From NCBI GenBank assembly GCA_026419785.1, contig JAODTK010004499.1, positions 496,001-560,000 on the forward strand: a stretch of DNA of 64,000 bases. The letters run 5' to 3'. Below the pieces are notes generated by a model. That model ran no database searches, was not told the DNA's origin, and was given only the letters and a program-made list of their open reading frames with translations. Origin of the DNA: Sclerodactyla briareus (lineage: Eukaryota; Echinodermata; Holothuroidea; Dendrochirotida; Sclerodactylidae). Below are positions 1 to 64,000 of this stretch, one piece after another (position 1 is the stretch's first letter; each line of letters starts with the position of its first letter). Both the position numbers and the translations under genes were made by a program.

Positions 1-640
1 TTTGAAGAGCTATCATCATCCACAACACCGGGGATAATGGACGGTGTCGTTGCGTTGGAAGTTGAAACTATCACTCGAGATGGCCGAAGATTTCTTGGAT
101 TACTCACCAACATTGCTGAATATAGCAGCTCGAATTGTCACCAAAACTCGACGACACGAACACATCACACCAATCTTGGAATCCCTGCACTGGCTCCGGG
201 TAGATAAACGCATCTACTCTAAAAATTATTCTCCTTACCTTCAAAGCACAGAACGGTACAGCACCGAAGTACATCACGGAAGTCTACGTGACTACCACCT
301 GAGGCACTCTCCGGTATTCAATCCCAGCTACTCCAGGTCTCAAAATTCAACACGCAGTACCACGGAAACAGAGCCTTCGACGACATTGCACCAGTACTCT
401 GGAACATTCTCCCGATGGACATTCGGTCCATAAAGTGTCTGAGTCCTTCAAAAAACCGCCGTCAAGACCTATCTATTCGAATAACTTTCTGTCGTCCCCA
501 TATTTATGCCATTTGTTCATTATGGGGGAATTGTTGTTGTTGTTTTGTTTTGTCTATACATATATTGTTTTTGTTTGTGAAGCGCCTAGAGATGGCCACA
601 TATTAGGCGCTATATAAATTTGTAATATTATTATTATTAT
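1..640 (+). mobile_element. 3' end of a CR1/L2-type LINE
   Basis: The first 430 bases encode the C-terminal end of a non-LTR reverse transcriptase ORF: an AARIVTKT motif, then a form of the usual ILxxLHWLPV, then a conserved end reading NILPMDIRS across a frame change. It is followed by a 3' tail at about 575-640 with a short hairpin (GCGCCTAGAGAT pairing with AGGCGC) and an (ATT)n run, which is typical of L2/CR1 elements. The 5' part lies outside the window. The reading frame shifts several times, so this is a dead copy. The clade is inferred from motifs only. Confidence 0.8.
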
Positions 641-714
641 TGTTATTATATTGAACGTACATATAGAACCTATCAACCCAACATTTGGAGTTTCAACTTT
701 ATTCCGTTATTGTG

Positions 715-990
715 TTATTTACATTGAAAAAGGCAACATAGTGTCGCAAACCCGACGTTAATAGACGCACCCGTTCGCATGATATTCCACAGCCCAATAA
801 TCGCTCGACGGTATATCGAAATATTCATTGACATATCATAGTGACGATATACCGTTTGATTAATGCATTGCACTGAGGCGGTTCTCCGTCGTGACGTCAT
901 GCAAGAGAAGCCATCGCTCTTTCGTCAGTTGCTACCAGACGACAATGATCCTTTAAAGAATTCGCCTGTAATCCCTGGAGAACAAGCTAA
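715..990. repeat. Dispersed repeat, copy 1 (partner at 4.07 kb)
   Basis: The segment shares a recognisable stretch with 4070-4285: a TGACGTCA-like site, GGTATATCG, then GTTGCTACCAGACGAC followed by a CTTTAA motif. No coding capacity is seen. It is probably a short non-autonomous DNA element, but its ends were not resolved. Confidence 0.4.
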
Positions 991-1099
991 GACTTACTGA
1001 AGGCATCAACGTTCTTAGACCAAACAAATCTCCAGGGAGGGCATATTCCACTCATTGATTTACTTTCGAATGACTATATGCCTACGTTCCACGAAGCTT

Positions 1100-1215
1100 T
1101 AGACAATAACCCCTATTAGTGGTAATTAATATTAGAGAAATCAAAGAAGTGGCTGAAGGAAGGCCTTCGAAACCATGAACAATTTTTAAAACCTGAATCG
1201 AATCACCCAAGATAC
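1100..1215 (-). mobile_element. LINE fragment, same family as 59.7 kb
   Basis: About 100 bases resemble 59830-59910: ATTAGTG, then TCAAAGAAGT, GAAGGAAGG and TCGAA. On the minus strand the 59.7 kb copy encodes the region just after the reverse transcriptase core. This is a short relic beyond the 3' end of the SAM exon of locus A. Confidence 0.4.
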
Positions 1216-1769
1216 TTTTAATCTTCACTCATCTCGCGGACATGAAAATATTCTCGTCTACTGCTCTACGTTTATGCAATCCAGATGCACAAAATGAAAT
1301 CGGCGTTAGGACACCTGATACACCCCCTATCGCCACCCATGTTTATTTCCCTTTTGAGCCAAAGCGGCCGTTCAGTGCGCAGCTGCGCACTCCATATACC
1401 CAACCTAGCATATAAATTTTTCAATTTCGAGTCCGAACATCCAAATGCATATAGGCTACAGTCTGCTCCAATTCTCTATCTGCCAAGTCTTGTGTCTCAA
1501 GTTGTTGGTTTGACCGGACTAGAAACCATATTCCAAGCCGTCGAGGCCGCAAGTCCAATGCTCCAACCACTTGCCCATATAGTGTGTTGTACCTCCATAG
1601 GAGCAGCAGTTAATTAACGTGCATACTCCTTCTGCATCTGTCACACGTGAAAGCTCGACGATCGAAATTAATCAAGAAAGAAAGAGTAATAATATTCCTA
1701 AGCAGTTTCCTCTATTCTCAAGCTGTCTCAAATGAATGGATACAGCGCCACCAATTCAGCAACCGAGGC
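1216..1769. other. 3' flank of locus A
   Basis: No recognised gene lies here. On the minus strand this is the expected 3' UTR of the SAM exon; an AATAAA-type poly(A) signal lies at about 1342-1347 (minus strand). The open frame on the plus strand at 1285-1617 has no recognisable motif and is probably chance. Confidence 0.35.
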
Positions 1770-2168
1770 CTACTTCTTCCTCTTTTTGATCTCCAATAGT
1801 AGCCGTTTCGCGTGCAGGCGCCCCATACCTAACTCCCCGTACAGGTCTTCCTCGTCCAGGGTCGCCAACAGTTCCCCGTTGACGGCGTTCTCCTTGAAGG
1901 AGCCCACGTATTTCTCTAATTTCATTTCTCTGAGGAGATTGCAAACCGCGCCCTCATCGAGGCTGTTGAAGTTATCCCGATTTGGTAGATTCCCCATCTG
2001 TCCGTACACGGGACCGCTAGCGGCGCCCACTCGTGGAGTGGCAGCAGAACCCAGAGTATCGTACATGGGGTCTGCCATCAGTTTGTCAATCCGATCTTGG
2101 AGCATCCTGATTTCCTCTACCAGTGATGAGTTCTTCCCGTCCAGGACCCTTTTCTCTCCTTCCAGGCA
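1770..2168 (-). CDS. Locus A last exon: coiled coil plus SAM domain
   Basis: Terminal coding exon of 132 codons ending in TAG. It starts at a good acceptor (CTCACCCCACAG) in phase 0. The first ~35 residues form an acidic/basic amphipathic helix (LVEEIRMLQDRIDKLM), probably a coiled coil. A YDTL and a YGQM tyrosine follow, then a SAM domain over about the last 60 residues: LLREMKLEKYVGSFKENAV, a TLDEEDLYGELGM core and GRLHAKRLLLEI, ending in KKRKK. SAM domains mediate homo- or heterotypic binding. GAREM proteins end in a SAM domain, which fits the CABIT exons found upstream on this strand. The exon is fully open. Its link to the CABIT exons is inferred from strand, order and the paralogous locus B, since the joining exon is not certain. 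Confidence 0.8.
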   Translation of the reverse strand, partial: CLEGEKRVLDGKNSSLVEEIRMLQDRIDKLMADPMYDTLGSAATPRVGAASGPVYGQMGNLPNRDNFNSLDEGAVCNLLREMKLEKYVGSFKENAVNGELLATLDEEDLYGELGMGRLHAKRLLLEIKKRKK

Positions 2169-2334
2169 CTGTGGGGTGAGAGAGAGAGAAAGAGGTATTA
2201 GTCGGTAGTGATTCTGTCTAACGTAGCAACTCTCTACCAGTGAGAGCGTTGACCAACACAATAGCTGTATACAGGTTTACTGTGCCGTTCCTCTTCTCAA
2301 TAGCCTCGTGTTTCATGAATGACTTCTGCTCCCC

Positions 2335-2412
2335 GGATAATAAATAAATAATAAATAATAAGAAGGTTCTCAATATAGCGCCAAAAACCAAGAGGCCTCT
2401 AGGCGATTAACA
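2335..2412 (-). mobile_element. LINE 3' tail (hairpin plus ATT-like run)
   Basis: On the minus strand CGCCTAGAGGCC is followed by GGCGCTATAT and a TTATTATTTATT run. This is the same tail layout as at 575-640, in the opposite direction. It lies in the intron just upstream of the locus A SAM exon. Nothing of the LINE body is recognisable here. Confidence 0.5.
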
Positions 2413-2984
2413 AACTATAAAAGGTAGAATACGCTTAAACGAGAATGGAACAGTATATAAAAGAAAATGAAGGAAAGATTAGTAGGAATACGATGTACAA
2501 ATTAAAGTGAACGGCTGGACATGATATAAAAATATGAACGAATGGAAATTATAAAATGACGTTTAGAAATTAAAATAGATAAGTTCATGAAAGTTTCGAA
2601 TGACGTTGAGAAAATGAAAAAGTTTTATTCGATATGGCGAGCCTTAAAAAGAAGAAGAAGAAGAAAAAAAAGACGACTCAGTCCACGTCTGATGGATGTG
2701 AGCGAAATTTCTAGCATGCAGCCATTTTAACAGGCACTCGTCATTCCGGATTAATTTCCTTTCATTTTCTTTCAGGTTATCAAGCTCCATGAACTTCACG
2801 CCTCATTCGAGGAAAAAAAACACATATTCCTTTCGGAATAACGGACATTTCTCGAAACAGGATTCTACAGAGTGATGGCACATTTCGTGACCTCGTAATT
2901 GGAGGCAGGGGTGAATAGGGCAGTGCGGTTTGCCAGTTTGACCAAATGCACCTGAGTAAAAGCATAGTAAGAAGGGCGCTGCTT

Positions 2985-3305
2985 CAGTACCACTTTAAGA
3001 GTGGTGATAGTGTTCGAAGCCCTAAATGAGCCCTTTAAGAGTTGTGATATTTTCTGAGGCCCTGAAGGAGCACTTAAGGGTGGTGATATTATTTGGAACC
3101 CTAAATATGCCCTTCGAGAGGAGTGTATTGTTTGATGCCCTAAATAAGCACTTGAGGAATGGTGATATTGTTCAAATCCCAATATGAACACTTTGAGAGT
3201 GGTTATATGTGCGAGGCTCTAAATGACCATTTTAAGGGTAGTTATATTGTTCGAGGCCCTAAAAGAGCCATTTAAGAGTGTTGATATTGTTCGAGGCCCT
3301 GATTC
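2985..3305. repeat. Minisatellite, ~40-bp unit, ~8 copies
   Basis: A degenerate tandem array with a unit of about 39-43 bases. Each unit carries TTTAAGAGTGGTGATATTGT followed by TCGAGGCCCTAAATGAGC or a variant. Copies differ at several positions each, so the array is not recent. It lies in a locus A intron. Confidence 0.8.
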
Positions 3306-4069
3306 CTCTAATTGTATCGTTTACCTGCGAGACCACTCATGAACTGTCTCGACAAGTTCGATTCTCTACTCGGCAAGTACTCATTAAAGAAATATCAATT
3401 GGGTACTAAGTGAAGTTTATATGACTTTCGTACTTTAGAGAACACGAGGAAACATCGCAGGCATGTTCATACTCACTTTGACCTTCTCCCGGAGTCTCTT
3501 GTTTCCTGTTTAGGCAAGACGGGATTAATTTCTATTAGTATCGATGTGTATATATACATACTAAAATGAGTTGTGAGAACTTCAGTTCTGACAGCGTCAC
3601 ATCGCCTCAATACGTGAGATGGATGGGGCGGTTACAAAGTGTGCAATCAGACGGAGAAGTTCGGAAATGTTCAAAGACCTGGAACATGACCAATACAGAT
3701 AGTAGGACAGAATCATAATTCCTCAACAAGGGCATCAGAGGTGCTGTATCTTACTCGCGTTAAGCAAGCTAACCTGGTTGCAGTCCGTATGCGAAAAACG
3801 ACACTAGTACGTCACGAAATAAAAGGTAACCACCTCGGTTACTAGGGTTACCTGGTTGAGTAATTTCACGTCACAAATGTGATGAAAACGACTCTGATCC
3901 GTTATGGAGACTCACAAATTAAAATATTCCGCAAGATATTACTCCAGAACATGAGTAGTTGAAAGTAACGCAGCTATCTTACATGGTTACAGCGGACTCC
4001 CGTCAGTTCAATGGTTACTATAAAACAGCAGCATTAAGAGGCATGGTCGTCATGCCAACATCCGGCGAA

Positions 4070-4285
4070 TAATGGACACTGCCGTTTATATGACGTCACG
4101 ACAAGAATCGTCCCGTGGTATATCGGGACGATTTTCACATTCATGTAATTATTGTGTCGGTGTACTTATCAATATCGGATCGAATTGCCCTCGTAACGTC
4201 GTGCAAACAACGCTGCCGCTGTTTCGCTGGTTGCTACCAGACGACCATGTATCTTTAAGAATGCAATTCACCTTCTGTTTTAACT
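4070..4285. repeat. Dispersed repeat, copy 2 (partner at 0.7 kb)
   Basis: It shares the TGACGTCAC site, GGTATATCG and GTTGCTACCAGACGACCATG stretch with 715-990. Weak similarity (GCTGGTTGTTACCAGTAGAA) also appears near 46115. It is probably a non-autonomous transposon relic. Confidence 0.4.
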
Positions 4286-4354
4286 GAGGAACGATCAATG
4301 TTGAGACTAAATCTGCCAAAGCCATCTGACCACTGGAATTATGAAAGCTTGTAT

Positions 4355-4607
4355 CCCAACAAACACAAAATCGTTATGGAACGTTGTGAAAATGTTTTGT
4401 CCAATGTTCTGATAACATCATCTTGTGGTAATACCTATGTCACAAAAACGTTTTTTGGCAACATTTTATTCGTCATAACGAAAAATAACATTATTTAAAC
4501 GTTGAAAACGTCATGAGAATGTTTAAATAACACCAACATGTAACGTTATGAAAACATTTTTAGAAGCTCTTCTTAAAATGTTATGATTACGTTTTGTGCT
4601 TGCTGGG
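4355..4607. mobile_element. Foldback/MITE-like element
   Basis: The ends are imperfect inverted repeats: CCCAACAAACACAAAA on the left matches the complement of TTTTGTGCTTGCTGGG on the right. The interior is rich in AACGTT and ATAAC palindromic words and has no coding capacity. A similar right end (CGTTTTGTGTTGATGGG) occurs at 56290-56305. Confidence 0.65.
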
Positions 4608-5814
4608 ATGATAGAAATTCCACATCGACCGATCAGTCTCTATAATTGGTAGAATGACCACATCTCTGAGAAATCTTGAAGGTAAGAATCTTAATGATAA
4701 TTGCACTTTCACGCTCAGATGGTCATATACCACTCTGAGATACTGTAAATTGTGACCTACAATTCCTTGAGTAAACTGCATAATTATATACTGTTGACTG
4801 TTAATAACAATATAGATTCAGCTCAAATTTATAAGCATCCAATGCATATGTAGGTAATCCAATGACCAACAACAATACTGGAATCATGCTATCAAAAGTA
4901 CGAACAACAATTGAAAGCTTTATGGAAAGGAAAATTTCGACCAGCATTTCGACCGCGTCATACCGAGATGAACCGCTGGGCTAAATGGCCACAAGGTGAC
5001 CCTCGACGTAAATTATTTGATTACGCCATACACGGGTGTCTCTAACCACTGATAATACTGACTAATTATCATTACACTCCCACATAATGCGTAGAAGAAG
5101 CATTTTACATTTTGTGTACACGTTGTAATTGGCTGGAACTAATTCCTAGCGGGACCCCTTCGAATAGAAGCATTTCAGACCATGATTTCAGACTATGATG
5201 ATAGAATGGCAGCGATGGGTGGATAGGACGATAGGATTGTTATATAACCTGGAGCATAGTCTGAGATGACATATCGGAAGTGATGATTGTCTGAAAATAT
5301 GATAGCAATTCCGTATCGTCGAACCAAGTCAGAAACTAAATCCAGGCTTCATCTGTATCGAATTGAGTATTCGTATTCATTTCGATTGCGACACACGATA
5401 TCGGGAGCCTATCGTGCCTAAAGTGAATTTAGGATGGATTTACCACAGATAAGGTCAGCCGTGTTAGGGCGTCCCGGCGAATCGTAGCATAATATTACCA
5501 CCTCGAATCCTCGCCACTATTCCGGATTTGTGATGTACGCCCTTTGATCTGTTCGTTCGGCTACCTGTCTGCCCACACGCCATGAAGCCTCTTTATAGCA
5601 CTAGAAATATAATAAACCAATTCACACGCTGGAATAATACGTCACGAATCGTCATGGAAAAAAATCACGTGCGTAACATTGCGTCTAACCACCTGGCTTG
5701 CTCCACGTAGCCGACGTATCAACACAATTTCTACGTCGGGACAAGTGAATGTCGCACGCAAATATATGCTGAATAATTAAACCTTCTCTGATTGTTTCAT
5801 CGTACCAATATGGG

Positions 5815-5982
5815 TACACTAACAAAAATTGGGTAAAAAAAGTTGGGTACAAATACCAGCTGGGTAATTTGTTTTACATAGCCTGTGGGGGAAATTTCTC
5901 AAAAATTGTCAGTGAAATATCACTCATTGGGTAAAACAAATTGTCCAGGTGGTGTTCGTACCCAACATTTTTTTAAAGTGTA
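5815..5982. mobile_element. Foldback/MITE element, GTTGGGTAC family
   Basis: A short element with GTTGGGTACAAATACCA near the left end and the inverted CGTACCCAACA near the right end, bounded by TACACT and AGTGTA. The copy at 41931-42083 shares the same core and ends. There is no coding capacity. Confidence 0.7.
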
Positions 5983-6519
5983 ATTGCTACTATAATAAGA
6001 TATATTATTGATTGAGTGATACACGATCTCGATATAATGAAGGAGATGTCTCAGGTCGGTGGAGCTTTGCCCAATCAGTGTACACGAGGGACAGCCAATC
6101 GTAGATAATGAAAGGCGAAGAACTATGACAGTGATGATAATGGGAGGGGGGGGGGGGGGGGTTGAGAAAGATACCCGTCCCCACTAACCCCTCCAGACGA
6201 TGTTTCATTTCAAGTTAACGACCTCCAAAATTGGCCCATTTTGCAGAGACATTAAGGTAGAGTCCCCATTGCGCAACAATGTCTGACGGGATAGTTGATC
6301 AATGTAGATATTATTCTACATCGTTCATTGTTTTGATCGTGTTGAATAACTTTACACTCTACAGAAGTTGTACAGTTCGTCTCCTATAAGGTTGAATGTC
6401 AAGATCTACCCTACACACCGCAGTCCACTCCCAAAGACTACGATTAAATTAATATTTGCAGGATTTTGTGAGCATAACGACAACTGATATCGCATGATAA
6501 AACATCTCTCAGTTTTGCG

Positions 6520-6722
6520 CACTCTTGAAAATGTTGTGAAGAATTTACACAACACGGTGTTGTAAACTACATTACCTACTCGTTGTGTATAAGGAATTAC
6601 ACAACATTATGTAAAGTTTGTGTAAGAAATCACACATATCGTGCATATTATACACAATGATACTGTGATTCCTTACACAACATCGGGATAGGTGTGCTAT
6701 TTACACAACATTTGGAAGAGTG
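6520..6722. mobile_element. Foldback/MITE element with TTACACAACA words
   Basis: Terminal inverted repeat of 19 bases with two mismatches: CACTCTTGAAAATGTTGTG at the left and the complement of CACAACATTTGGAAGAGTG at the right. The interior repeats TTACACAACA and its complement many times, so the whole element can fold back. Confidence 0.7.
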
Positions 6723-6992
6723 TATACACGAAGGCCTGTCCGAAACATAAAATTGTTCGGACATCATTTGAACGATTCACACTTTCTTTTGCTGGCATAT
6801 CAGCCTATTTACACTTGTTCCGGTAGTTGTCCTCCAATATCGATATATGCGTTTGTTACGAGTTGTGCATGAATTAGCTGAGACGCCGAGTTTAGGATTA
6901 GGTAGGAAGACGCGAAATAATGAGTTTAATCGTTTTGGAATTAACGCTATGTCGATACCCTGAATTGGGAAGACTCGATGTTGCATGCTTAC

Positions 6993-7213
6993 CGCTTCTC
7001 TTGTTCCGAGCAGTGCTTTAAGTTCCTCCTGTCCTTAGCTGATTTCATGGTTGGACCCTTATTCTGGATGGGTATAGGATCTTCGTAATCGCCGCTGTCA
7101 TTTTGTAGTCCTTTCCGCATGGTGAAGTGTGAAGGAGGAAAGTGTGGTACATAATCAGACAGTTCGGTCATTATTATCACAGTTTTGTTTAAAGTGTATA
7201 GGCTATCTCTCAT
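6993..7213 (-). CDS. Candidate locus A exon 6: YxxP tyrosine-motif exon
   Basis: An open minus-strand stretch ending at a strong donor (GAGAAGCG, then GTAAGC). The predicted peptide carries two tyrosine motifs, SDYVPHFPP and GDYEDPIPI, which look like SH2/adaptor docking sites, and ends in a Lys/Arg-rich segment (AKDRRNLKHCSEQEKR). The segment QNDSGDYED parallels NGSDSGAETDD in the last exon of locus B. The 5' boundary is unsure: an acceptor at 7110 reads out of phase with exon 5, while one nearer 7210 would fit but lacks a pyrimidine tract. Membership in locus A is an inference from strand, order and motif type. Confidence 0.45.
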
Positions 7214-7214
7214 A

Positions 7215-8880
7215 AGTTCTCATTCTAACAGGGTTATTGCAAGGTGTTTCTCTTGTTAGACAATAGGGCGACGTATCTTCCCTAGCACACCCCATCTGTC
7301 CAACTCTTTCGACTGAGAGCTGAGGCCCGAAACACTTTATTGAAATGTCAGGTTGAAAACGACTTAAACGTCTGTTTACTGTCTGCCCACCTGTCTTACC
7401 TGTCCTTCTGTTTTGTCTTAAAAACTGACTTTAAAACATAATGAATTAGCTCTCGCCAGACGCATTGTAACGCGCTAATCTAATTGGAGAAAGGATAAGC
7501 ACCAAAGTGCAGAAACCAATATGTGATGCGCCTCAAACAAAAATAGCGAAAAATAGGCGAAACTGCCTGCATTTTCCGACAACAACATCGCCACTCATTT
7601 CGGTCAGGATCGTTTAGGAATCTCGAGTTCTTAACCCTTGACAATACCGAGAAAGAAGGAATTATCGGGGATAGAACATGCAGTTCAACCACTTAGTCGC
7701 TTATTTGCAAGGTATATCATCTTTCGATTTTGCGAGCTCCTGACAATATTGGCCGAGAAGGACACAATTTTACTACAGACGTAACAACGACTATATACGT
7801 TTTGCACATGGAACCGAGAACGTAAACAGGAGTGACTCAACGACTAGTACAGCCGAACGAGTTGAAAAGAGCAACAGAAACTATAGGTGCCTCCAACGAA
7901 TTGGTACAGTTTGCCTGTATAGGCATGATCGTTTCTCGTAAAACTTTGTTCGTACGCCAACTGATCAATAAGAGCATACTGCAGGCTCCCGCGCTTCCAG
8001 AAGTTCCAATCGCTATTTAATGTAGCTGCATGAAGAAAATAGGCCTATGTTTGAATTGAGCGGAAATTCTTTTTGGGTTCACTGCACTATGCCTAACACG
8101 AAGAAGATGTAAACACGAATTCTGAAAAACTAACGGGGCGTTAGAGTGATTTCTTTATAGTCATTCCAGTTTCGAATGTCTATATCTCTGTATTGCATGA
8201 TCGCCCTCATCGGGTCTATGCTTATGCAAATTGCGCCTGTATCAGTGGTATAAATTACGTACGCAGTAACCTTCACAATTAGCGTGCCCTCTATCATTTA
8301 TCAGTACCGTATGGAGCTCATCTCATGAGGAATCAACCAGACTCAATTTACACTTCATTGTCGTCGACTCGTCGTCTGTAATCAGCGGATTCCAATCAGT
8401 GTGAGTCTCGATATACACATATCATTGCGTGAGTGTGGCTGGACAGCACATAGTCTTCTTCAAATGCTGATTTTTTTTTGGCAAAAGCCATGCACGTTGT
8501 TTTAGTAACAGGGCTGATCTCGTTACTCATGAGAGGGCACCAGTTGTCAAACTATCGTAAATTTCATTTCAATTTAGATGTGGAGTGTTTGATCTCTAGA
8601 AGAAGCAATACTTTGCATAAACGTGCCAGAATTTTTCCTGTTGTTGCTTCATAAAAGTTGGAAGATACAGACATATGTATTTATTTTATTCATTTGTTGC
8701 CATTTGAAAAACCTAAACATGATTACTGCCTTGTAAATTTACATATCTTAATTTGAAGAAAAATAAATATGTGGAGAAAAAAAAGTCGTCAAACTGGAAC
8801 ACGGCGCATGCATGACTTGAGATCCGTTTCAACTTTGGTGGTATATGGGCTGCTTATATCGAGAGCACCTGGTGGAATAG
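7215..8880. other. Intergenic/intron sequence, nothing recognised
   Basis: Within locus A on the minus strand. No exon, repeat pair or element was identified in this stretch. Confidence 0.3.
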
Positions 8881-8887
8881 ACGTGCA

Positions 8888-8888
<1 letters not shown>

Positions 8889-8932
<44 letters not shown>
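8889..8932. repeat. Long poly-T tract
   Basis: A run of more than 40 T, followed by shorter T-rich runs to about 8950. It may be a retroposon tail inserted on the minus strand, but no body was recognised. Confidence 0.8.
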
Positions 8933-8933
<1 letters not shown>

Positions 8934-9087
8934 GTTTTTTTGTTTTTTTTCTCCATTCAGTGTGATATTGCATGACATCCTCTTGCTCATGTTTTCCATT
9001 ATTATAGTGAATCTGACTTCAAGTATTACTTTCTGAACGATTTCGTTTTTACCATCGGATTGTTCCAGCTAGGTTATCCCAACTGAA

Positions 9088-9160
9088 GGCTTCGACCTTC
9101 CCGCTCCACGTAGCCGGGATCGAGAGGACTTGGTTCAAGTTGGCACTGAAGGCTGCATAT
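9088..9160 (-). pseudogene. Stray copy of the middle of locus A exon 4
   Basis: On the minus strand this matches 11775-11850 closely (AGTGCCAACTTGAACCAAGT, then TCGATCCCGGC and ACGTGGAG). In one frame it reads ANLNQVLSIPATWSGKVEA, which lines up with NWKQVLAIPLTSTVHVDRVK in locus B exon 4. It lacks splice sites and flanking coding sequence, so it looks like a partial duplication placed in the intron after exon 5. Confidence 0.6.
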
Positions 9161-10189
9161 CAGTCAGTACGACACCCTTCAGCCGTACTGATATAAAGTA
9201 TGATTTCACATGACCACGTCTTATAAAAAGTACATATTTCAAGGAGATATGCTTAAATTTGTATCATCAGTTCCTTTTTTTTCTTTTAGCAGGAGACAGA
9301 CAAATCACCAATCACATTGCAGGGTGATGGATAGCACGGGCTGGAAAGAGACAGAAAAGCGCCGATTTACAATGCCCGAATCCGAAAAAGTTACAGAAAC
9401 AAAGAGGGATCTCTGTTCGAAGTTGATGCATACCCTACACATCCAAATTGTCTCTTTGTGTAGATGAGAGCGAGAACAGCCAGACCGAAATAGAGCTTGT
9501 AGAGTGGCGCAACAGGTAAATACACAGATCCACAGTGTTCGAAAACGAATATCAGAAGAGAGCGCTATATCCAAGCTAGAAGCATCTTTGTAATATCATT
9601 AGTGTGTATCGAACTCCGGTTAAGTAAGGTGTCTGAGAACAAGTATGAGGCCATGGCAACATCGATGAAAAACAGAGGTATATTGGTCTGCTCCAGTACT
9701 AGTTCGGTTTCCTGGCTTTATCCCATTGAGGGAATGGGGGGGGGGGGGGGGGTTGTTGCTGTGTAGATGGGATTATACGCCTCAATCTTTAGCCTTCTGG
9801 ATTACCTATAATGGCGTTCATGGCCCGTTCGCCAGTATTTCGGTACTGAATTGTTTTGGCGGAGCATCGCACATGGGAGGAGGAATCATGTCAGTTACGC
9901 CAGTGGGGTAACCTATGGGTGAATTGACCCAGGGATGATTTCTCCTACCCCACCTTCCTCCCTTCTCAGGATATTATACTAGCTAAGGGTAACACCGGGT
10001 ACCTGGGTAGGTACCACTATAAAAGAGTGGGAAGCGGGATGTCTATCAGAAGTGGACCCGCCCCCCTTTCATTCCATTCCTCTTCGTTAAACAATTGACC
10101 CTTCTCCGGTGCGGTATCGCTTGGGTCCGAGTGAGCGAGGAACAACTCATGGGGCGGCGGCCTAAATTGATCACTCCCAAAATACTCAC

Positions 10190-10397
10190 GGGGCATTGGG
10201 GCTGGTCGGTGTCTTTGGTTTTGGTGGTAAAGCCGGTACGTGGTTGGGTGCATCAGGCCGTGGGGGTGGGGCGGGGGCGTCCTCCCTGTACAGCTTCAAC
10301 TCGTTGCTCATTCGTGTGTTTCGACTCCATCACTCCTCGACCCGAATCTTCAGGTACTCTGCGGCCTCCTTGGATGCTTTCAGCACGAACTCACGTC
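10190..10397 (-). pseudogene. Locus A exon 5: coiled coil and proline-rich segment
   Basis: The acceptor is ACATATGTCGCAG and the donor GTGAGT. Length is 208 bases, phase 1 in and phase 2 out. The frame joins in phase with exon 4. It reads a charged helix (LKASKEAAEYLKIRVEE), then after an in-frame TGA at 10332-10330 continues with MSNELKLYRED and a proline-rich run (APAPPPRPDAP, ALPPKPKTPTSP) with PxxP and PPRP motifs suited to SH3 binding. Locus B exon 5 has the same layout. The single TGA would truncate the protein just before the proline-rich part. Confidence 0.65.
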
Positions 10398-10639
10398 CTG
10401 CGACATATGTATATAAAATATCGATTCTATCGAGCGCTATTTCTTTTACACCGGAATGCAACATCAAATTACTTCACAGACGATACCGCTCTTATAACCG
10501 TCATATATCGTACATACTCTTGTACTAGAAACGGTATATGGACAGTGGCGTCCACACGGGGGAGGGGGGGGGGGTTAACAACCCAAGTGATCAATACATT
10601 TTCAAAAACCAAAACACTGAGTTTTTTGCAGTTCAGTCG

Positions 10640-10830
10640 AGGTTTTGCAGCTGTTATTTAGCAATATTGCAGCAGCATGTGTCTAGGAGCCCATTAAAAT
10701 TGTACTATTTGCCAATAGGGATGGTGGGGCCATTCATGAGGGCCACTTTCCCTTGGGTTCCGACCTCAACCTCCCCCCAGACAAATTTCTCGGTACGCGC
10801 CTGTATATGGAGTCGACCACATGTTCTGAA
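10640..10830. repeat. Dispersed repeat with poly-C core, copy 1
   Basis: It resembles 63690-63890: GCAGCAGCATGTGT, ATTTGCCA, GGTGGGGCC, CACTTTC, a poly-C stretch, then CAGACAAATTTCTCGG (GGACAAATCTCGTCGG in the other copy). The upstream TGGCGTCCACACGGGGGAGG at 10544 may belong to it. There is no coding capacity. Confidence 0.55.
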
Positions 10831-11124
10831 CATATAGGTGGGCAGAAAATGTCAATTGGTCAGTAGGCCTGAGTTACGAACTAGCCCGAGGTGTGAAAAG
10901 AAACAAAAAAATTCGGTGTTTATCCTCAGGTCCCCATAGGTCCTCAATTACCACCCGGAAGTGAGGAATTCTCCTGTCAAAATAACGATTAATTAGCAGG
11001 CATATAATGTAAAATGCAAACGAAAGCCACTGAAGAGCATCACCCTCGCGATCACAAAACGCCTCTCTAACACAACCTACTAGATCCATCCGATCTTCAA
11101 TATTCGAGCACAATGATATAAACA

Positions 11125-11700
11125 GTAGCCTCCCCCAGCGACATGATTCCCTAACCTCTTGTATCCTGAACCAGCTCTCGAGCTTCTCTCAGAAAGGCTC
11201 TAACACATGCCGTATGTTGGGCAGGAGTTCCCGCAGCTCGGCTCACCCCCCCCCCCCCCCCCGACCCTCTCGTTCCGATCCCAATGACGAGATCATTCTC
11301 CTTCTCGGCCTTTTCGATTCAATCGCCAGAGGCATGATTCCCTAACCTCTTATGTCTTGAACCAGCTCTCGAGGGTCTCTCCAGTGGGAGGGCTGTTGTA
11401 TGTTGGGGGAGAGTTTCCAGCAGCTCGGCTCATTCCAACCCTCCTCGTCCCCTGTCACAGGATCCCACACTTCTTGGCCTTACAGCCCGCCAGCGGTATT
11501 ATTTCCTATTGTGCCCTGAATCAGTTCTCGAGGTTCTCTTAGAAAGACTGTCAAACTTGCTATTGGGCTGGAGCCCCCCGTCCCCTATGCCAAGCGCCCC
11601 TTACCTTCTTGTGTTCTGGACCAACTCTCTAGGATCTCTTGAAGAGGTTGCGCCACCTGTCGCATGTTGGGCTGGAGTTCCTGCCGTCCTGTCCTCTCAG
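11125..11700 (-). repeat. Tandem multiplication of the 3' end of locus A exon 4
   Basis: About four copies of a unit spaced 90-210 bases apart (near 11140-11230, 11345-11440, 11505-11590 and 11600-11700). Each begins on the plus strand with CTGAACCAGCTCTCGAG or a variant and ends near TGGGCAGGAGTTCC. On the minus strand the functional-looking copy encodes QPNMRQVAQPLQEILESW and ends at a GTAAGG donor. Two others keep a GTTAGG donor-like site. So both coding sequence and donor site were copied. Confidence 0.7.
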
Positions 11701-11917
11701 CCCCCACGTGGTATTGATGAGGGGGAAGAGGGGAGGCAGTACACTTTGTAGTAGGTGCTTCCGCGGTGTCGTTCCGAGGCTTCGACCTCCCCCTCCACGT
11801 GGCCGGGATCGAGATTGACTTGGTTCAAGTTGGCACTGGTGGCAACCACGTGATACTCTTCGATTCCAATCGGTGCAGGGTCATGACAAACTTGGAGTTG
11901 TCGGCCTTCCTCACCCT
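11605..11917 (-). pseudogene. Locus A exon 4: end of CABIT domain
   Basis: The acceptor TTTTTTTCTCTAG opens in phase 0 on RVRKADNSKFVMTL, matching RVRKTERKSETFLL at the start of locus B exon 4. The exon ends at a GTAAGG donor in phase 1, which fits exon 5. The frame is open except for one TGA at 11827-11825 (ACT TGA ACC), after which SISIPATWRGRSKP aligns with LAIPLTSTVHVDRVK of locus B. The last part is a helix (QPNMRQVAQPLQEILESW) resembling DVIPQLYPLINWTMG. It is longer than the locus B exon (313 against 225 bases) and its 3' end is repeated in tandem downstream. Confidence 0.7.
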
Positions 11918-13084
11918 CTAGAGAAAAAAACCCAGTAATCATTTACCATTCATGCATACCAATATTCTATCTCATTCACGGACCCCATTCTTTCGAACAC
12001 GCCCCACGCATAAGTCCTCCGTGTGTTCGTCGAAAACCTGAAAGCCCAGGAGGCTTAGTGGTCCCGTGACTGTCACATATTACCTTTGACTTGAAGGAAT
12101 TCGGAGCAAATTTGATCCTGATCAAAGTTTTTAGTCTGTGATCTCCGTTGATCCAGAGTACCGGTATTTCTAGCTTTGACCGAACCAAACATTCTGCTAC
12201 TTAACGTGTTCACAAGGTTATTAGATGTTGGCTTCTGCTGGCCTTACCTTTGGCCTGACCCCTGAAACAGACCAGTATGTCCTATCATAAGGAACACGCC
12301 TACCAATGCTAGTCCTTAGCTATACCTAGTATGTCTGCTCGAGTTTCTGTTCATGACTATCCCCCTCCCCCCCCCCATTTCAACATCTAAAGTCAAATGT
12401 TTGGTCCAAACAACGGCTGGGATTTTTGCTATACTATGATCACGCTATCTTGGTTGTAATAATGCTGAATTCATAATGCCTATTGGTTTACGCAGTCTGA
12501 TTGGCTGAAGTGTTCAATCGAGACCAGTTTCTAATGACATTCGCGTACGTAGCAAGAACTACTCCCCCCCCCCCCCCCCCCTGCAGGACTGTGCATTACA
12601 ACAGGCCTGTGGACACATAATTGTACACTATTCGCAACAATGTTATCTATAGGCCTCAGTCGTATTCTATAATCTCCTCGGAGCCACTCGAATCCTCCCC
12701 CCCCTCCCCCCCCACCATGTTATTATGTTTTTATACCTATGGCCGGAAGCACGGTCGTGTTTCGAAACTCTGTGAACCTGATAGGGAACGATCTCCGATC
12801 TACACGAAGGTGACATGTCAACCAGCCACCTCTAATGTGTAAATAGGCCAAATCCTGGAAGAGTTTCGGTTCGAGTGGTGTTTATATTTTCGGGCCTATT
12901 TATGGGTAAATAATGTGGAAGGTGTTGGGTTAATGCCTATCCCCCACACGCTTCTCTTTTGAGCCTACCGCGGCGTAAAATATAACCATAGCTTCATGTG
13001 GCGAGAAACCATCTCACGCAACGGCACGTGGCTGATTTTGTTCGTAATCTCGATGTGCGGGGGCGAATTTGGCACTTATGAGTA

Positions 13085-13790
13085 AACGATCGCAAGTCGA
13101 ACGTCTTGGTAGCTGACGCGGACAGTAAAATTCCTTGGCTGATACACTGCATGTTCTTCACCATTCACATTTATTGTATGTCACTTCGTTTGACCTTTAT
13201 GACATCACATTGGATGACTTTGAACATGTCTGCTACATTGGCCTAATATTTGTATATTTTGGCCCAGCACACTTTATATCCCCAGCACAACTCATTCTTA
13301 GGCCTGTATATTTGCTATATGTACCGCAGCACACTCTATGTGCACCCAGAACAACTCATTCCTAGGCCTTTAGCAGTGAACAGGGAAACACCGTGGAAGT
13401 ACCGCGAGTCCCCCATTGACGCAATTCATTCCACCATTGATATAGTTCCACCCACAGGGTTAAAGTAACGCAGACCAACATAATAAGACAGGTGATAGCG
13501 ACCGTCCCACAGAACTGCCCTTAAGTCCTCCATTGCTCTACTCATTCCAATCAGTGCTGACCAGACAATTATTAACAGTCCCCTTCTAAGCTGTGCCTGC
13601 TCTGCGAGATAGAGAGTAATGTGAAAAAACTCTCTCACAGAGGAGGCTCAATGTGAATGGCCGTGGAAAGATAATGGGGGTTAATTAATTGGATAATTAA
13701 AATTCCAATCACAACTATGAAACAAAATGAACTCAGCCTAGCAGCGGCTTTGCTGCATCCACCACCAAGTTTCAACCTGATCGATTACCT
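13085..13790. repeat. Dispersed ~650-bp repeat, copy 1 (partner at 27.2 kb)
   Basis: This aligns with 27165-27745 over its whole length: CTGCATGTTCTTCACC near the start, CTCATTCCTAGGCCT in the middle, CTCTGTCACAGAG-like sequence, then GTTAATTAATTGGAT and a CATCCACC end. One copy lies within each CABIT locus, in the same orientation on the plus strand. There is no convincing ORF; the family is unknown. Confidence 0.7.
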
Positions 13791-14443
13791 GTGAGGAATA
13801 TTCCTCTCCCATATTGTGGTCACGCAACAATTCACAACAATTGCCTTATTCCGTGCGCTGTTGAAGGTTAGCAGGTGACGAGAGTGCAGTATCCCAAGCT
13901 TTGCATAGATATGGATGAGATTATGCTTCAATATCTTGTAAAACAACCACGTAATGGAAGTTATTCAACATCCACCTTAGTTCGATTGTTACGGATTTTT
14001 CGAAAGCACATTTAAGGCCTTTGCTTCGTAATACGGGGATTCTGCAGTTCAGTTTCTTCCCGTTCAGCCACGCCCAATGATAATTTCACGGTAGCCGATG
14101 GCCTTGTTGGCCGCAATGTGAGAAAATAGATGTTCTAGAACACCATCCTCGTCAATAAATAATATCCTGTTACCAAATGCGGCTCTAATTTAACTCCACC
14201 AACTCCAAGAATGGCCCTCATATTGGAAGTTGGGGGAGGAACAGGCAACCCCAAACAACGTAGTATTGGCAGGCAAAAGAAAGATAGATTTTTCACGCAA
14301 CTTAAGTTATTCGTTCGTCGTCTTCACCCTTGCCGGGCCCATGTGGGTTCCATTCTTTGTCTGTCAAATGCAGCCTCCCATAAAGAGTACCCTTAGCTTT
14401 TCATGGTACAGACGTGAATCTACTGGAGTAGAGGTTACTCCAC

Positions 14444-14573
14444 CAGTGGCAATGGGAATTTTTTGACGATCTCCGAGAGGCTCATGAATCGATTGAAGGC
14501 ATCGTGGTATAGGCGGCGCAGTCCATAGACTCAGAGAAAGCGACATCATAGTTGTTACACTTGCAGCTCGGCA
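14444..14573 (-). pseudogene. Locus A exon 3: CABIT segment
   Basis: The acceptor ATCCATCCACAG and donor GTGGAG bound 130 bases; the locus B counterpart is 135 bases. The first half reads PSCKCNNYDVAFSESM and AAYTTMPSI, matching EEVHYSERM and TYTTMLSK of locus B. The second half, in a different frame, reads MSLSEIVKKFPLPL, matching LCLSDIVTSNTLPL. A frameshift near 14495 separates the halves. The final LPL ends exactly at the donor in both loci, so the intron position is shared. Confidence 0.65.
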
Positions 14574-14869
14574 CTGTGGATGGATAATAGAAGATGCGAA
14601 AGCTCAGTTAGACTTTTCTCTCTCCGAAAACCCTGGGTCCCAATCGAACTGATGGCCGATCAAATAAGCAATTAGAAAAAGAGGAAGTGTATTATCGTTT
14701 CCGTTTACTTGAACGAGTCTCGTCAAATATTTAACCACATATAATTTAGTGGCTCAAATAGATACAGGGACCCGGGCGTTTTACATGTAATTGTAATCCG
14801 GTAACCTGCGGGGTGTGGGAGCGAAACCCACGTTCAGTTGGTGGCGCTAGATACGGTCAAATCCCAGTA

Positions 14870-15172
14870 AACATGATGGTTTTACATTAATGGTTTACCG
14901 TCCCATTATGAACGACAGCCACAGTCAGTGGGTTCATGAAATGTCATCAACATTATTTGCTACTATCTGAGGACATTTTGAGTGTCAGTGGAATAACTGA
15001 AGGGACCATACGCTTGTGAAAACTGAGTGGTAACGACGGTAAACCATTATATAATGTATAATTCAGGCATATACCAAGCTTTCTTATAGTAGCATTCCTT
15101 TTAGGTTCACCCCTAAAGATAATGTACATGGTAAAGCCACGGTAATGGTAAAGCATCTTTGGTGTTTGTGCA
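14870..15172. mobile_element. Imperfect foldback element
   Basis: It contains an exact 15-base inverted repeat, TAATGGTTTACCGTC at 14888-14902 and its complement at 15035-15049, plus further ATGGTTTTAC/GGTAAAGC words near the outer ends. There is no coding capacity. It is probably a MITE, with ends not resolved. Confidence 0.5.
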
Positions 15173-15289
15173 TTAAATCTTGCACTGATAACAGAAATAA
15201 TTAATGAGTGACTTCACTATCTACATTGAGGTTACTAAGCCAACAATACGGTATTTCGGGAGGATTTGTGCAACAATTTTGGCGGGGAT

Positions 15290-16080
15290 TGTGGCATCGT
15301 TGACTTGACATGTTTACAGGGTTTAGTTACTTTGACCTCAGACCTGACCGCAAAATAACATTACGGGGAACAACTTCTGTACCAGATGTGAGCTTTATCC
15401 ATCCAGGGAGAATCGAGTTATCACGTTAACAAAATAAAATTGGCTAAATATCAAGTTCAACGATTTGCCCATTTTTTACTAAAATGAGCTCCAGTTAACA
15501 CCAAAAACGATATGGTTCTGACCTTATGCATACCCATTTCAACAGACGAGGGTGATAACAAGAACATTTCCTGGACAAATTTTAGACATTGACTTCACTT
15601 AACCTCAGATGAATGGAATCCACATATCCAGTATGAGGTTCATCCATACTAGTAAGGTCGAGTTATCGTGGAAACAACTAAGGATGGCCAAAATATTGAT
15701 TGCTCATAATTTCCAAATTCTTCACTGGGAAATGACACTTGATCTAAAAAAAAAAAAAAAAAAAACCATTAAGGGTTGTCTATTCCGCATAGGAAACTGC
15801 ATACCAAATTTCAACGTGAACAAGCCAAGCCTTCTGAACTCTTGTGTTAACAAGATGTTTTGGATCCTGACCTCTCCTGACCTTTGACCTGACCCGAAAA
15901 CAATAGGGGTCATGTATACATTATGAGGAACCCACAAACCCAGTTTGAGCTTCATCCATCCAGGTTAGCACTTTAACCAGCCTAAGGCACACACATATAC
16001 ACACACATACATACATCCATATACACGAACTGTCATGACTGCATGGAATCCTCTGATTCCTCGTCAAGAAATTTAGTTGA
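15290..16080 (+). repeat. Interspersed family R1, copy 1
   Basis: The unit is internally repetitive. GAGCTTCATCCATCCAGG followed by TCGAGTTATCGTG recurs, alternating with TGACCTTTGACC-like words and GGGTTCATATACTC-like words. It ends with a (CA)n/ACAT tract and the signature CTGTCATGACTGCATGGAAT. The same end occurs at 32700-32745 and 58150-58195, always on the plus strand. A 20-A run lies at 15747-15766. No reliable ORF is seen. Confidence 0.75.
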
Positions 16081-16397
16081 GTTGGAGTTTAGTCTTTGCC
16101 TCGAATGTTCTCCATTTGTTTGTGAATCTGTGTCGTATCTCTGTCTCTACAACTTCATCGACAGTGTATAAATGGTGAACATTGAGGAGGGAGAGGTCAG
16201 AGTTACCCTTGGACGGGAGCATACAGGCCGTTTATTGTTGGAGAGGGCAACGTACACAGAACGTGCATCACACTTTCTCCGAAATTCCTCGGTTTTCTAA
16301 TAGATGGGTGGGGGGGGGTGGGAGTCTGCGTTAGTTTTTTTTTTTTTTTTTACCTCGTTGTTACTCGACTATTCCTATAAAATCGGTCTATACCTAC

Positions 16398-16582
16398 CAT
16401 CTGAGAGGGGCCTTGTCGCTGTTGGCTTGTACTGGTCTTCTTCTCGATCTTTCTATCTCGATGATGTCCACCGCATTCCTGGGCCTCCCTGGATGAATCG
16501 GACGAATCGCTCCTCGATCCCCTCACTCATCCTCGCCTAGGAGTGGCCGCGCACTTGAGGAGGGCGAGGGTGGTGTCGTACA
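16398..16582 (-). pseudogene. Locus A exon 2: CABIT segment
   Basis: The acceptor GATGATTACAG and donor GTAGGT bound a 185-base stretch. It enters in phase 1 like locus B exon 2 and reads LALLKCAATPRR, matching EVFKCKPLPKLL. Further on, in another frame, NAVDIIEIER matches NIIDVSHIER of locus B. At least one frameshift and a stop near 16535 separate the two parts. It is also longer than the B exon (137 bases). Confidence 0.5.
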
Positions 16583-17726
16583 CTGTAATCATCGTGCACC
16601 GGATCTTTCGAGACAGATTTTCATTAGTTCGCAGCGGTGTCACACCACATGGTTGTTGAATTTCTCTCACAATCTACTGACGTCCACTTCTTCGCCACAC
16701 ACGGGAATCTCCAGAATATATCTATAACTTGCTTTGAACTTGAGTGTTAGATGCCTTTGTGTTTCTTGTTCTTTTTTCTCAACGGAAACCCGAAAAGGAT
16801 ATTAGTCCTGAACTAGTAGGGCCCCCATTCACCACCCTAGACTCTCCACGAGTAAGTATCTTTTTGTTCAGGAGCAGTCGAACAAATTTACATGTTACTA
16901 TTGCAAATGTTGGGATTGGCATATCCGCCATTTTTCTGAAATGGCCCGCCATTTGAACCTATTCTCACCTTGACTGAGGCAATAGAGGTGCAAATTTCTG
17001 TGTTTAATACTCATGTTGTCTGGGTCGGGGTGATTCAATAAGAACAAGGACATTACCACTGGATCATTGGGATGTGGCAGGCCATTTTGAAATGCAAAAA
17101 TTCATTGTACTCGAGAAGAGCTATCACCGAGTTTCGCACCGTATGGCCGGGAACTGCTATAACGCGACCGATCTTGCCCTGGCTGCTTGGAAGGCCTAGA
17201 GTCCAGCTGTGGACAGAATCAGGAATCTGGAATACTAACAACTTGGAAAGAGAGGACCCGTAGCTAAGTCAGGCCCTACTAGAGGGGGGGGGGCTTGTGG
17301 GCCAGGCCTCCTGCACCTTGCCATGCCCCTGCTCTGTGGGACCTAGTGCCTATCAGTTTTCAAATTTTGATAGGCCTAGCTACCTGAAGTTCTAAAAAAT
17401 GGTTACCATTATCCGCTCCGGTGTAGTGTATAGAACAGTGGGACGTTGGTGTGGCCGCACGCTACCAGCCTACCACACCCCGTATGGTTTAACCAACTGG
17501 TCAATATGGGGAGGAGGGGTTTGAGCAGCTTGTGAATCTCCATTCACCTCAAGTTCGAACTTTCGACCATCATGTTACCGTCCTTACTGGTGTATTTTCT
17601 AATAATGTTCTCATGCCTGCGTGAATGAAGCTCGGAAATTAAATCCCATAAGTTAAAATAAGGCTTGAGGGCTCTCAAACTCAGCACTGCTGAGATAGTA
17701 ATAGAGAGTATGGGAACGGAAGATTC

Positions 17727-18390
17727 ATTCGCCAATTGCAAGGAGAGGCCAGCCAACTAACACAACTTACTGACATGCTCCACCCACGAACGAAGCGACG
17801 AAGGGTTGCCAACCGGCGTCTCGATGGCTTCATTACTGAATTAAACGGAGGAGCCACTGTCAGAGCTGAATATGAGACAGCATGCCTGAAACGTCTGTAC
17901 TTCGAAACTTTCGACATTATAACCTCGGAAACACACCGATTGCAGAACAATGCCTGGTTTTATGAGGCAATTGCTAGAATGTCGAGGAAATCTACAGAGT
18001 CAGGCAATTTCCTAAAAACTTCGGTTCTACAACCACTCACGAGATTAGAAATTAAATTAGGCAGAGCTGGAAGTTTGCCTGGCATATCTGAACGCAGCGG
18101 CCCCTATCCAGGACGAGAACGATGCCAACTACGTACTGACGTACTCGCAAACCTTACACGGGAAGAAAGATGCCTTCCACGGTATGTACCGATTGGCAGT
18201 GACGATCGCCACCTTTGGTTCCAGCACAGCCGTATGCGAGTCATCGTTCCTGACACGAATAGACCGCCCCAGCGTCGTTCCATGGCACAGGTGCACCAGC
18301 GGAATCTAGTACTCCTGGCCTTCGAGAGGAAGAGAACGGAGGACATCGTCTTAATGTTTTTCTGCAGTCAGCACGCGCGTATCTGAGAAA
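17727..18390 (+). mobile_element. hAT-type transposase relic (C-terminal part)
   Basis: The predicted protein begins VANRRLDGFITEL, continues LKRLYFETFDIITSE, and in a second frame reads AFHGMYRLAVTIATFGS then TAVCESSFLTRIDRP, before returning to the first frame with QRRSMAQVHQRNLVLLAF and ERKRTEDI. The CESSF block and the RRSM...NLVLLAFE block are the hAT dimerisation region of ZBED/ZMYM-type transposases. Two frameshifts (near 18070 and 18265) and the missing N-terminal catalytic part make it dead. Terminal repeats were not found. Confidence 0.75.
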
Positions 18391-18884
18391 CTGAGCAGAT
18401 TTCGCAGTTGACTTCTTGCAAATCTTAACTGTTATTTTGTTTGTGACTACAGACTAAATTTCTTTGATCCTTTCGTTTGTAATCCTTGAAGTTTCATGAC
18501 CACTTGAAACTGACATTATTTGGATCTTAGATCACAGCTGACTGAATTTGTCGCGAAAATCTCCAAATCGAAGGTATATTTTGTTATCGAATTTTGAGGA
18601 AGTAGGTATGCCTGTACATATCGCATTGTAGCTGTTTTGATATGGTTGTTTCATCGGCCACAATAACATATTTGTGGCTGGGTTTGGGTTACAAGTATAT
18701 TCCCCCCTCAATGTGAAATTATGATAGCCCTAGAGGAATGAGCGCTGTCAGAAATTATAAAATCAAAATCAGACATCATATCAATATAATTACAAACCGT
18801 CCAACTTATATTGTGGCTGTCTGTATGTTTCGATGGCTTGAGCACTAGAATATAGATCTTTTTAACTCCCCCCCCCCCCCCCGA

Positions 18885-19850
18885 GCTTGCTTTGGCCTGC
18901 TCTTCAAGTCTGGTTACGGGCCTGCTAAGAGTCAATATGGGCCAAAGGAAGATTATGTTTTGTGAACCACACATGAACATCTTGATTGATTCTGGCAAGT
19001 ATCCCTGCAGTGTTTGTTGTCAAAGCATGCGTGGGCACGAACTCTATTTTGTGCTCAAGTTGCTCTCGCTGGATCCCAAAAAAAGATGTTCTGGCATCAG
19101 CGGCAGAGAAATGCAAGAGATGTCGAGGCACATGAGGCACTGCGAGACCTATCAATAGCAGACCAACTGACCACGTGGATGTAAACAGCCAAAATCAACA
19201 GGTGGTGGATTCCTTCTGTCACATGGAGGTGCGTGACATGGAGGTGGTGGCCGCACGGTTGCTGCTATCACGAGAGCGCGTTCTGGCTGGGGAAAGTTCA
19301 AGGAAATGTTACCGATCTTCACTTGTAAGAGCCTCTCTCAAGAAACCCGTGGTGCCTGATATAACACCTTTGTTCGGAGACTCATGTTGTATGCCAGTGA
19401 ATGCTGGGCCCCTGGTTGTGAGGATATCCGGCTGGAAAAGGCTAATAAAATGAACGTTCTATGTTGAGGTTGCTACGTGTATGTGGGCCCGAGCCTGGAG
19501 AAGAGGAGGGGCTGGACTGTTTGTATGAAGATTTAAATCTCCCCAGTGTGGATTCCAGCCTATGTAGCAGGCGGCTCGGCTGGTACGCGGCTGTTCAGTG
19601 TAGTGACGGATGTATCAAGGAGTTGCGCTGATATGTAAGTTGCTGGTCGAGCTCCTCGATGGAAACGAGAAAAAACCTGGCTGAGCACTGTGCGGCAAGA
19701 CCTGACATGTCTGAAAGACTGGAGACTGGAAACCACCTCTCTACTGGACCGCATAGCTTGGAGAACAACCATGAGAGCTTCCATGAACCGTCGTGTACCA
19801 ACCACGGGGTAGGGGTAGATCAATTCAGACGTAAAACTGGATGATGATGA
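18885..19850 (+). mobile_element. Degenerate LINE 3' part (Cys-rich RT tail)
   Basis: It reads LRVNMGQRKIMFCE, then LIDSGKYPCSVC and KKRCSGI, the Cys-rich region that follows the reverse transcriptase in a widespread LINE group. This is followed by relics of LMYASECWA (19380-19410) and TWLSTVRQDLTCLKDWRLET (19670-19730), and ends in a (GAT)n run at 19840-19855. Frames change repeatedly. The clade is not assigned. Confidence 0.65.
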
Positions 19851-19854
19851 TGAC

Positions 19855-22467
19855 GATTTTGGAACTATTTTCACATATAACTTGGTGTCTAAGACACAGA
19901 GAAGTTCAAACAATCTACCGCGAGTATTTTCCTATTTTCCAGAGTTCATTGAGACCGTGTGCCATGACCGAGAACATGTTCTTATTGCTGAGGATTTCAA
20001 TTTTCATTTTGGAAATTTGGGTAACCGGGACGCTGTGTCATTCCACGACATTATATATTCATCGAATATGAGACAACATGTTCTGGGTTCCCCTCATCGT
20101 GATGGTCATACACTCGCTTGCTCATTACCCGTGAATCGAATGAATTCATCTGTGATATTGACACTTTCAACTATCTCGATTCGAACCATGCTGTAATCGT
20201 CTGCTAACTCAACATCGTAGCGCATCACCTCAGAAAGTAGAAATCCCGACCCGTAAGTTCTGTCGAATAAACAAGAATCCTTGCGTCATGACATCATGGT
20301 GTCAGATTTGTATACATCACCGGCTTGCAAACCTTGAGTCATTAGTGGATCTGTATGATAACGTGCTGTCCAACCTACTAAATAAGTACGCGCCAATCGT
20401 AACCCAAAAGATTCGATGCAGGCTAAATTCCCCGTGGTATACGGACGAACACCGTGCCCTGAAGCAAGAACTTCGTCGATGTGAACCGCGTTGGTGCGCT
20501 ACAAAACTGGAGAAACATCAGCTAATCTTCCGGGAAAAGCGTAAGCACTATAACTATGTCCTTAAGCAAGCTAAACAGTCCTATCATCAGCAGAAGCTAA
20601 CGGGTTGTTATCCGCGACAACTCACCAGAGAGGTTGAGAAACTGACAACCACCAAGGGGTACCCAGGGTGCTACCCAATACGTCAGATGACTGCTTACTT
20701 GCCAATCAATTTTCCGATTTCTTCTGTGCCGAGGTTCAAAGGATTAACGACGACAATACCAATACCGCCGTGTGTGAGCTCTCAGTGGACATTACGGAGT
20801 CCACATCAGCCAATTCATCCAGATTCTCTCCAGTCGAAGAGGATATCATCAAGAGGATAATCATAGAATCTCCGTCGTCTACCTTCAGTCTTGACCCAAT
20901 CCCTACGTGGCTACTCAAAAACTGTTGTAATGTTCTGCCTATCATAACGAGAGTTGTAAAATCTCTCTCTCCTAAATGGTTACTTCCCTGATAGTCTCAA
21001 ATGTGCTCACATAATCCCCATCATCAAGAAACCAAGTATGGATCAAGACATTCTCAGTAATTATCGCCCTGTTGCAAATTTGAAATTCCTAGCCAAAATC
21101 ATTGAGCGTGCCGTGTATCCCAAATGCAGAATTATCTTTCACAAAACAACCTGTATGGCAGAATGCAGAGGGGCCTTATAGATCCAATCACAGCACCGAG
21201 ACTGTTTTGGTTCGTGTTTATAATGATTTGTTGCTCGCAGTCGACAATGGAAACGAAGCAGTTTTGGTGCTGCTAGACTACTCTGCTGCGTTTGATACTA
21301 TCAATCATGCCATCTTCTTTGACCGTTTGCTAAAACGATATGGTTTCCTTGACACTGCACTAGACTGGTTTGAGTCATATATGACAAAGAGATCCCAAGT
21401 TGTCAGAGTAAACGGCAAAGATTCTACTCTTCGTATTCCAAGTGAATGGGTGCCTCAAGGCTCGTTTATCTGCCCAGTGGCATTTCATCATTATACCTCT
21501 CTTCTGGAGGATATTATTCAGTCGCACGGTATCAGCAGCATGATCTACGCTGACGACACCCAAATTTATACTGTATTAAAGCATAACGAATAACGATCGT
21601 GCAACCATGATGGAAATATTGGATGCATGTGTCAGAGATATCAAATCCTGATCAACTGCTAACAATATGAAATTGAATAATGACAAAAACCGAAATAACT
21701 CACATATCGTCTCGTTCCAGAGTTGTTACACTGATCACATCTATCGACTAGGTAACGTTGCTATTCAACCAGTTTGCAAAGTAAGAAATCTTGGACTCTG
21801 GCCTGGACTCCCATGTTGTGTATGTAACTCATCTCTATCGGGCACATATCTTGCATTGATACGATTGGGATAATCCGTTGATATCTTGATAGGCAAACAA
21901 CTGAGAGACTGATCCATGCGTTTGTTACCTCGCGCCTTGACAACTGCAACAGCTTGCTTTTTGGTCTCCTGATCACCTACTGATCAAACTACAGCGAATC
22001 CAGAACGCTGCAGCCAGAATTGTCACAAGTTGTGTTCGCTCCCTCACATAACACCCTATTCTCTATGACCTTCATTGGGTCCCTGTTAAACTTAGCATTA
22101 ACTATAATATTCTTTTATTAACCTATAAGTGCATCCACGGTATTGCTCCTATATACTTGAGAGAGAATTCGTCTAGATTTACTCTCCCACACGCTCCCTA
22201 CGGTCTAGTACAAAATTCCTGCTAAAATCACAAACACAAAGTGTCCACACAATCTTACGGGCACAGGTCAATTCAGCACGCATCTGCCTTCCTTTGGAGC
22301 AGTCTGCCAGTCCATGTCAAAAAGCTACTTCAGTCGACAGCTCCAATCTGTTCTCAAGACACGTTTGTTTTCATTATTGTAAAGTTGTATTTGTTGTCCT
22401 GGTTGTTGTTTTGTTCAGCGCATTGAGACTTCATTTGTGTAATGCGCTTTACAAGTACATGATTACT
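19855..22467 (+). mobile_element. CR1/L2-type LINE, degenerate
   Basis: An endonuclease end is readable at 19970-20130 (LIAEDFNFHFGN, then RQHVLGSPHRDGHTLA). The reverse transcriptase follows: [15 protein letters not shown] at 21060, VLVLLDYSAAFDTINHA at 21260, VPQGS at 21450 and MIYADDTQIY at 21540, which contains the catalytic YADD. The C-terminal AARIVTS and LHWVPVKL blocks lie at 22005-22090. The 3' tail has an AGCGCATTGAG...AATGCGCTTTACAAG hairpin before the (ATT)n run. It keeps most of ORF2 but has many frame changes and lacks the 5' part. Confidence 0.85.
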
Positions 22468-22494
22468 ATTAAATTTATTATTATTATTATTATA

Positions 22495-22526
<32 letters not shown>

Positions 22527-22545
22527 TATTATTATTATTATTGTG
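22468..22545 (+). repeat. (ATT)n microsatellite at a LINE end
   Basis: A TTATTATTA run of about 75 bases with two interruptions, directly after the LINE tail hairpin. It is the normal 3' terminus of this element type. Confidence 0.9.
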
Positions 22546-23260
22546 TCTATATCCAATGTTTCGAGGGTCACCGCTGTTGCTGTGCTGTGGCTGTCACAGC
22601 ACAATAATCCTGCGTTGAGGCCGTTATTTTTTTCGGATTCCTTGACCAGAAAACATTGGTATAAACACCTAAACGTATGACCATGTGTGCCTTGGGGTGA
22701 AAATATCATCCATCCCAACATTTGCAAGGGTATCATGTGAAATATTGTTCGGACGAGTCTCCTGAATAAGAGGATACCACTCTCGGAGAGTCTGAGTGGA
22801 AGAGGAGGGGGGGGGGGCATGTCTGAGTGGGGGAGGGCATGGGGGACCATCCTAGCTCATGGATCATATACATTTCCCGCTTGGATGACAGTTTCTTCAT
22901 ATTAGGACTTGGCTGCCATTTCCAAGACATCGACAGGCTATATCTCGTGTAACAGACTGTCGCCTCTAGCACTCAACCCCGTTTTTCTCTGTTTAGTTCA
23001 TATCTTCTGTCTCCTATTCACAGTTTCTCAATTTTATCTGATCATATTCATGAAGCGTGATTCATAAAGCGATAGCAACTTGTATGTGTTGTATTCGCAT
23101 TGAATAGGCCTGCAATGAATCCCTACCTTTTGTGAGACGAACTAAGTTAAAAATGCACTTCACACCAAATTCACACATTCTAACCTTCTGATTACATTGT
23201 ATTCATTCAATTCTAATCCATTGTAAACTCTCTTACTCTTATTAGTTTCAGTTCACTCAC

Positions 23261-23856
23261 CTATCGGGAGTACCTCGTACAACTGGCGAAGCATAGATGG
23301 GCAGATAATCTTCCACATCATCTTGATCAGTAGCGTAGACCCTGTATGGCCTGTGAATGAACTGTAAACTCAGTAGCATGCCCTTGGTAAGAAGCATCGA
23401 ACCATGCTGTGGTCAGCCTCATCCTAACGCAGAATGGCAGTGATTTCTTGATCATCAGAGACGACCTATGTCTGTTTGAAAGCTGTCGATATCATCCTTC
23501 GGAGGATTAAATTTCAAGCAGATTGTCTTCTCCTCTGGGAAGTTTATGGTCTCTTCGATTCTTTTCTTTGAGGAGGCTGGTAGGTGACTGCTTGGATGTT
23601 CGTAGATGAGTTTTATTGTCGGTTCCCGAGGTGGAACAGGCGGAATCACATTTGAGGTAGGTCCTACCACTGACATTTGGCGGAGGGGCTGGAAGTTTCG
23701 TAGAGTTCCTTTTATGAGCTTTAGATTTTTGAGGCGAGGGTTTTTCGGTGACGTGCTGCTCGGAGATTTCTGTGATGATCTCCGCGTCGCAGACGGAATC
23801 CGCCGGAAGAGATTTTCGAAGGAGGTTCCAACGTCGACGTAGGTTTTTCGATTCAT
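23261..23856 (-). pseudogene. Locus A exon 1: N-terminal region and start of CABIT
   Basis: The ATG at 23856-23854 has a good context (CAACATGA). The first 133 codons are open. They are basic and Ser/Pro-rich, with a VIPPVPPREP motif, then SKKRIEETINF and EEKTICLKFNP, matching SKKRASREP and EEVCLSFVP of locus B. After a TGA at 23455 the CABIT continues in other frames: IKKSLPFCVRM, LLSLQFIHRPYRVYATDQ (B: LMMHFVIRPKRVFATDR), then LRQLYEVLPIG, ending at a GTGAGT donor in the same phase as B (LYDILPIG then GTAAGT). At least three frameshifts are needed to connect these pieces. Confidence 0.7.
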
Positions 23857-24880
23857 GTTGTCTGTTTTGTTCGAAACTTGACGATGATTAAGACATCCTG
23901 GACGTTCTCGCGTCTATTCAAGTCTATCGGTAACCCTATGTAGGTTCCATATCACTCCAACCATATCTCCCGCTATCTGACTCTAGCGTCTAGTCATGCT
24001 GCAATATAAAAAAGCAACGGTTGTTTGTAGTAGGGCATGATTCAAAACACGGATTTTGTGAACTTTGGTTCGACTAAAGGCTGGGATCATTCAAGCGCAT
24101 CGGTGATTTCGAAAGAAGCATAGACCTGTTCATAAAAGGTTGGAACAAAATCCCTTACGACCGGATGGCTGCAACAATCTTTAGTTGTTAATTGCGTCTC
24201 CCCGATACCAATGGGGCAATTGTTCTGAGGGTAACAACATTCAGACTCCGGGTCGGCCGTTGCTATCAATCACTATACGTAGCCGACCTGAAGGCAAATT
24301 GCAGGCTTTGGAATACATAAAGGTTATATGCGTGGGGAATGAAAATTATGTCCCACAGGGTCGCGAACACTGTTTCAAGATGATGGTCTATGTAGAGCTA
24401 ATAGCCTCCATATTTCCTCAAAACATGCAGAGAAAATAAGGAGAATCCCTGTTGCACAAAAAACACAGACATCAAGGTCGAAGAACACAGGTAATTATGT
24501 TATGTATCCCTTGTTTCAGGTATTGCAGAACTCCCCTTCATCAACCAAAGTTCTTGTTGTCGTCCTTTCACCAGAGTAACAACACAACCAATTACATCAT
24601 TCTCTCTCATAGACTAATTATCTATTCAAAGTGCTTCAAATGCTTCTACCCTCGTAGCGAACAGACGTATGAACGCACCGTCGTTGGGCTGAACGTCAGT
24701 TTTTCTCCAGTTATTCGTTAACCTTCTTCGAAATTTATCCTGCAGTTGTCCTGTATTGTTTTGTTCGATTAAACTCATGATTTCTAGTGAGTATCACACT
24801 CAGCAGTCTGAACAGAACTTCGATTTTTTAGTACCGGACAATCAGAAACACTTTTCGTGCAAGACAGTGCTATAGAAAAC
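23857..24880. other. Intergenic region between head-to-head loci A and B
   Basis: Upstream of the start exon of locus A. No promoter motif stands out, and the 84-codon open frame at 24185-24439 (plus) has no recognisable motif. This region and the next 1.7 kb should hold the divergent promoters. Confidence 0.3.
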
Positions 24881-24884
24881 TGCA

Positions 24885-25259
24885 ATGAGATTTAAATTTC
24901 TGTTAAAACGGCAAGCAATCGTTGGTTACCGTAATTCACTCCAAATTCGTCAAATGTTCACTGAATGCCGCCATTTGGTTCTCTGTGGCGACTGCATGGA
25001 GGAGGTGAAAATACAAATACAACGACTTCACACATGTAGGTATAACGTAACTTTGCAGATCGGCGTCAATATTCCGCGAGGGTTGCTGAGTCCCTTGATG
25101 GAAGAAGAAAAAAGCCTAACTTGGCTTGTGCAAAGCACTCATCTACAGTGTTTGAGAAATAACTCGGAACTGATTCCGTCTCGAACTACTTTTATAATTA
25201 CTCAGAGGAAAACTAGGACGCCTGCATTGGGCAACCTAAGTGGAATTGGAGGATGTTAA
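24885..25259 (+). pseudogene. RING-finger-like fragment
   Basis: A 124-codon open frame. Its middle reads FTECRHLVLCGDCMEEVK and then RLHTCRYNVTLQI. This resembles the second half of a RING finger (CxHxxLCxxC, then CPxCRxxV), as in BIRC- or MEX3-type ligases, but the final CPxC is reduced to one Cys, so the zinc site is incomplete. No clear splice sites surround it. It is probably a broken exon or retrocopy; a chance match is possible. Confidence 0.4.
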
Positions 25260-25269
25260 ATGCAAGCGT

Positions 25270-26600
25270 TTCATTGCCTTCTTCGGGGCTGCCGTCTGAC
25301 AACTTGGAACATGGACCACGTACGTGCAAAGACATATTGAAATATCTAGCGATCAATCAGCGCATAGGAAAAATAAATTTATTGACATCTCGACAATGCA
25401 CCGTTTGAGATCAAAGTACACAGTGGTCCTCTCAAAGCGAAACCAAGAGATAAGAGGCAATTATTCACCAGCAACTGTCACTTCCAGCAGGGCCACGGTT
25501 TACACTAATTGAATAAACGGTATAGTCCCCACCATGCATCCCGAGGGTTATAAGGGACGATGACATTGTCGACAAACAAATTGATCAGTGATTGCTTGGA
25601 ATAATAGAGGACAATAGATTTTGGTTTCATTAAGTCAATCTATCCTTAGTTACCCCAAAATATGATATTATTGAACTAATGAAGATACAACAATAACACT
25701 TAGAGTGGAAGAAAACGTACAAGTCCGGAAGCAGCCCTGGAAGAGATGTGACCTGGAGCTTTGATGCTGGAAGCTAGAGATCGATTCTGAGATTATCATG
25801 GACAACGGTAGTACATCCATTGATCCGAGCAAATGTTTGGACGGCTACAACATATGTCACAGACTCATTGTTCCAAAAATGGGCACGCACGCAGAGATGG
25901 GATATGGCTGATGGGCACTCAATTCAAGCTACCATGATCAAATCTGCAGTTCATTGTAAAATTTCAGTTTAACTAGCGAACCGTCACACTGTTCAAACTG
26001 GGACAGTTTCACAGGAATTGTGGGTCTGTTGACAGTGTAAATACTCAGCGGGAACTGCAACCGGTACCTGACATAGCCCTAGCTACCAGCTAACATGCGG
26101 TGTTGGAATCAAGAAGTATACATTAAAAAATATTGCTGCCCTAAGAAATATCTGTGTTCTCAGGGGTGAGGAACGGTGGTATATAACGGAGTAGAGGAAA
26201 CGCTGGGCGAATGTTGTCAATTTGTTTCAACCAAGTTGCCACTTTACAGCATTGTTAGATCATAAGTATTTACATTAGTTGTCGTCGAAATATGACACAG
26301 AAATGGCCCATCGAGAGCTGGGATAGAATTGTGTGTGTCGATGAGCCAGCCAAACAACTAGCCGACTACTCGAGATTATTTCTCAAACGGTTTTATACTG
26401 CTCACTGTAAGAATAAATCGTCGATTCCAAGTGGTTCTCTGAATAGCCTATTGATCCAAAGTTATTGATATCTCGACCTTCAGAAATTACTTCATGTGAG
26501 AGAACGTCCCTCAGGAATTGTGGGATTTCGTCGTAAGGTATATATACTGTAAAAGCAGGAAAATCATTCTATCATTTGCTACATTTCAGGCGGGTTAGTG
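25270..26600. other. Upstream region of locus B
   Basis: No coding exon was recognised. The missing N-terminal start exon of locus B should lie here or just upstream. A TATATATAC word at about 26540-26550 precedes the first recognised exon by ~70 bases but has no other support as a promoter. Confidence 0.3.
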
Positions 26601-26618
26601 TTTTTGTTTACCTGGAAG

Positions 26619-27010
26619 GCAACGAGATGTCGCAACTCCGTCTAAGAAGAGGGCATCGAGGGAACCTTTGTATTACGAAGATATTGCGAGATACAGGGAT
26701 GGAGGAACCAGGCACAGTCCGGGCACACCGGAAGAAGTGTGTTTGAGTTTTGTTCCTCAAAACCACGAACTCAACGCTGTTTACCACACACCGATAACGA
26801 ACCTGATCACGAGGAATGACCTCCCAATGACAGTCAAGTTGCTGGAGGATCTCGACATTACGGGGGACCGGGGTCTGAAGGCAGAGAAAGGGACAGTACT
26901 GATGATGCATTTCGTTATCAGACCGAAGAGGGTCTTCGCGACAGACCGGAAAAACAAAGATGTCGTTCTTCCATTCTACGCTAAGCAGCTGTACGATATT
27001 CTACCGATAG
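26619..27010 (+). CDS. Locus B exon 1 (first recognised): start of CABIT domain
   Basis: The acceptor is placed at TTTACCTGGAAG (weak) and the donor is GTAAGT (strong); the exon ends in phase 1. About 130 codons. It opens with a basic stretch (ATPSKKRASREP), YYEDIARYRD, then the CABIT: ITRNDLPMTVKLLEDLD, GLKAEKGTVLMMHFVIRP, KRVFATDRKNKDVVLPFYAK and LYDILPI. The pattern LPxxVKLLED - G-x-hhhh - hhLPhY follows the first half of CABIT in THEMIS and GAREM. An upstream exon with the start codon is required, because no in-frame ATG precedes the domain. Confidence 0.75.
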
Positions 27011-30000
27011 GTAAGTATTTTTACACATATGATATCATATGGAACAAATGGTCGTACGAGAGGATCAAGCTATTGATAGGAATAGGCCGCTGTGTCTTTA
27101 GAACTGTTATGTTAACTGGGGAGGCAATGCAAGGCAAAATGCATGTAACTATTCGGAGAAACAAGCGCAAGTCGAAACGTCTCGATAGCTGCGGACGGCA
27201 AAATTCCTGTGGCAAAAACACTGCATGTTCTTCACCAATCCACATTTATTGTTTGTAACACATTAATGACCCTTACTGACATCTGTCATAACCTTGAAAT
27301 GGCTTGGAACATGTCGAACACATGGCTCAATATTTGCTATCAGTGCCCAGCACAAAGTACTCAACTAAATCATTCCTAGGCCTGTATATTAGCTACATAT
27401 ACCCAAGCGAACCCACATGTGAAAACAACTCTCTTCTGGGTCACCAGCCAACAATTTAGAGCGAGATGTGTTGATGGGACATATCATTTCCCCTGGACAA
27501 TAGGTTTCATGTCAACTAGGCTGCAGACCTGGACCTTCTGACAGATAAGGTGAAGACTGCTCTGCAGAGGGATGGAATAATGTAAACAAACCTCTGTCAC
27601 AGAGAGCTAGCTCAATAAAAGGTGGAAATTGGGGTAATTAATTGGATTTAATTAAAATCTAATCACGCTATGCCAAAACATAAATGGAACTAAGCTAGCT
27701 GTGGCAGAGTCATCCACCCACAAGGTCACTGATCGAGACGGTCAGAAGTATGAAGAACGATGGGACGAACAGACGGACGAACGAACTGACTAACGGACGA
27801 ACGAACAAACGATACGAACGAACGGACGGAGAGACATGATGACTTGTAGAGCTACTCACCCCCAGCTAAAAACCTCCCTGTGCGAGCTACACGAACGACG
27901 AGCAATTGCCTTCGTTTGTGTAACAAACAACCTGCAGTTTGTGATACTAACTCGGGATAGTTTGTAAACTGCGGGGACAAATCTGTGGGAGACATTTGTA
28001 TAGCTTAGACATTAGAAATGGCGGCTGGTGCCAAAAGTCGGATGTACATGATTTGCACGTCGACAGGAGAAAATTTCAAGAAACATGACTTACTACTGTT
28101 TATGGTATTCTATATACAGGCGTCAATTTCAACATAGGAGCGTTATCGCTGGGTTGCCGTGACTTTCCAGAATGTCCCACATTGAGTAACACCGCCCCCA
28201 ATCTCTGATTTATTCAGTGGCCCTGACAACGAATCAGGGATATAGCTATAGTCACATGTTAAGAGGGGATCGAGTGACAATGTCCGAATTTCCGACTGGA
28301 TTTCAAGTCCTCGACTACGCGGAGCGCCACTATCGTTAACGCGGAGGTACCCGATAATTTTGTGTTCCTGTACCCCGGATCACCGACAATAGCACGTCCT
28401 GGGCCTGAAAATGGACAAAAAAATGTTTTTGCTAAGATATTCGGTGGCCCCTATTATAGGGAGCCTAGGCTGGCGGTCTGTTTCATGGAGACAATATTTC
28501 GAAACATAGACCGGTATGCGCGTACCACGGTTCTCCTCAAGCGATAACACTGGAATTCAATATTTTGTTTCCACTCATAGTGTAGTCGTGCTGCCGGGTA
28601 ACAATTAACCTGCGCACGCGCGTGGAAAGTACTCCCAGAGCACTGGAAATAGTTCTTTCTGAGCATGAGAATTTCAACGAACACTTCAACCCAAATAGAT
28701 GTGTTATCATTATAAGGTCATATGCTGGTTCGTGTCCTAATGCAACATTTTGGAATATTGAACTACATGCGTGTGCCTTGGAATTTGGGGAGATTTCAAA
28801 ACTAGTTGGATAAGTTACCGATATCAGTCAGCAATTTCTGTCTAATTGGAAAATGCACAAGGTGATACAGGCCAAGTTTCAAAATGTGCCGGACTAGAAT
28901 AATGTCGCACTGTTAATGATGAGAGATGGCACAGTGGAAGGACGAATTCACTCACAGATGGAAAGAGAAAATGCTCCATGGCCAGTACTCACGACAAATC
29001 AAAATTATTTTACACAATAATTGTTGAGATTACCAATGATCCGGCAGGCTGTATTATGTGCCGTAAGACAAGCTGCTCTGGTATCAGAAGGTTTAAGCGG
29101 CAGTAACGCTAAATACGTTCCTTCGACCAACAGTTTCGAACTTTGGAGTCATCGCATGATATAAGTAACTGACTCTTCCCAGCACAGGCTCTGGGTCAGA
29201 TGGTCGGATAATCTTTCACCTGCTTGCTAACTTAAACAAGCATTTCTTGTTACCTGCCTTATTACGAACTAGCTAACTTCCTAGAGAAAGTTTCCGTTAT
29301 ACACCAGTGATCTACAGAAATAAGGTTACCTCGATGTAATCATGGACATGAACTGCCTGTAAATCACTAAATCTTCATATTCATTCGTGCGCTAAGCTAA
29401 CGATTGTACATCATCATTTTTTGAGCCTGATAGTTATTTAAGAATTTTCTGGTTACTATCTGGAATAGCATAATTGTCGGTTTCAAGAGATCAAATGATA
29501 TATTATTTGTCTGAAATTTTGAGCTTCAATTCTCATGAAAACAGCGTTGGTAGTATCAAAAATAGTTTGTTTTCCCAAATAGCTGTGTTATCTGCAAACA
29601 GGGAGATTTTCTGAGGTTTTTGTTTGAAAAAAACGGCGATGACAGAGCTGAATTAGCGATCGAATGTAAACTGTAGCCGAATCCATGTCATCTTGCAAAT
29701 CACTGGCAGCTGATGCGCACTGCCCGAGATGTATTTTCTGATTAGCTATGGGTATGGTATTGCAGCAATTTTCTCTGTCAGGGTTAGAGATGAGGGATCG
29801 GGGTTATAGTGTAGCTGATCACAGAGATTCTTCCGAACAATGCGTATCGACCCATCACTAGGACCTATGGGCTTACCGATACAGTGAAAAACATCTGTTT
29901 TTTTTTATGTCTGTTCCCTCTACACAGACCCTATTCACGATGATAAAGTATTCCAGAAGACAGCTGAAGTAAAGAGATAAGGGATTAGGGTTATAGTGTA

Positions 30001-33000
30001 GCCAACCATAAAGATTCTTCCGAAACAGTGCGTATCGACCCATCACTAGGACCTATGGGCTTACCGATACAGTGAAAACACATCTTTTTTATGCCTGTTT
30101 CCTCTAAACAGACCCCCATCACGATGATAAAGTATTCCAGGGGACAGCTGAAGTGTTCAAGTGCAAACCGCTGCCGAAGCTTCTGAGGGTCGTCAACGCG
30201 TTCCTGTCGGAAAAACCACAGGAATCACAGGAGGAAGGAAACATAATCGACGTCAGTCATATCGAGCGGCATGGAAATATCAAGGTATCATCTTCTATGT
30301 CTTGGATAGTGTGTTACATTAGTGTGCCCGACCCGCCTCTCCCCCAAAATTTTCTGGTTCTTGGTTTGCGTCCTATCGCGCTCGCATTCAGGGTAGAAGA
30401 GTCACGTGTCGACACTCACAAGAGCAAACGGTAGAAAACATCGATATTTTCTATGAATTAGTAAGTAGAAATGTCGCTCATGAACATGGTGTACTAGCGG
30501 TACTCACAAAGTCAATAACATATTATAGCCCAGTTGTTGTACTCGAGTCCCGAGAGGCAGAGTAAGAGTCCGGCCTCAAATTGTCAATCTTCACGCTGTA
30601 GGCATCTAGGGCTTGGACTCGACTTCGAATCCGGGTCCGGCGATATCCAAGTCACGGGTCTAGACTAGGCTGCAACGCTGTTATAAGCACAACTTACAGA
30701 TAACTATGGACGAATATGACGATTCTGCAAGTATAGCAAGAAGCTTCGGGGTCGTGAAACGTCCTTCTCAATCTATGAAGACTGACTAGAGCACAACGTG
30801 AACTCCATTTAGTGAGACGGGACGTTCAATTGGAAGAGCTGAAATGTTCTGTTTCCGTTTTTGCCGACTTGTCAAATCATTTATACAAGAACCTCGTTTT
30901 CTTATGTATATTCGGGTCAGAATAGTACCAGAGTCTAGTCATATTTACATGACAATTGGCCTTTTAAGAGATATTTCCACTAATTAACATATTTTCGAGA
31001 TGTATTTCTCTGAGTTTACCCCTCCTAACTACAATCCTAATGACCGCATTAAGTGTACGTAACTGAGCTGATCATGCATAACAAATTAATACTTCATGTG
31101 ACACTTTCCAGAGTATATCCATGCAGGTATGTTCGACACAGACCATGGACAAACTGGACGCCAATTAGCTCCTTCCATTAACCTAAAAAATAGAATCCGA
31201 TATGATCATGACAGTACGGAAAGAAGCTTGACGCAATAGGGTGTGTAAGGACAGGAAGGACTGTGGGACGAAAACAGGTTCACTAAATTGTGTTATAAAA
31301 AGAACTCTCTGTAATTAAAGCGCTATACCTTTTATTAATGATTATCTTCAAGCCAGACCCAGCCGGTCGTTTTCGATCCCCCCTGCCACATCTTCCCTCC
31401 TCTCTCACCTTCCACGTGCTAGCCTCATTCTCCCTCTTCCCTCACAGAGTTGTCTTATCCTGTGTATCCGTGTTCATTAGATTCATATAATATGAATTAT
31501 TACTGTCATCCGTACAGTGGTCCGTACTTAGTTTGATACAAGGCAGGTTGAGGCCCACCAAGTTTAGCCGTCCCATTCACTTACACACTGAAATGACCCC
31601 CTTCAGAGGCCCCTGAGCCTGATAGAAAACATTCATGGTTTACGGGACAAACCATATTTCAGCTGACATGGTGCCCTGCCACATCGCCCCAACATTTCAA
31701 CTTTACCTTACATACCCACCGTACTAATTTTGTGGTGCAAGGAGGGCTCAACTTTCGGAATTCCTCCGCTCTCTGAAGGCCATGTCCACCAAAATCACCC
31801 AGTCCGTAGCTTTCCTATACGCTCGCTCGAATACAGGCAGGCAGTTTTGCTAATCACGGAGTAGCACCGATCTATCTCGGTTGAGCTCAGCTGACCTTGG
31901 ACTAGACCCCAATTCCCCCAAAACAATGGGGATCATATACTCATTGTTGGGGAACATACCAACAGTACCAAGTATAGAAAGCTAGTCGCGTTGACATGTT
32001 TTCATGCCAAAATTTGTCAAATTATCTTCTTCTGTTCTCAACAAAGCAGGCGACCACGGTCAACACAAAGAAACAATAGGGTTCATTTACTCCCCCATAG
32101 AAAGCAACAACTCCGAAATTTCTCAGATGGAACTCAGATGATATTTGCACTAAGCATTGGGGATCATATACTAATTATGTGGGACACACGTACCATGTAT
32201 AGGCTCCATCCATCCAGGTGAGGTCGAGTTAGCTGTTCACGATCTATTTTTCTTATACAGTTTCCACCTTTCTTCCTAGAACTGACCCACTGGCCAACAC
32301 TGAGAACAATAGGGTCCATATACTCATAATGGGAACACACTCGCAAATGTGAGCAACCATCCAGGTGGAATCGAGTTATCGTGTTTACAAGCCAAATTTG
32401 TCCAGAATATCGTCTTTTCACAAACTTTTCTATTTCGCCAAAATTTCCATCACCCGACACCTGAGCCCAAAACAAGGGTTCATGTACTCACCACAGGAAA
32501 GCTATCACTGTATCAACTTGATCTGACTGACCGTCCTGGACATATCGTGTTCACAGGGTTCTCAGACTTTGACCTCTGGTGATCTCAGATGATATGAGCT
32601 TCATCCATCCAGGTGGAATCGAGTTATCGTGTTTACAAGCTGTGCGTCACATACGCACACACAATATACACACACACTACACGCAAATACACACACACTG
32701 TCATGACTGCATAGATTCCCTGACTTCGCAAGGAATCAAAAATCGATGGGGACGCCGACAGGAAAAAAAAAAAAAAAAATTCGGACGAAATTCTGTGCCA
32801 CTTCGAGCTCCGAAATATCGTAATGTTGGCCAGAAGTTAACGCCGCAAATAATATGCGAAGATGAGCGAGCATCCGTAGTATACTTGCCGTTATATTGGT
32901 TTCAAATATCGGGAGCGAAATGATTCACATAACTGTGATTAAGAGACTCTTTCCAACCAGCCGAGAGCCACGATCTCTTTTGATTCCTATCATCGTTTGA

Positions 33001-36000
33001 TTCCTAGGTCCTGATCGGTTGGAACAGGACTACAAGAGAGGAAGTTCATTACTCCGAGAGAATGACGTCGACGTACACCACGATGCTCTCGAAGACTCCA
33101 CTCTGCCTCTCGGATATTGTGACGAGCAATACGCTGCCTCTGGTAAGAATCATTCAATATGGAAGGACTATATATGCGCGACACCCATAACATACCTTGG
33201 AAGCAAGTGTGTATGTTCAAACAACTGGTGCACCCTCGACTCAGCTGTAATAGCACAGTTAGTGCACAAGGACGACACGTCTAGAGGACTAGCAGTGTGT
33301 CGGCGTGATGTCTTTGGTATATTTCGATATTCCTGATAAATTACGCGTCCTCGACATACGAGGGGAAGTTATGAACATGTGGAGGAAACTAGCAAAACAC
33401 AATTTCGAGGATCTCTCAGGACTGTTTTTTTTTTTTTTTTTTTTTTTCTTTTTTTTTTCTACCATTGCCGGAGATATAGTTCTCCCGGAGTTGATTTTAT
33501 TTTGAATTTTGGGCAGGGAATAGAAGCAGCAAGGTTTAGGTTCATGGGCTTGTAGGAAGATTTTGTAGAGATTATAGACCGACCCTTGAGTTTATTGAGC
33601 TATCGGAAATTGAATCTAAGGGCTGGTAGTGAAGAGGGTTTTCCAATAACCGTTTGATAAAGTTCCATGTTTTTCTCTCATGTACTTTTTCTCACTCGGG
33701 CATCTCAAGAGTCACCGTTAACCGAGTTGTTTTTCTCTCGTTTGAATGTTTAAATGAGACATCGGGCGGGTAACTCTGTGCCGACGTTATCGAACCAGGT
33801 TTGTACTGTTATTTCCAATGCTTTCTCCTAACGCGCCCCCTCACACGTACTATACGCCACCACCCGGGTTTTGTTTTACCTTTCTTCCCACTGTCAAGGG
33901 TCATGAAGCTGGTGAAAATAGGCTTCTCTGCTTCCATTGAAACATCTACTCTAGTCAGCCTTTGATACAATGTTCTTCAACTGTCATATTTTCCCAAGAA
34001 TAAATTCTACTAGTTACAATTTTTATCATGCCAGGATGAGGAGCAAGAATGCAAATACATTCAGATCGGGGCCAGGTTATACTGGATACTTCAAACACAG
34101 AACTACTACTGTTGTACGGGCTGCTTCACACGACGATGACCCACCAGTTCAAAGGTTCACTAGTCTGAAGGCTCACTAGATAGGAAATTCGGACAACGAG
34201 AAGTGGACTTTAGCGACGATGTTTAGAGTCTACATTGGCGACAAAAATTCGACTTAGGCAACAGATTAATAAAGTTTGATCCCGGGAAGTAGCCTTCAGC
34301 AACAGGTAGACTTTGCCGACGAAGTCAAAACCTCTTTTCCGTCCCCAAAGTTCGTTCCAGACTTCATCGCCGAGTTCACTTTTGAATGTCGAAGTATACA
34401 TTTCGTTGCCGAAATCACTTTTTCGTCGTCAAAGTCACTTTACTTCGTCGCCAAAAAGCTACTTCTCGTCGCCGAAGCCTCCGTACGAGTGAACCTTCGT
34501 ACTAGTAAACCCTACCCGCTTCACACGATTAACGATGTGAGAGAACAAATATAAGATATAGAATCTTTATTGACCATAAAAGGAATTAAACCTCCACTTC
34601 ATCTCATACATAAAACAGTTAAGAATACAAATATACAACTCATAAGACAATAAAAATATTAAAACTACAAAAAGACTAATACACACTCCAACGTTCTGAC
34701 ACATGCACATACTTATTTTCTACAAAACTAATTGGCAGGATTTAGAAGAGGCCTGGGCAAGAAAGACCGTCTATACCCTCAGTTCAGCATATAATAACGA
34801 TTGGTCTGCCTGTTCGACAGCTGTATTTAACCTGAATGCTAAGGGGTGTTTAGACGATGTGAGTATTGACTTGACGTTTCTTTGTGTTGTCATAGCAAGA
34901 AGCTCATCTACCGATATTAGGTCCTGAGAATGGTAAACTCGCTTCGCTTCCCTAACTATTGTATTTAAGTTAGCCATGTCTCTTAGTGTTGTATTACCTC
35001 CCCATGCAACCAAACAAAACGTAATAATGCTCCCAATAGTCGCCTCATGGAATAGAGAAATGAGCGTCTTGTCTAGTCTGAATGAGTTGAGCTTCGTAGA
35101 AAGAACATTAGTCGGTTAATTTTAACCCGTATAGTACTGACATGTTCACCCCACTCCAATTTGTCAGTAATGGTAACTCCGAGATTCTTGTAGTAATTAA
35201 CCTTGTTTCTACTTGCTCGTTTCTAATTGGAATGCCCCCTAATTGGTGTCCACTACGGTGGAAGTCAACAACTAGCTGTATCGTTTTGGACACGTACATC
35301 TCCAACCTGTTCTCTTGACATCAAATCGTGAAGGTGGATACTACATCCCTATACCCAGTCTGTTCGCCATTCTTCCCCATAAAACCTACGATGCACGTGT
35401 CGTCAGCAAATTTGACAATATGGGTGCTGGGATGTATGCTGCGACAATCAGAAGTATAAAGTGTGAATAGAACGGGTGATATTAAGCAACCCTTTGGAGC
35501 ACCAGTATTCCTTACAATATCGCTAGAAACTCTGTCATTCACAAATACTCGCTGGATCCTGTTTGTCGGGAAGTCCAACACCCATTTTGTCAATTAATTT
35601 CATAATCACACATTTTGTCAACCAAAAGATGAGGAAGAAGGTGTTAAAAGCAGAGGGAAAAAAATCCACAAATAGAATTCTAGCAAAGTTACCAGGACTG
35701 TCTAGATGTTTGTATATGGAATCAGCAAAAAACATGATAGCACCTTCCACAGAGCGTTTTTCCCTGTAAGAAAACTGTAAAGGATCCTCGTGATTAGAGA
35801 TTTGGGGGCGCAGTCGTGAGAGCACGAGCCGTTCCAAGATTTTCATGGGGATCTAGGTGACTGCCACTGGTGTAAGGTAATTCAGTACACTAAAGGCAGG
35901 CTTCTTAGGGACGGGCACCAAGTGGGATATTTTTCGAGAGACTGGGACACGGTGCGTAGAGACATGTTAAAATATAATGATAAATTTACGAGAGCTGCTC

Positions 36001-39000
36001 ATGGCACATTTTCAGAACTTTTCAAACACAGGTTTGACCTTCAGTATTCTCAAGAAACCTCAGTGCGTGTGAACTCTATTGTTGAGTGATTGATGCCATC
36101 ATCAAGTCCATGACAGACTCGCTGAAGCTCGCTGAGAAAGTAATGTGTGTCAACCTGGCATACAACTGTTCAGCACATCAGGCATGTTGTCGGGAGCTCG
36201 ACACTTCCACAGGGATATTATTAGGTTTATTGTTCTCCCACCCAGTCACGCATTCCATGCCTTTCCAAACATGCTGTGTCATTGTGATGAAAATATCCGC
36301 GTTATCTCCTCGCCGGTGGTTCACAGAGAGTCCGCAAGACGGAACGGAAGAGCGAGACGTTTCTCCTTCAGGAGTGCACTGATGAGGCTCAAGTGATCTG
36401 TACGATACCGAACTGGAAGCAGGTACTCGCCATCCCGCTAACCTCGACCGTCCACGTCGACCGTGTCAAGGCACCCGCATTGGAACCCTCTCCGAGAGAT
36501 GTTATTCCGCAGCTCTATCCGCTAATTAACTGGACCATGGGCGTTAAGGAGGTAGGCCGGCAGACCCTACCGAACGCCTACAAGGAAATTCCACACCCCG
36601 AAACTGACAGTGCTCTGTGAATGGATAAACAGCAAGGAGGGTAGCCTATAGAACATTTCCTTCTCTTCAATCGGACTTTGGTCAAATAATTTAAAATAGG
36701 GACAGATTGAATAATAATGACAATAATAAATACATGATTGGAAAAATTGAGAGGGAAAAAAATAATGATGTGGCTGATGATGATACCTAATATAACCAAT
36801 AATATATAAAATAATAATTAGCGACCGATGAATGGATGCTGCCAAAAAGGGGAAGGATTGGTGCTACCAGATTGACTGACCCAGATGACCTGAAAGGGAA
36901 ATAACGGGTGGAGGGACGGAGAGAGGGTATACCCACGCCATTGAAGATGCGACAGCAGAGGACTGACTGCAATAAGTTCATCGGCTGAACGGTACCAATG
37001 CCGGAAATGAGCAGTACAGGATCAACAAGGGCCGTTCAAAAGAACAAACCTGGAGTGTGTACCAGGAACCTAACGAAATGGTGGCAGTGGTGGTTACTCG
37101 TCCCCAACACCACCCAGGGAGGAGACTGGGACTTTTGGCGTGTGGTATTGGGGGTACAGAAATCACACAACGAAGATGCTGGAAGGATAGAACAATTCAA
37201 AACAACCCCACCGGGAGACGCCCACCCAAACCGCAACCCCCAGTACAGAGACTGAGGTGAGAGGACAAGGCGAGAAACAAAATGGCCAAAACGGAAATCC
37301 ACCGGGGAAGCCAGGTACAGGGATTCGGATGAAGAAGCTGACGAGCCTGCACTGGAGGATGGAGCTTCAACTACAAAGAATCATGGAATGATCCTAACAA
37401 CATACCAAAGTGGATGACCACATGGCCGAACAGGGGTCATTCAGAAGGGACCCGACAAAAGGGATGCTCCTGCAAACTTCAGTCCAATAAATGCTGCCAA
37501 CAACATGGAAACTGCTGACGGGATCCTCGCAGATAGATCACGACCACATAAGTGAACATGACTCATGGCGAAGGAACAAAAAGGAGTTCTGACCAGCAGC
37601 AGAGGGACAAAAGATCAAATAGTCATCGATAAGGATGTGGGACGGGACTCCAGAACCAGACACACCAACGGCGGTAGCATTGATTGACTACCAGACAGCT
37701 ATGACTACTACCACATTCGTGGATCCATAAGGCCATGAGGTTGCACAGGATAAATCCTCAGATATGCAACAGGGTAGAGGCGTCACATGCAAAAACTGGG
37801 TTACGGACGGACGGCCCCAGTGGACATCACATCGGGTCATCAATCCCAATATCAACGGGCCTTTCCAACGGAATTTGCCCTGTCCCCACTACTCTTCTGA
37901 TGTGGCTATCAACCCCCTCAGCTACATACTCAACAATGCGCCCGGATATACACCGGTAGACCGAAATATCCATCACCTCCTCTACATGGATGACCTGAAG
38001 CTCTACGGCAAAAAAAGAACGTGCATTGACTCAAGATCAGACTGTGAAGATCTCAGTGAGACATTGGGATGACTTTCGGCCCTCGAGAAGTTCGTGCGAG
38101 ACTGAAATCCACAGAGGGAAGTGTAAAAGTCTACCCAAGGCCGTGACCTAGACATCGGCCGACTACAGGACGTCAATGTGGCCACGGGGTACAAATACTT
38201 AGGGATGCCCCAAGGCGTGGAGAAATAACAGAAAGAATAAAGGCCAACGCCGTAAGGTCTACTCAAAACGGGGCAGACAATTCTCAAGACCAGATGAACA
38301 GCAAGCAACAAGTAACAGGCCCTCAATAATTACGCAATTGCCCGTGATGATCACCTACACAGCAGGGGTAATCGACTGGACGACGAAAGACAGAGTGAGG
38401 GAGTTCGACCGAAAAACCAGGAAAGTCCTGACCATCCACGTGGACTGCACCCCGGAGAAGATGTCCACCGCCTGTACCTCCCCCGACGACAAGGAGGCAA
38501 CGAGGCCTAAGCAAGTGGAGAGTTACAGTAAAAGTGAGAAAAGGGGAATGTGCGAATACATCCGCCAGAACAAGTCGGAGGAACCACTATAGGGTGGCAT
38601 GGAGTGCAATGGGACCACTGACACAACGGGGAAAAAATGAGTGGAAAACACAATGGATCATGAATACAGAATGCATGGAAGGAAAAAAACAACTCCATGG
38701 TCAGTACCCTCGGCAGATGAGGAATCACAAGCAAGAAAACGGCATTTAAAACAGGTTGTCCAAGCAGGACAAAAATAAGAAAACGGAAGCCAACTAAAAC
38801 AGCTGCACAGGAACAGGCCCTGAATACCAAATGCCACAGAGCCAGGATCCTACACCAACACACACGGACACCCGGCCCCAAGTGCAGCAGAATTGTGTGG
38901 GTGCTCAGGATGGAAACTGTGAACCAACTGGTAGCAGGATGCCAGAAGCTGGCCCAACGGGAGTACATGGCCAGACATAATAAAGTTGCAGACGCCTACA

Positions 39001-42000
39001 TTGGGGGATCTGAAGCACTACGAGATAGTTGTCCCGGAACACCATGGTGCACCAACCTGAGGCAGTAGTAAGAGTAACTGAGAATGATGAAGTCAAGGTC
39101 CTGTACGACTTTGAGCTGCGAAAGGACAGGTCAATCCCAGCGAGAAGACCAGATCTCGTGGCTCCGGAATAAAGGCAGGGAGACAGCCCAGATCATAGTT
39201 GTCGCAATACCCACAGATCACAACATCAGAAGCAGAGAGAAAGAAAGATTGAAAAATATCAAGACATGAGACTGGAGATACCCCGGACTTTGGGATGTCA
39301 GCGCTGAAGTAATCCAGTGGTTAGTTGGGGCGCGGGGGGCTGTAACCCCGAACTTGGAAGGCCACCCTCAAGAAATACCTGGAAGCCAGAACACCAGGCA
39401 CCTTACCAAACAAGCCATCCGTGCGAACCCCCCACATACTGAGACGAGTACTGGACCGCCAAGAAATCCGGGTACTAGGATTTCTGAGGCCCGCGTGTAA
39501 ATATGTAATTACATTCCACCATTGTAATAGTTGTGAGGAAATAAAGATTAATAATAATAATAATAATAAGTAATACATAATAATAATAATAACATACTAT
39601 AAAACAAAAACACTAATTACACGAAAGAAGGACCAGACTGGGTGATAGTGACGACGGCCCAAGAGACGCAACGATCGTCGACGTGCTATTCCCAACGGAC
39701 ACCAACATTCGTCATGAAAGCAAGAAAAAAGATAGAGAAATATCAGGATCTGTGACCGAAGGGGGTACAGAGGCTGTGGAATGTCAAAGCCAGGGTTTTG
39801 AGCCAGTCGTGATAGGGGCATTCGCGCAGTCCCACAACTCACATCTGAAAGATATCCCAGGCACCAACCATGCAACATCCCTAACGAAGGAGGCCATACT
39901 TGGCACTGCACACATACTAAGACGTGTACTCAACTCCAAGAATCCGGGTAGGAGTCTGAGGCTAACGAGAATCAAGGAGAGGCACGAGCCAAATGAGAGG
40001 TTTTAAGGAGAGAAAAAGATAATAATAATAATATAATAATAATAAAATAATAATAATATAATAATAATAATAATAATAATGACTGTCGAGCTGTAGGATC
40101 ATAGAGCCGGGTTGGATTCGGCTTAATGTGAAGATCCTGTTTCTGGAAGAAAGGTGATCTCAGGAGGGGGAATGTGTGTGCCTGATGACGTAAAACTTTC
40201 ATTGTCATCTAGCAGCTCACGTATATGGACGTTGCCTTGGTTTAGAATCGACGTTAGGAAGATATTCTATGGAATTTGTTGGCGTGATGCCGCATTGGTA
40301 CACGTGGTAATTTCGTTTGCTCAGTGCTCGTTCTATATATATTGGGTGCAGTTTGGAATTCTACAGCAAATTCGGACACTTCCTATGTATGCGTGCGCAT
40401 AAATCTGACTTGAATTGCGTCATGCCGTATTCCTCATCTGCAACTTTGCAACCCTAGTATGTTGGATATAGAGCATCGGTCTGAGCCAGTTGGTTTTTGA
40501 AACGGACTCAATGTCATCCGCATCTATGGAAATGTAGCGTGCGTTAACAACCAGCATAAGTTAGCAAGTAGTTCAGGGTCCTGGCAAGAATCCTCCCATA
40601 GAGCTACCATTACATTCAAATGTTACCACTGTTCGAAAATGGAAGCTATTCATTCTATTGTTGATTATTGCAGGTTTGGACTGGTAGGAGGATCGCCAGA
40701 AGGTTCGGCAAAGTCGACAAGGAAACCATCGCCGAACTACGGAGAAAGATTAAATCAATGGAGAAACAGGTTGGGTCTCCTCCTCCACCGCCGTTACTAC
40801 CAGCCAAGAGCAAGCCGCTGCCGGCTGTCAAACCAAAACCTTCCAAACCTGGTGAGCTATTAAAGTGACACGTAATCCATCACAGTCTTTTCTTACCTGA
40901 AAACCGTATGCACGAGTCATATTCCTGGTATTGTTCTAGCGGAGACAGCCCATCTGACAATTACCCTACTCAACCTAGCCCTTGTAAGGGCCCCAGAGCT
41001 AATAATCAGTTCACTCAGTACTCTCAAATTGTTCCACTAACCTGTCTGTGTGAGGCTATGAGGTGTCGGCACACACGCAGCGAGGCGAGCCACCGCCAAT
41101 AGCATTATAGACCATGAGGGGCAGACCCTAGCAGGGGCTACACTCACCGTTAGTTACATTACCATAGGGAACACAGAACTGCTATGACAGGTTCTGGACT
41201 ATTTGTACCTAGCCATTTAAATTCAGGAACCAGGGTCCTGTGATGATGAAACCATTGGATCGTGAAGTTTCGCCTTCTCTCCCTGGCAAGTGCCTAGTGG
41301 TCAAGAGGGCCAGGGACAGGCGTTGTATCTGAGCACTCAAACCCTTCCCCCCGCGGGACTCAACAATCTGGCATAGTCTTTCCTCGACAGACTACAAAAT
41401 AGTCGTCACCGCTGTCTTGCAGCAGTGTCACATCTCACTCGGAGAACTAACAATCCCAAACAAATAAATTTCTTTCCATCAAGCTCCTGTGCTAACTGTG
41501 GAGCAGCTTTTGACGACAAGAGGCAGCAGAGAGGAATATGAACTGGTATCCCCCGCATGAAAAGGCTCGCTCGCGTGATTACACCACATTACTCACACGT
41601 CACAGCGAAATACGACGGCACCTCATCGACAACCCATCCATTCTGGGTGGGCGGAGATATTTACAGTCTTAATCTTAATCTTAATCTTAATTCATGGCGT
41701 GATGTTCATGTTGGCATGTAGTATGGAACACGGAACTGGCTAGAGGAGTCAGCACCGCTGTGAGGCCTTTAGTTTATCAACCCGGGAGACCAGGGATAAT
41801 ATCGAAGGCTTTGAAAATGGTATCTGTTGCCTTCTCGCAGGTGCTCAGTATGATAGACGGAACAGCGAGAAAAGAGTGGTATGCTTCTGTCTGAATATAT
41901 GTACCCCTCCTTCCTCGTTCCATGCATTCACACTCTAAAAAATGTTGGGTACAAATACCACCTGGTCAATTTGTTGCACCCAGTCTGGGAGATATTTTTC

Positions 42001-42598
42001 CTTCACCCATTTCGAGTAATGTTTACCCAGGTTGGGTAAGACGAATAACCAGGTAGCATCTGTACCGAACATTTTTTGGAGTGCAGGTGAGCCACATAAC
42101 TATGCCTTTTTCCCGTGAACCTGTGTGAAAATTTGCAGTTTAGATTCCAGGTTTACAGCCCTTGTCAGGCCATGTACCACCAGGTAGGAGGCTTGTAACT
42201 GTCGAAAATTATGTGAACAACTTCGGAAGGCCATATCGTGGATGTTTTATTTTCGAGCATTTTGGAACCGTTTACGTATGAAATGAACGCTCCGGTCGAG
42301 AGCCCTGCGAACATTCAGATTAGGCACGAATCCGAGTGCGCCTTAATTCACAAAACGGTCGAGGGTATGATATGGTATATGGACTTCACAACGTATGGCT
42401 TATGTACGTTTCCTGTTTCTTTTTGAGAGCTGAATTATCCCGTGAAGTCTGTTGATTGAACTGAGATAGTGAGTGGCTAGTAAGCATCACTTAATGTGAC
42501 AAATTTCTTCCATTTGTCTACCAGTGAAAGCAAAAATTAGGGCACTGAAGTCGAGCAGTAATGGCTCTGATAGTGGGGCAGAAACCGACGATGTCTGA
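26619..42598 (+). CDS. Locus B: CABIT-proline-rich protein (GAREM/THEMIS-like), six-exon model
   Basis: Exons 26619-27010, 30148-30284, 33008-33142, 36327-36551, 40674-40851 and 42525-42598 join with phases 1, 0, 0, 0, 1 and end in TGA, with no stop inside. Together they encode about 380 residues: one CABIT domain (exons 1-4, about 290 residues), a coiled coil and proline-rich segment (exon 5), and a short acidic tail (exon 6). By family knowledge this would be a cytoplasmic signalling adaptor. The N-terminal start exon is missing from the model. A broken SAM exon lies downstream at 47.2 kb, so the ancestral gene probably ended in SAM as locus A does. Confidence 0.75.
27165..27745. repeat. 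Dispersed ~650-bp repeat, copy 2
   Basis: Partner of 13085-13790 (see there). It starts about 150 bases inside locus B intron 1. The shared blocks include CTGCATGTTCTTCACCA, CATTCCTAGGCCTGTATATT and GTAATTAATTGGATT. Confidence 0.7.
27746..29780. other. Locus B intron 1, nothing else recognised
   Basis: An (ACGAACGG)-type cluster lies at about 27750-27830 (repeats of GAACGAAC/GACGAAC). No exon or element was recognised in the rest. Confidence 0.3.
29785..30154 (+). repeat. Tandem duplication of intron end plus exon 2 start
   Basis: Two ~183-bp copies meet at about 29968/29969. Shared blocks include GGGTTATAGTGTAGC, CGTATCGACCCATCACTAGG, ACCTATGGGCTTACCGATAC and GATGATAAAGTATTCCAG. The first copy carries the acceptor (CCAGAAGACAG) and the first exon bases CTGAAGT, then diverges into TAAAGAG. 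The second copy is the real exon 2 acceptor. So the gene has a decoy 3' splice site 184 bases upstream. Confidence 0.85.
30148..30284 (+). CDS. Locus B exon 2: CABIT middle
   Basis: Starts after CCAGGGGACAG in phase 1 (the more upstream AG at 30140 would give an immediate TGA) and ends at GTATCA in phase 0. 137 bases. It reads EVFKCKPLPKLLRVVNAF, SEKPQESQEEGN and IIDVSHIERHGNIK. The KPLPKLLRVVNAF block is the CABIT xLPxhVRVhxh strand at the start of the second half. The counterpart in locus A is at 16398-16582. Confidence 0.75.
30290..31835. other. Locus B intron 2, nothing recognised
   Basis: A cluster of GGACTCG/CGAGTCC words lies at about 30540-30670. No exon or named element was found. 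Confidence 0.3.
31840..32750 (+). repeat. Interspersed family R1, copy 2
   Basis: Several GGGATCATATACT...CCATCCAGGTGGAATCGAG units are repeated in series, followed by a CA-rich tract and CTGTCATGACTGCATAG at the end, then an A-tract at 32762-32780. Same family and strand as 15290-16080 and 57640-58197; it is the longest copy. It lies in locus B intron 2. Confidence 0.75.
33008..33142 (+). CDS. Locus B exon 3: CABIT segment
   Basis: Exactly 45 codons, phase 0 to 0, between TTCCTAG and GTAAGA. It reads VLIGWNRTTREEVHYSERM, TYTTMLSKTP and LCLSDIVTSNTLPL. The LSDIVxxxxLPL end matches the IRNIVEKTRLPVNV-type block of GAREM and MSLSEIVKKFPLPL in locus A exon 3. A second frame is also open across the exon, but only this one keeps the phase with both neighbours. 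Confidence 0.75.
33424..33459. repeat. Poly-T tract
   Basis: About 35 T with one C interruption. No retroposon body is recognised next to it on either strand. Confidence 0.8.
34215..34510. repeat. Degenerate tandem repeat rich in CGTCGCCGAAG
   Basis: Words such as CTTCGTCGCCGAAG, TTCATCGCCGAG, TTCGTTGCCGAAATCACTTT and GTCAAAGTCACTTT recur at about 20-30 base spacing. The copies are strongly diverged. It may be an old minisatellite. Confidence 0.5.
34690..35985 (-). mobile_element. LINE reverse transcriptase fragment
   Basis: On the minus strand, in order: VPVPKKPAFSVLN, IPMKILERLVLSRLRPQI, DPLQFSYREKRSVEGAI, LFVDF...AFNT, WVLDFPTNRIQRVFVNDRV, NTGAPKGCLISPVLFTLYTS and VKFADDTCIVGF with the FADD catalytic motif. 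These are followed by VSKTIQLVVDF and AWGGNTTLRDMANLNTIVRE. These are the RT blocks in proper order, with at least four frame breaks. The element resembles LINEs with the NTGAPQGCxxSP block; I cannot name the clade. It lies in locus B intron 3. Confidence 0.8.
36327..36551 (+). CDS. Locus B exon 4: end of CABIT domain
   Basis: 75 codons, phase 0 to 0, between GGTGGTTCACAG and GTAGGC. It reads RVRKTERKSETFLLQE, CTDEAQVICTIPNWKQVL, AIPLTSTVHVDRVKAP, then a likely helix DVIPQLYPLINWTMGVKE. The joint LPL-RVRK with exon 3 is identical in position to that of locus A, and the SETFLLQ...LAIPL pattern is a CABIT strand pair. An AG at 36371 is an alternative acceptor that would keep the phase but drop RVRK. 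Confidence 0.75.
36960..39560 (+). mobile_element. LINE with restriction-like endonuclease (R2/NeSL/Dong-like)
   Basis: The RT region is readable at 37925-38070: APGYTPVDRNIHHLLYMDDL with the YMDD catalytic motif, then KLYGK. It is followed by the RKTRKVLTIHV block and a VLYDFELRKDR...ARRPDLV block at 39095-39170. These match elements whose ORF ends in a PD-(D/E)XK-type endonuclease. The end reads NPGTRISEARV and then an ATAATAATAATAA tail. Many frames are broken and the 5' half is poorly conserved. It lies in locus B intron 4. Confidence 0.75.
39597..40085 (+). mobile_element. Second, 5'-truncated copy of the same LINE type
   Basis: It reads VECQSQGFEPVVIGAFAQS, then LTKEAILGTAHILRRVL and ends in an (AAT)n tract at 40020-40080. 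This is the last ~130 codons of the endonuclease-LINE ORF. It follows directly on the tail of the first copy, which suggests target-site reuse or integration into the tail microsatellite. Confidence 0.75.
40674..40851 (+). CDS. Locus B exon 5: coiled coil and proline-rich segment
   Basis: 178 bases, phase 0 to 1, between TTGATTATTGCAG and GTGAGC. It reads VWTGRRIARRFGKVDKET, then a helix IAELRRKIKSMEKQVG, then PPPPPLLPAKSKPLPA and VKPKPSKP. The proline-rich run has PxxP and PxKPxP motifs that suit SH3 binding, as in GAREM and THEMIS. Locus A exon 5 has the same helix-plus-proline layout with little residue identity. Confidence 0.75.
41370..41695 (+). mobile_element. Possible LINE 3' end with (TTAATC)n tail
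   Basis: It contains SCANCGAAFDD and a THPFWVGGDIYS-like ending, followed by four TCTTAA units at 41668-41692. A Cys pair before a short hexamer tail is usual at the end of several LINE groups. Support is weak and the clade is unknown. Confidence 0.4.
41735..41880 (+). mobile_element. SINE (GGCTTTGAAAATGGTA type), partial
   Basis: It shares GGCTTTGAAAATGGTATCTG, TTGCCTTCTCGCA and GGTGCTCAGTATG with the conserved core of the tRNA-derived SINEs at 46770 and 58525. The tRNA-like head is not recognisable. Confidence 0.65.
41931..42083. mobile_element. Foldback/MITE element, GTTGGGTAC family, copy 2
   Basis: The terminal inverted repeats run over 41931-41953 and 42061-42083 with two mismatches (CACTCTAAAAAATGTTGGG at the left). 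The core GTTGGGTACAAATACCACCTG is shared with 5815-5982. It lies in locus B intron 5. Confidence 0.8.
42525..42598 (+). CDS. Locus B exon 6: acidic C-terminal tail and stop
   Basis: The acceptor CATTTGTCTACCAG is good. The first two bases complete a Val codon with the last base of exon 5. It reads KAKIRALKSSSNGSDSGAET and DDV, then TGA. The Ser/Asp/Glu-rich end suggests CK2-type phosphorylation sites. An AATAAA lies at 43117-43122. The tail stops short of the SAM exon seen further down. A GTCTGA overlapping the stop could act as a very weak donor, but nothing supports its use. Confidence 0.65.
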
Positions 42599-43149
42599 CT
42601 GAATCAGTTGGCCTCGTACGATTGTTGAGGTCCCCATTCACCAGTGTCTACAGTGTGTCGCTGGGTATCATGCCATCACGCATTCTTCGGACATGTCTAA
42701 GCCAGAGGAGACAGTGCTACTGTATGAATATGATCATACTAGAGAGACTGGAACTTCCAGCATGTCAGTCGTATTGCAATTACACTACTTCATTCCTGAA
42801 ATGCATGGTAAACCTCCTATATGGAAGATGCGTGGTTCAGCGGGCTCGGTGGTTTACTCCCTAACAGGAGAGTGAGACCGTTGGTATTGGTTGTTATTTC
42901 ATAGTTTCTCGTTAGCCCCAACTCGCTATTTGAGCCTTACAAGTTTAATTTGGACCACTCGCGCGTAGACGATCAGTGTAGACGGGCTCCTTACCAAATA
43001 TTCCATAACATTAACAAATGTCGAGTCATGGTCTCAATTCACAGGGCTGTTGCACCACGGAGTATGTACGATGTCATCAATCACCACCCGTCCCAATACC
43101 GAGGCGAACTACAGATAATAAACAGGAAGTGGTGCACTTACTCCATTTT

Positions 43150-43330
43150 GGACGAGTATCAGTGGCGTAGCCAGTGGGGGGGGGGGGGGGGTAGGGATGT
43201 TGCCCTCACCTGAAATAGATCGAGAGGGCAAATCGGGAAATTGTAGGCTTGGGGGGGGGGGGGGGGAGGCAGGAGATGTTGCCCTCACCTGAAATAGATC
43301 GAGAGGGCAAATCGGGAAATTGTAGGCTTC
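43150..43330. repeat. Poly-G repeat with exact 55-bp duplication
   Basis: AGTGGCGTAGCCAGTGGGGG starts a poly-G tract. The 55 bases at 43196-43250 are repeated exactly at 43275-43329, each preceded by a poly-G-rich segment. It is probably a local duplication inside a poly-G-bearing transposable element. Confidence 0.8.
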
Positions 43331-44069
43331 AAAACAGAAAATGAAGGAGGAGGGAAGTGGAAAAAACGAGAAGAAATAGTGGGAACATCCAGTGAAGTAT
43401 GAAATAAATGGAATATTTGCGGAATTAAGTAGGCCCAGAATGGAACTGAGGGTAATGTGAGAGGTCACCTTCCCTCTTTGGCTCGGAAGGCTGGCTACGC
43501 TACTAACGAGTATGTATGTCTGCAATCGTCTGATTTTATCAGTTCGTCGTTGTCTAAATAAGAACTACAATGGAATATTTGAATACCTGCTCTTGCTTGA
43601 GCATGAATTTGCAATCACTAGCTTTATTCTCAGAAACATGACTCAGTAATACCGAATGACCTCTGATACACAGCCGATATTCTCGCTCGTAGAAAGTCAC
43701 CGTTCCAACAAAAAGGAACGAGTTCATCTAGGACGACGGCACGATCTATCAATATTTACCAACTCGGGTAAGTTTGAAGAGGCTTGAATGTCCCAGGGGG
43801 ATTTAAATTTCTATATGAATGCAAGACGACCCCCGAATTTCATTAACAATGTATGTCTGAGGGTTCTCAGTGGTAAATAGAAAAAAAAAACAACCCGTAT
43901 CTCTGATAGTTCAATTTCATCAATTGACAGACATAACGATGCACATTGTCACAAACTTCTTCTGCTAATGAGCTATCCCCCACCCCTCAGAGATAAAAAT
44001 AACTAAATAAATAAACAGTGTTTAAGTATTATGCGATCCCACGCTGAAAGGTATATCTCGGGTTCGAGA

Positions 44070-44160
44070 CCACATTGTCTCCATAGCCAGTTTGGTAGGG
44101 CGAATTGCACGTACGGCAGGGGTTCGCCGTTCGAATCCTGGTGGAGCCATAATATTATAG
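44070..44160 (+). mobile_element. tRNA-like SINE head or pseudo-tRNA
   Basis: TAGCCAGTTTGGTAGGGC is a good A box and GTTCGAATCCTGGTGGAGCC a good B box and acceptor end. GTCTCCA pairs with TGGAGCC with one mismatch. The T stem does not pair, so it is not a functional tRNA. Confidence 0.55.
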
Positions 44161-44344
44161 TATTACCCCAAGTAACTACTTCTCCAATTAAGGGGCTTTA
44201 CCACGTTCAATTCCTGAAGGCGTATATCGAAAGAAATATGGATTAAATCGGACTATAAATCGAATAGCTCTCCGATAAATAGACTGTGTGAATATGAGAG
44301 GTTAGAAAAAGGCTGTTACCATTGGGTGTTGTTTCACAATAGCA

Positions 44345-44480
44345 TTCCAAGCCCGCTTATCAGTCAAGGCCCGAGAACAATTAAAGGCCCGAAGCAGTTG
44401 AAAACCCGAGTAGCAGTTCAATTCCCGAGTGGCACTGTTTCAGGCCGAGTAGCAAATCCAAGGCCTGAGTAGACTTGTCA
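44345..44480. repeat. Short degenerate minisatellite
   Basis: About five units of GGCCCGAGTAGCAGTTCAA-like sequence (AAGGCCCGAAGCAGTTG, CCCGAGTAGCAGTTCAA, CCCGAGTGGCACTG, GGCCGAGTAGCAA, GGCCTGAGTAGAC). Confidence 0.6.
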
Positions 44481-46750
44481 TCTCAACTATGAAGATTAGG
44501 GATTACGAGCCTGCAATTGAGATATTGGGTTCGTGGTATACGATACGATATACGGTGTACATTGACCGGTATCATCATACCGGGGATCGTTAGATTCTGC
44601 CTGCACTATCGGCACTAACTGCAACCTCTCTTAATTCTTCGTGTGTCTTCCCTGCTATTCAAATCGCTAATTAACGGAATACTTAAACAAAACAGTTTGG
44701 AGTGTACATTAGGTTATAGTATAAACTCGACGATTTAAACTTTACGAACGTGGTCTACTTTCTTTGTGTGCTCTCCAGGAAATCGATGTCCTGAAGAAAC
44801 AGGTCGTATGTAAGCCGATATCGTTGATAAATAAATATCGGTGCCTGGAAAATGAACTCAACTGCTTTTGGAAAACAACTGCCCTGCCCCTCGCTATTCA
44901 ACACATCAAACGTTAGGATTATTTTTGCAAATTTCAAATTTCGCAATTATGTTTTTCGAATGGATAAAATTCAATTAAGATATGTTCGGAGAACGTATTT
45001 ATAGTTGTGGTATATATAAGTACTCGTAGCAGGCTCCGAGAGAAGGGAGGGTTACGGGGTCAACGGAGCAAGTAACTCCCAGGCCGAATGTACTTCAATT
45101 TGTACGATGTCAGGTCCTCTCACTGTTATATTCAGTACAAAGTCACGAATGGAAGGAATTCTCTCTGATGACAACCGGATTTCCCTGATTCGTAGTAGTG
45201 AATCCCCCCCCCCCAATATTCGTTTTCAACACATCACCCCATATTCCCTAATGCGGTGCCGGGGTATCGGCGCTTAACCAGGAGGGAGGGATGGAGGAGA
45301 GGTGGAGGGGGGGACATTGCCTAGTAGCGGCATCGATATCCTCATTTGTCTTCCAATTGCCAAATTCCATATATCTTTTTCTATATCCACTTCCTCAAGG
45401 AGAATGTGAGGACTGAATTCTCACCTACCGAGAAATATAAAGTTCACTCAAGAAGAGTGGATAATTCATTCTTTGGAATTGTGGAACCACCTCAAGCGGA
45501 GTGGGACATTCATCCAAAAGATTATAGCTTTAGCCATGAGGTACGGTATGTGACGTTTTCTTAACGATCACTCAACCAGGCCTGACAGAAAAAGTTATTG
45601 GTACATGTGTTCACCATACTAAGTACTCAACCCCCCCCCCCCCTTTTTCATTCGGGTAGAAGGTTCTCCTGGGTCAAGAGAGGTCGAACTCCTAAATACA
45701 TAGGCCGATAGACTGAACATTAGAACATAATAATGCAAATACTTCGTTCATCAGGAATGAAATTGCCTCGAATCCTTCGTATCTCTGATGTTGCAGGTCA
45801 TCTGTGTGTGTCAAGGAATCACTGATCCCTCCGGGCCCCCCCCTTTCTTGTTTTTAAAGTTCATGTCGAAGCTCCTAAGAGGTTACTATCGCCCAATAGG
45901 TTAACTTAGGTACTGCTAGCCGCTGGTATAACATGAAGAACTCTATTATCCGGCTAGATGTCAGGGACTATGGCCAAACACAGCAAAATTGATATTACTA
46001 GAGAAGCAGCGTCCAATGAACAACATTGCTTTGTTCAGACCCAATCAAGGTTTCGAACCAAAATCTGCTCACGCGGATTATGCGCAGATATCACTATATT
46101 GGCATTACGCAAATCGTTGTTTGCTGGTTGTTACCAGTAGAATGCAGTACTCACGCAGTGTGGGTTCTCCTCGCTCTTAATGGTCCAATGGTCATGTAAA
46201 TATGACTGGTCTTTTGGTACTTTCTATGTATGACCGTTATTACAGGCGGAATTCCACCCCGAATTTCAGCCGATTCGCGTGAACCGATAAGGCACGATCA
46301 GCCATTACACATCGCACAGTCACGGGGGAAAACCACATATTCCCACCACGATACAAAGTGAATGTAAAACACGTACTTTTTAAATCTTGTCCAAACAAAC
46401 TATATATGGGTCCTATGAACCCTACAAATTGTTCTCGAACTATGGAAGAATATAACCTTATTCACTTATGATTGTATATCACTTTTCTCTTTCTGTAATC
46501 ATGGCGCAAAACTGCAGCATTTTACTATGTAGGCCCTATGGACTGCCTTCGCCTCGTTCCCCCCGTATTTCCTAAATTTTCTCACAGTAAATTGAAATAT
46601 CTCGAGGCAACATGCTAGAACCGACCTCCAATTTTGGTGTGGGGTTTTGAATATATCCCTTTTTTCACTTGTGCTTTTTTAAAGCAAATTTGTTACACTG
46701 ACCGTGGCGTCTTTAAGTTCTTCACAGTGCTAAGGCGTAATGATCACGTC
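44481..46750. other. No recognised gene
   Basis: It contains several poly-C tracts (45207, 45630) and a weak echo near 46115 of the repeat at 4070. No exon was recognised. Confidence 0.3.
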
Positions 46751-46764
46751 ACCTAGCGGACGAG

Positions 46765-46950
46765 CCGTTCTCGCCTACGACCTCTCCGTCTAGTGGTTAG
46801 CACAACGGGTAGATCTCGCCTCCATCGGAAGACCTTGTTTGACCCTGTCGGGTCCATACCAAAGACTTTAATGGTACCTGTTGCCTTGCGCCAGCACAGG
46901 GGATTGAGCAGGATAGGCAATTTGGTGAGTGGTCGTCTGCGTGTTACTAC
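46765..46950 (+). mobile_element. tRNA-derived SINE
   Basis: The head carries CGTCTAGTGGTTAGCACAAC (A box) and a degraded B box, followed by TACCAAAGACTTTAATGGTA, CCTGTTGCCTTGCGCCAGCA and GGGGATTG. The core matches the SINEs at 41735 and 58525. Confidence 0.75.
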
Positions 46951-47162
46951 CCCACTCCCACATCAAGGTACCGCTAAAGAGGCCTTGCCTTATCCGTGTA
47001 TAAGGGGTTCGCATCTACAATAAAGGCAGTAACAGTTCTGCACTCCTTGCTGAGCCTTGCATATGTTCGATCCTCTGTGCTCGGCAAGATTATCGCAGGG
47101 AAAGAATAGAAAAAAATCAGTTTAACTTTTTTTGTATTAAAATAAACAGTCTCTTCCAGCAG

Positions 47163-47515
47163 GAAAAGAACGAACACTTGGCTTCGATTGCGGGTTGAAG
47201 GCGAAATTAAACATCTCAACGAGTCGAATCCACTCACTCTCCAGGGACCAATCATCACGACGACCCTCTGGCCCGAATACGAGGTACCCGTGCCGTAGTG
47301 AAAACGGTAATCTTGCTTCTGCTATCGTCGATGATGTCGTCAGTTTCGTCGGTAGTGTCGGCCTGTCATCCTTCGCCGAGGTATTTAGAAAGGAGAATAT
47401 CGAGGGCGCCTACTTATAGAATTGGACGAAGGATACCTCCATCCGAGTGGGCCTCAACGAGACTCATGCTAAGAAACTGATGAACTTGAGGTTCGAAAGA
47501 GAATCTGAAGGGGAC
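47163..47515 (+). pseudogene. Locus B orphan SAM exon, broken
   Basis: The acceptor AGTCTCTTCCAGCAG is followed by EKNEHLAS, as in the charged helix before the SAM domain of locus A. The SAM reads DDVVSFVGSVGLSSFAEVF, RKENIEGAYL, then in another frame ELDEGYLH, then VGLNETHAKKLMNLRFE. The order GL - FAEVFRKENIEG - LELDE - GLNETHAKKL is that of a complete SAM domain, with frameshifts at about 47415 and 47448 and another upstream. It sits 4.6 kb past the last in-phase exon of locus B. It is the counterpart of the intact SAM exon at 1770-2168. Confidence 0.7.
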
Positions 47516-47604
47516 AGGTGGACTCGATCTGGCTGCTCTCCTGTAAACCAATCAACACAATCTGTTCCTTGGAATACGCAGTAAATACCCTGACAAAATA
47601 AATT

Positions 47605-47700
47605 GGTCCGCTCGACTAACTTTCGGTTAGTCTATCTGGTGCCTCGTTCGACTAACTTTTGACTAACAATCCGCTTGACTAACATATGACTAGGTTTATG
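47605..47700. repeat. GACTAAC/GTTAGTC cluster, left
   Basis: Five GACTAAC words and one GTTAGTC lie within 90 bases, some forming inverted pairs (GACTAACTTTCGGTTAGTC). A similar cluster occurs at 55590-55860, on the other side of locus C. Confidence 0.6.
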
Positions 47701-48444
47701 AGCAATATAATTTGGATTGTTGAAATACACTTTCTTAAGTTGAAGCTTGCCAGTGGGGCTGCCGGTGGCACTTCAAAGATCGTCAAAACCCAAAATGGTT
47801 CATTGACTATTCAGATATTATTTCACAGTCGACGTCCGGACAGAATGTTATATGTCATGGAATGAATGTTCGATGTTAGCACACTCCTAGGTATATGGAT
47901 GAAAACTACCAGAACGAACTATATACAAACTGTGAAACGACCAATGGCAGGTCATGGACTGAATGTTATATAGCACACTTCAAGAAAATACTTTGATTTA
48001 AAACACCAAATTCAACACTTATATATAGAAAACTATTTGAGAAGACCAAAATGGAAATAAATCTTATTTCAACTCCATTTATGCTAAAAGACAATGATGT
48101 TCATAATGCACTGTGGTCCGTACAGCACTATGTGAGGGAGGTATTTATTTCTCAACACCCATGCTTCAACCCTTTAAACAATCCTCTCATCTTAAGTGAA
48201 TGATAATGCAGCGTACGTGCCATCACCAAAGACAGGTGAAAAGCATATGACTCATTGAGGAGAGGATGTTCTTTGGTAACGCCGAAACACCTGAAGATGG
48301 GACGGGTTTACAAAATAAAAAAGTGAACCAGTTGACAGGTTGCAAGGGAGATACAGAATAAAATAAAATATGAATGCAGTGTTTAATCAAGAGGTAGATA
48401 TAAATGTTGTGAAATTACCTGTGGCAAGAATAATGGAGTGAAAA

Positions 48445-48577
48445 CTATATACAGGAAGTTAAGTATGGATGATACATAGGCAGAGAAGGTGCCAGACAAT
48501 GGCCAACATGAAAAATCTGGCACCAGATTGTCGACACCAGAGACAAATTTAATGCGCTTGAACCAATGCGTGTCAAC
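48445..48577 (-). CDS. Locus C last exon
   Basis: The acceptor TTTTTTAGTTGATGCAG is strong. In the phase given by the upstream exon it reads LTRIGSSALNLSLVSTIWCQ, then IFHVGHCLAPSLPMYHPYL and ends in TAG. A second frame is open through the exon to a good GTAATT donor at 48415, so an extended splice form is possible. A minus-strand AATAAA lies at about 48144-48149. The product is not recognised. Confidence 0.5.
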
Positions 48578-51500
48578 CTGCATCAACTAAAAAATGCCAA
48601 CAATAATGTAAAAAAAAAGCACAGACTCTGTTCTTTCGATCTGATCGAACACACAGGAATAATTTAATGTAAACAATCCGTGAGTTTTTTTAGGCAAAAT
48701 GAATGAAACTGTAGACTAATCAGAAGGCATTTCGACCTGACATCCTCCTTATTGGAGATTTTGTCATGTGTGGTTTTATTGCAATGGTGTAACTGTTCTA
48801 AACGAAATTATTATCATTTTAATGCTTGGTGTGACTGAATAATTGTAGTCACATTGAAATGGTAAAGAAGTTAGAATCTTGATGCCGGATTCCAAACCAA
48901 TTGAAGATGTGCTGGAATAATAAAACTAGTGCAAAACACATTTGAGTATCTGATCAGACTATTCTGATCAGGAACCACTTTGAGGAAATTTAAAATAGTT
49001 ACGTGACTTTGATTGCACGTATTCGATAATTAGGGAACTATACCCAAACCTAAGATATGACCGTTGTTGGCAATATATCATTGAAAGAACATAGAGGAGG
49101 TGTACCCTAACATGTCAACCTGTTCTCTTGCCAATCACACTGAAGCAAATTTGGGTAAACTACAAACATTGTGCAGACCAGTTAAAATTAACATTATTTA
49201 AAAAAAAAATCCAAGTCTGTGCACCCATGAATAGTAGAAGATATTGTCACAAAAAACAGCATAGACCCATCTTCTCATTATGGGCTGTCTACCACCCAAT
49301 ACTTAGATCAATCAATATGCATCTTCACTTTGTGATTTCCCAAGAAGCATTCCGGAGTACCCTCCCAAGTAATTATAATTATGGGTAAAAAAATCATTGT
49401 TGGCAGGCAAAAAAGGGAACTAGATGGCACAGTCGAAAAAGGGGGATTAGAGAGTCAGGATTCATCCTACTGCATGTTAGTGACTATAAGCTTATCCGTC
49501 AAGGCTCGCACGCTGTCACAGCGGGGGTTGGGCAGTTGATCATCCACGTTCAAAAACTCACCGCTGTATGGGAAGGTTCAGAGAGTCGGCCAATGTCCCT
49601 GGGTATTCAGAATTGAACACATAGAATGAGCAAACCAACATAGCGACAGCCTCAAAAAAAAGGTCGAAGATGTCCACAGCCGTGCCCCTCAGCGACCAGG
49701 GTAATCTTGCCAGCTCAGATATGATGGAGAGTATCCGCAATCTGAACAACAGGGTATGGGATCTCAGTCTAGGAGATAGGGGGGGAGAGAGAAAAAAGGA
49801 AAGTAAATAATTATCAAAGAGCAGCAAAACACTGCACAGAGGAAAAAACACTTCATGTTCTATGGCACATTTTTGCATATCTATTGTTCATCCCTTCACC
49901 AGACCAGCAGCCAGTTTTTTGGATCATGGAGGGGGGGGCGGGGGGGAGGAATCCTCTTGACAGGGGAGGGTGGGAGTGAAAATGTCTGGCAAACCTCGCG
50001 TTAGGCGAAAGTTGAAGGTCGCACATATGTGAACACCAGACTCGAATCCCCACAAAAGAATTTTCAAGTGGGGAATTCATGCACTGGTTTCCACAATAGG
50101 AATAGCAAAATTCTGCACTGTTTCAACCAGTCACAACTGGTACGTTGGGCATAAATGAGCATACTCATACTACTGTGTGTCAGACATCAAAATACTGCGG
50201 GACATGAGAGGAAAACTATTCATATGTTGCATAGGAACCAAGCATGCCGACAACTTTGATTGCATGATTTTGCAGAACTGGTGGCAAGTACATATCGATG
50301 AGAACCATGGAATGGGACCAAATCACTGTAAAATAATGTTGAAAGCAATCTTGAAAACATGTTAAAATAAAAATCATCAAATAATGAACAAGGCATGGAG
50401 ATGTATTGTTATTTCTGAGGAAAACCCCCCCCCCCCCCACCCCCCCATAATTCTAAAATCCTGCTAAAAATGTGAGGAGGGAAATTCCCCCCCCCCCCCC
50501 CCCCCCCCCAGTCGAGACCTAGCATAAAACACTGGGTAATCTGCGACACTAGAGGACACCACACCTCAACAAAAATTGTGGAAATTTTATTGACATCTTT
50601 CTGCCAAAGGCTGTGACCGCCTTAAGGTGAACACCTGGATATCAAGAACAAAAAACCAACCATCGGTTGTGTCAATTGCAACCTGGGTCTATCATTTCAT
50701 CTACACATCTATAAGTACTTCCGGGTTCGAGGAGAACCACCCAGGAAAAAGAAACAACAGTGAATTTATCCCTCACATGCCTTGTATGAGAGGGTATTAT
50801 TGGACCAAGAGACAACAGGGCCATGTCACACATGTTAACTTACAGTACATCCGCACACCACTCAGCCAAAGTAGAGGATCACATTACTCCACCTGACCAG
50901 GACACAGAGAGCCACGTTGTGAGTAGATAAATTGACTCAGTAATTCTCAGAATGCTCATGGGTTAGGAATGTGACCCTTATTGGCTCTCTCTCCTCTATT
51001 CTCTGAAGTAGTACTCCAAATAGCAGCCAGCCAGTCTGAATGTCCCAAATACAGCAAAGCAGTGGAAAATAGACCCTAGGCACATACCTCATTGTAAGCG
51101 TCTAAAAATATCGTTGACATCCTCCTCAGAAGTCTTGGAAATGGTGATAAATCAGCCGGCACATGGATCTAGTGATGGGATAGAACAAAAATAAATGACA
51201 ATAACATTCGTTTGTCAACTGTATGAACAGTTAAATTTGATTTTCTGCTGCTAGACTAGTATACCAAACTCATAGTTCTTCATTGAAATGACACTCAGAA
51301 CAGTAAATAAAACTCAAAAAAAAGACTCCATGACAATCTGACACAGATTTGAGCAGCGTTCACGCTAGGTTTCGAAATGTGTGAAAGAGCATGGCCACAT
51401 TGCCAGTTTTTACCAATGGGAAGAGTGGTGCTAAGGGGTTTCAGTACAGCCGCCATCTTGCCAAGTTGTCTATCTGAATCCCTCTAGCCAACGACCACCT

Positions 51501-54500
51501 TGCAAACTATTGTAACAAGTTACCACTGTATAGGCAGGAGGTACAGGGGGATAATTACCCACCCCTGGCCATACGTTCTGCCTTCCATCCCCTAGCTAAA
51601 TGACGTCGCCTGAAGGGCCAAATCCTGCAACAGAAAAATTTTTCTGGCCCAAGGGATGTTCTTTTCGGGCAAACTTGTATGTTGTGTGATTAAATGAGAT
51701 TGAGAGACAAAAATGGAATTTCCAATTGACTCTACTAATTCCACAGGTAGCCAGCAGGAGCCTAGCTACTGGAATTTGAAACATTGAAGAGACCTTGCGA
51801 TAACAATTTATTCTGCGAAATGTGGGTGTATCAACCATTACATGGTCTGTTTCAGCACTGATAATTTTGTAATGTTTTCAGGTTGTAGTTTTTATATCAT
51901 TATTTACAGTGAAGTTCGCCTATGTCAACATTGGAATGTGTACATGCACCGTCTGCGAAAATCATGTTATCGATAGTATCGATGGCTGCTTGTAAGAACA
52001 CACACAAAAAATAGTTGTTTCCCTGCAGTGTTACAATGTGTGACACCACAATAATATGAGATGCATACATTGTGCTGACGTACCAACATAGTGACTGATG
52101 AAACAGTGCCAAAATTTGACTATGCCTGTTAGAAATCAGTGCAGGAATATCCTGCATATAAATTATTTTAGTGTAGGATTAGTTTGTGTGCGCAAATGCG
52201 CAAACACGACCTAGCGTACAAAATGGAGTGAGTTGTGAAAAAAAAAAAGCTCATCTGGGCTTAGCATACCATGCTTGTTTTTGTTGGCATGATACTCCAC
52301 CCAGGTGGTATTGTTTGTGAACGTTTGGGGCATCAAAAAGTGTTAGACATTTTGATTTAATGACTACGTTCTTATAATCACGGGTTTGTCATCTTCTGCA
52401 CGGTGTTGCAGAGGTCTGCGACGGCCTGCCTGAAATACGAAGACTGCTCTTCTGGGGCTTCCCCTATGATCAACCAAGGGCCTTCGCATACTCTGAGAAC
52501 AGTAATCAGTATGGGACAGTGGTAAATCCCCGCCCTGAATTCGCAGCATCTCACTTGACACTGGATTTGATAAAGAACGGCATATGTGATCATGGTGAGG
52601 TTTGCTCATCTACCAGGAAAAAATCCTCAAATGAAACTGTGTTTGTTTGTTTTTGTAACACAACAAACTTGCGAATGACAAAACAACACAGCTAGCACAC
52701 ACCCACATCAATTAATTGAGCGGAAAGGGGGTATTAATTGATCACAAACCCTAAATTACAGGCATTTTTACTGTAAGAACTATGCTGTCCTGACAGTAGT
52801 CTAATGGCAAAAACTGCTTTTGTAGAATTACAATCAAGTTCTTGGACTATAGACAACAACATACCAGCCAATTCCCATTTACTTGCATTTATTCAATGCA
52901 TGCGGGAAGTGTGAACCCATTAAACATAGAATTGTAGGAAATGAAGAGTAGTGAATAGTAAAAAAAAGTACTAGCTTCATCAACCCACAATATGGGGTGG
53001 TTTGATGCAATGAATTAAAATGAGGCTGATTGAATGTCCTCTCAAATTTTAAAATCTCTCCCAAATGTGCACCTGGGAGGAATTTTCTGTAAAACATATT
53101 CCTGAGTGCTAAAAACTGTTGGAGCCTCTTTTTTCCCCTCGGATCATACAATGCAGAGTAAGGTACCGGAAAAGAGTTATATTAGGCAGTTCAGTGATTC
53201 TTACTGGTCTCATAGAGAGCCAGTGATATTCATCCCTGACTGTGACTAGAGGGGATGTGGCCAACGTTTTTAACACCAGCCACTTCCGTCTGTCAGCAAG
53301 CATCTTCTCCATGGCAAATGGAAACCCTCCGTAGTCTGGCTGCTCTTCTTTCGCTCTCTTCAGCCATTTTTATGGTGCTCAATCGAGGCATCATCTTCAG
53401 GTCTGGACGGTTGGAAGGTAGAGTAGGGCATGCCCCAAAATGGGCTTCAATGGTTTTTTTTGGGGATTTTGTCCTTTCTGCCTGGCCACCTTGCGACGCT
53501 GTAGCAAGCGTCTAGGTCCTGGTCCCTCCTACGAGGTTGTTTCTGAAAACTCGTATGTAGCGTTTCCTTCCACAGGTTGCGAGAGGTTAAAGAATTTGGG
53601 ACTTTATTTAACTTTGCTTAATTGGGATAGTTAAGCTTGAAACATTATGTTCAAGTGTATAGAATAGGAAAGGACAGAGCCTACTCATAGGCTGACTTTG
53701 ACAATGGGTGGGTACCATGCTATTCCCGCATTATGGCTGATAGCAAGCCAGAGTGACCTTGAGCCACATTAGCCACCCAGATGAAATAATCCAATGCAAT
53801 GATAATATGTTATGGGTTCTACCGAAACAGGACTGGACTCACTCGGGCCATATGTTTCATTCAATCAACCAAATCCATTTGCACTACATAATAGTACCTC
53901 CGGGAGAATCCAGATAATCCGTAGTTTTTGTATAATTTTGATTTGCTACTGTATGAGTTCAGGAAGCCCAATTATGTCATATAGTAACCCTGGTCTATTT
54001 TGATCGTGGATCAGCACCAGCAACAACACCTCCTCTTTTCGATATTGCTCAGTATGAGTTCGAGGATGGGATGCAACCCACTGCTCTCCTGCTTCTGGGA
54101 CCCACCATTTCCGGCCCCATCTGACTGAAGAGACTTACGGAAGGGTTTTTTAACCCCGAAACAACCCCCTACATATTGTCCAAGTCCAAGTCAAGCCAGG
54201 AGATAAGACCAGGAACTCAGTCATCGCCACTGCAATGCAATGCAAGTTTGTTTTGCTAGCTTCATAGCGACCTCAGCAAGACATGAAATGTGGCAACATG
54301 GCTTCAGGGTTCAGAGGCAGTGGGGGTGGGGACCAGCAATCACCATTTCTCGAGAATTGGAAATGATTTGAGTGCTGTAATTGGATCTTGAAGTTCTTCT
54401 GTAGATGAGGTATTGAACACGCATCAGTTTCAATATCCAGTCATTGTTGCCTATTTCTCAAAATTGCGATGGCTGATGGAAACTTGCAGTTTTCGGGTAG

Positions 54501-55223
54501 GTGAAAGATATAAATAATATTCCTGATGGATTAGTAAGATGTTGATCACAAAATGGTTGTGTGTAGAATTCCGTATCCAGAAACGTTGCTTGAATGAAGA
54601 TAAGAGTGTGCCTAGGGCCCTCTAGGCCTATGCGGTTTTTCCTATTGCACTGACCAGGTTTAAATACCAGCCAGATTGATACAGTGAGGAACACCTTAAT
54701 TGTTCCGTATATATTTAGTCTAGGCTAGTTATAATTTTCATTACGATATATACTATAACTATAATGATATACTATATACAGCGTTCGATGTAGCTCAGCT
54801 GGTGTCGCATCGCAAATAATGCTCCTTTCAAATGAACAAAATTGCTACACAATTCAGGACCTGCATAGCAGTCAGTCTGTTACACAAAAACTATAGAACA
54901 GCCATCATACAGGTCTCCTGCAATCCTCTCAAAATTGCTAAGCAAGTGTCCGCCACTTTTTCAAACGATGACTATATATCTAGCCCTACAATGGCCGATA
55001 ACGTCGGCTACACCTTACACTGGGGCCTAGCCTACAGTAATTTAGGCTAGGCCTCTACTAGCGCTAGGCCATATAAAACTTACTTCTGCCGGTTGCAGTC
55101 TGATTTTACAGATTATTATAAATTCACTCTTATGGAAACAGTCCGATGAAACTTACTCGATAACAATTAACAACCAACCACGCTGTGGAAAAATGAGGGA
55201 AAAACTAACCTGCGTTCGTCCAT
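48445..55223 (-). CDS. Locus C: unrecognised host gene, five-exon partial model
   Basis: Exons 55210-55223 (start), 53205-53528, 52382-52604, 49562-49768 and 48445-48577. Phases agree from exon 1 to 2 and from exon 3 to 5. The joint between exon 2 (ends in phase 0) and exon 3 (starts in phase 1) does not fit, so a small exon or sequence error lies between. Exon 2 changes frame twice, once at an 8-A run. The protein is mostly helical by residue pattern, with Leu/Ile-rich helices in exons 3-5 and no obvious signal peptide. I do not recognise the family. A HEAT-like helical scaffold is possible but only a guess. Confidence 0.5.
49562..49768 (-). CDS. Locus C exon 4
   Basis: Fully open between CCCCTATCTCCTAG and GTGAGT, phase 2 to 2. 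It reads LRSHTLLFRLRILSIISE, LARLPWSLRGTAVDIFDLFF, EAVAMLVCSFYVFN and SEYPGTLADSLNLPIQR: three hydrophobic helices and a loop. Both splice sites are strong and both joints keep phase, so it is the best supported exon of this locus. Confidence 0.7.
49790..52380. other. Locus C intron 3, nothing else recognised
   Basis: Poly-C tracts lie at 50426-50447 and 50489-50510. No further exon was recognised on the minus strand. Confidence 0.3.
52382..52604 (-). CDS. Locus C exon 3
   Basis: It reads ITYAVLYQIQCQVRCCEF, RAGIYHCPILITVLRVCEG, PWLIIGEAPEEQSSYFRQAV and ADLCNTVQKMTNP, ending in phase 2 at a weak GTGATT donor that fits exon 4. The acceptor is placed at TGGTAGATGAG. A second frame across the same bases is open from TGGTAG to a TAG stop (starting MSKPHHDHICR) and would fit the phase of exon 2, but it does not resemble a folded protein. 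Both readings are recorded. Confidence 0.5.
53205..53528 (-). CDS. Locus C exon 2
   Basis: The acceptor ACAACCTCGTAG joins in phase to the start exon (MDER-R-RDQDLDACYSVAR). The frame is lost at an 8-A run (53451-53458), resumes as IEAHFGACPTLPSNRPDLKM and MPRLSTIKMAEE, and shifts again near 53350 to AKEEQPDYGGFPFAMEKML, ADRRKWLVLKTLATSPLVTV and RDEYHWLSMRP before a GTAAGA donor. The peptide from DYGGFPF to SMRP looks well conserved in character. The two shifts may be assembly errors, as one falls in a homopolymer, or real lesions. Confidence 0.5.
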
Positions 55224-55300
55224 CTTCGAAGTTCGACTTCGAGGTGGCGGTTGTTGTAGGAACAATGTAGGGCAACTGCGGCCGGAATTGGATTAGTTCT
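55210..55300 (-). CDS. Locus C exon 1: 5' UTR and start codon
   Basis: The ATG at 55223-55221 has a strong context (GAAGATGG). Fourteen coding bases (MDER plus two bases) precede a GTTAGT donor. The sequence upstream to about 55300 is CG-rich compared with its surroundings, as expected for a 5' UTR or promoter. The transcription start is not known. Confidence 0.55.
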
Positions 55301-55589
55301 CGTTCATGCATCACATACACAAGTAAAAGTGGGCGTGTGTCACATGTTAGTGTTACGTTTTCGTGTTGGAATGTTGTGTATAAATTTATCTATTCAAATT
55401 CGCTTACAAGTGCGACGCACCTGCGTGTATCGGAAAAAAAAATGATGCGATTTATTTTTTGTATTCAGAATGTTTCTGAGAACTCTTAAGATCAGTCAAA
55501 ATGTTCACGTAAAAGTAAAGAGGGTTCCGTAAAGAGTGGGCCAATCACAACCATGGTACAATACATCGAACCCAGAAAAACAAAGGGAA

Positions 55590-55860
55590 AAAGTTAGTCG
55601 TAAGTTAGTCAGAAATTGGCGCCATTCAGTGCACCGGCAGGATCTGCTCAGCCGGAGAAAGTTATGTCTATCGAGAAAAATCGTGGTTAGTCTAGCTTCG
55701 GAAACTGGTCAAAAGTTTAGTCTATCTCTCAGCTAGGTTAGTCAGGCTCCAGTGCATGTTTTGGAAAACGGAAGAGATATCCTCGTCGAAAGGTTAGGCA
55801 GGTAGCTGACTAACTTGCTAGGACTAACGTTGTCTTCGTCAAGCGTGGTTTTGACTAACT
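55590..55860. repeat. GTTAGTC/GACTAAC cluster, right
   Basis: Four GTTAGTC words (55593-55740) are followed by GACTAAC words near 55810, 55824 and 55853. Compared with the cluster at 47605-47700 the word order is inverted (first GTTAGTC, then GACTAAC). Confidence 0.6.
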
Positions 55861-56305
55861 TCCATAAACCACAAGGCAGTTCAAAATCATTTTCAACAAG
55901 TGTTTTAAAATGTTTTTTGTTGAGTAGTAACCTAGATGTTAGGAAAGTGTTCTTAAAACGTTTTACAAACGTTTTAATAAAACGTTTTGGAAAACTTTTA
56001 TTTTTTTTAAAAAGGGCCCATAAACCTTTAGCGCAAAACAGTTACTCAAACAGGTTTAGGTTGAGCTTCGTGATTGTCGGGAGTTTGTTTAGATTATCGC
56101 TCGGCTTATTGGTCCGCTGTTACTCATAAATATCAAATAAAACATAAAAATGTTACTAAAACATTTCCTCAGAAAAGTTTGGTAAAAAGTTCATAAAAGT
56201 TTTTGACAAACATAATGTACTAACCAAAAAAACGTTTCAGAACATTGGCGAAAAATATATTCGAACGTTTTGAAAACGTTTTAAAACCGTTTTGTGTTGA
56301 TGGGT
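55860..56305. mobile_element. Foldback-like AT-rich element with AAACGTTTT words
   Basis: It is rich in AAAACGTTTT palindromic words on both sides and ends in CGTTTTGTGTTGATGGG, like the right end of the element at 4355-4607. A matching left terminus was not found, so it may be truncated on the left. Confidence 0.5.
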
Positions 56306-57639
56306 TATGTTTTCGTGTACATCACCAATACAGCCAGAATACCTTGAAGAGACACGTCCTGTAGCGATGAGCAGAATGAGTGTGTTCTGGTTTTAACGGG
56401 AATCTATCGAGCACGACTATCCTGATGTGTACGTAACGTAACATGAGAGACGTTTTTTGGGGTGGCGCTCTCCCGATTTTCTCGGACCTCTTGGCAGGTC
56501 GACAGTGGAGTCGTCGTCGCTTCAAACAAGGGAGTTCGTTTCACTTTATTCGTTGATGACAGAGATCGAAAATGTTCGGTAGGCTATCGAATGATGTATA
56601 TCGTCACTATGACCAGTCGATTCGCAATTCGCTCCGAATGTGGGACAGTTGTTTTTGCACACGGGTCCGTCCATTTTGTTTGCTTCAGGTGTTGCAAAAC
56701 AATTTTGCCTCTCAACAATATACAAAGTGTGGGACCAGACAACAATATGTTAGGTTATGTTTCAAGTAGGTATGATTGGAAGAGGAGATATGTCAAAAAG
56801 CAAAACATTTTCGGGGCGCATTGGAATTACTTTTGCTTTTACTTTATGCAAATGGCAGAGTTTCGATTATTTGATGGGGTGGGTGGGGGGGGGGGGGGGG
56901 GGTTTTTGCGAAAGATTCCTCCTCTCTAACTGACGCTTCTACCTCTTCTACTAGCAGTACGCTACGTTACCCTAGCAGGGTCTCCCTGCGCCTTGAGTGG
57001 GCGCGTGACTTCACACCAAGGACACTATGCGGGTGCACTGTCTTAGCAATATACATGAAATGCTTCTTTTTTGCCCAATGTAGTTGTGTTCGGGATAATA
57101 AGTTGTAATTCTTCGTAACTGTCATGAGACAAAACAATAAATGAAGAAAAAAACAATTGCAGGATGAATCGAGTATTAGAGGGTTTATATTTAAACAGTA
57201 TGAATAGAGGCTTTCAAGAGGTTAAGCATGCATTATTCAAATGTTCTCGATAAACTTAGGCAAAACCCTGCAAATCGAATTGAATTTTAATTTGAGAAAT
57301 GAACAGTCTCAGTGCAGTACATTATTGGTTTATGCTTCAATGAACGTTGATAGTTTATTTTGCTATAAATACACTGTGAATGATTCACTGTAGGATAGCA
57401 GCATAGTTGCCAGTAATTCACTGTCCAATTACTGGCAACTCTGCTGCAACTCTGCGATAAATTAACTTGAAGTTACTCCTGCAAGAAAGTACACAAGAAA
57501 GCTGCTGCGGAATGCTCCATTTTTGGCATGTTTTTACGGAACGAATAAAATGCACTCACCGATGTTTGTTAATGAGTGACGAACGTCACAAATGTGTTTT
57601 TTTCCTCAATTGTGTATTTGTCAGCAATAACACCGATTC

Positions 57640-58197
57640 CGTAATTTGGATAGATGAAGCTCATACTTTATGTATACTTAGCTATAACTACCAAGTATCA
57701 TCCTCCCGGAGGGGGGGTCGAGTTTCGTGTTCAAAGGCCAAACTTGGCCAAAATATTGACTTTTCACAATTTCATATTCTTGACCAAAATTCACCCCGAC
57801 CTATACAAAAACGATAGGGTTCATATGCTCCCTATAAGAAAGCTACACAGACAAAATTCACCTGATCAGACTAACCTTTCTAGACTTATCGTGTTACAAG
57901 TTTTCATTCAGAATTTTGCCCTTTTTTTTTTTTTTTTTTACTTTTGAAACTTTGACCTTTGAACCTCAGGATGAACCTCTGATATGGGGGGGCCCCAAAC
58001 AAGAACAGGTTGTGTACTCATCATGAAGGAACACCATACCTAAGTATGAGCTTCATCCATCCGGTGGGGGTCGAGTTATCGTGTTTTACAGTCAGGCGTC
58101 CACAACACACACACACCACACACAAACATACATACTAACACAACACCACCACTGTCATGACGGCATAGTTCCTCTGACTTCGCAAGTACTCAAAATA
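57640..58197 (+). repeat. Interspersed family R1, copy 3
   Basis: It contains TATCATCCTCCCGGAGG...GTCGAGTTTCGTG, GGTTCATATGCTCCC, TGACCTTTGAACCTC, GAGCTTCATCCATCC, TCGAGTTATCGTGT, a CA-rich tract and CTGTCATGACGGCATAG, then TGACTTCGCAAG. It ends like copies 1 and 2. Confidence 0.8.
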
Positions 58198-58504
58198 GTT
58201 GTTGTTATTTGCCAGCACACTCGAAGATATTTTCAGATTATTCAAATCTTACTATAAAATGTGACATTTTCCTTGTAGGGCTTTTTTAACAGTGATTTTG
58301 CTCAGCGCTTGAATGTAATTCCTACAATCTATCTAAATCACATGTTCAAACGAATGCACAACACTCTGTAGATAACACAACATATTCCTTAGTAATTAAT
58401 TCGAATTTGTCACATTGGACCAATATGATAATGACCCTCACCAAAAGCAATGAAGAGAACCACACGAGAGTGCTCAACTCAACTCGACCAACTCACGTTA
58501 AATC

Positions 58505-58740
58505 TTTTCTTTCTCGAAGTGGACTACACGTTGGTTAGCGTTGGGGTTCGAATACCGGTTGGCCATACCAAAAACTTTGAAAATGGTACTTTTCGTCGGT
58601 GGGCGCTCAGCACAGAGGATTGGGAGAAGGGTGTAGGCACTTTGCCGTCTGCATGTGGATACCCTCCACCCAACATCAGGTATTCCGGGATATCGGACTC
58701 AGTATTTTCGTTTCGTATGAAACCTGCAACATAGAGGCAG
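58505..58740 (+). mobile_element. tRNA-derived SINE
   Basis: The B-box GGTTCGAATACCGG is followed by CATACCAAAAACTTTGAAAA, TGGTACTTTTCGTCGG, GGGCGCTCAGCACAG and AGGATTGG, then a 3' part around TATTCCGGGATATCGGACTC. This is the most complete SINE of the window. Confidence 0.75.
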
Positions 58741-58789
58741 CAGACATGCATGATGCACACTCGTTCGCTCAGGGCTGACATGTGTACCA

Positions 58790-58885
58790 AGCTTAGGGCG
58801 GCGGCGGAGGGGGGGGGACGCCGAGACGGCGGCTACACCACAAACCATAATTATCCCATCCCGACACTCAGTGGGACGGGGATAT
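58790..58885 (+). repeat. Tail of interspersed family R2
   Basis: GGCGGCGGCGGAGGGGGG, ACGCCGAGACGGCGGC, CACAAACCATAATTA and a GACACTCAG word parallel 61090-61175 (GGCGGAGGCGGCGGAGACGG, CAAAACATAATACTCC, GACATTCAG). Confidence 0.5.
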
Positions 58886-59689
58886 AATTACGGACGTGAT
58901 TTTTTGCGGAAAATTCGGTAAAGAACACACACTTTTCGCCGGGCTCTGATTGATTATTCCAACTCATACACAGTGATTGGGGGCAGCGATGTTTTTATTC
59001 GAGTCTAGTTCAAACATGCAATGGCGCCTACGCTTGGTAGCATATACGTGAAGAACCTTTTATTGGTAGGTAAGCACTAAGCACACCTCGCAGGGTGGCA
59101 TATATAACACCGCAGGACAGAACTGGTCTGGCCGGCGCCGGAGGGGGTCCAGGAGGTATTCCACACTCAGTTTCTCTGACGCACAGATTTAGAGACTAAT
59201 TTGTTGAGTTTGAGGCCGGTGTTTACATGGGTTCCTCGTTATACTGATTCCCCGTGTTCAATAGGACTATGTCGTGTAAAAAAAACGTTCAACCATGAAA
59301 CAATTAAGCGCATCAGTATAGTTTCAAATATATGACAATGCAGGTCAATGGATCATGAATATGACTCGGTTGATTTTGTGTGTGGGTTACTCGTGAAAGC
59401 AGCTGGGACGGAATAACAACAGGCAATGGTAGACGACACATACGGTACGTGGGTAATCCGCGGATGTCACAATAATTAAAATTGACAGATGTCAAGCAAG
59501 TGTATTACCCTGATGTTTGCTACATTCCATTTGTCAGCTCTATTCTCAGTACACGTACGAAAACCACCAAATATATGAACATACGTTTCACACAAAAATA
59601 AAAAGTTCAGCTGAGGCTGGGGCCTAGAGGAATTGGATCATAGCCCATCTCCCCACGGACGCAAACTGATGAAACCAATTAGGTACGCA

Positions 59690-60370
59690 TTCTGAACGAG
59701 CATAAATAAAGAGCTCCTTCATCCTCAAGGTGGGCCCTATAGCGCGAATGCGGCATGCATAGTATGTAAAAATACAATATAACTACATTTTGATGTAGAA
59801 AGACCATGAGTTTGCTTGAGACAATGGCCCCCATTAGTGTAAAATTCAAAGAAGTAGTCGAAGGAAGGTCATCGAAGCCATCATTGACAATTTTGAAAAC
59901 ATATAGGACCATCCGATTTGCCTTAGTCACCCTTGAGTGAGTCAAGACGCTTTATACTTTCTCACACGGCAAATTTCTCGCAGACAGCGAACTAATCTCG
60001 TAGCCCTCCCTTGATCGTTCTCAATTAGCAGCTTATCTTTGGCGAAATGAGGAATCACACTTGTCGCGGAATACCCAGGTGAGGACTTAACAAATGCTTT
60101 AAACGCCTGACAACATAATGTTTGTGGTAAGAAAACTGAAACTACGTTCACCCAATTACCTCTCCTTACCGCTTCCGCACACGCTTAGAAGGTGTCAATT
60201 GTGAATCGAAATACACACCAAGATCTTTCTCAGAATTTACCATTTGAACTATAAGGCGCGTTGCGTTATGACAGCCGATATGCATCACTTTTGCATTTAC
60301 CGATGTTAAGCCATTTGCCATCTAGGACCATTTGAAGATACGTCTAATCCCTTTGAACATGGAACAACTT
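59690..60370 (-). mobile_element. CR1/Jockey-like LINE fragment
   Basis: On the minus strand: GKWLNIGKCK near 60310, a relic of FKAFVKSSPGYSATSV at 60100, then FAKDKLLIENDQGRATRLVR and CLREICR at 59960-60050, and further the FSKLSMMASMTF region at 59870. These are the thumb and C-terminal blocks after the YADD site in LINEs whose usual form is VQRRATRLVPxL. Frames are broken several times. The upstream RT core is missing. Confidence 0.75.
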
Positions 60371-60394
60371 TGTGTCGTCTGCGAATCGTTTTAA

Positions 60395-60420
60395 ATTAAT
60401 TTTTTTTTTTAAAATTTTTT

Positions 60421-60492
<72 letters not shown>

Positions 60493-60555
60493 ATTATTAT
60501 TATTATTAGTATATTAATTATTATTATAAAGTATATATATATATATATATATATC
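60395..60555. repeat. (T)n, (ATT)n and (AT)n simple repeats
   Basis: Poly-T, then about 100 bases of TTATTATTA with small interruptions, then (AT)n at 60531-60554. Confidence 0.9.
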
Positions 60556-60599
60556 ACCGCACCACAGCTTTGTGCACCGTCGTTAGAGGGGCACATTAT

Positions 60600-61175
60600 A
60601 TCATGTTTCATCTTGACCTCCTGTGACTTTGTAATTCCCTACCTGTTTTATTCAGGTCCAACTGTAGTCAACATCCCCAAGTTTGTTTTAAATATGACAA
60701 ACTCGACAAATCGCAATTGATTAGGCGAATTTGACCGCATGTGACATTGAGATGACCTATGTTGTGTAGGACTAACAACAGTCCATCGAGTTGCTTAAAT
60801 CCGACGAAGTTAGAGAAAACATTGACGAAAAACACGAATTTGACCTCTGGTGACCTGAAATGCACCGTATGTTTTTCGAACAATTTTTTCCCACAACCAA
60901 TTTTAGTGTGAATCGGACAAAAACTCAGTAATTTTCAGTGTTGTAACACCTGCAAAATAGCAGCGATATGCAGTGGACCACCCACTTTCGAAGTCATCCG
61001 AGAATTTCCTAGGGGCGACAGTTTACCAAGTTTCAGGTCAATCGGATGTGAGCGTTAAAGAGTTATGCGCCAACGGCTAAAAGTTTCGGTGGTGGGCGGC
61101 GGACACGGCGGAGGCGGCGGAGACGGGACGGCGGCCGGCTTACCCCAAAACATAATACTCCGGGACATTCAGTTG
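60600..61175 (+). repeat. Interspersed family R2
   Basis: It contains TGACCTCCTGTGACTTTG, TTTGACCTCTGGTGACC, CCAAGTTTCAGGTCAATCGG, ATGTGAGCGTTAAAGAGTTA and a GGCGGCGGA tail. It may be related to R1 by the TGACCTnTGGTGACC words. No ORF of note. Confidence 0.55.
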
Positions 61176-61179
61176 TCGC

Positions 61180-63190
61180 GGGGGTATATTGAGGTGATAT
61201 ACAGCAGGTGTTCTATTGGTTATTTCATGTCATCCAAAGTTTCAAAGTCAACCAGATTTTCCCCATAAATGCATGACAGAGTCCAAAAAAGTCACGTCAA
61301 AAATCCCCACCATCAAAGGGAGCGGGGACTTTGGCAAGTCGCTTTGTTGCTTTTTACTTATTCATGTCACTAAACGTTATGGCGGGAGAGGTTAATGCGG
61401 AGGCGGCCGTTAGGTAGTCATAAAACCTTGACAAGACAACTCTGGCATTCCTCACACGACTGTCCGAATCTACCTATAATCGGAGCGACCACTGCCACTA
61501 AACAACGAGTTGCAAAAAAACTAGACAGAGCAACGGACTACCCGTATTGGAAACGTGCAAACACGCTCAACTAACCTGTTTAATAATCATTCTCGCGGTT
61601 GACCGATCATCTTCAAGAGATATAAACATGGAAGTTTGGGTGTATCAAACAATCGCTAAATTGTCAAAGACAGCAGTTGGTAATCTTTTCAGGCGGACGG
61701 GGTAGCTATTTCGCGGGGAGTATTTCGAATTGAACAGACTGTGTTTACTTCACGGACGGGCAACAGGCATTCTAACTTGTTGGTTGTTGGAGGGTTGGTC
61801 CCTGGGATCCAGCAAAGTCCAGCTTTTTACAGGAAGTGAATAAGTATAAGAGCACTCCACAAAATAACTTGGTGTCGTGCTTGGAAATAAATATAGTGGT
61901 TTTTTTGGTTTACAAGATTCTAGTTGGGCATATCTAAAGGATAGCCTTAGACCAATCTTAAGATAATGGGAGTTGTAGTCATATCAGCTATACAGTACCA
62001 GGAATTTTTATTGTCGGGTTTCTTTCTTCCCGTCTTCGTTAGTCTTATAGTTACAGGTGAATCAGCCCCGTCGGTTGAAATGGGAGCTACCGTATTACTA
62101 TAGTTAGGAATCGTCGTGCATGTTGAAACCTTTAAACGACTCGACTAAAATGCGTAGGATGCCCTCAGATTTTCTGCAAGGTTGCCGACAGCGAGACAAG
62201 AAGCTCGATCTACCTGCACGGTCCATGGAGCTGTTCACTGATGAACCGACTGGATTTCTCCAGTCCAAGACAATTGCCTGCGATTGATTGTTATGAAGTG
62301 GAATTTCTCAATGCCATTATGCGTGATATCATTGAATGGTGGACATGAAATTTAAACAAAACTAGGCTATCTACAGCCTACCGGAACTGTTTTCCATTAT
62401 GACCAACACTCATATTCGCATGTCTATACAGCGTTTTGGAGGAACAGAAAAGACAAGTTAGCGTTAGTGTTGTGACGTGATGCATTGTGTAGGATGAACA
62501 AAGGTTGTTATTTGTTTTGTGAAATGGACACATCAATAAAGAAATATTGTGTATAGCCGATCATGCAATCTTGCGAAGTGGCCTCTAGCTTAGCCTAACA
62601 TAGACTCTCGGCTTCAATACTCCGGACAGAATAACTATGGATGCACGCTTGTGATGTATTGCACAGGATAGGAAGCTAGTTCTTGATGTTACGAACAATA
62701 AACACATTAAAGAACTTGGTTATTGTCTTCATGCGGTTATGTATTCCGCCTATTAAATAGGGCCCTTGTAAGCTTGGTATTAGGTATAGTTTGGAATATA
62801 ATGAACAGTATGGAGGACTAGGAGATGTGATAAAAATCGATGTGTTGTGTTGGTAGTGCTATAGAATATTATTGTTCGCCGAAAAAATATCATAAGAGAT
62901 TCTCTTTTGTTGGACAATTTCGAATACTCGAATACCTCCACGGCCTATTATGTGATGTTTTTGTTAAAAAGCTGGGTATTACCATTTGCGGGCAATTAAA
63001 AAAGCCTTCCTTAATAGCCGGAGTGAGAAGTTTGGGCGTGCCCAACATAAAAATGTTAAAAGAACCTTATCGGAAGGTACAGAAAACCGTTGCCGTTTTT
63101 CCGTGATGTGAGGTTAGATGATGTGAACGGGGTGAACCTGTGCAAAAGCCGTTATTAGGACAGAATCTCTGTACCCTGTGGCTATAACAG
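61180..63190. other. Upstream flank of locus D, nothing firm
   Basis: An 88-codon open frame at 62840-63106 (plus) has no recognised motif. No exon with convincing splice sites was found. Confidence 0.3.
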
Positions 63191-63566
63191 GTGGCCCCGA
63201 GACCACTACCACCGATGCCGACGAGTACCGTCGTGGAGACCATCGCTGAAGACTCTCTCGGAAGACAACTAAGAGGTTTACCGAAGACAGAGATCGATGT
63301 GCCTCAGACTGGCTCCCCAACCCCTGCAAAGATGGGGATGATAGTGGGGGCGTTACCGACCCCCACCCCACTGCGACAGTTTCACTCCTTACCTCCCGAT
63401 CCGGTCCGGTCTGGGCCTTCCGTCCTAGGGTCAGAAGGGGACTCCGGGAGGGGACGGTCTTTCCTTCTTTCATCGTCCAAAGAAGCGGTGCTTTTCCTCT
63501 GATGACGCAGGAGGCGAATCGTTCTTCCCCTCCAAGCGTCGCAGCGGTATGATGTTCTGCCTAAAG
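63191..63566 (+). CDS. Locus D: exon of an unrecognised Pro/Ser-rich protein
   Basis: The acceptor CTGTGGCTATAACAG and donor CTAAAG-GTGAGT are both strong. The entering frame reads VAPRPLPPMPTSTVVETIAE, DSLGRQLRGLPKTEIDVPQ, TGSPTPAKMGMIVGALPTPT and continues to a stop at 63502. The frame leaving through the donor reads RPKKRCFSSDDAGGESFFPS and KRRSGMMFCLK. One frameshift near 63440-63470 would connect them. The basic KKR/KRR clusters suggest a nuclear protein, but the family is not recognised. Confidence 0.5.
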
Positions 63567-63689
63567 GTGAGTGGTGTTCGGTTATCACATCCGCATTGTG
63601 TACCCACGGGGATGTGGTTCGGGGTCAGAACCCCCCTCCTCTGTACAAGTTGAACAATCTTAGACCAAAAACTGATTATCGCGTTAAGT

Positions 63690-63890
63690 GAGGTTATTGG
63701 CAGCAGCATGTGTGTAGGCCATGAAGTGTGCTCATTTGCCACTTTTTATAGGCTGGGTGGGGCCGTTATTGATGGCGCACTTCACTTTGATTCCGCCTCA
63801 CCCCCCCCCCCCCCCCCCCCGCCCCCCCCCCAGGACAAATCTCGTCGGTCCGCCACCTAATATACCGCCAGCCCCCTGTTTACATGCTGA
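63690..63890. repeat. Dispersed repeat with poly-C core, copy 2
   Basis: Partner of 10640-10830. It has a 20-base poly-C and a second C run at 63800-63831, then GGACAAATCTCGTCGGTCCG. Confidence 0.6.
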
Positions 63891-64000
63891 AAATTGCCAA
63901 AATGTCAAATTACCAATTAAACAGGCCTTGTACATTAATAGAGCATTATACTGATTCCACAATGTTTCAGTATTTTGACCTCACATGAGACCCTTCGACC

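Follow-up and report, generated by a model that had tools for sequence, protein, structure and literature searches.

Genes and exons at the locus

We analysed a window of 64 kb, the whole stretch of DNA presented above, which is part of one contig in a 319-Mb assembly. Two divergently oriented genes, B on the minus strand and C on the plus strand, lie in the window together with the first exon of another gene, D. Seven exons were recognised for gene B, which closes with a SAM domain, and six for gene C, since the best candidate for the tyrosine exon (exon 6) of C, at E 0.28, was not a confident match. The features are, in window positions:

1770..2168, minus strand: gene B exon 7, SAM domain, open through to the stop codon (Pfam SAM_1, E 6.9e-11)
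6993..7168, minus strand: gene B exon 6, tyrosine-containing and acidic (SDYVPHFPP, GDYEDPIP), 5' border uncertain
10190..10397, minus strand: gene B exon 5, helix and proline-rich segment (DAPAPPPRPDAP)
11605..11917, minus strand: gene B exon 4, RVRK start, four frame changes relative to A
14444..14573, minus strand: gene B exon 3, ending in LSEIVKKFPLPL followed by gt
16398..16604, minus strand: gene B exon 2 (DPVHDD...DIIEIER), in which two frame changes were counted
23261..23856, minus strand: gene B exon 1, coding for an N-terminus rich in lysine and proline and for the first CABIT-like block, ending in LPI followed by gtgagt; several internal frame changes, 5' end putatively placed at an ATG
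26599..27010, plus strand: gene C exon 1, first CABIT-like block, ending in LPI followed by gtaagt; 5' end uncertain, with an acceptor-like AG ending at 26589
29901..29970, plus strand: within intron 1 of gene C, a truncated repeat of the beginning of exon 2, acceptor included (89% over 70 nt)
30112..30284, plus strand: gene C exon 2 (DPHHDDKVF...)
33008..33142, plus strand: gene C exon 3, ending in LSDIVTSNTLPL followed by gtaaga
36327..36640, plus strand: gene C exon 4, RVRK start, one frame change close to the 3' end
40674..40851, plus strand: gene C exon 5, helix and proline-rich segment
47300..47506, plus strand: gene C SAM-like exon, borders approximate, with frame changes and an in-frame TAG inside
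63200..63566, plus strand: exon 1 of gene D, the fourth paralogue, ending in LPLQASQRYDVLPK followed by gtgagt, 5' border approximate

Two paralogues beyond B and C, named A and D, were found on the same contig. Gene A lies outside the window, in tandem with B on the minus strand, while D follows C in tandem on the plus strand; its other exons lie beyond the window, at 570.98, 572.45 and 574.75 kb of the contig. The locus thus holds at least four linked GAREM-like paralogues of common ancestry in a divergent array that spans about 131 kb, in the order A, B, C, D with A and B pointing away from C and D. When the whole genome was searched with C exon 1, the B SAM exon, A exon 4 and D exon 4, matches were confined to the contig of the array. 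The C exon 1 search missed B, the B SAM search missed C and D, the A exon 4 search missed D and the D exon 4 search missed A to C; since each search missed some known copies, further copies may exist elsewhere. A scan of the window for tRNAs and Rfam families returned none of either. No report of such a gene cluster was found among the titles and abstract openings of the open-licence PMC literature.

Genes B and C have exon order, intron positions and phases in common. When the two were compared directly, exon 1 alone stood out (E 8.5e-7), in a list where repeat sequences reached E 3e-6 and exon 4 reached E 0.007. The rest of the correspondence rests on the third copy, A, which matched exon 2 of C at E 2.7e-13, exon 1 of C at E 7.9e-10 and the SAM exon of B at E 6e-19. 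A, B and C coincide in the position of two joints, one behind LPI (phase 1) and one behind LPL (phase 0, then RVRK), and the donor of D exon 1 agrees in place and phase with exon 1 of the other three. GT/AG splicing of exons 1-4 of gene C gave a single open frame of 334 aa, which stops just short of the frame break in the 3' part of exon 4. The proline-rich exon was located in A, B and C; it was not located in D. The best matches to exon 6 of gene B had E 0.58 in A and E 0.28 in C, so that no homologue of this exon is demonstrated.

The first-pass annotation had described B and C as mirrored genes of seven exons each. The homologous exons, their order and the opposite strands were all found as claimed, and B does have seven exons, but C has six recognised exons and the two genes belong to an array of at least four. 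The intron positions and phases that it reported as shared proved correct at the LPI and LPL/RVRK joints. The joint that it gave as LPIG is real, although the exon there closes with LPI and the opening base of the codon for D.

The C-terminal SAM domain

Gene B has a C-terminal SAM domain, which scored 42.8 bits against the Pfam SAM profile (PF00536, gathering score 23). Only B passed this cut-off. The SAM piece of gene A reached 19.8 bits for SAM_1 (cut-off 23), and the first part alone of the SAM-like exon of gene C reached 17.8 bits for SAM_2 (E 0.0038, cut-off 20.5). A SAM-like stretch was seen by eye in gene D, where Pfam gave no match.

The CABIT-like region

No copy reached the gathering score of 24 bits for the Pfam CABIT profile (PF12736). 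The best score, 12.7 bits, was obtained for the exon 3-4 joint of gene A, for which CABIT was the sole family listed at E values up to 10. The read-through protein of gene A scored 11.2 bits for CABIT, which says little since the same protein gave 11.1 bits with an unrelated family from birnaviruses. The CABIT profile matched neither the exon 3-4 joint of gene B, nor gene C, whether as single exons or as the 334-aa spliced frame, nor exon 4 of gene D; a piece of D exon 2 gave a sub-threshold score for SH3_2 (16.2 bits, cut-off 21.8). In six frames genome-wide the same profile had 0 matches, and the control genomes also gave none. A provisional GAREM1 CABIT sequence did not match the genome at E 1, an uncontrolled result of little weight, and the A-C alignment, used as a profile against the PDB, produced 0 matches at E 10.

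Profile-profile comparisons were made with a reference set of provisional GAREM1 and THEMIS sequences, of which the GAREM1 row, the one checked, matches PF12736 at 3e-69. The exon 3-4 block gave P 0.0034 with the second CABIT half and P 0.006 with the first, and none of 100 shuffles reached either score. With exons 1-2 alone, 12 and 31 of 99 shuffles equalled or beat the observed score. The whole A-C alignment gave P 0.026-0.027 against the set (1 of 200 shuffles) and P 0.16 against the provisional GAREM1 alone, while the whole A-D alignment gave P 0.016, in a register that places TIRNIVEKTRLPV of GAREM against the cluster consensus LseIVtknpLPL. The probabilities that hhalign itself assigned to the CABIT comparisons were 0.4 to 2.8%.

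The motif formula of CABIT domains combines a cysteine core with LP(hydrophobic)x3GxF. In the cluster, exon 1 of A, of C and of D contains LP(hydrophobic)x3Q[LR]Y, as does exon 1 of B across a frame break; the motif was not seen in exon 3. Judged by eye, the position of the core cysteine is occupied by glycine in C, and B has a cysteine. A conserved cysteine core, and a CABIT domain that is possibly a dyad of beta-barrel units, are described in PMC3931654. The CABIT-like region of the cluster probably consists of two half-units, encoded by exons 1-2 and exons 3-4.

These profile results lend weak support to a CABIT identity of the region encoded by exons 1-4. The block before the SAM domain could instead be an unrelated or new two-unit domain, with a layout that came to resemble GAREM by convergence. 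Such an origin would agree with the sub-threshold Pfam scores, the lack of any match in C, the low hhalign probabilities and the non-significant result for exons 1-2. We consider it unlikely, as the exon 3-4 block beat every shuffle for both CABIT halves, CABIT was the only family listed for the A joint, and the order of parts is that of GAREM as given in PMC4082722.

Frame breaks

The earlier annotation made no mention of the frame changes in B, nor of the fewer ones in C. Pooled over A to C (gene D was left out of the count), frame breaks affected 18 of 1216 codons, compared with 13 of 1274 in control genes (actin and Hsp70) from the same assembly (p 0.37); some of the control copies, such as an Hsp70 locus (L019) with a stop, are possibly pseudogenes themselves. 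Separately, the actin and Hsp70 exons had 6/765 and 7/509 codons with breaks.

The breaks could be real and gene B, perhaps A as well, a pseudogene, leaving C and D as the only working copies. Gene B has 9 breaks in 425 readable codons, with exon 4 accounting for four and fragments of this exon repeated in the B introns; gene A has 4 in 455 codons and, in addition, two in-frame stops. Set against the controls, the count for B is borderline (p 0.09) and that for A unremarkable (p 1.0). The SAM exon of B runs through 133 codons uninterrupted. Differences between A and B, counted by codon position in frames of B that were picked by similarity to A except in the SAM exon, amounted to 58/342, 39/339 and 94/334, a third-position excess with p 1.3e-7. 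Pseudogenes thus appear a rather improbable explanation. Since actin and Hsp70 exons are broken too and the A-B differences are biased towards third positions, the most probable cause of the breaks is error in the assembly of genes that are under selection. Frame breaks in this assembly are by themselves no proof of dead genes, given that actin and Hsp70 also show them.

Growth of the array

Identity among the members of the cluster ranges from 26 to 61%. The nearest relative of B is A (61%, 152/249 positions) and not C (35%, 95/269). The window contains 10 inverted repeat pairs of at least 60 nt, all with simple-sequence arms (at 22.5, 39.5-40.1 and 60.4-60.5 kb). The low B-C identity and the lack of a mirror at the DNA level indicate an old cluster rather than a recent inverted duplication. 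Growth of the array most probably proceeded by tandem duplications to either side of an older divergent pair, the split of A and B being the youngest.

A recent head-to-head inverted duplication of a single GAREM gene with a shared bidirectional promoter, which the divergent orientation of B and C and the gap of 2.7 kb that separates their first recognised exons might evoke, is very improbable and was rejected on age and gene number, considering that the inverted repeats are simple sequence only, that A rather than C is closest to B, and that each side carries a second gene. The linked inverted pair of the first-pass annotation accordingly missed two genes and misstated the duplication. The ratio of observed to expected CpG was 0.85 between the first exons of B and C and 0.80 across the window; like the 2.7-kb spacing, this speaks neither for nor against a shared promoter.

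As a whole, the locus is probably a diverged cluster of GAREM-like adaptors (CABIT-like, proline-rich, SAM) that expanded locally and whose frame breaks most probably stem from indels in the assembly.

Comparison with known adaptors and proposed function

PMC4082722 gives GAREM one CABIT domain, a proline-rich region and a SAM domain, gives THEMIS proteins two CABIT domains, and traces CABIT proteins to cnidarians; it also agrees with the statement of the first annotation that the family is better known from vertebrates. GAREM1/GAREM2 (FAM59A/B) resemble the cluster in having a CABIT-like block, a proline-rich stretch and a C-terminal SAM domain in the same order, and in the tyrosines of the linker exon of gene B. 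They differ in that the Pfam CABIT score of the cluster is sub-threshold and that four linked genes stand against the two mammalian subtypes mentioned in PMC6852768. The GAREM layout proposed from the first reading appears to fit, with SAM confirmed by profile in B, but CABIT stays below threshold in A and without a match in C. Likewise, the profile check suggested there found SAM_1 in B and no CABIT in the exons of C or in two pieces of B. THEMIS, THEMIS2 and THEMIS3 share with the cluster a CABIT-like region and, behind it, a proline-rich stretch; in place of two CABIT domains, the cluster has a single CABIT-like region of two half-units, plus a SAM domain.

Each gene would encode a CABIT-like region at the front and a SAM-like domain at the C-terminus, with a helix and a proline-rich segment between them in the copies where these were recognised. 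By analogy with GAREM and THEMIS, the proteins may act as cytoplasmic scaffolds downstream of receptor tyrosine kinases. The proline-rich stretch would bind SH3 domains of the Grb2 type, tyrosines such as those of SDYVPH and GDYEDPIP in B could recruit SH2 proteins once phosphorylated, and the SAM domain might mediate assembly. If this is true, the CABIT-SAM adaptor family gains members that have expanded locally and diverged too far for the Pfam model to detect, and the arrangement of the exons may preserve an origin of CABIT as a duplicated half-unit. It is a more doubtful extension that the four SAM-tailed adaptors make up the whole CABIT-like repertoire of the animal, as a branch beyond current profiles in which the two-half-unit origin is visible in exons 1-2 and 3-4. 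The solved sequences nearest to the SAM exon of gene B are the SAM domains of liprin-beta-1 and SARM1/tir-1, whose likeness to gene B is restricted to the SAM region.

A divergent array of four genes

The first-pass annotation described a linked head-to-head pair; the two genes of the window, B (minus strand) and C (plus strand), do diverge but belong to a set of at least four, the others being found by exon searches. Searching the assembly (319 Mb, 3171 contigs) with C exon 1 revealed an exon 1 copy at contig 474.03-474.22 kb, and the B SAM exon revealed a SAM copy at 450.27-450.52 kb. Both are assigned to gene A, on the minus strand in tandem to B. The window covers positions 496001-560000 of this 583.4-kb contig. 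Comparison of 14 exon pieces with contig 400-583.4 kb brought the number to four by adding gene D, which follows C on the plus strand. The array spans roughly 450.3-581.2 kb in the order <-A <-B C-> D->; it is real, more extensive than first described, and of a known kind.

Exons of B, C and D
B exon 1, window 23856-23261, minus
B exon 2, window 16604-16398, minus
B exon 3, window 14573-14444, minus
B exon 4, window 11917-11605, minus
B exon 5 (proline-rich), window 10397-10190, minus
B exon 6 (tyrosine exon; SDYVPH, GDYEDPIP), window 7168-6993, minus
B exon 7 (last; SAM), window 2168-1770, minus, SAM_1 6.9e-11
C exon 1, window 26599-27010, plus
C exon 2, window 30112-30284, plus
C exon 3, window 33008-33142, plus
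C exon 4, window 36327-36640, plus
C exon 5, window 40674-40851, plus
C SAM-like exon, window about 47300-47506, plus
D exon 1, contig 559.2-559.57 kb (window 63.2-63.57 kb), plus
D exon 2, contig 570.98 kb, plus
D exon 3 (candidate), contig 572.45 kb, plus
D exon 4, contig 574.75 kb, plus
D SAM-like stretch, contig 580.95-581.2 kb, plus, no Pfam SAM match

Genome-wide, C exon 1, B SAM, A exon 4 and D exon 4 matched this contig only. Since each query overlooked some known copies, further diverged copies may lie elsewhere, which slightly lowers the already low odds of a broader reading: that these four diverged, SAM-tailed CABIT-like adaptors are the animal's whole CABIT-like repertoire, a CABIT branch beyond current profiles with a two-half-unit origin visible in exons 1-2/3-4, seems rather unlikely.

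When open frames of the two window halves were compared, protein-level matches paired the minus strand at 1.8-23.9 kb with the plus strand at 26.6-47.5 kb. In the head-on comparison of B with C, exon 1 alone was prominent (E 8.5e-7, with repeat sequences at 3e-6 in the same list), and the remaining exon correspondence runs via A. The mirrored structure with shared joints holds in that exons 1-4 of C, spliced at GT/AG sites, read as a single open frame of 334 aa, stopping short of a frame break close to the exon 4 end, and that A, B and C have common intron phases (phase 1 after LPI, phase 0 between LPL and RVRK); it falls short at the C tyrosine exon, for which no confident match was found (best, a short match near 41.2 kb, E 0.28). 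From the first ATG of B (23856) to the first recognised exon of C there are 2.7 kb; window 23880-26588 has 42% G+C and a CpG observed/expected ratio of 0.85 vs 0.80 for the whole window. A putative promoter common to B and C is possible.

Domain identity

The last exon of B encodes a SAM domain whose nearest solved sequences are those of liprin-beta-1 and SARM1/tir-1. The SAM assignment stands for B, over the Pfam cut-off, while the A and C pieces match below it. The CABIT assignment fared worse, every score lying under the Pfam cut-off of 24 bits: the A exon 3-4 joint reached 12.7 bits (E 0.083), the A read-through protein 11.2 (an unrelated birnavirus family scored 11.1 there), and neither the B exon 3-4 joint nor C was matched. 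One piece of D exon 2 matched SH3_2 below threshold (16.2 bits, cut-off 21.8).

Profile-profile comparison used a provisional reference set of GAREM1 and THEMIS CABIT sequences, of which the GAREM1 row was verified by its match to PF12736 at 3e-69. Against this set the A-C profile gave P 0.026 (1/200 shuffles), or P 0.016 with D added; against GAREM1 alone, P 0.16. Exons 3-4 matched the second (P 0.0034) and first (P 0.006) CABIT halves of the reference set, each with 0/100 shuffles, and both values remain below 0.05 after correction for four exon-pair comparisons. PMC3931654 raises the possibility that CABIT is a dyad of beta-barrel units, with which similarity to both halves would agree. Exons 1-2 were not significant against either half (12/99 and 31/99 shuffles at or above the score). 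These comparisons suggest that the N-terminal block is CABIT-like, short of demonstrated Pfam membership. This distance from known CABIT sequences is the main surprise.

PMC4082722 describes GAREM as combining a single CABIT domain with a proline-rich region and a SAM domain, and PMC8086153 reports its tyrosine phosphorylation upon EGF stimulation and Grb2 binding via a proline-rich region. Where recognised, the CABIT-like block, proline-rich stretch and SAM-like domain of the array proteins fit this layout; of the GAREM organization initially proposed, B shows SAM, proline-rich and tyrosine (SDYVPH, GDYEDPIP) exons, the CABIT part remaining under cut-off. By analogy, an array protein might bind Grb2 or act below a receptor kinase. 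A diverged CABIT-SAM-like adaptor appears to have undergone a small expansion at this locus.

Age of the duplications

In the part of the exon 1-4 protein that can be read, A and B share identical residues at 152/249 positions (61%), B and C at 95/269 (35%), A and C at 88/263 (33%), and D is 26-29% identical to A, B and C. The mirror is thus not a fresh inverted duplication: B is nearer A than C, and the 10 pairs of inverted repeats of at least 60 nt in the window are simple sequence. Judged by these identities, the tandem A/B duplication is probably the youngest and the middle divergent pair B/C old.

Frame breaks

Assembly quality is the main caution on the array. Frame changes or stops occur in exons 1, 2, 4 and 5 of B, exons 1 (5' part), 3, 4, 5 and SAM of A, and exon 4 and SAM of C. 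Frame-tolerant alignment gave rough counts of 4/455 codons for A (a lower bound, A's own open pieces being the reference for exons 1, 2, 4 and 5), 9/425 for B and 5/336 for C (one falling in exon 3, open in the spliced frame); these cover A, B and C outside the 5' part of exon 1. Actin and Hsp70 are essential genes, yet in the same assembly six of 12 actin loci returned gave 6 breaks/765 codons, and all 7 Hsp70 loci returned gave 7/509 plus one stop; broken control exons lie on contigs C2424, C2792 and C1260. Pooled, A-C did not differ significantly from controls (18/1216 vs 13/1274, p 0.37; B alone, p 0.09). Some control copies may themselves be pseudogenes, Hsp70 locus L019 having the stop; the actin exons are 86-94% identical to a vertebrate actin. 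Together with the spliced genes and the reverse transcriptase remnants, this identity hints at an animal genome. As essential genes are broken too, indel error of the assembly is the likeliest cause.

A-B differences numbered 58/342, 39/339 and 94/334 at first, second and third codon positions (p 1.3e-7), a count that may be biased toward a third-position excess because B frames outside the SAM exon were picked by similarity to A. The SAM exon alone gave p 0.02; in exon 3 alone the excess was absent. The third-position excess is the pattern expected when genes diverge under selection on the protein.

Repeated and mobile sequences

Fragments of B exon 4 recur downstream in B introns (window 9061-9156 and about 11000-11600, minus); Tandem Repeats Finder returned no regular array in window 10700-11950, a poly-C run aside. 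The 5' end of C exon 2 with its acceptor has an extra copy 184 bp upstream (29901-29970 vs 30085-30154, 89% over 70 nt), which soon meets a stop. A reverse transcriptase remnant lies in a B intron (window 21093-21593, plus; RVT_1 E 3e-12), and another, matching it at 3e-6, in a C intron (35321-35593, minus). Window 43176-43329 has two copies, 93% alike, of a 75-nt unit next to a poly-G run.
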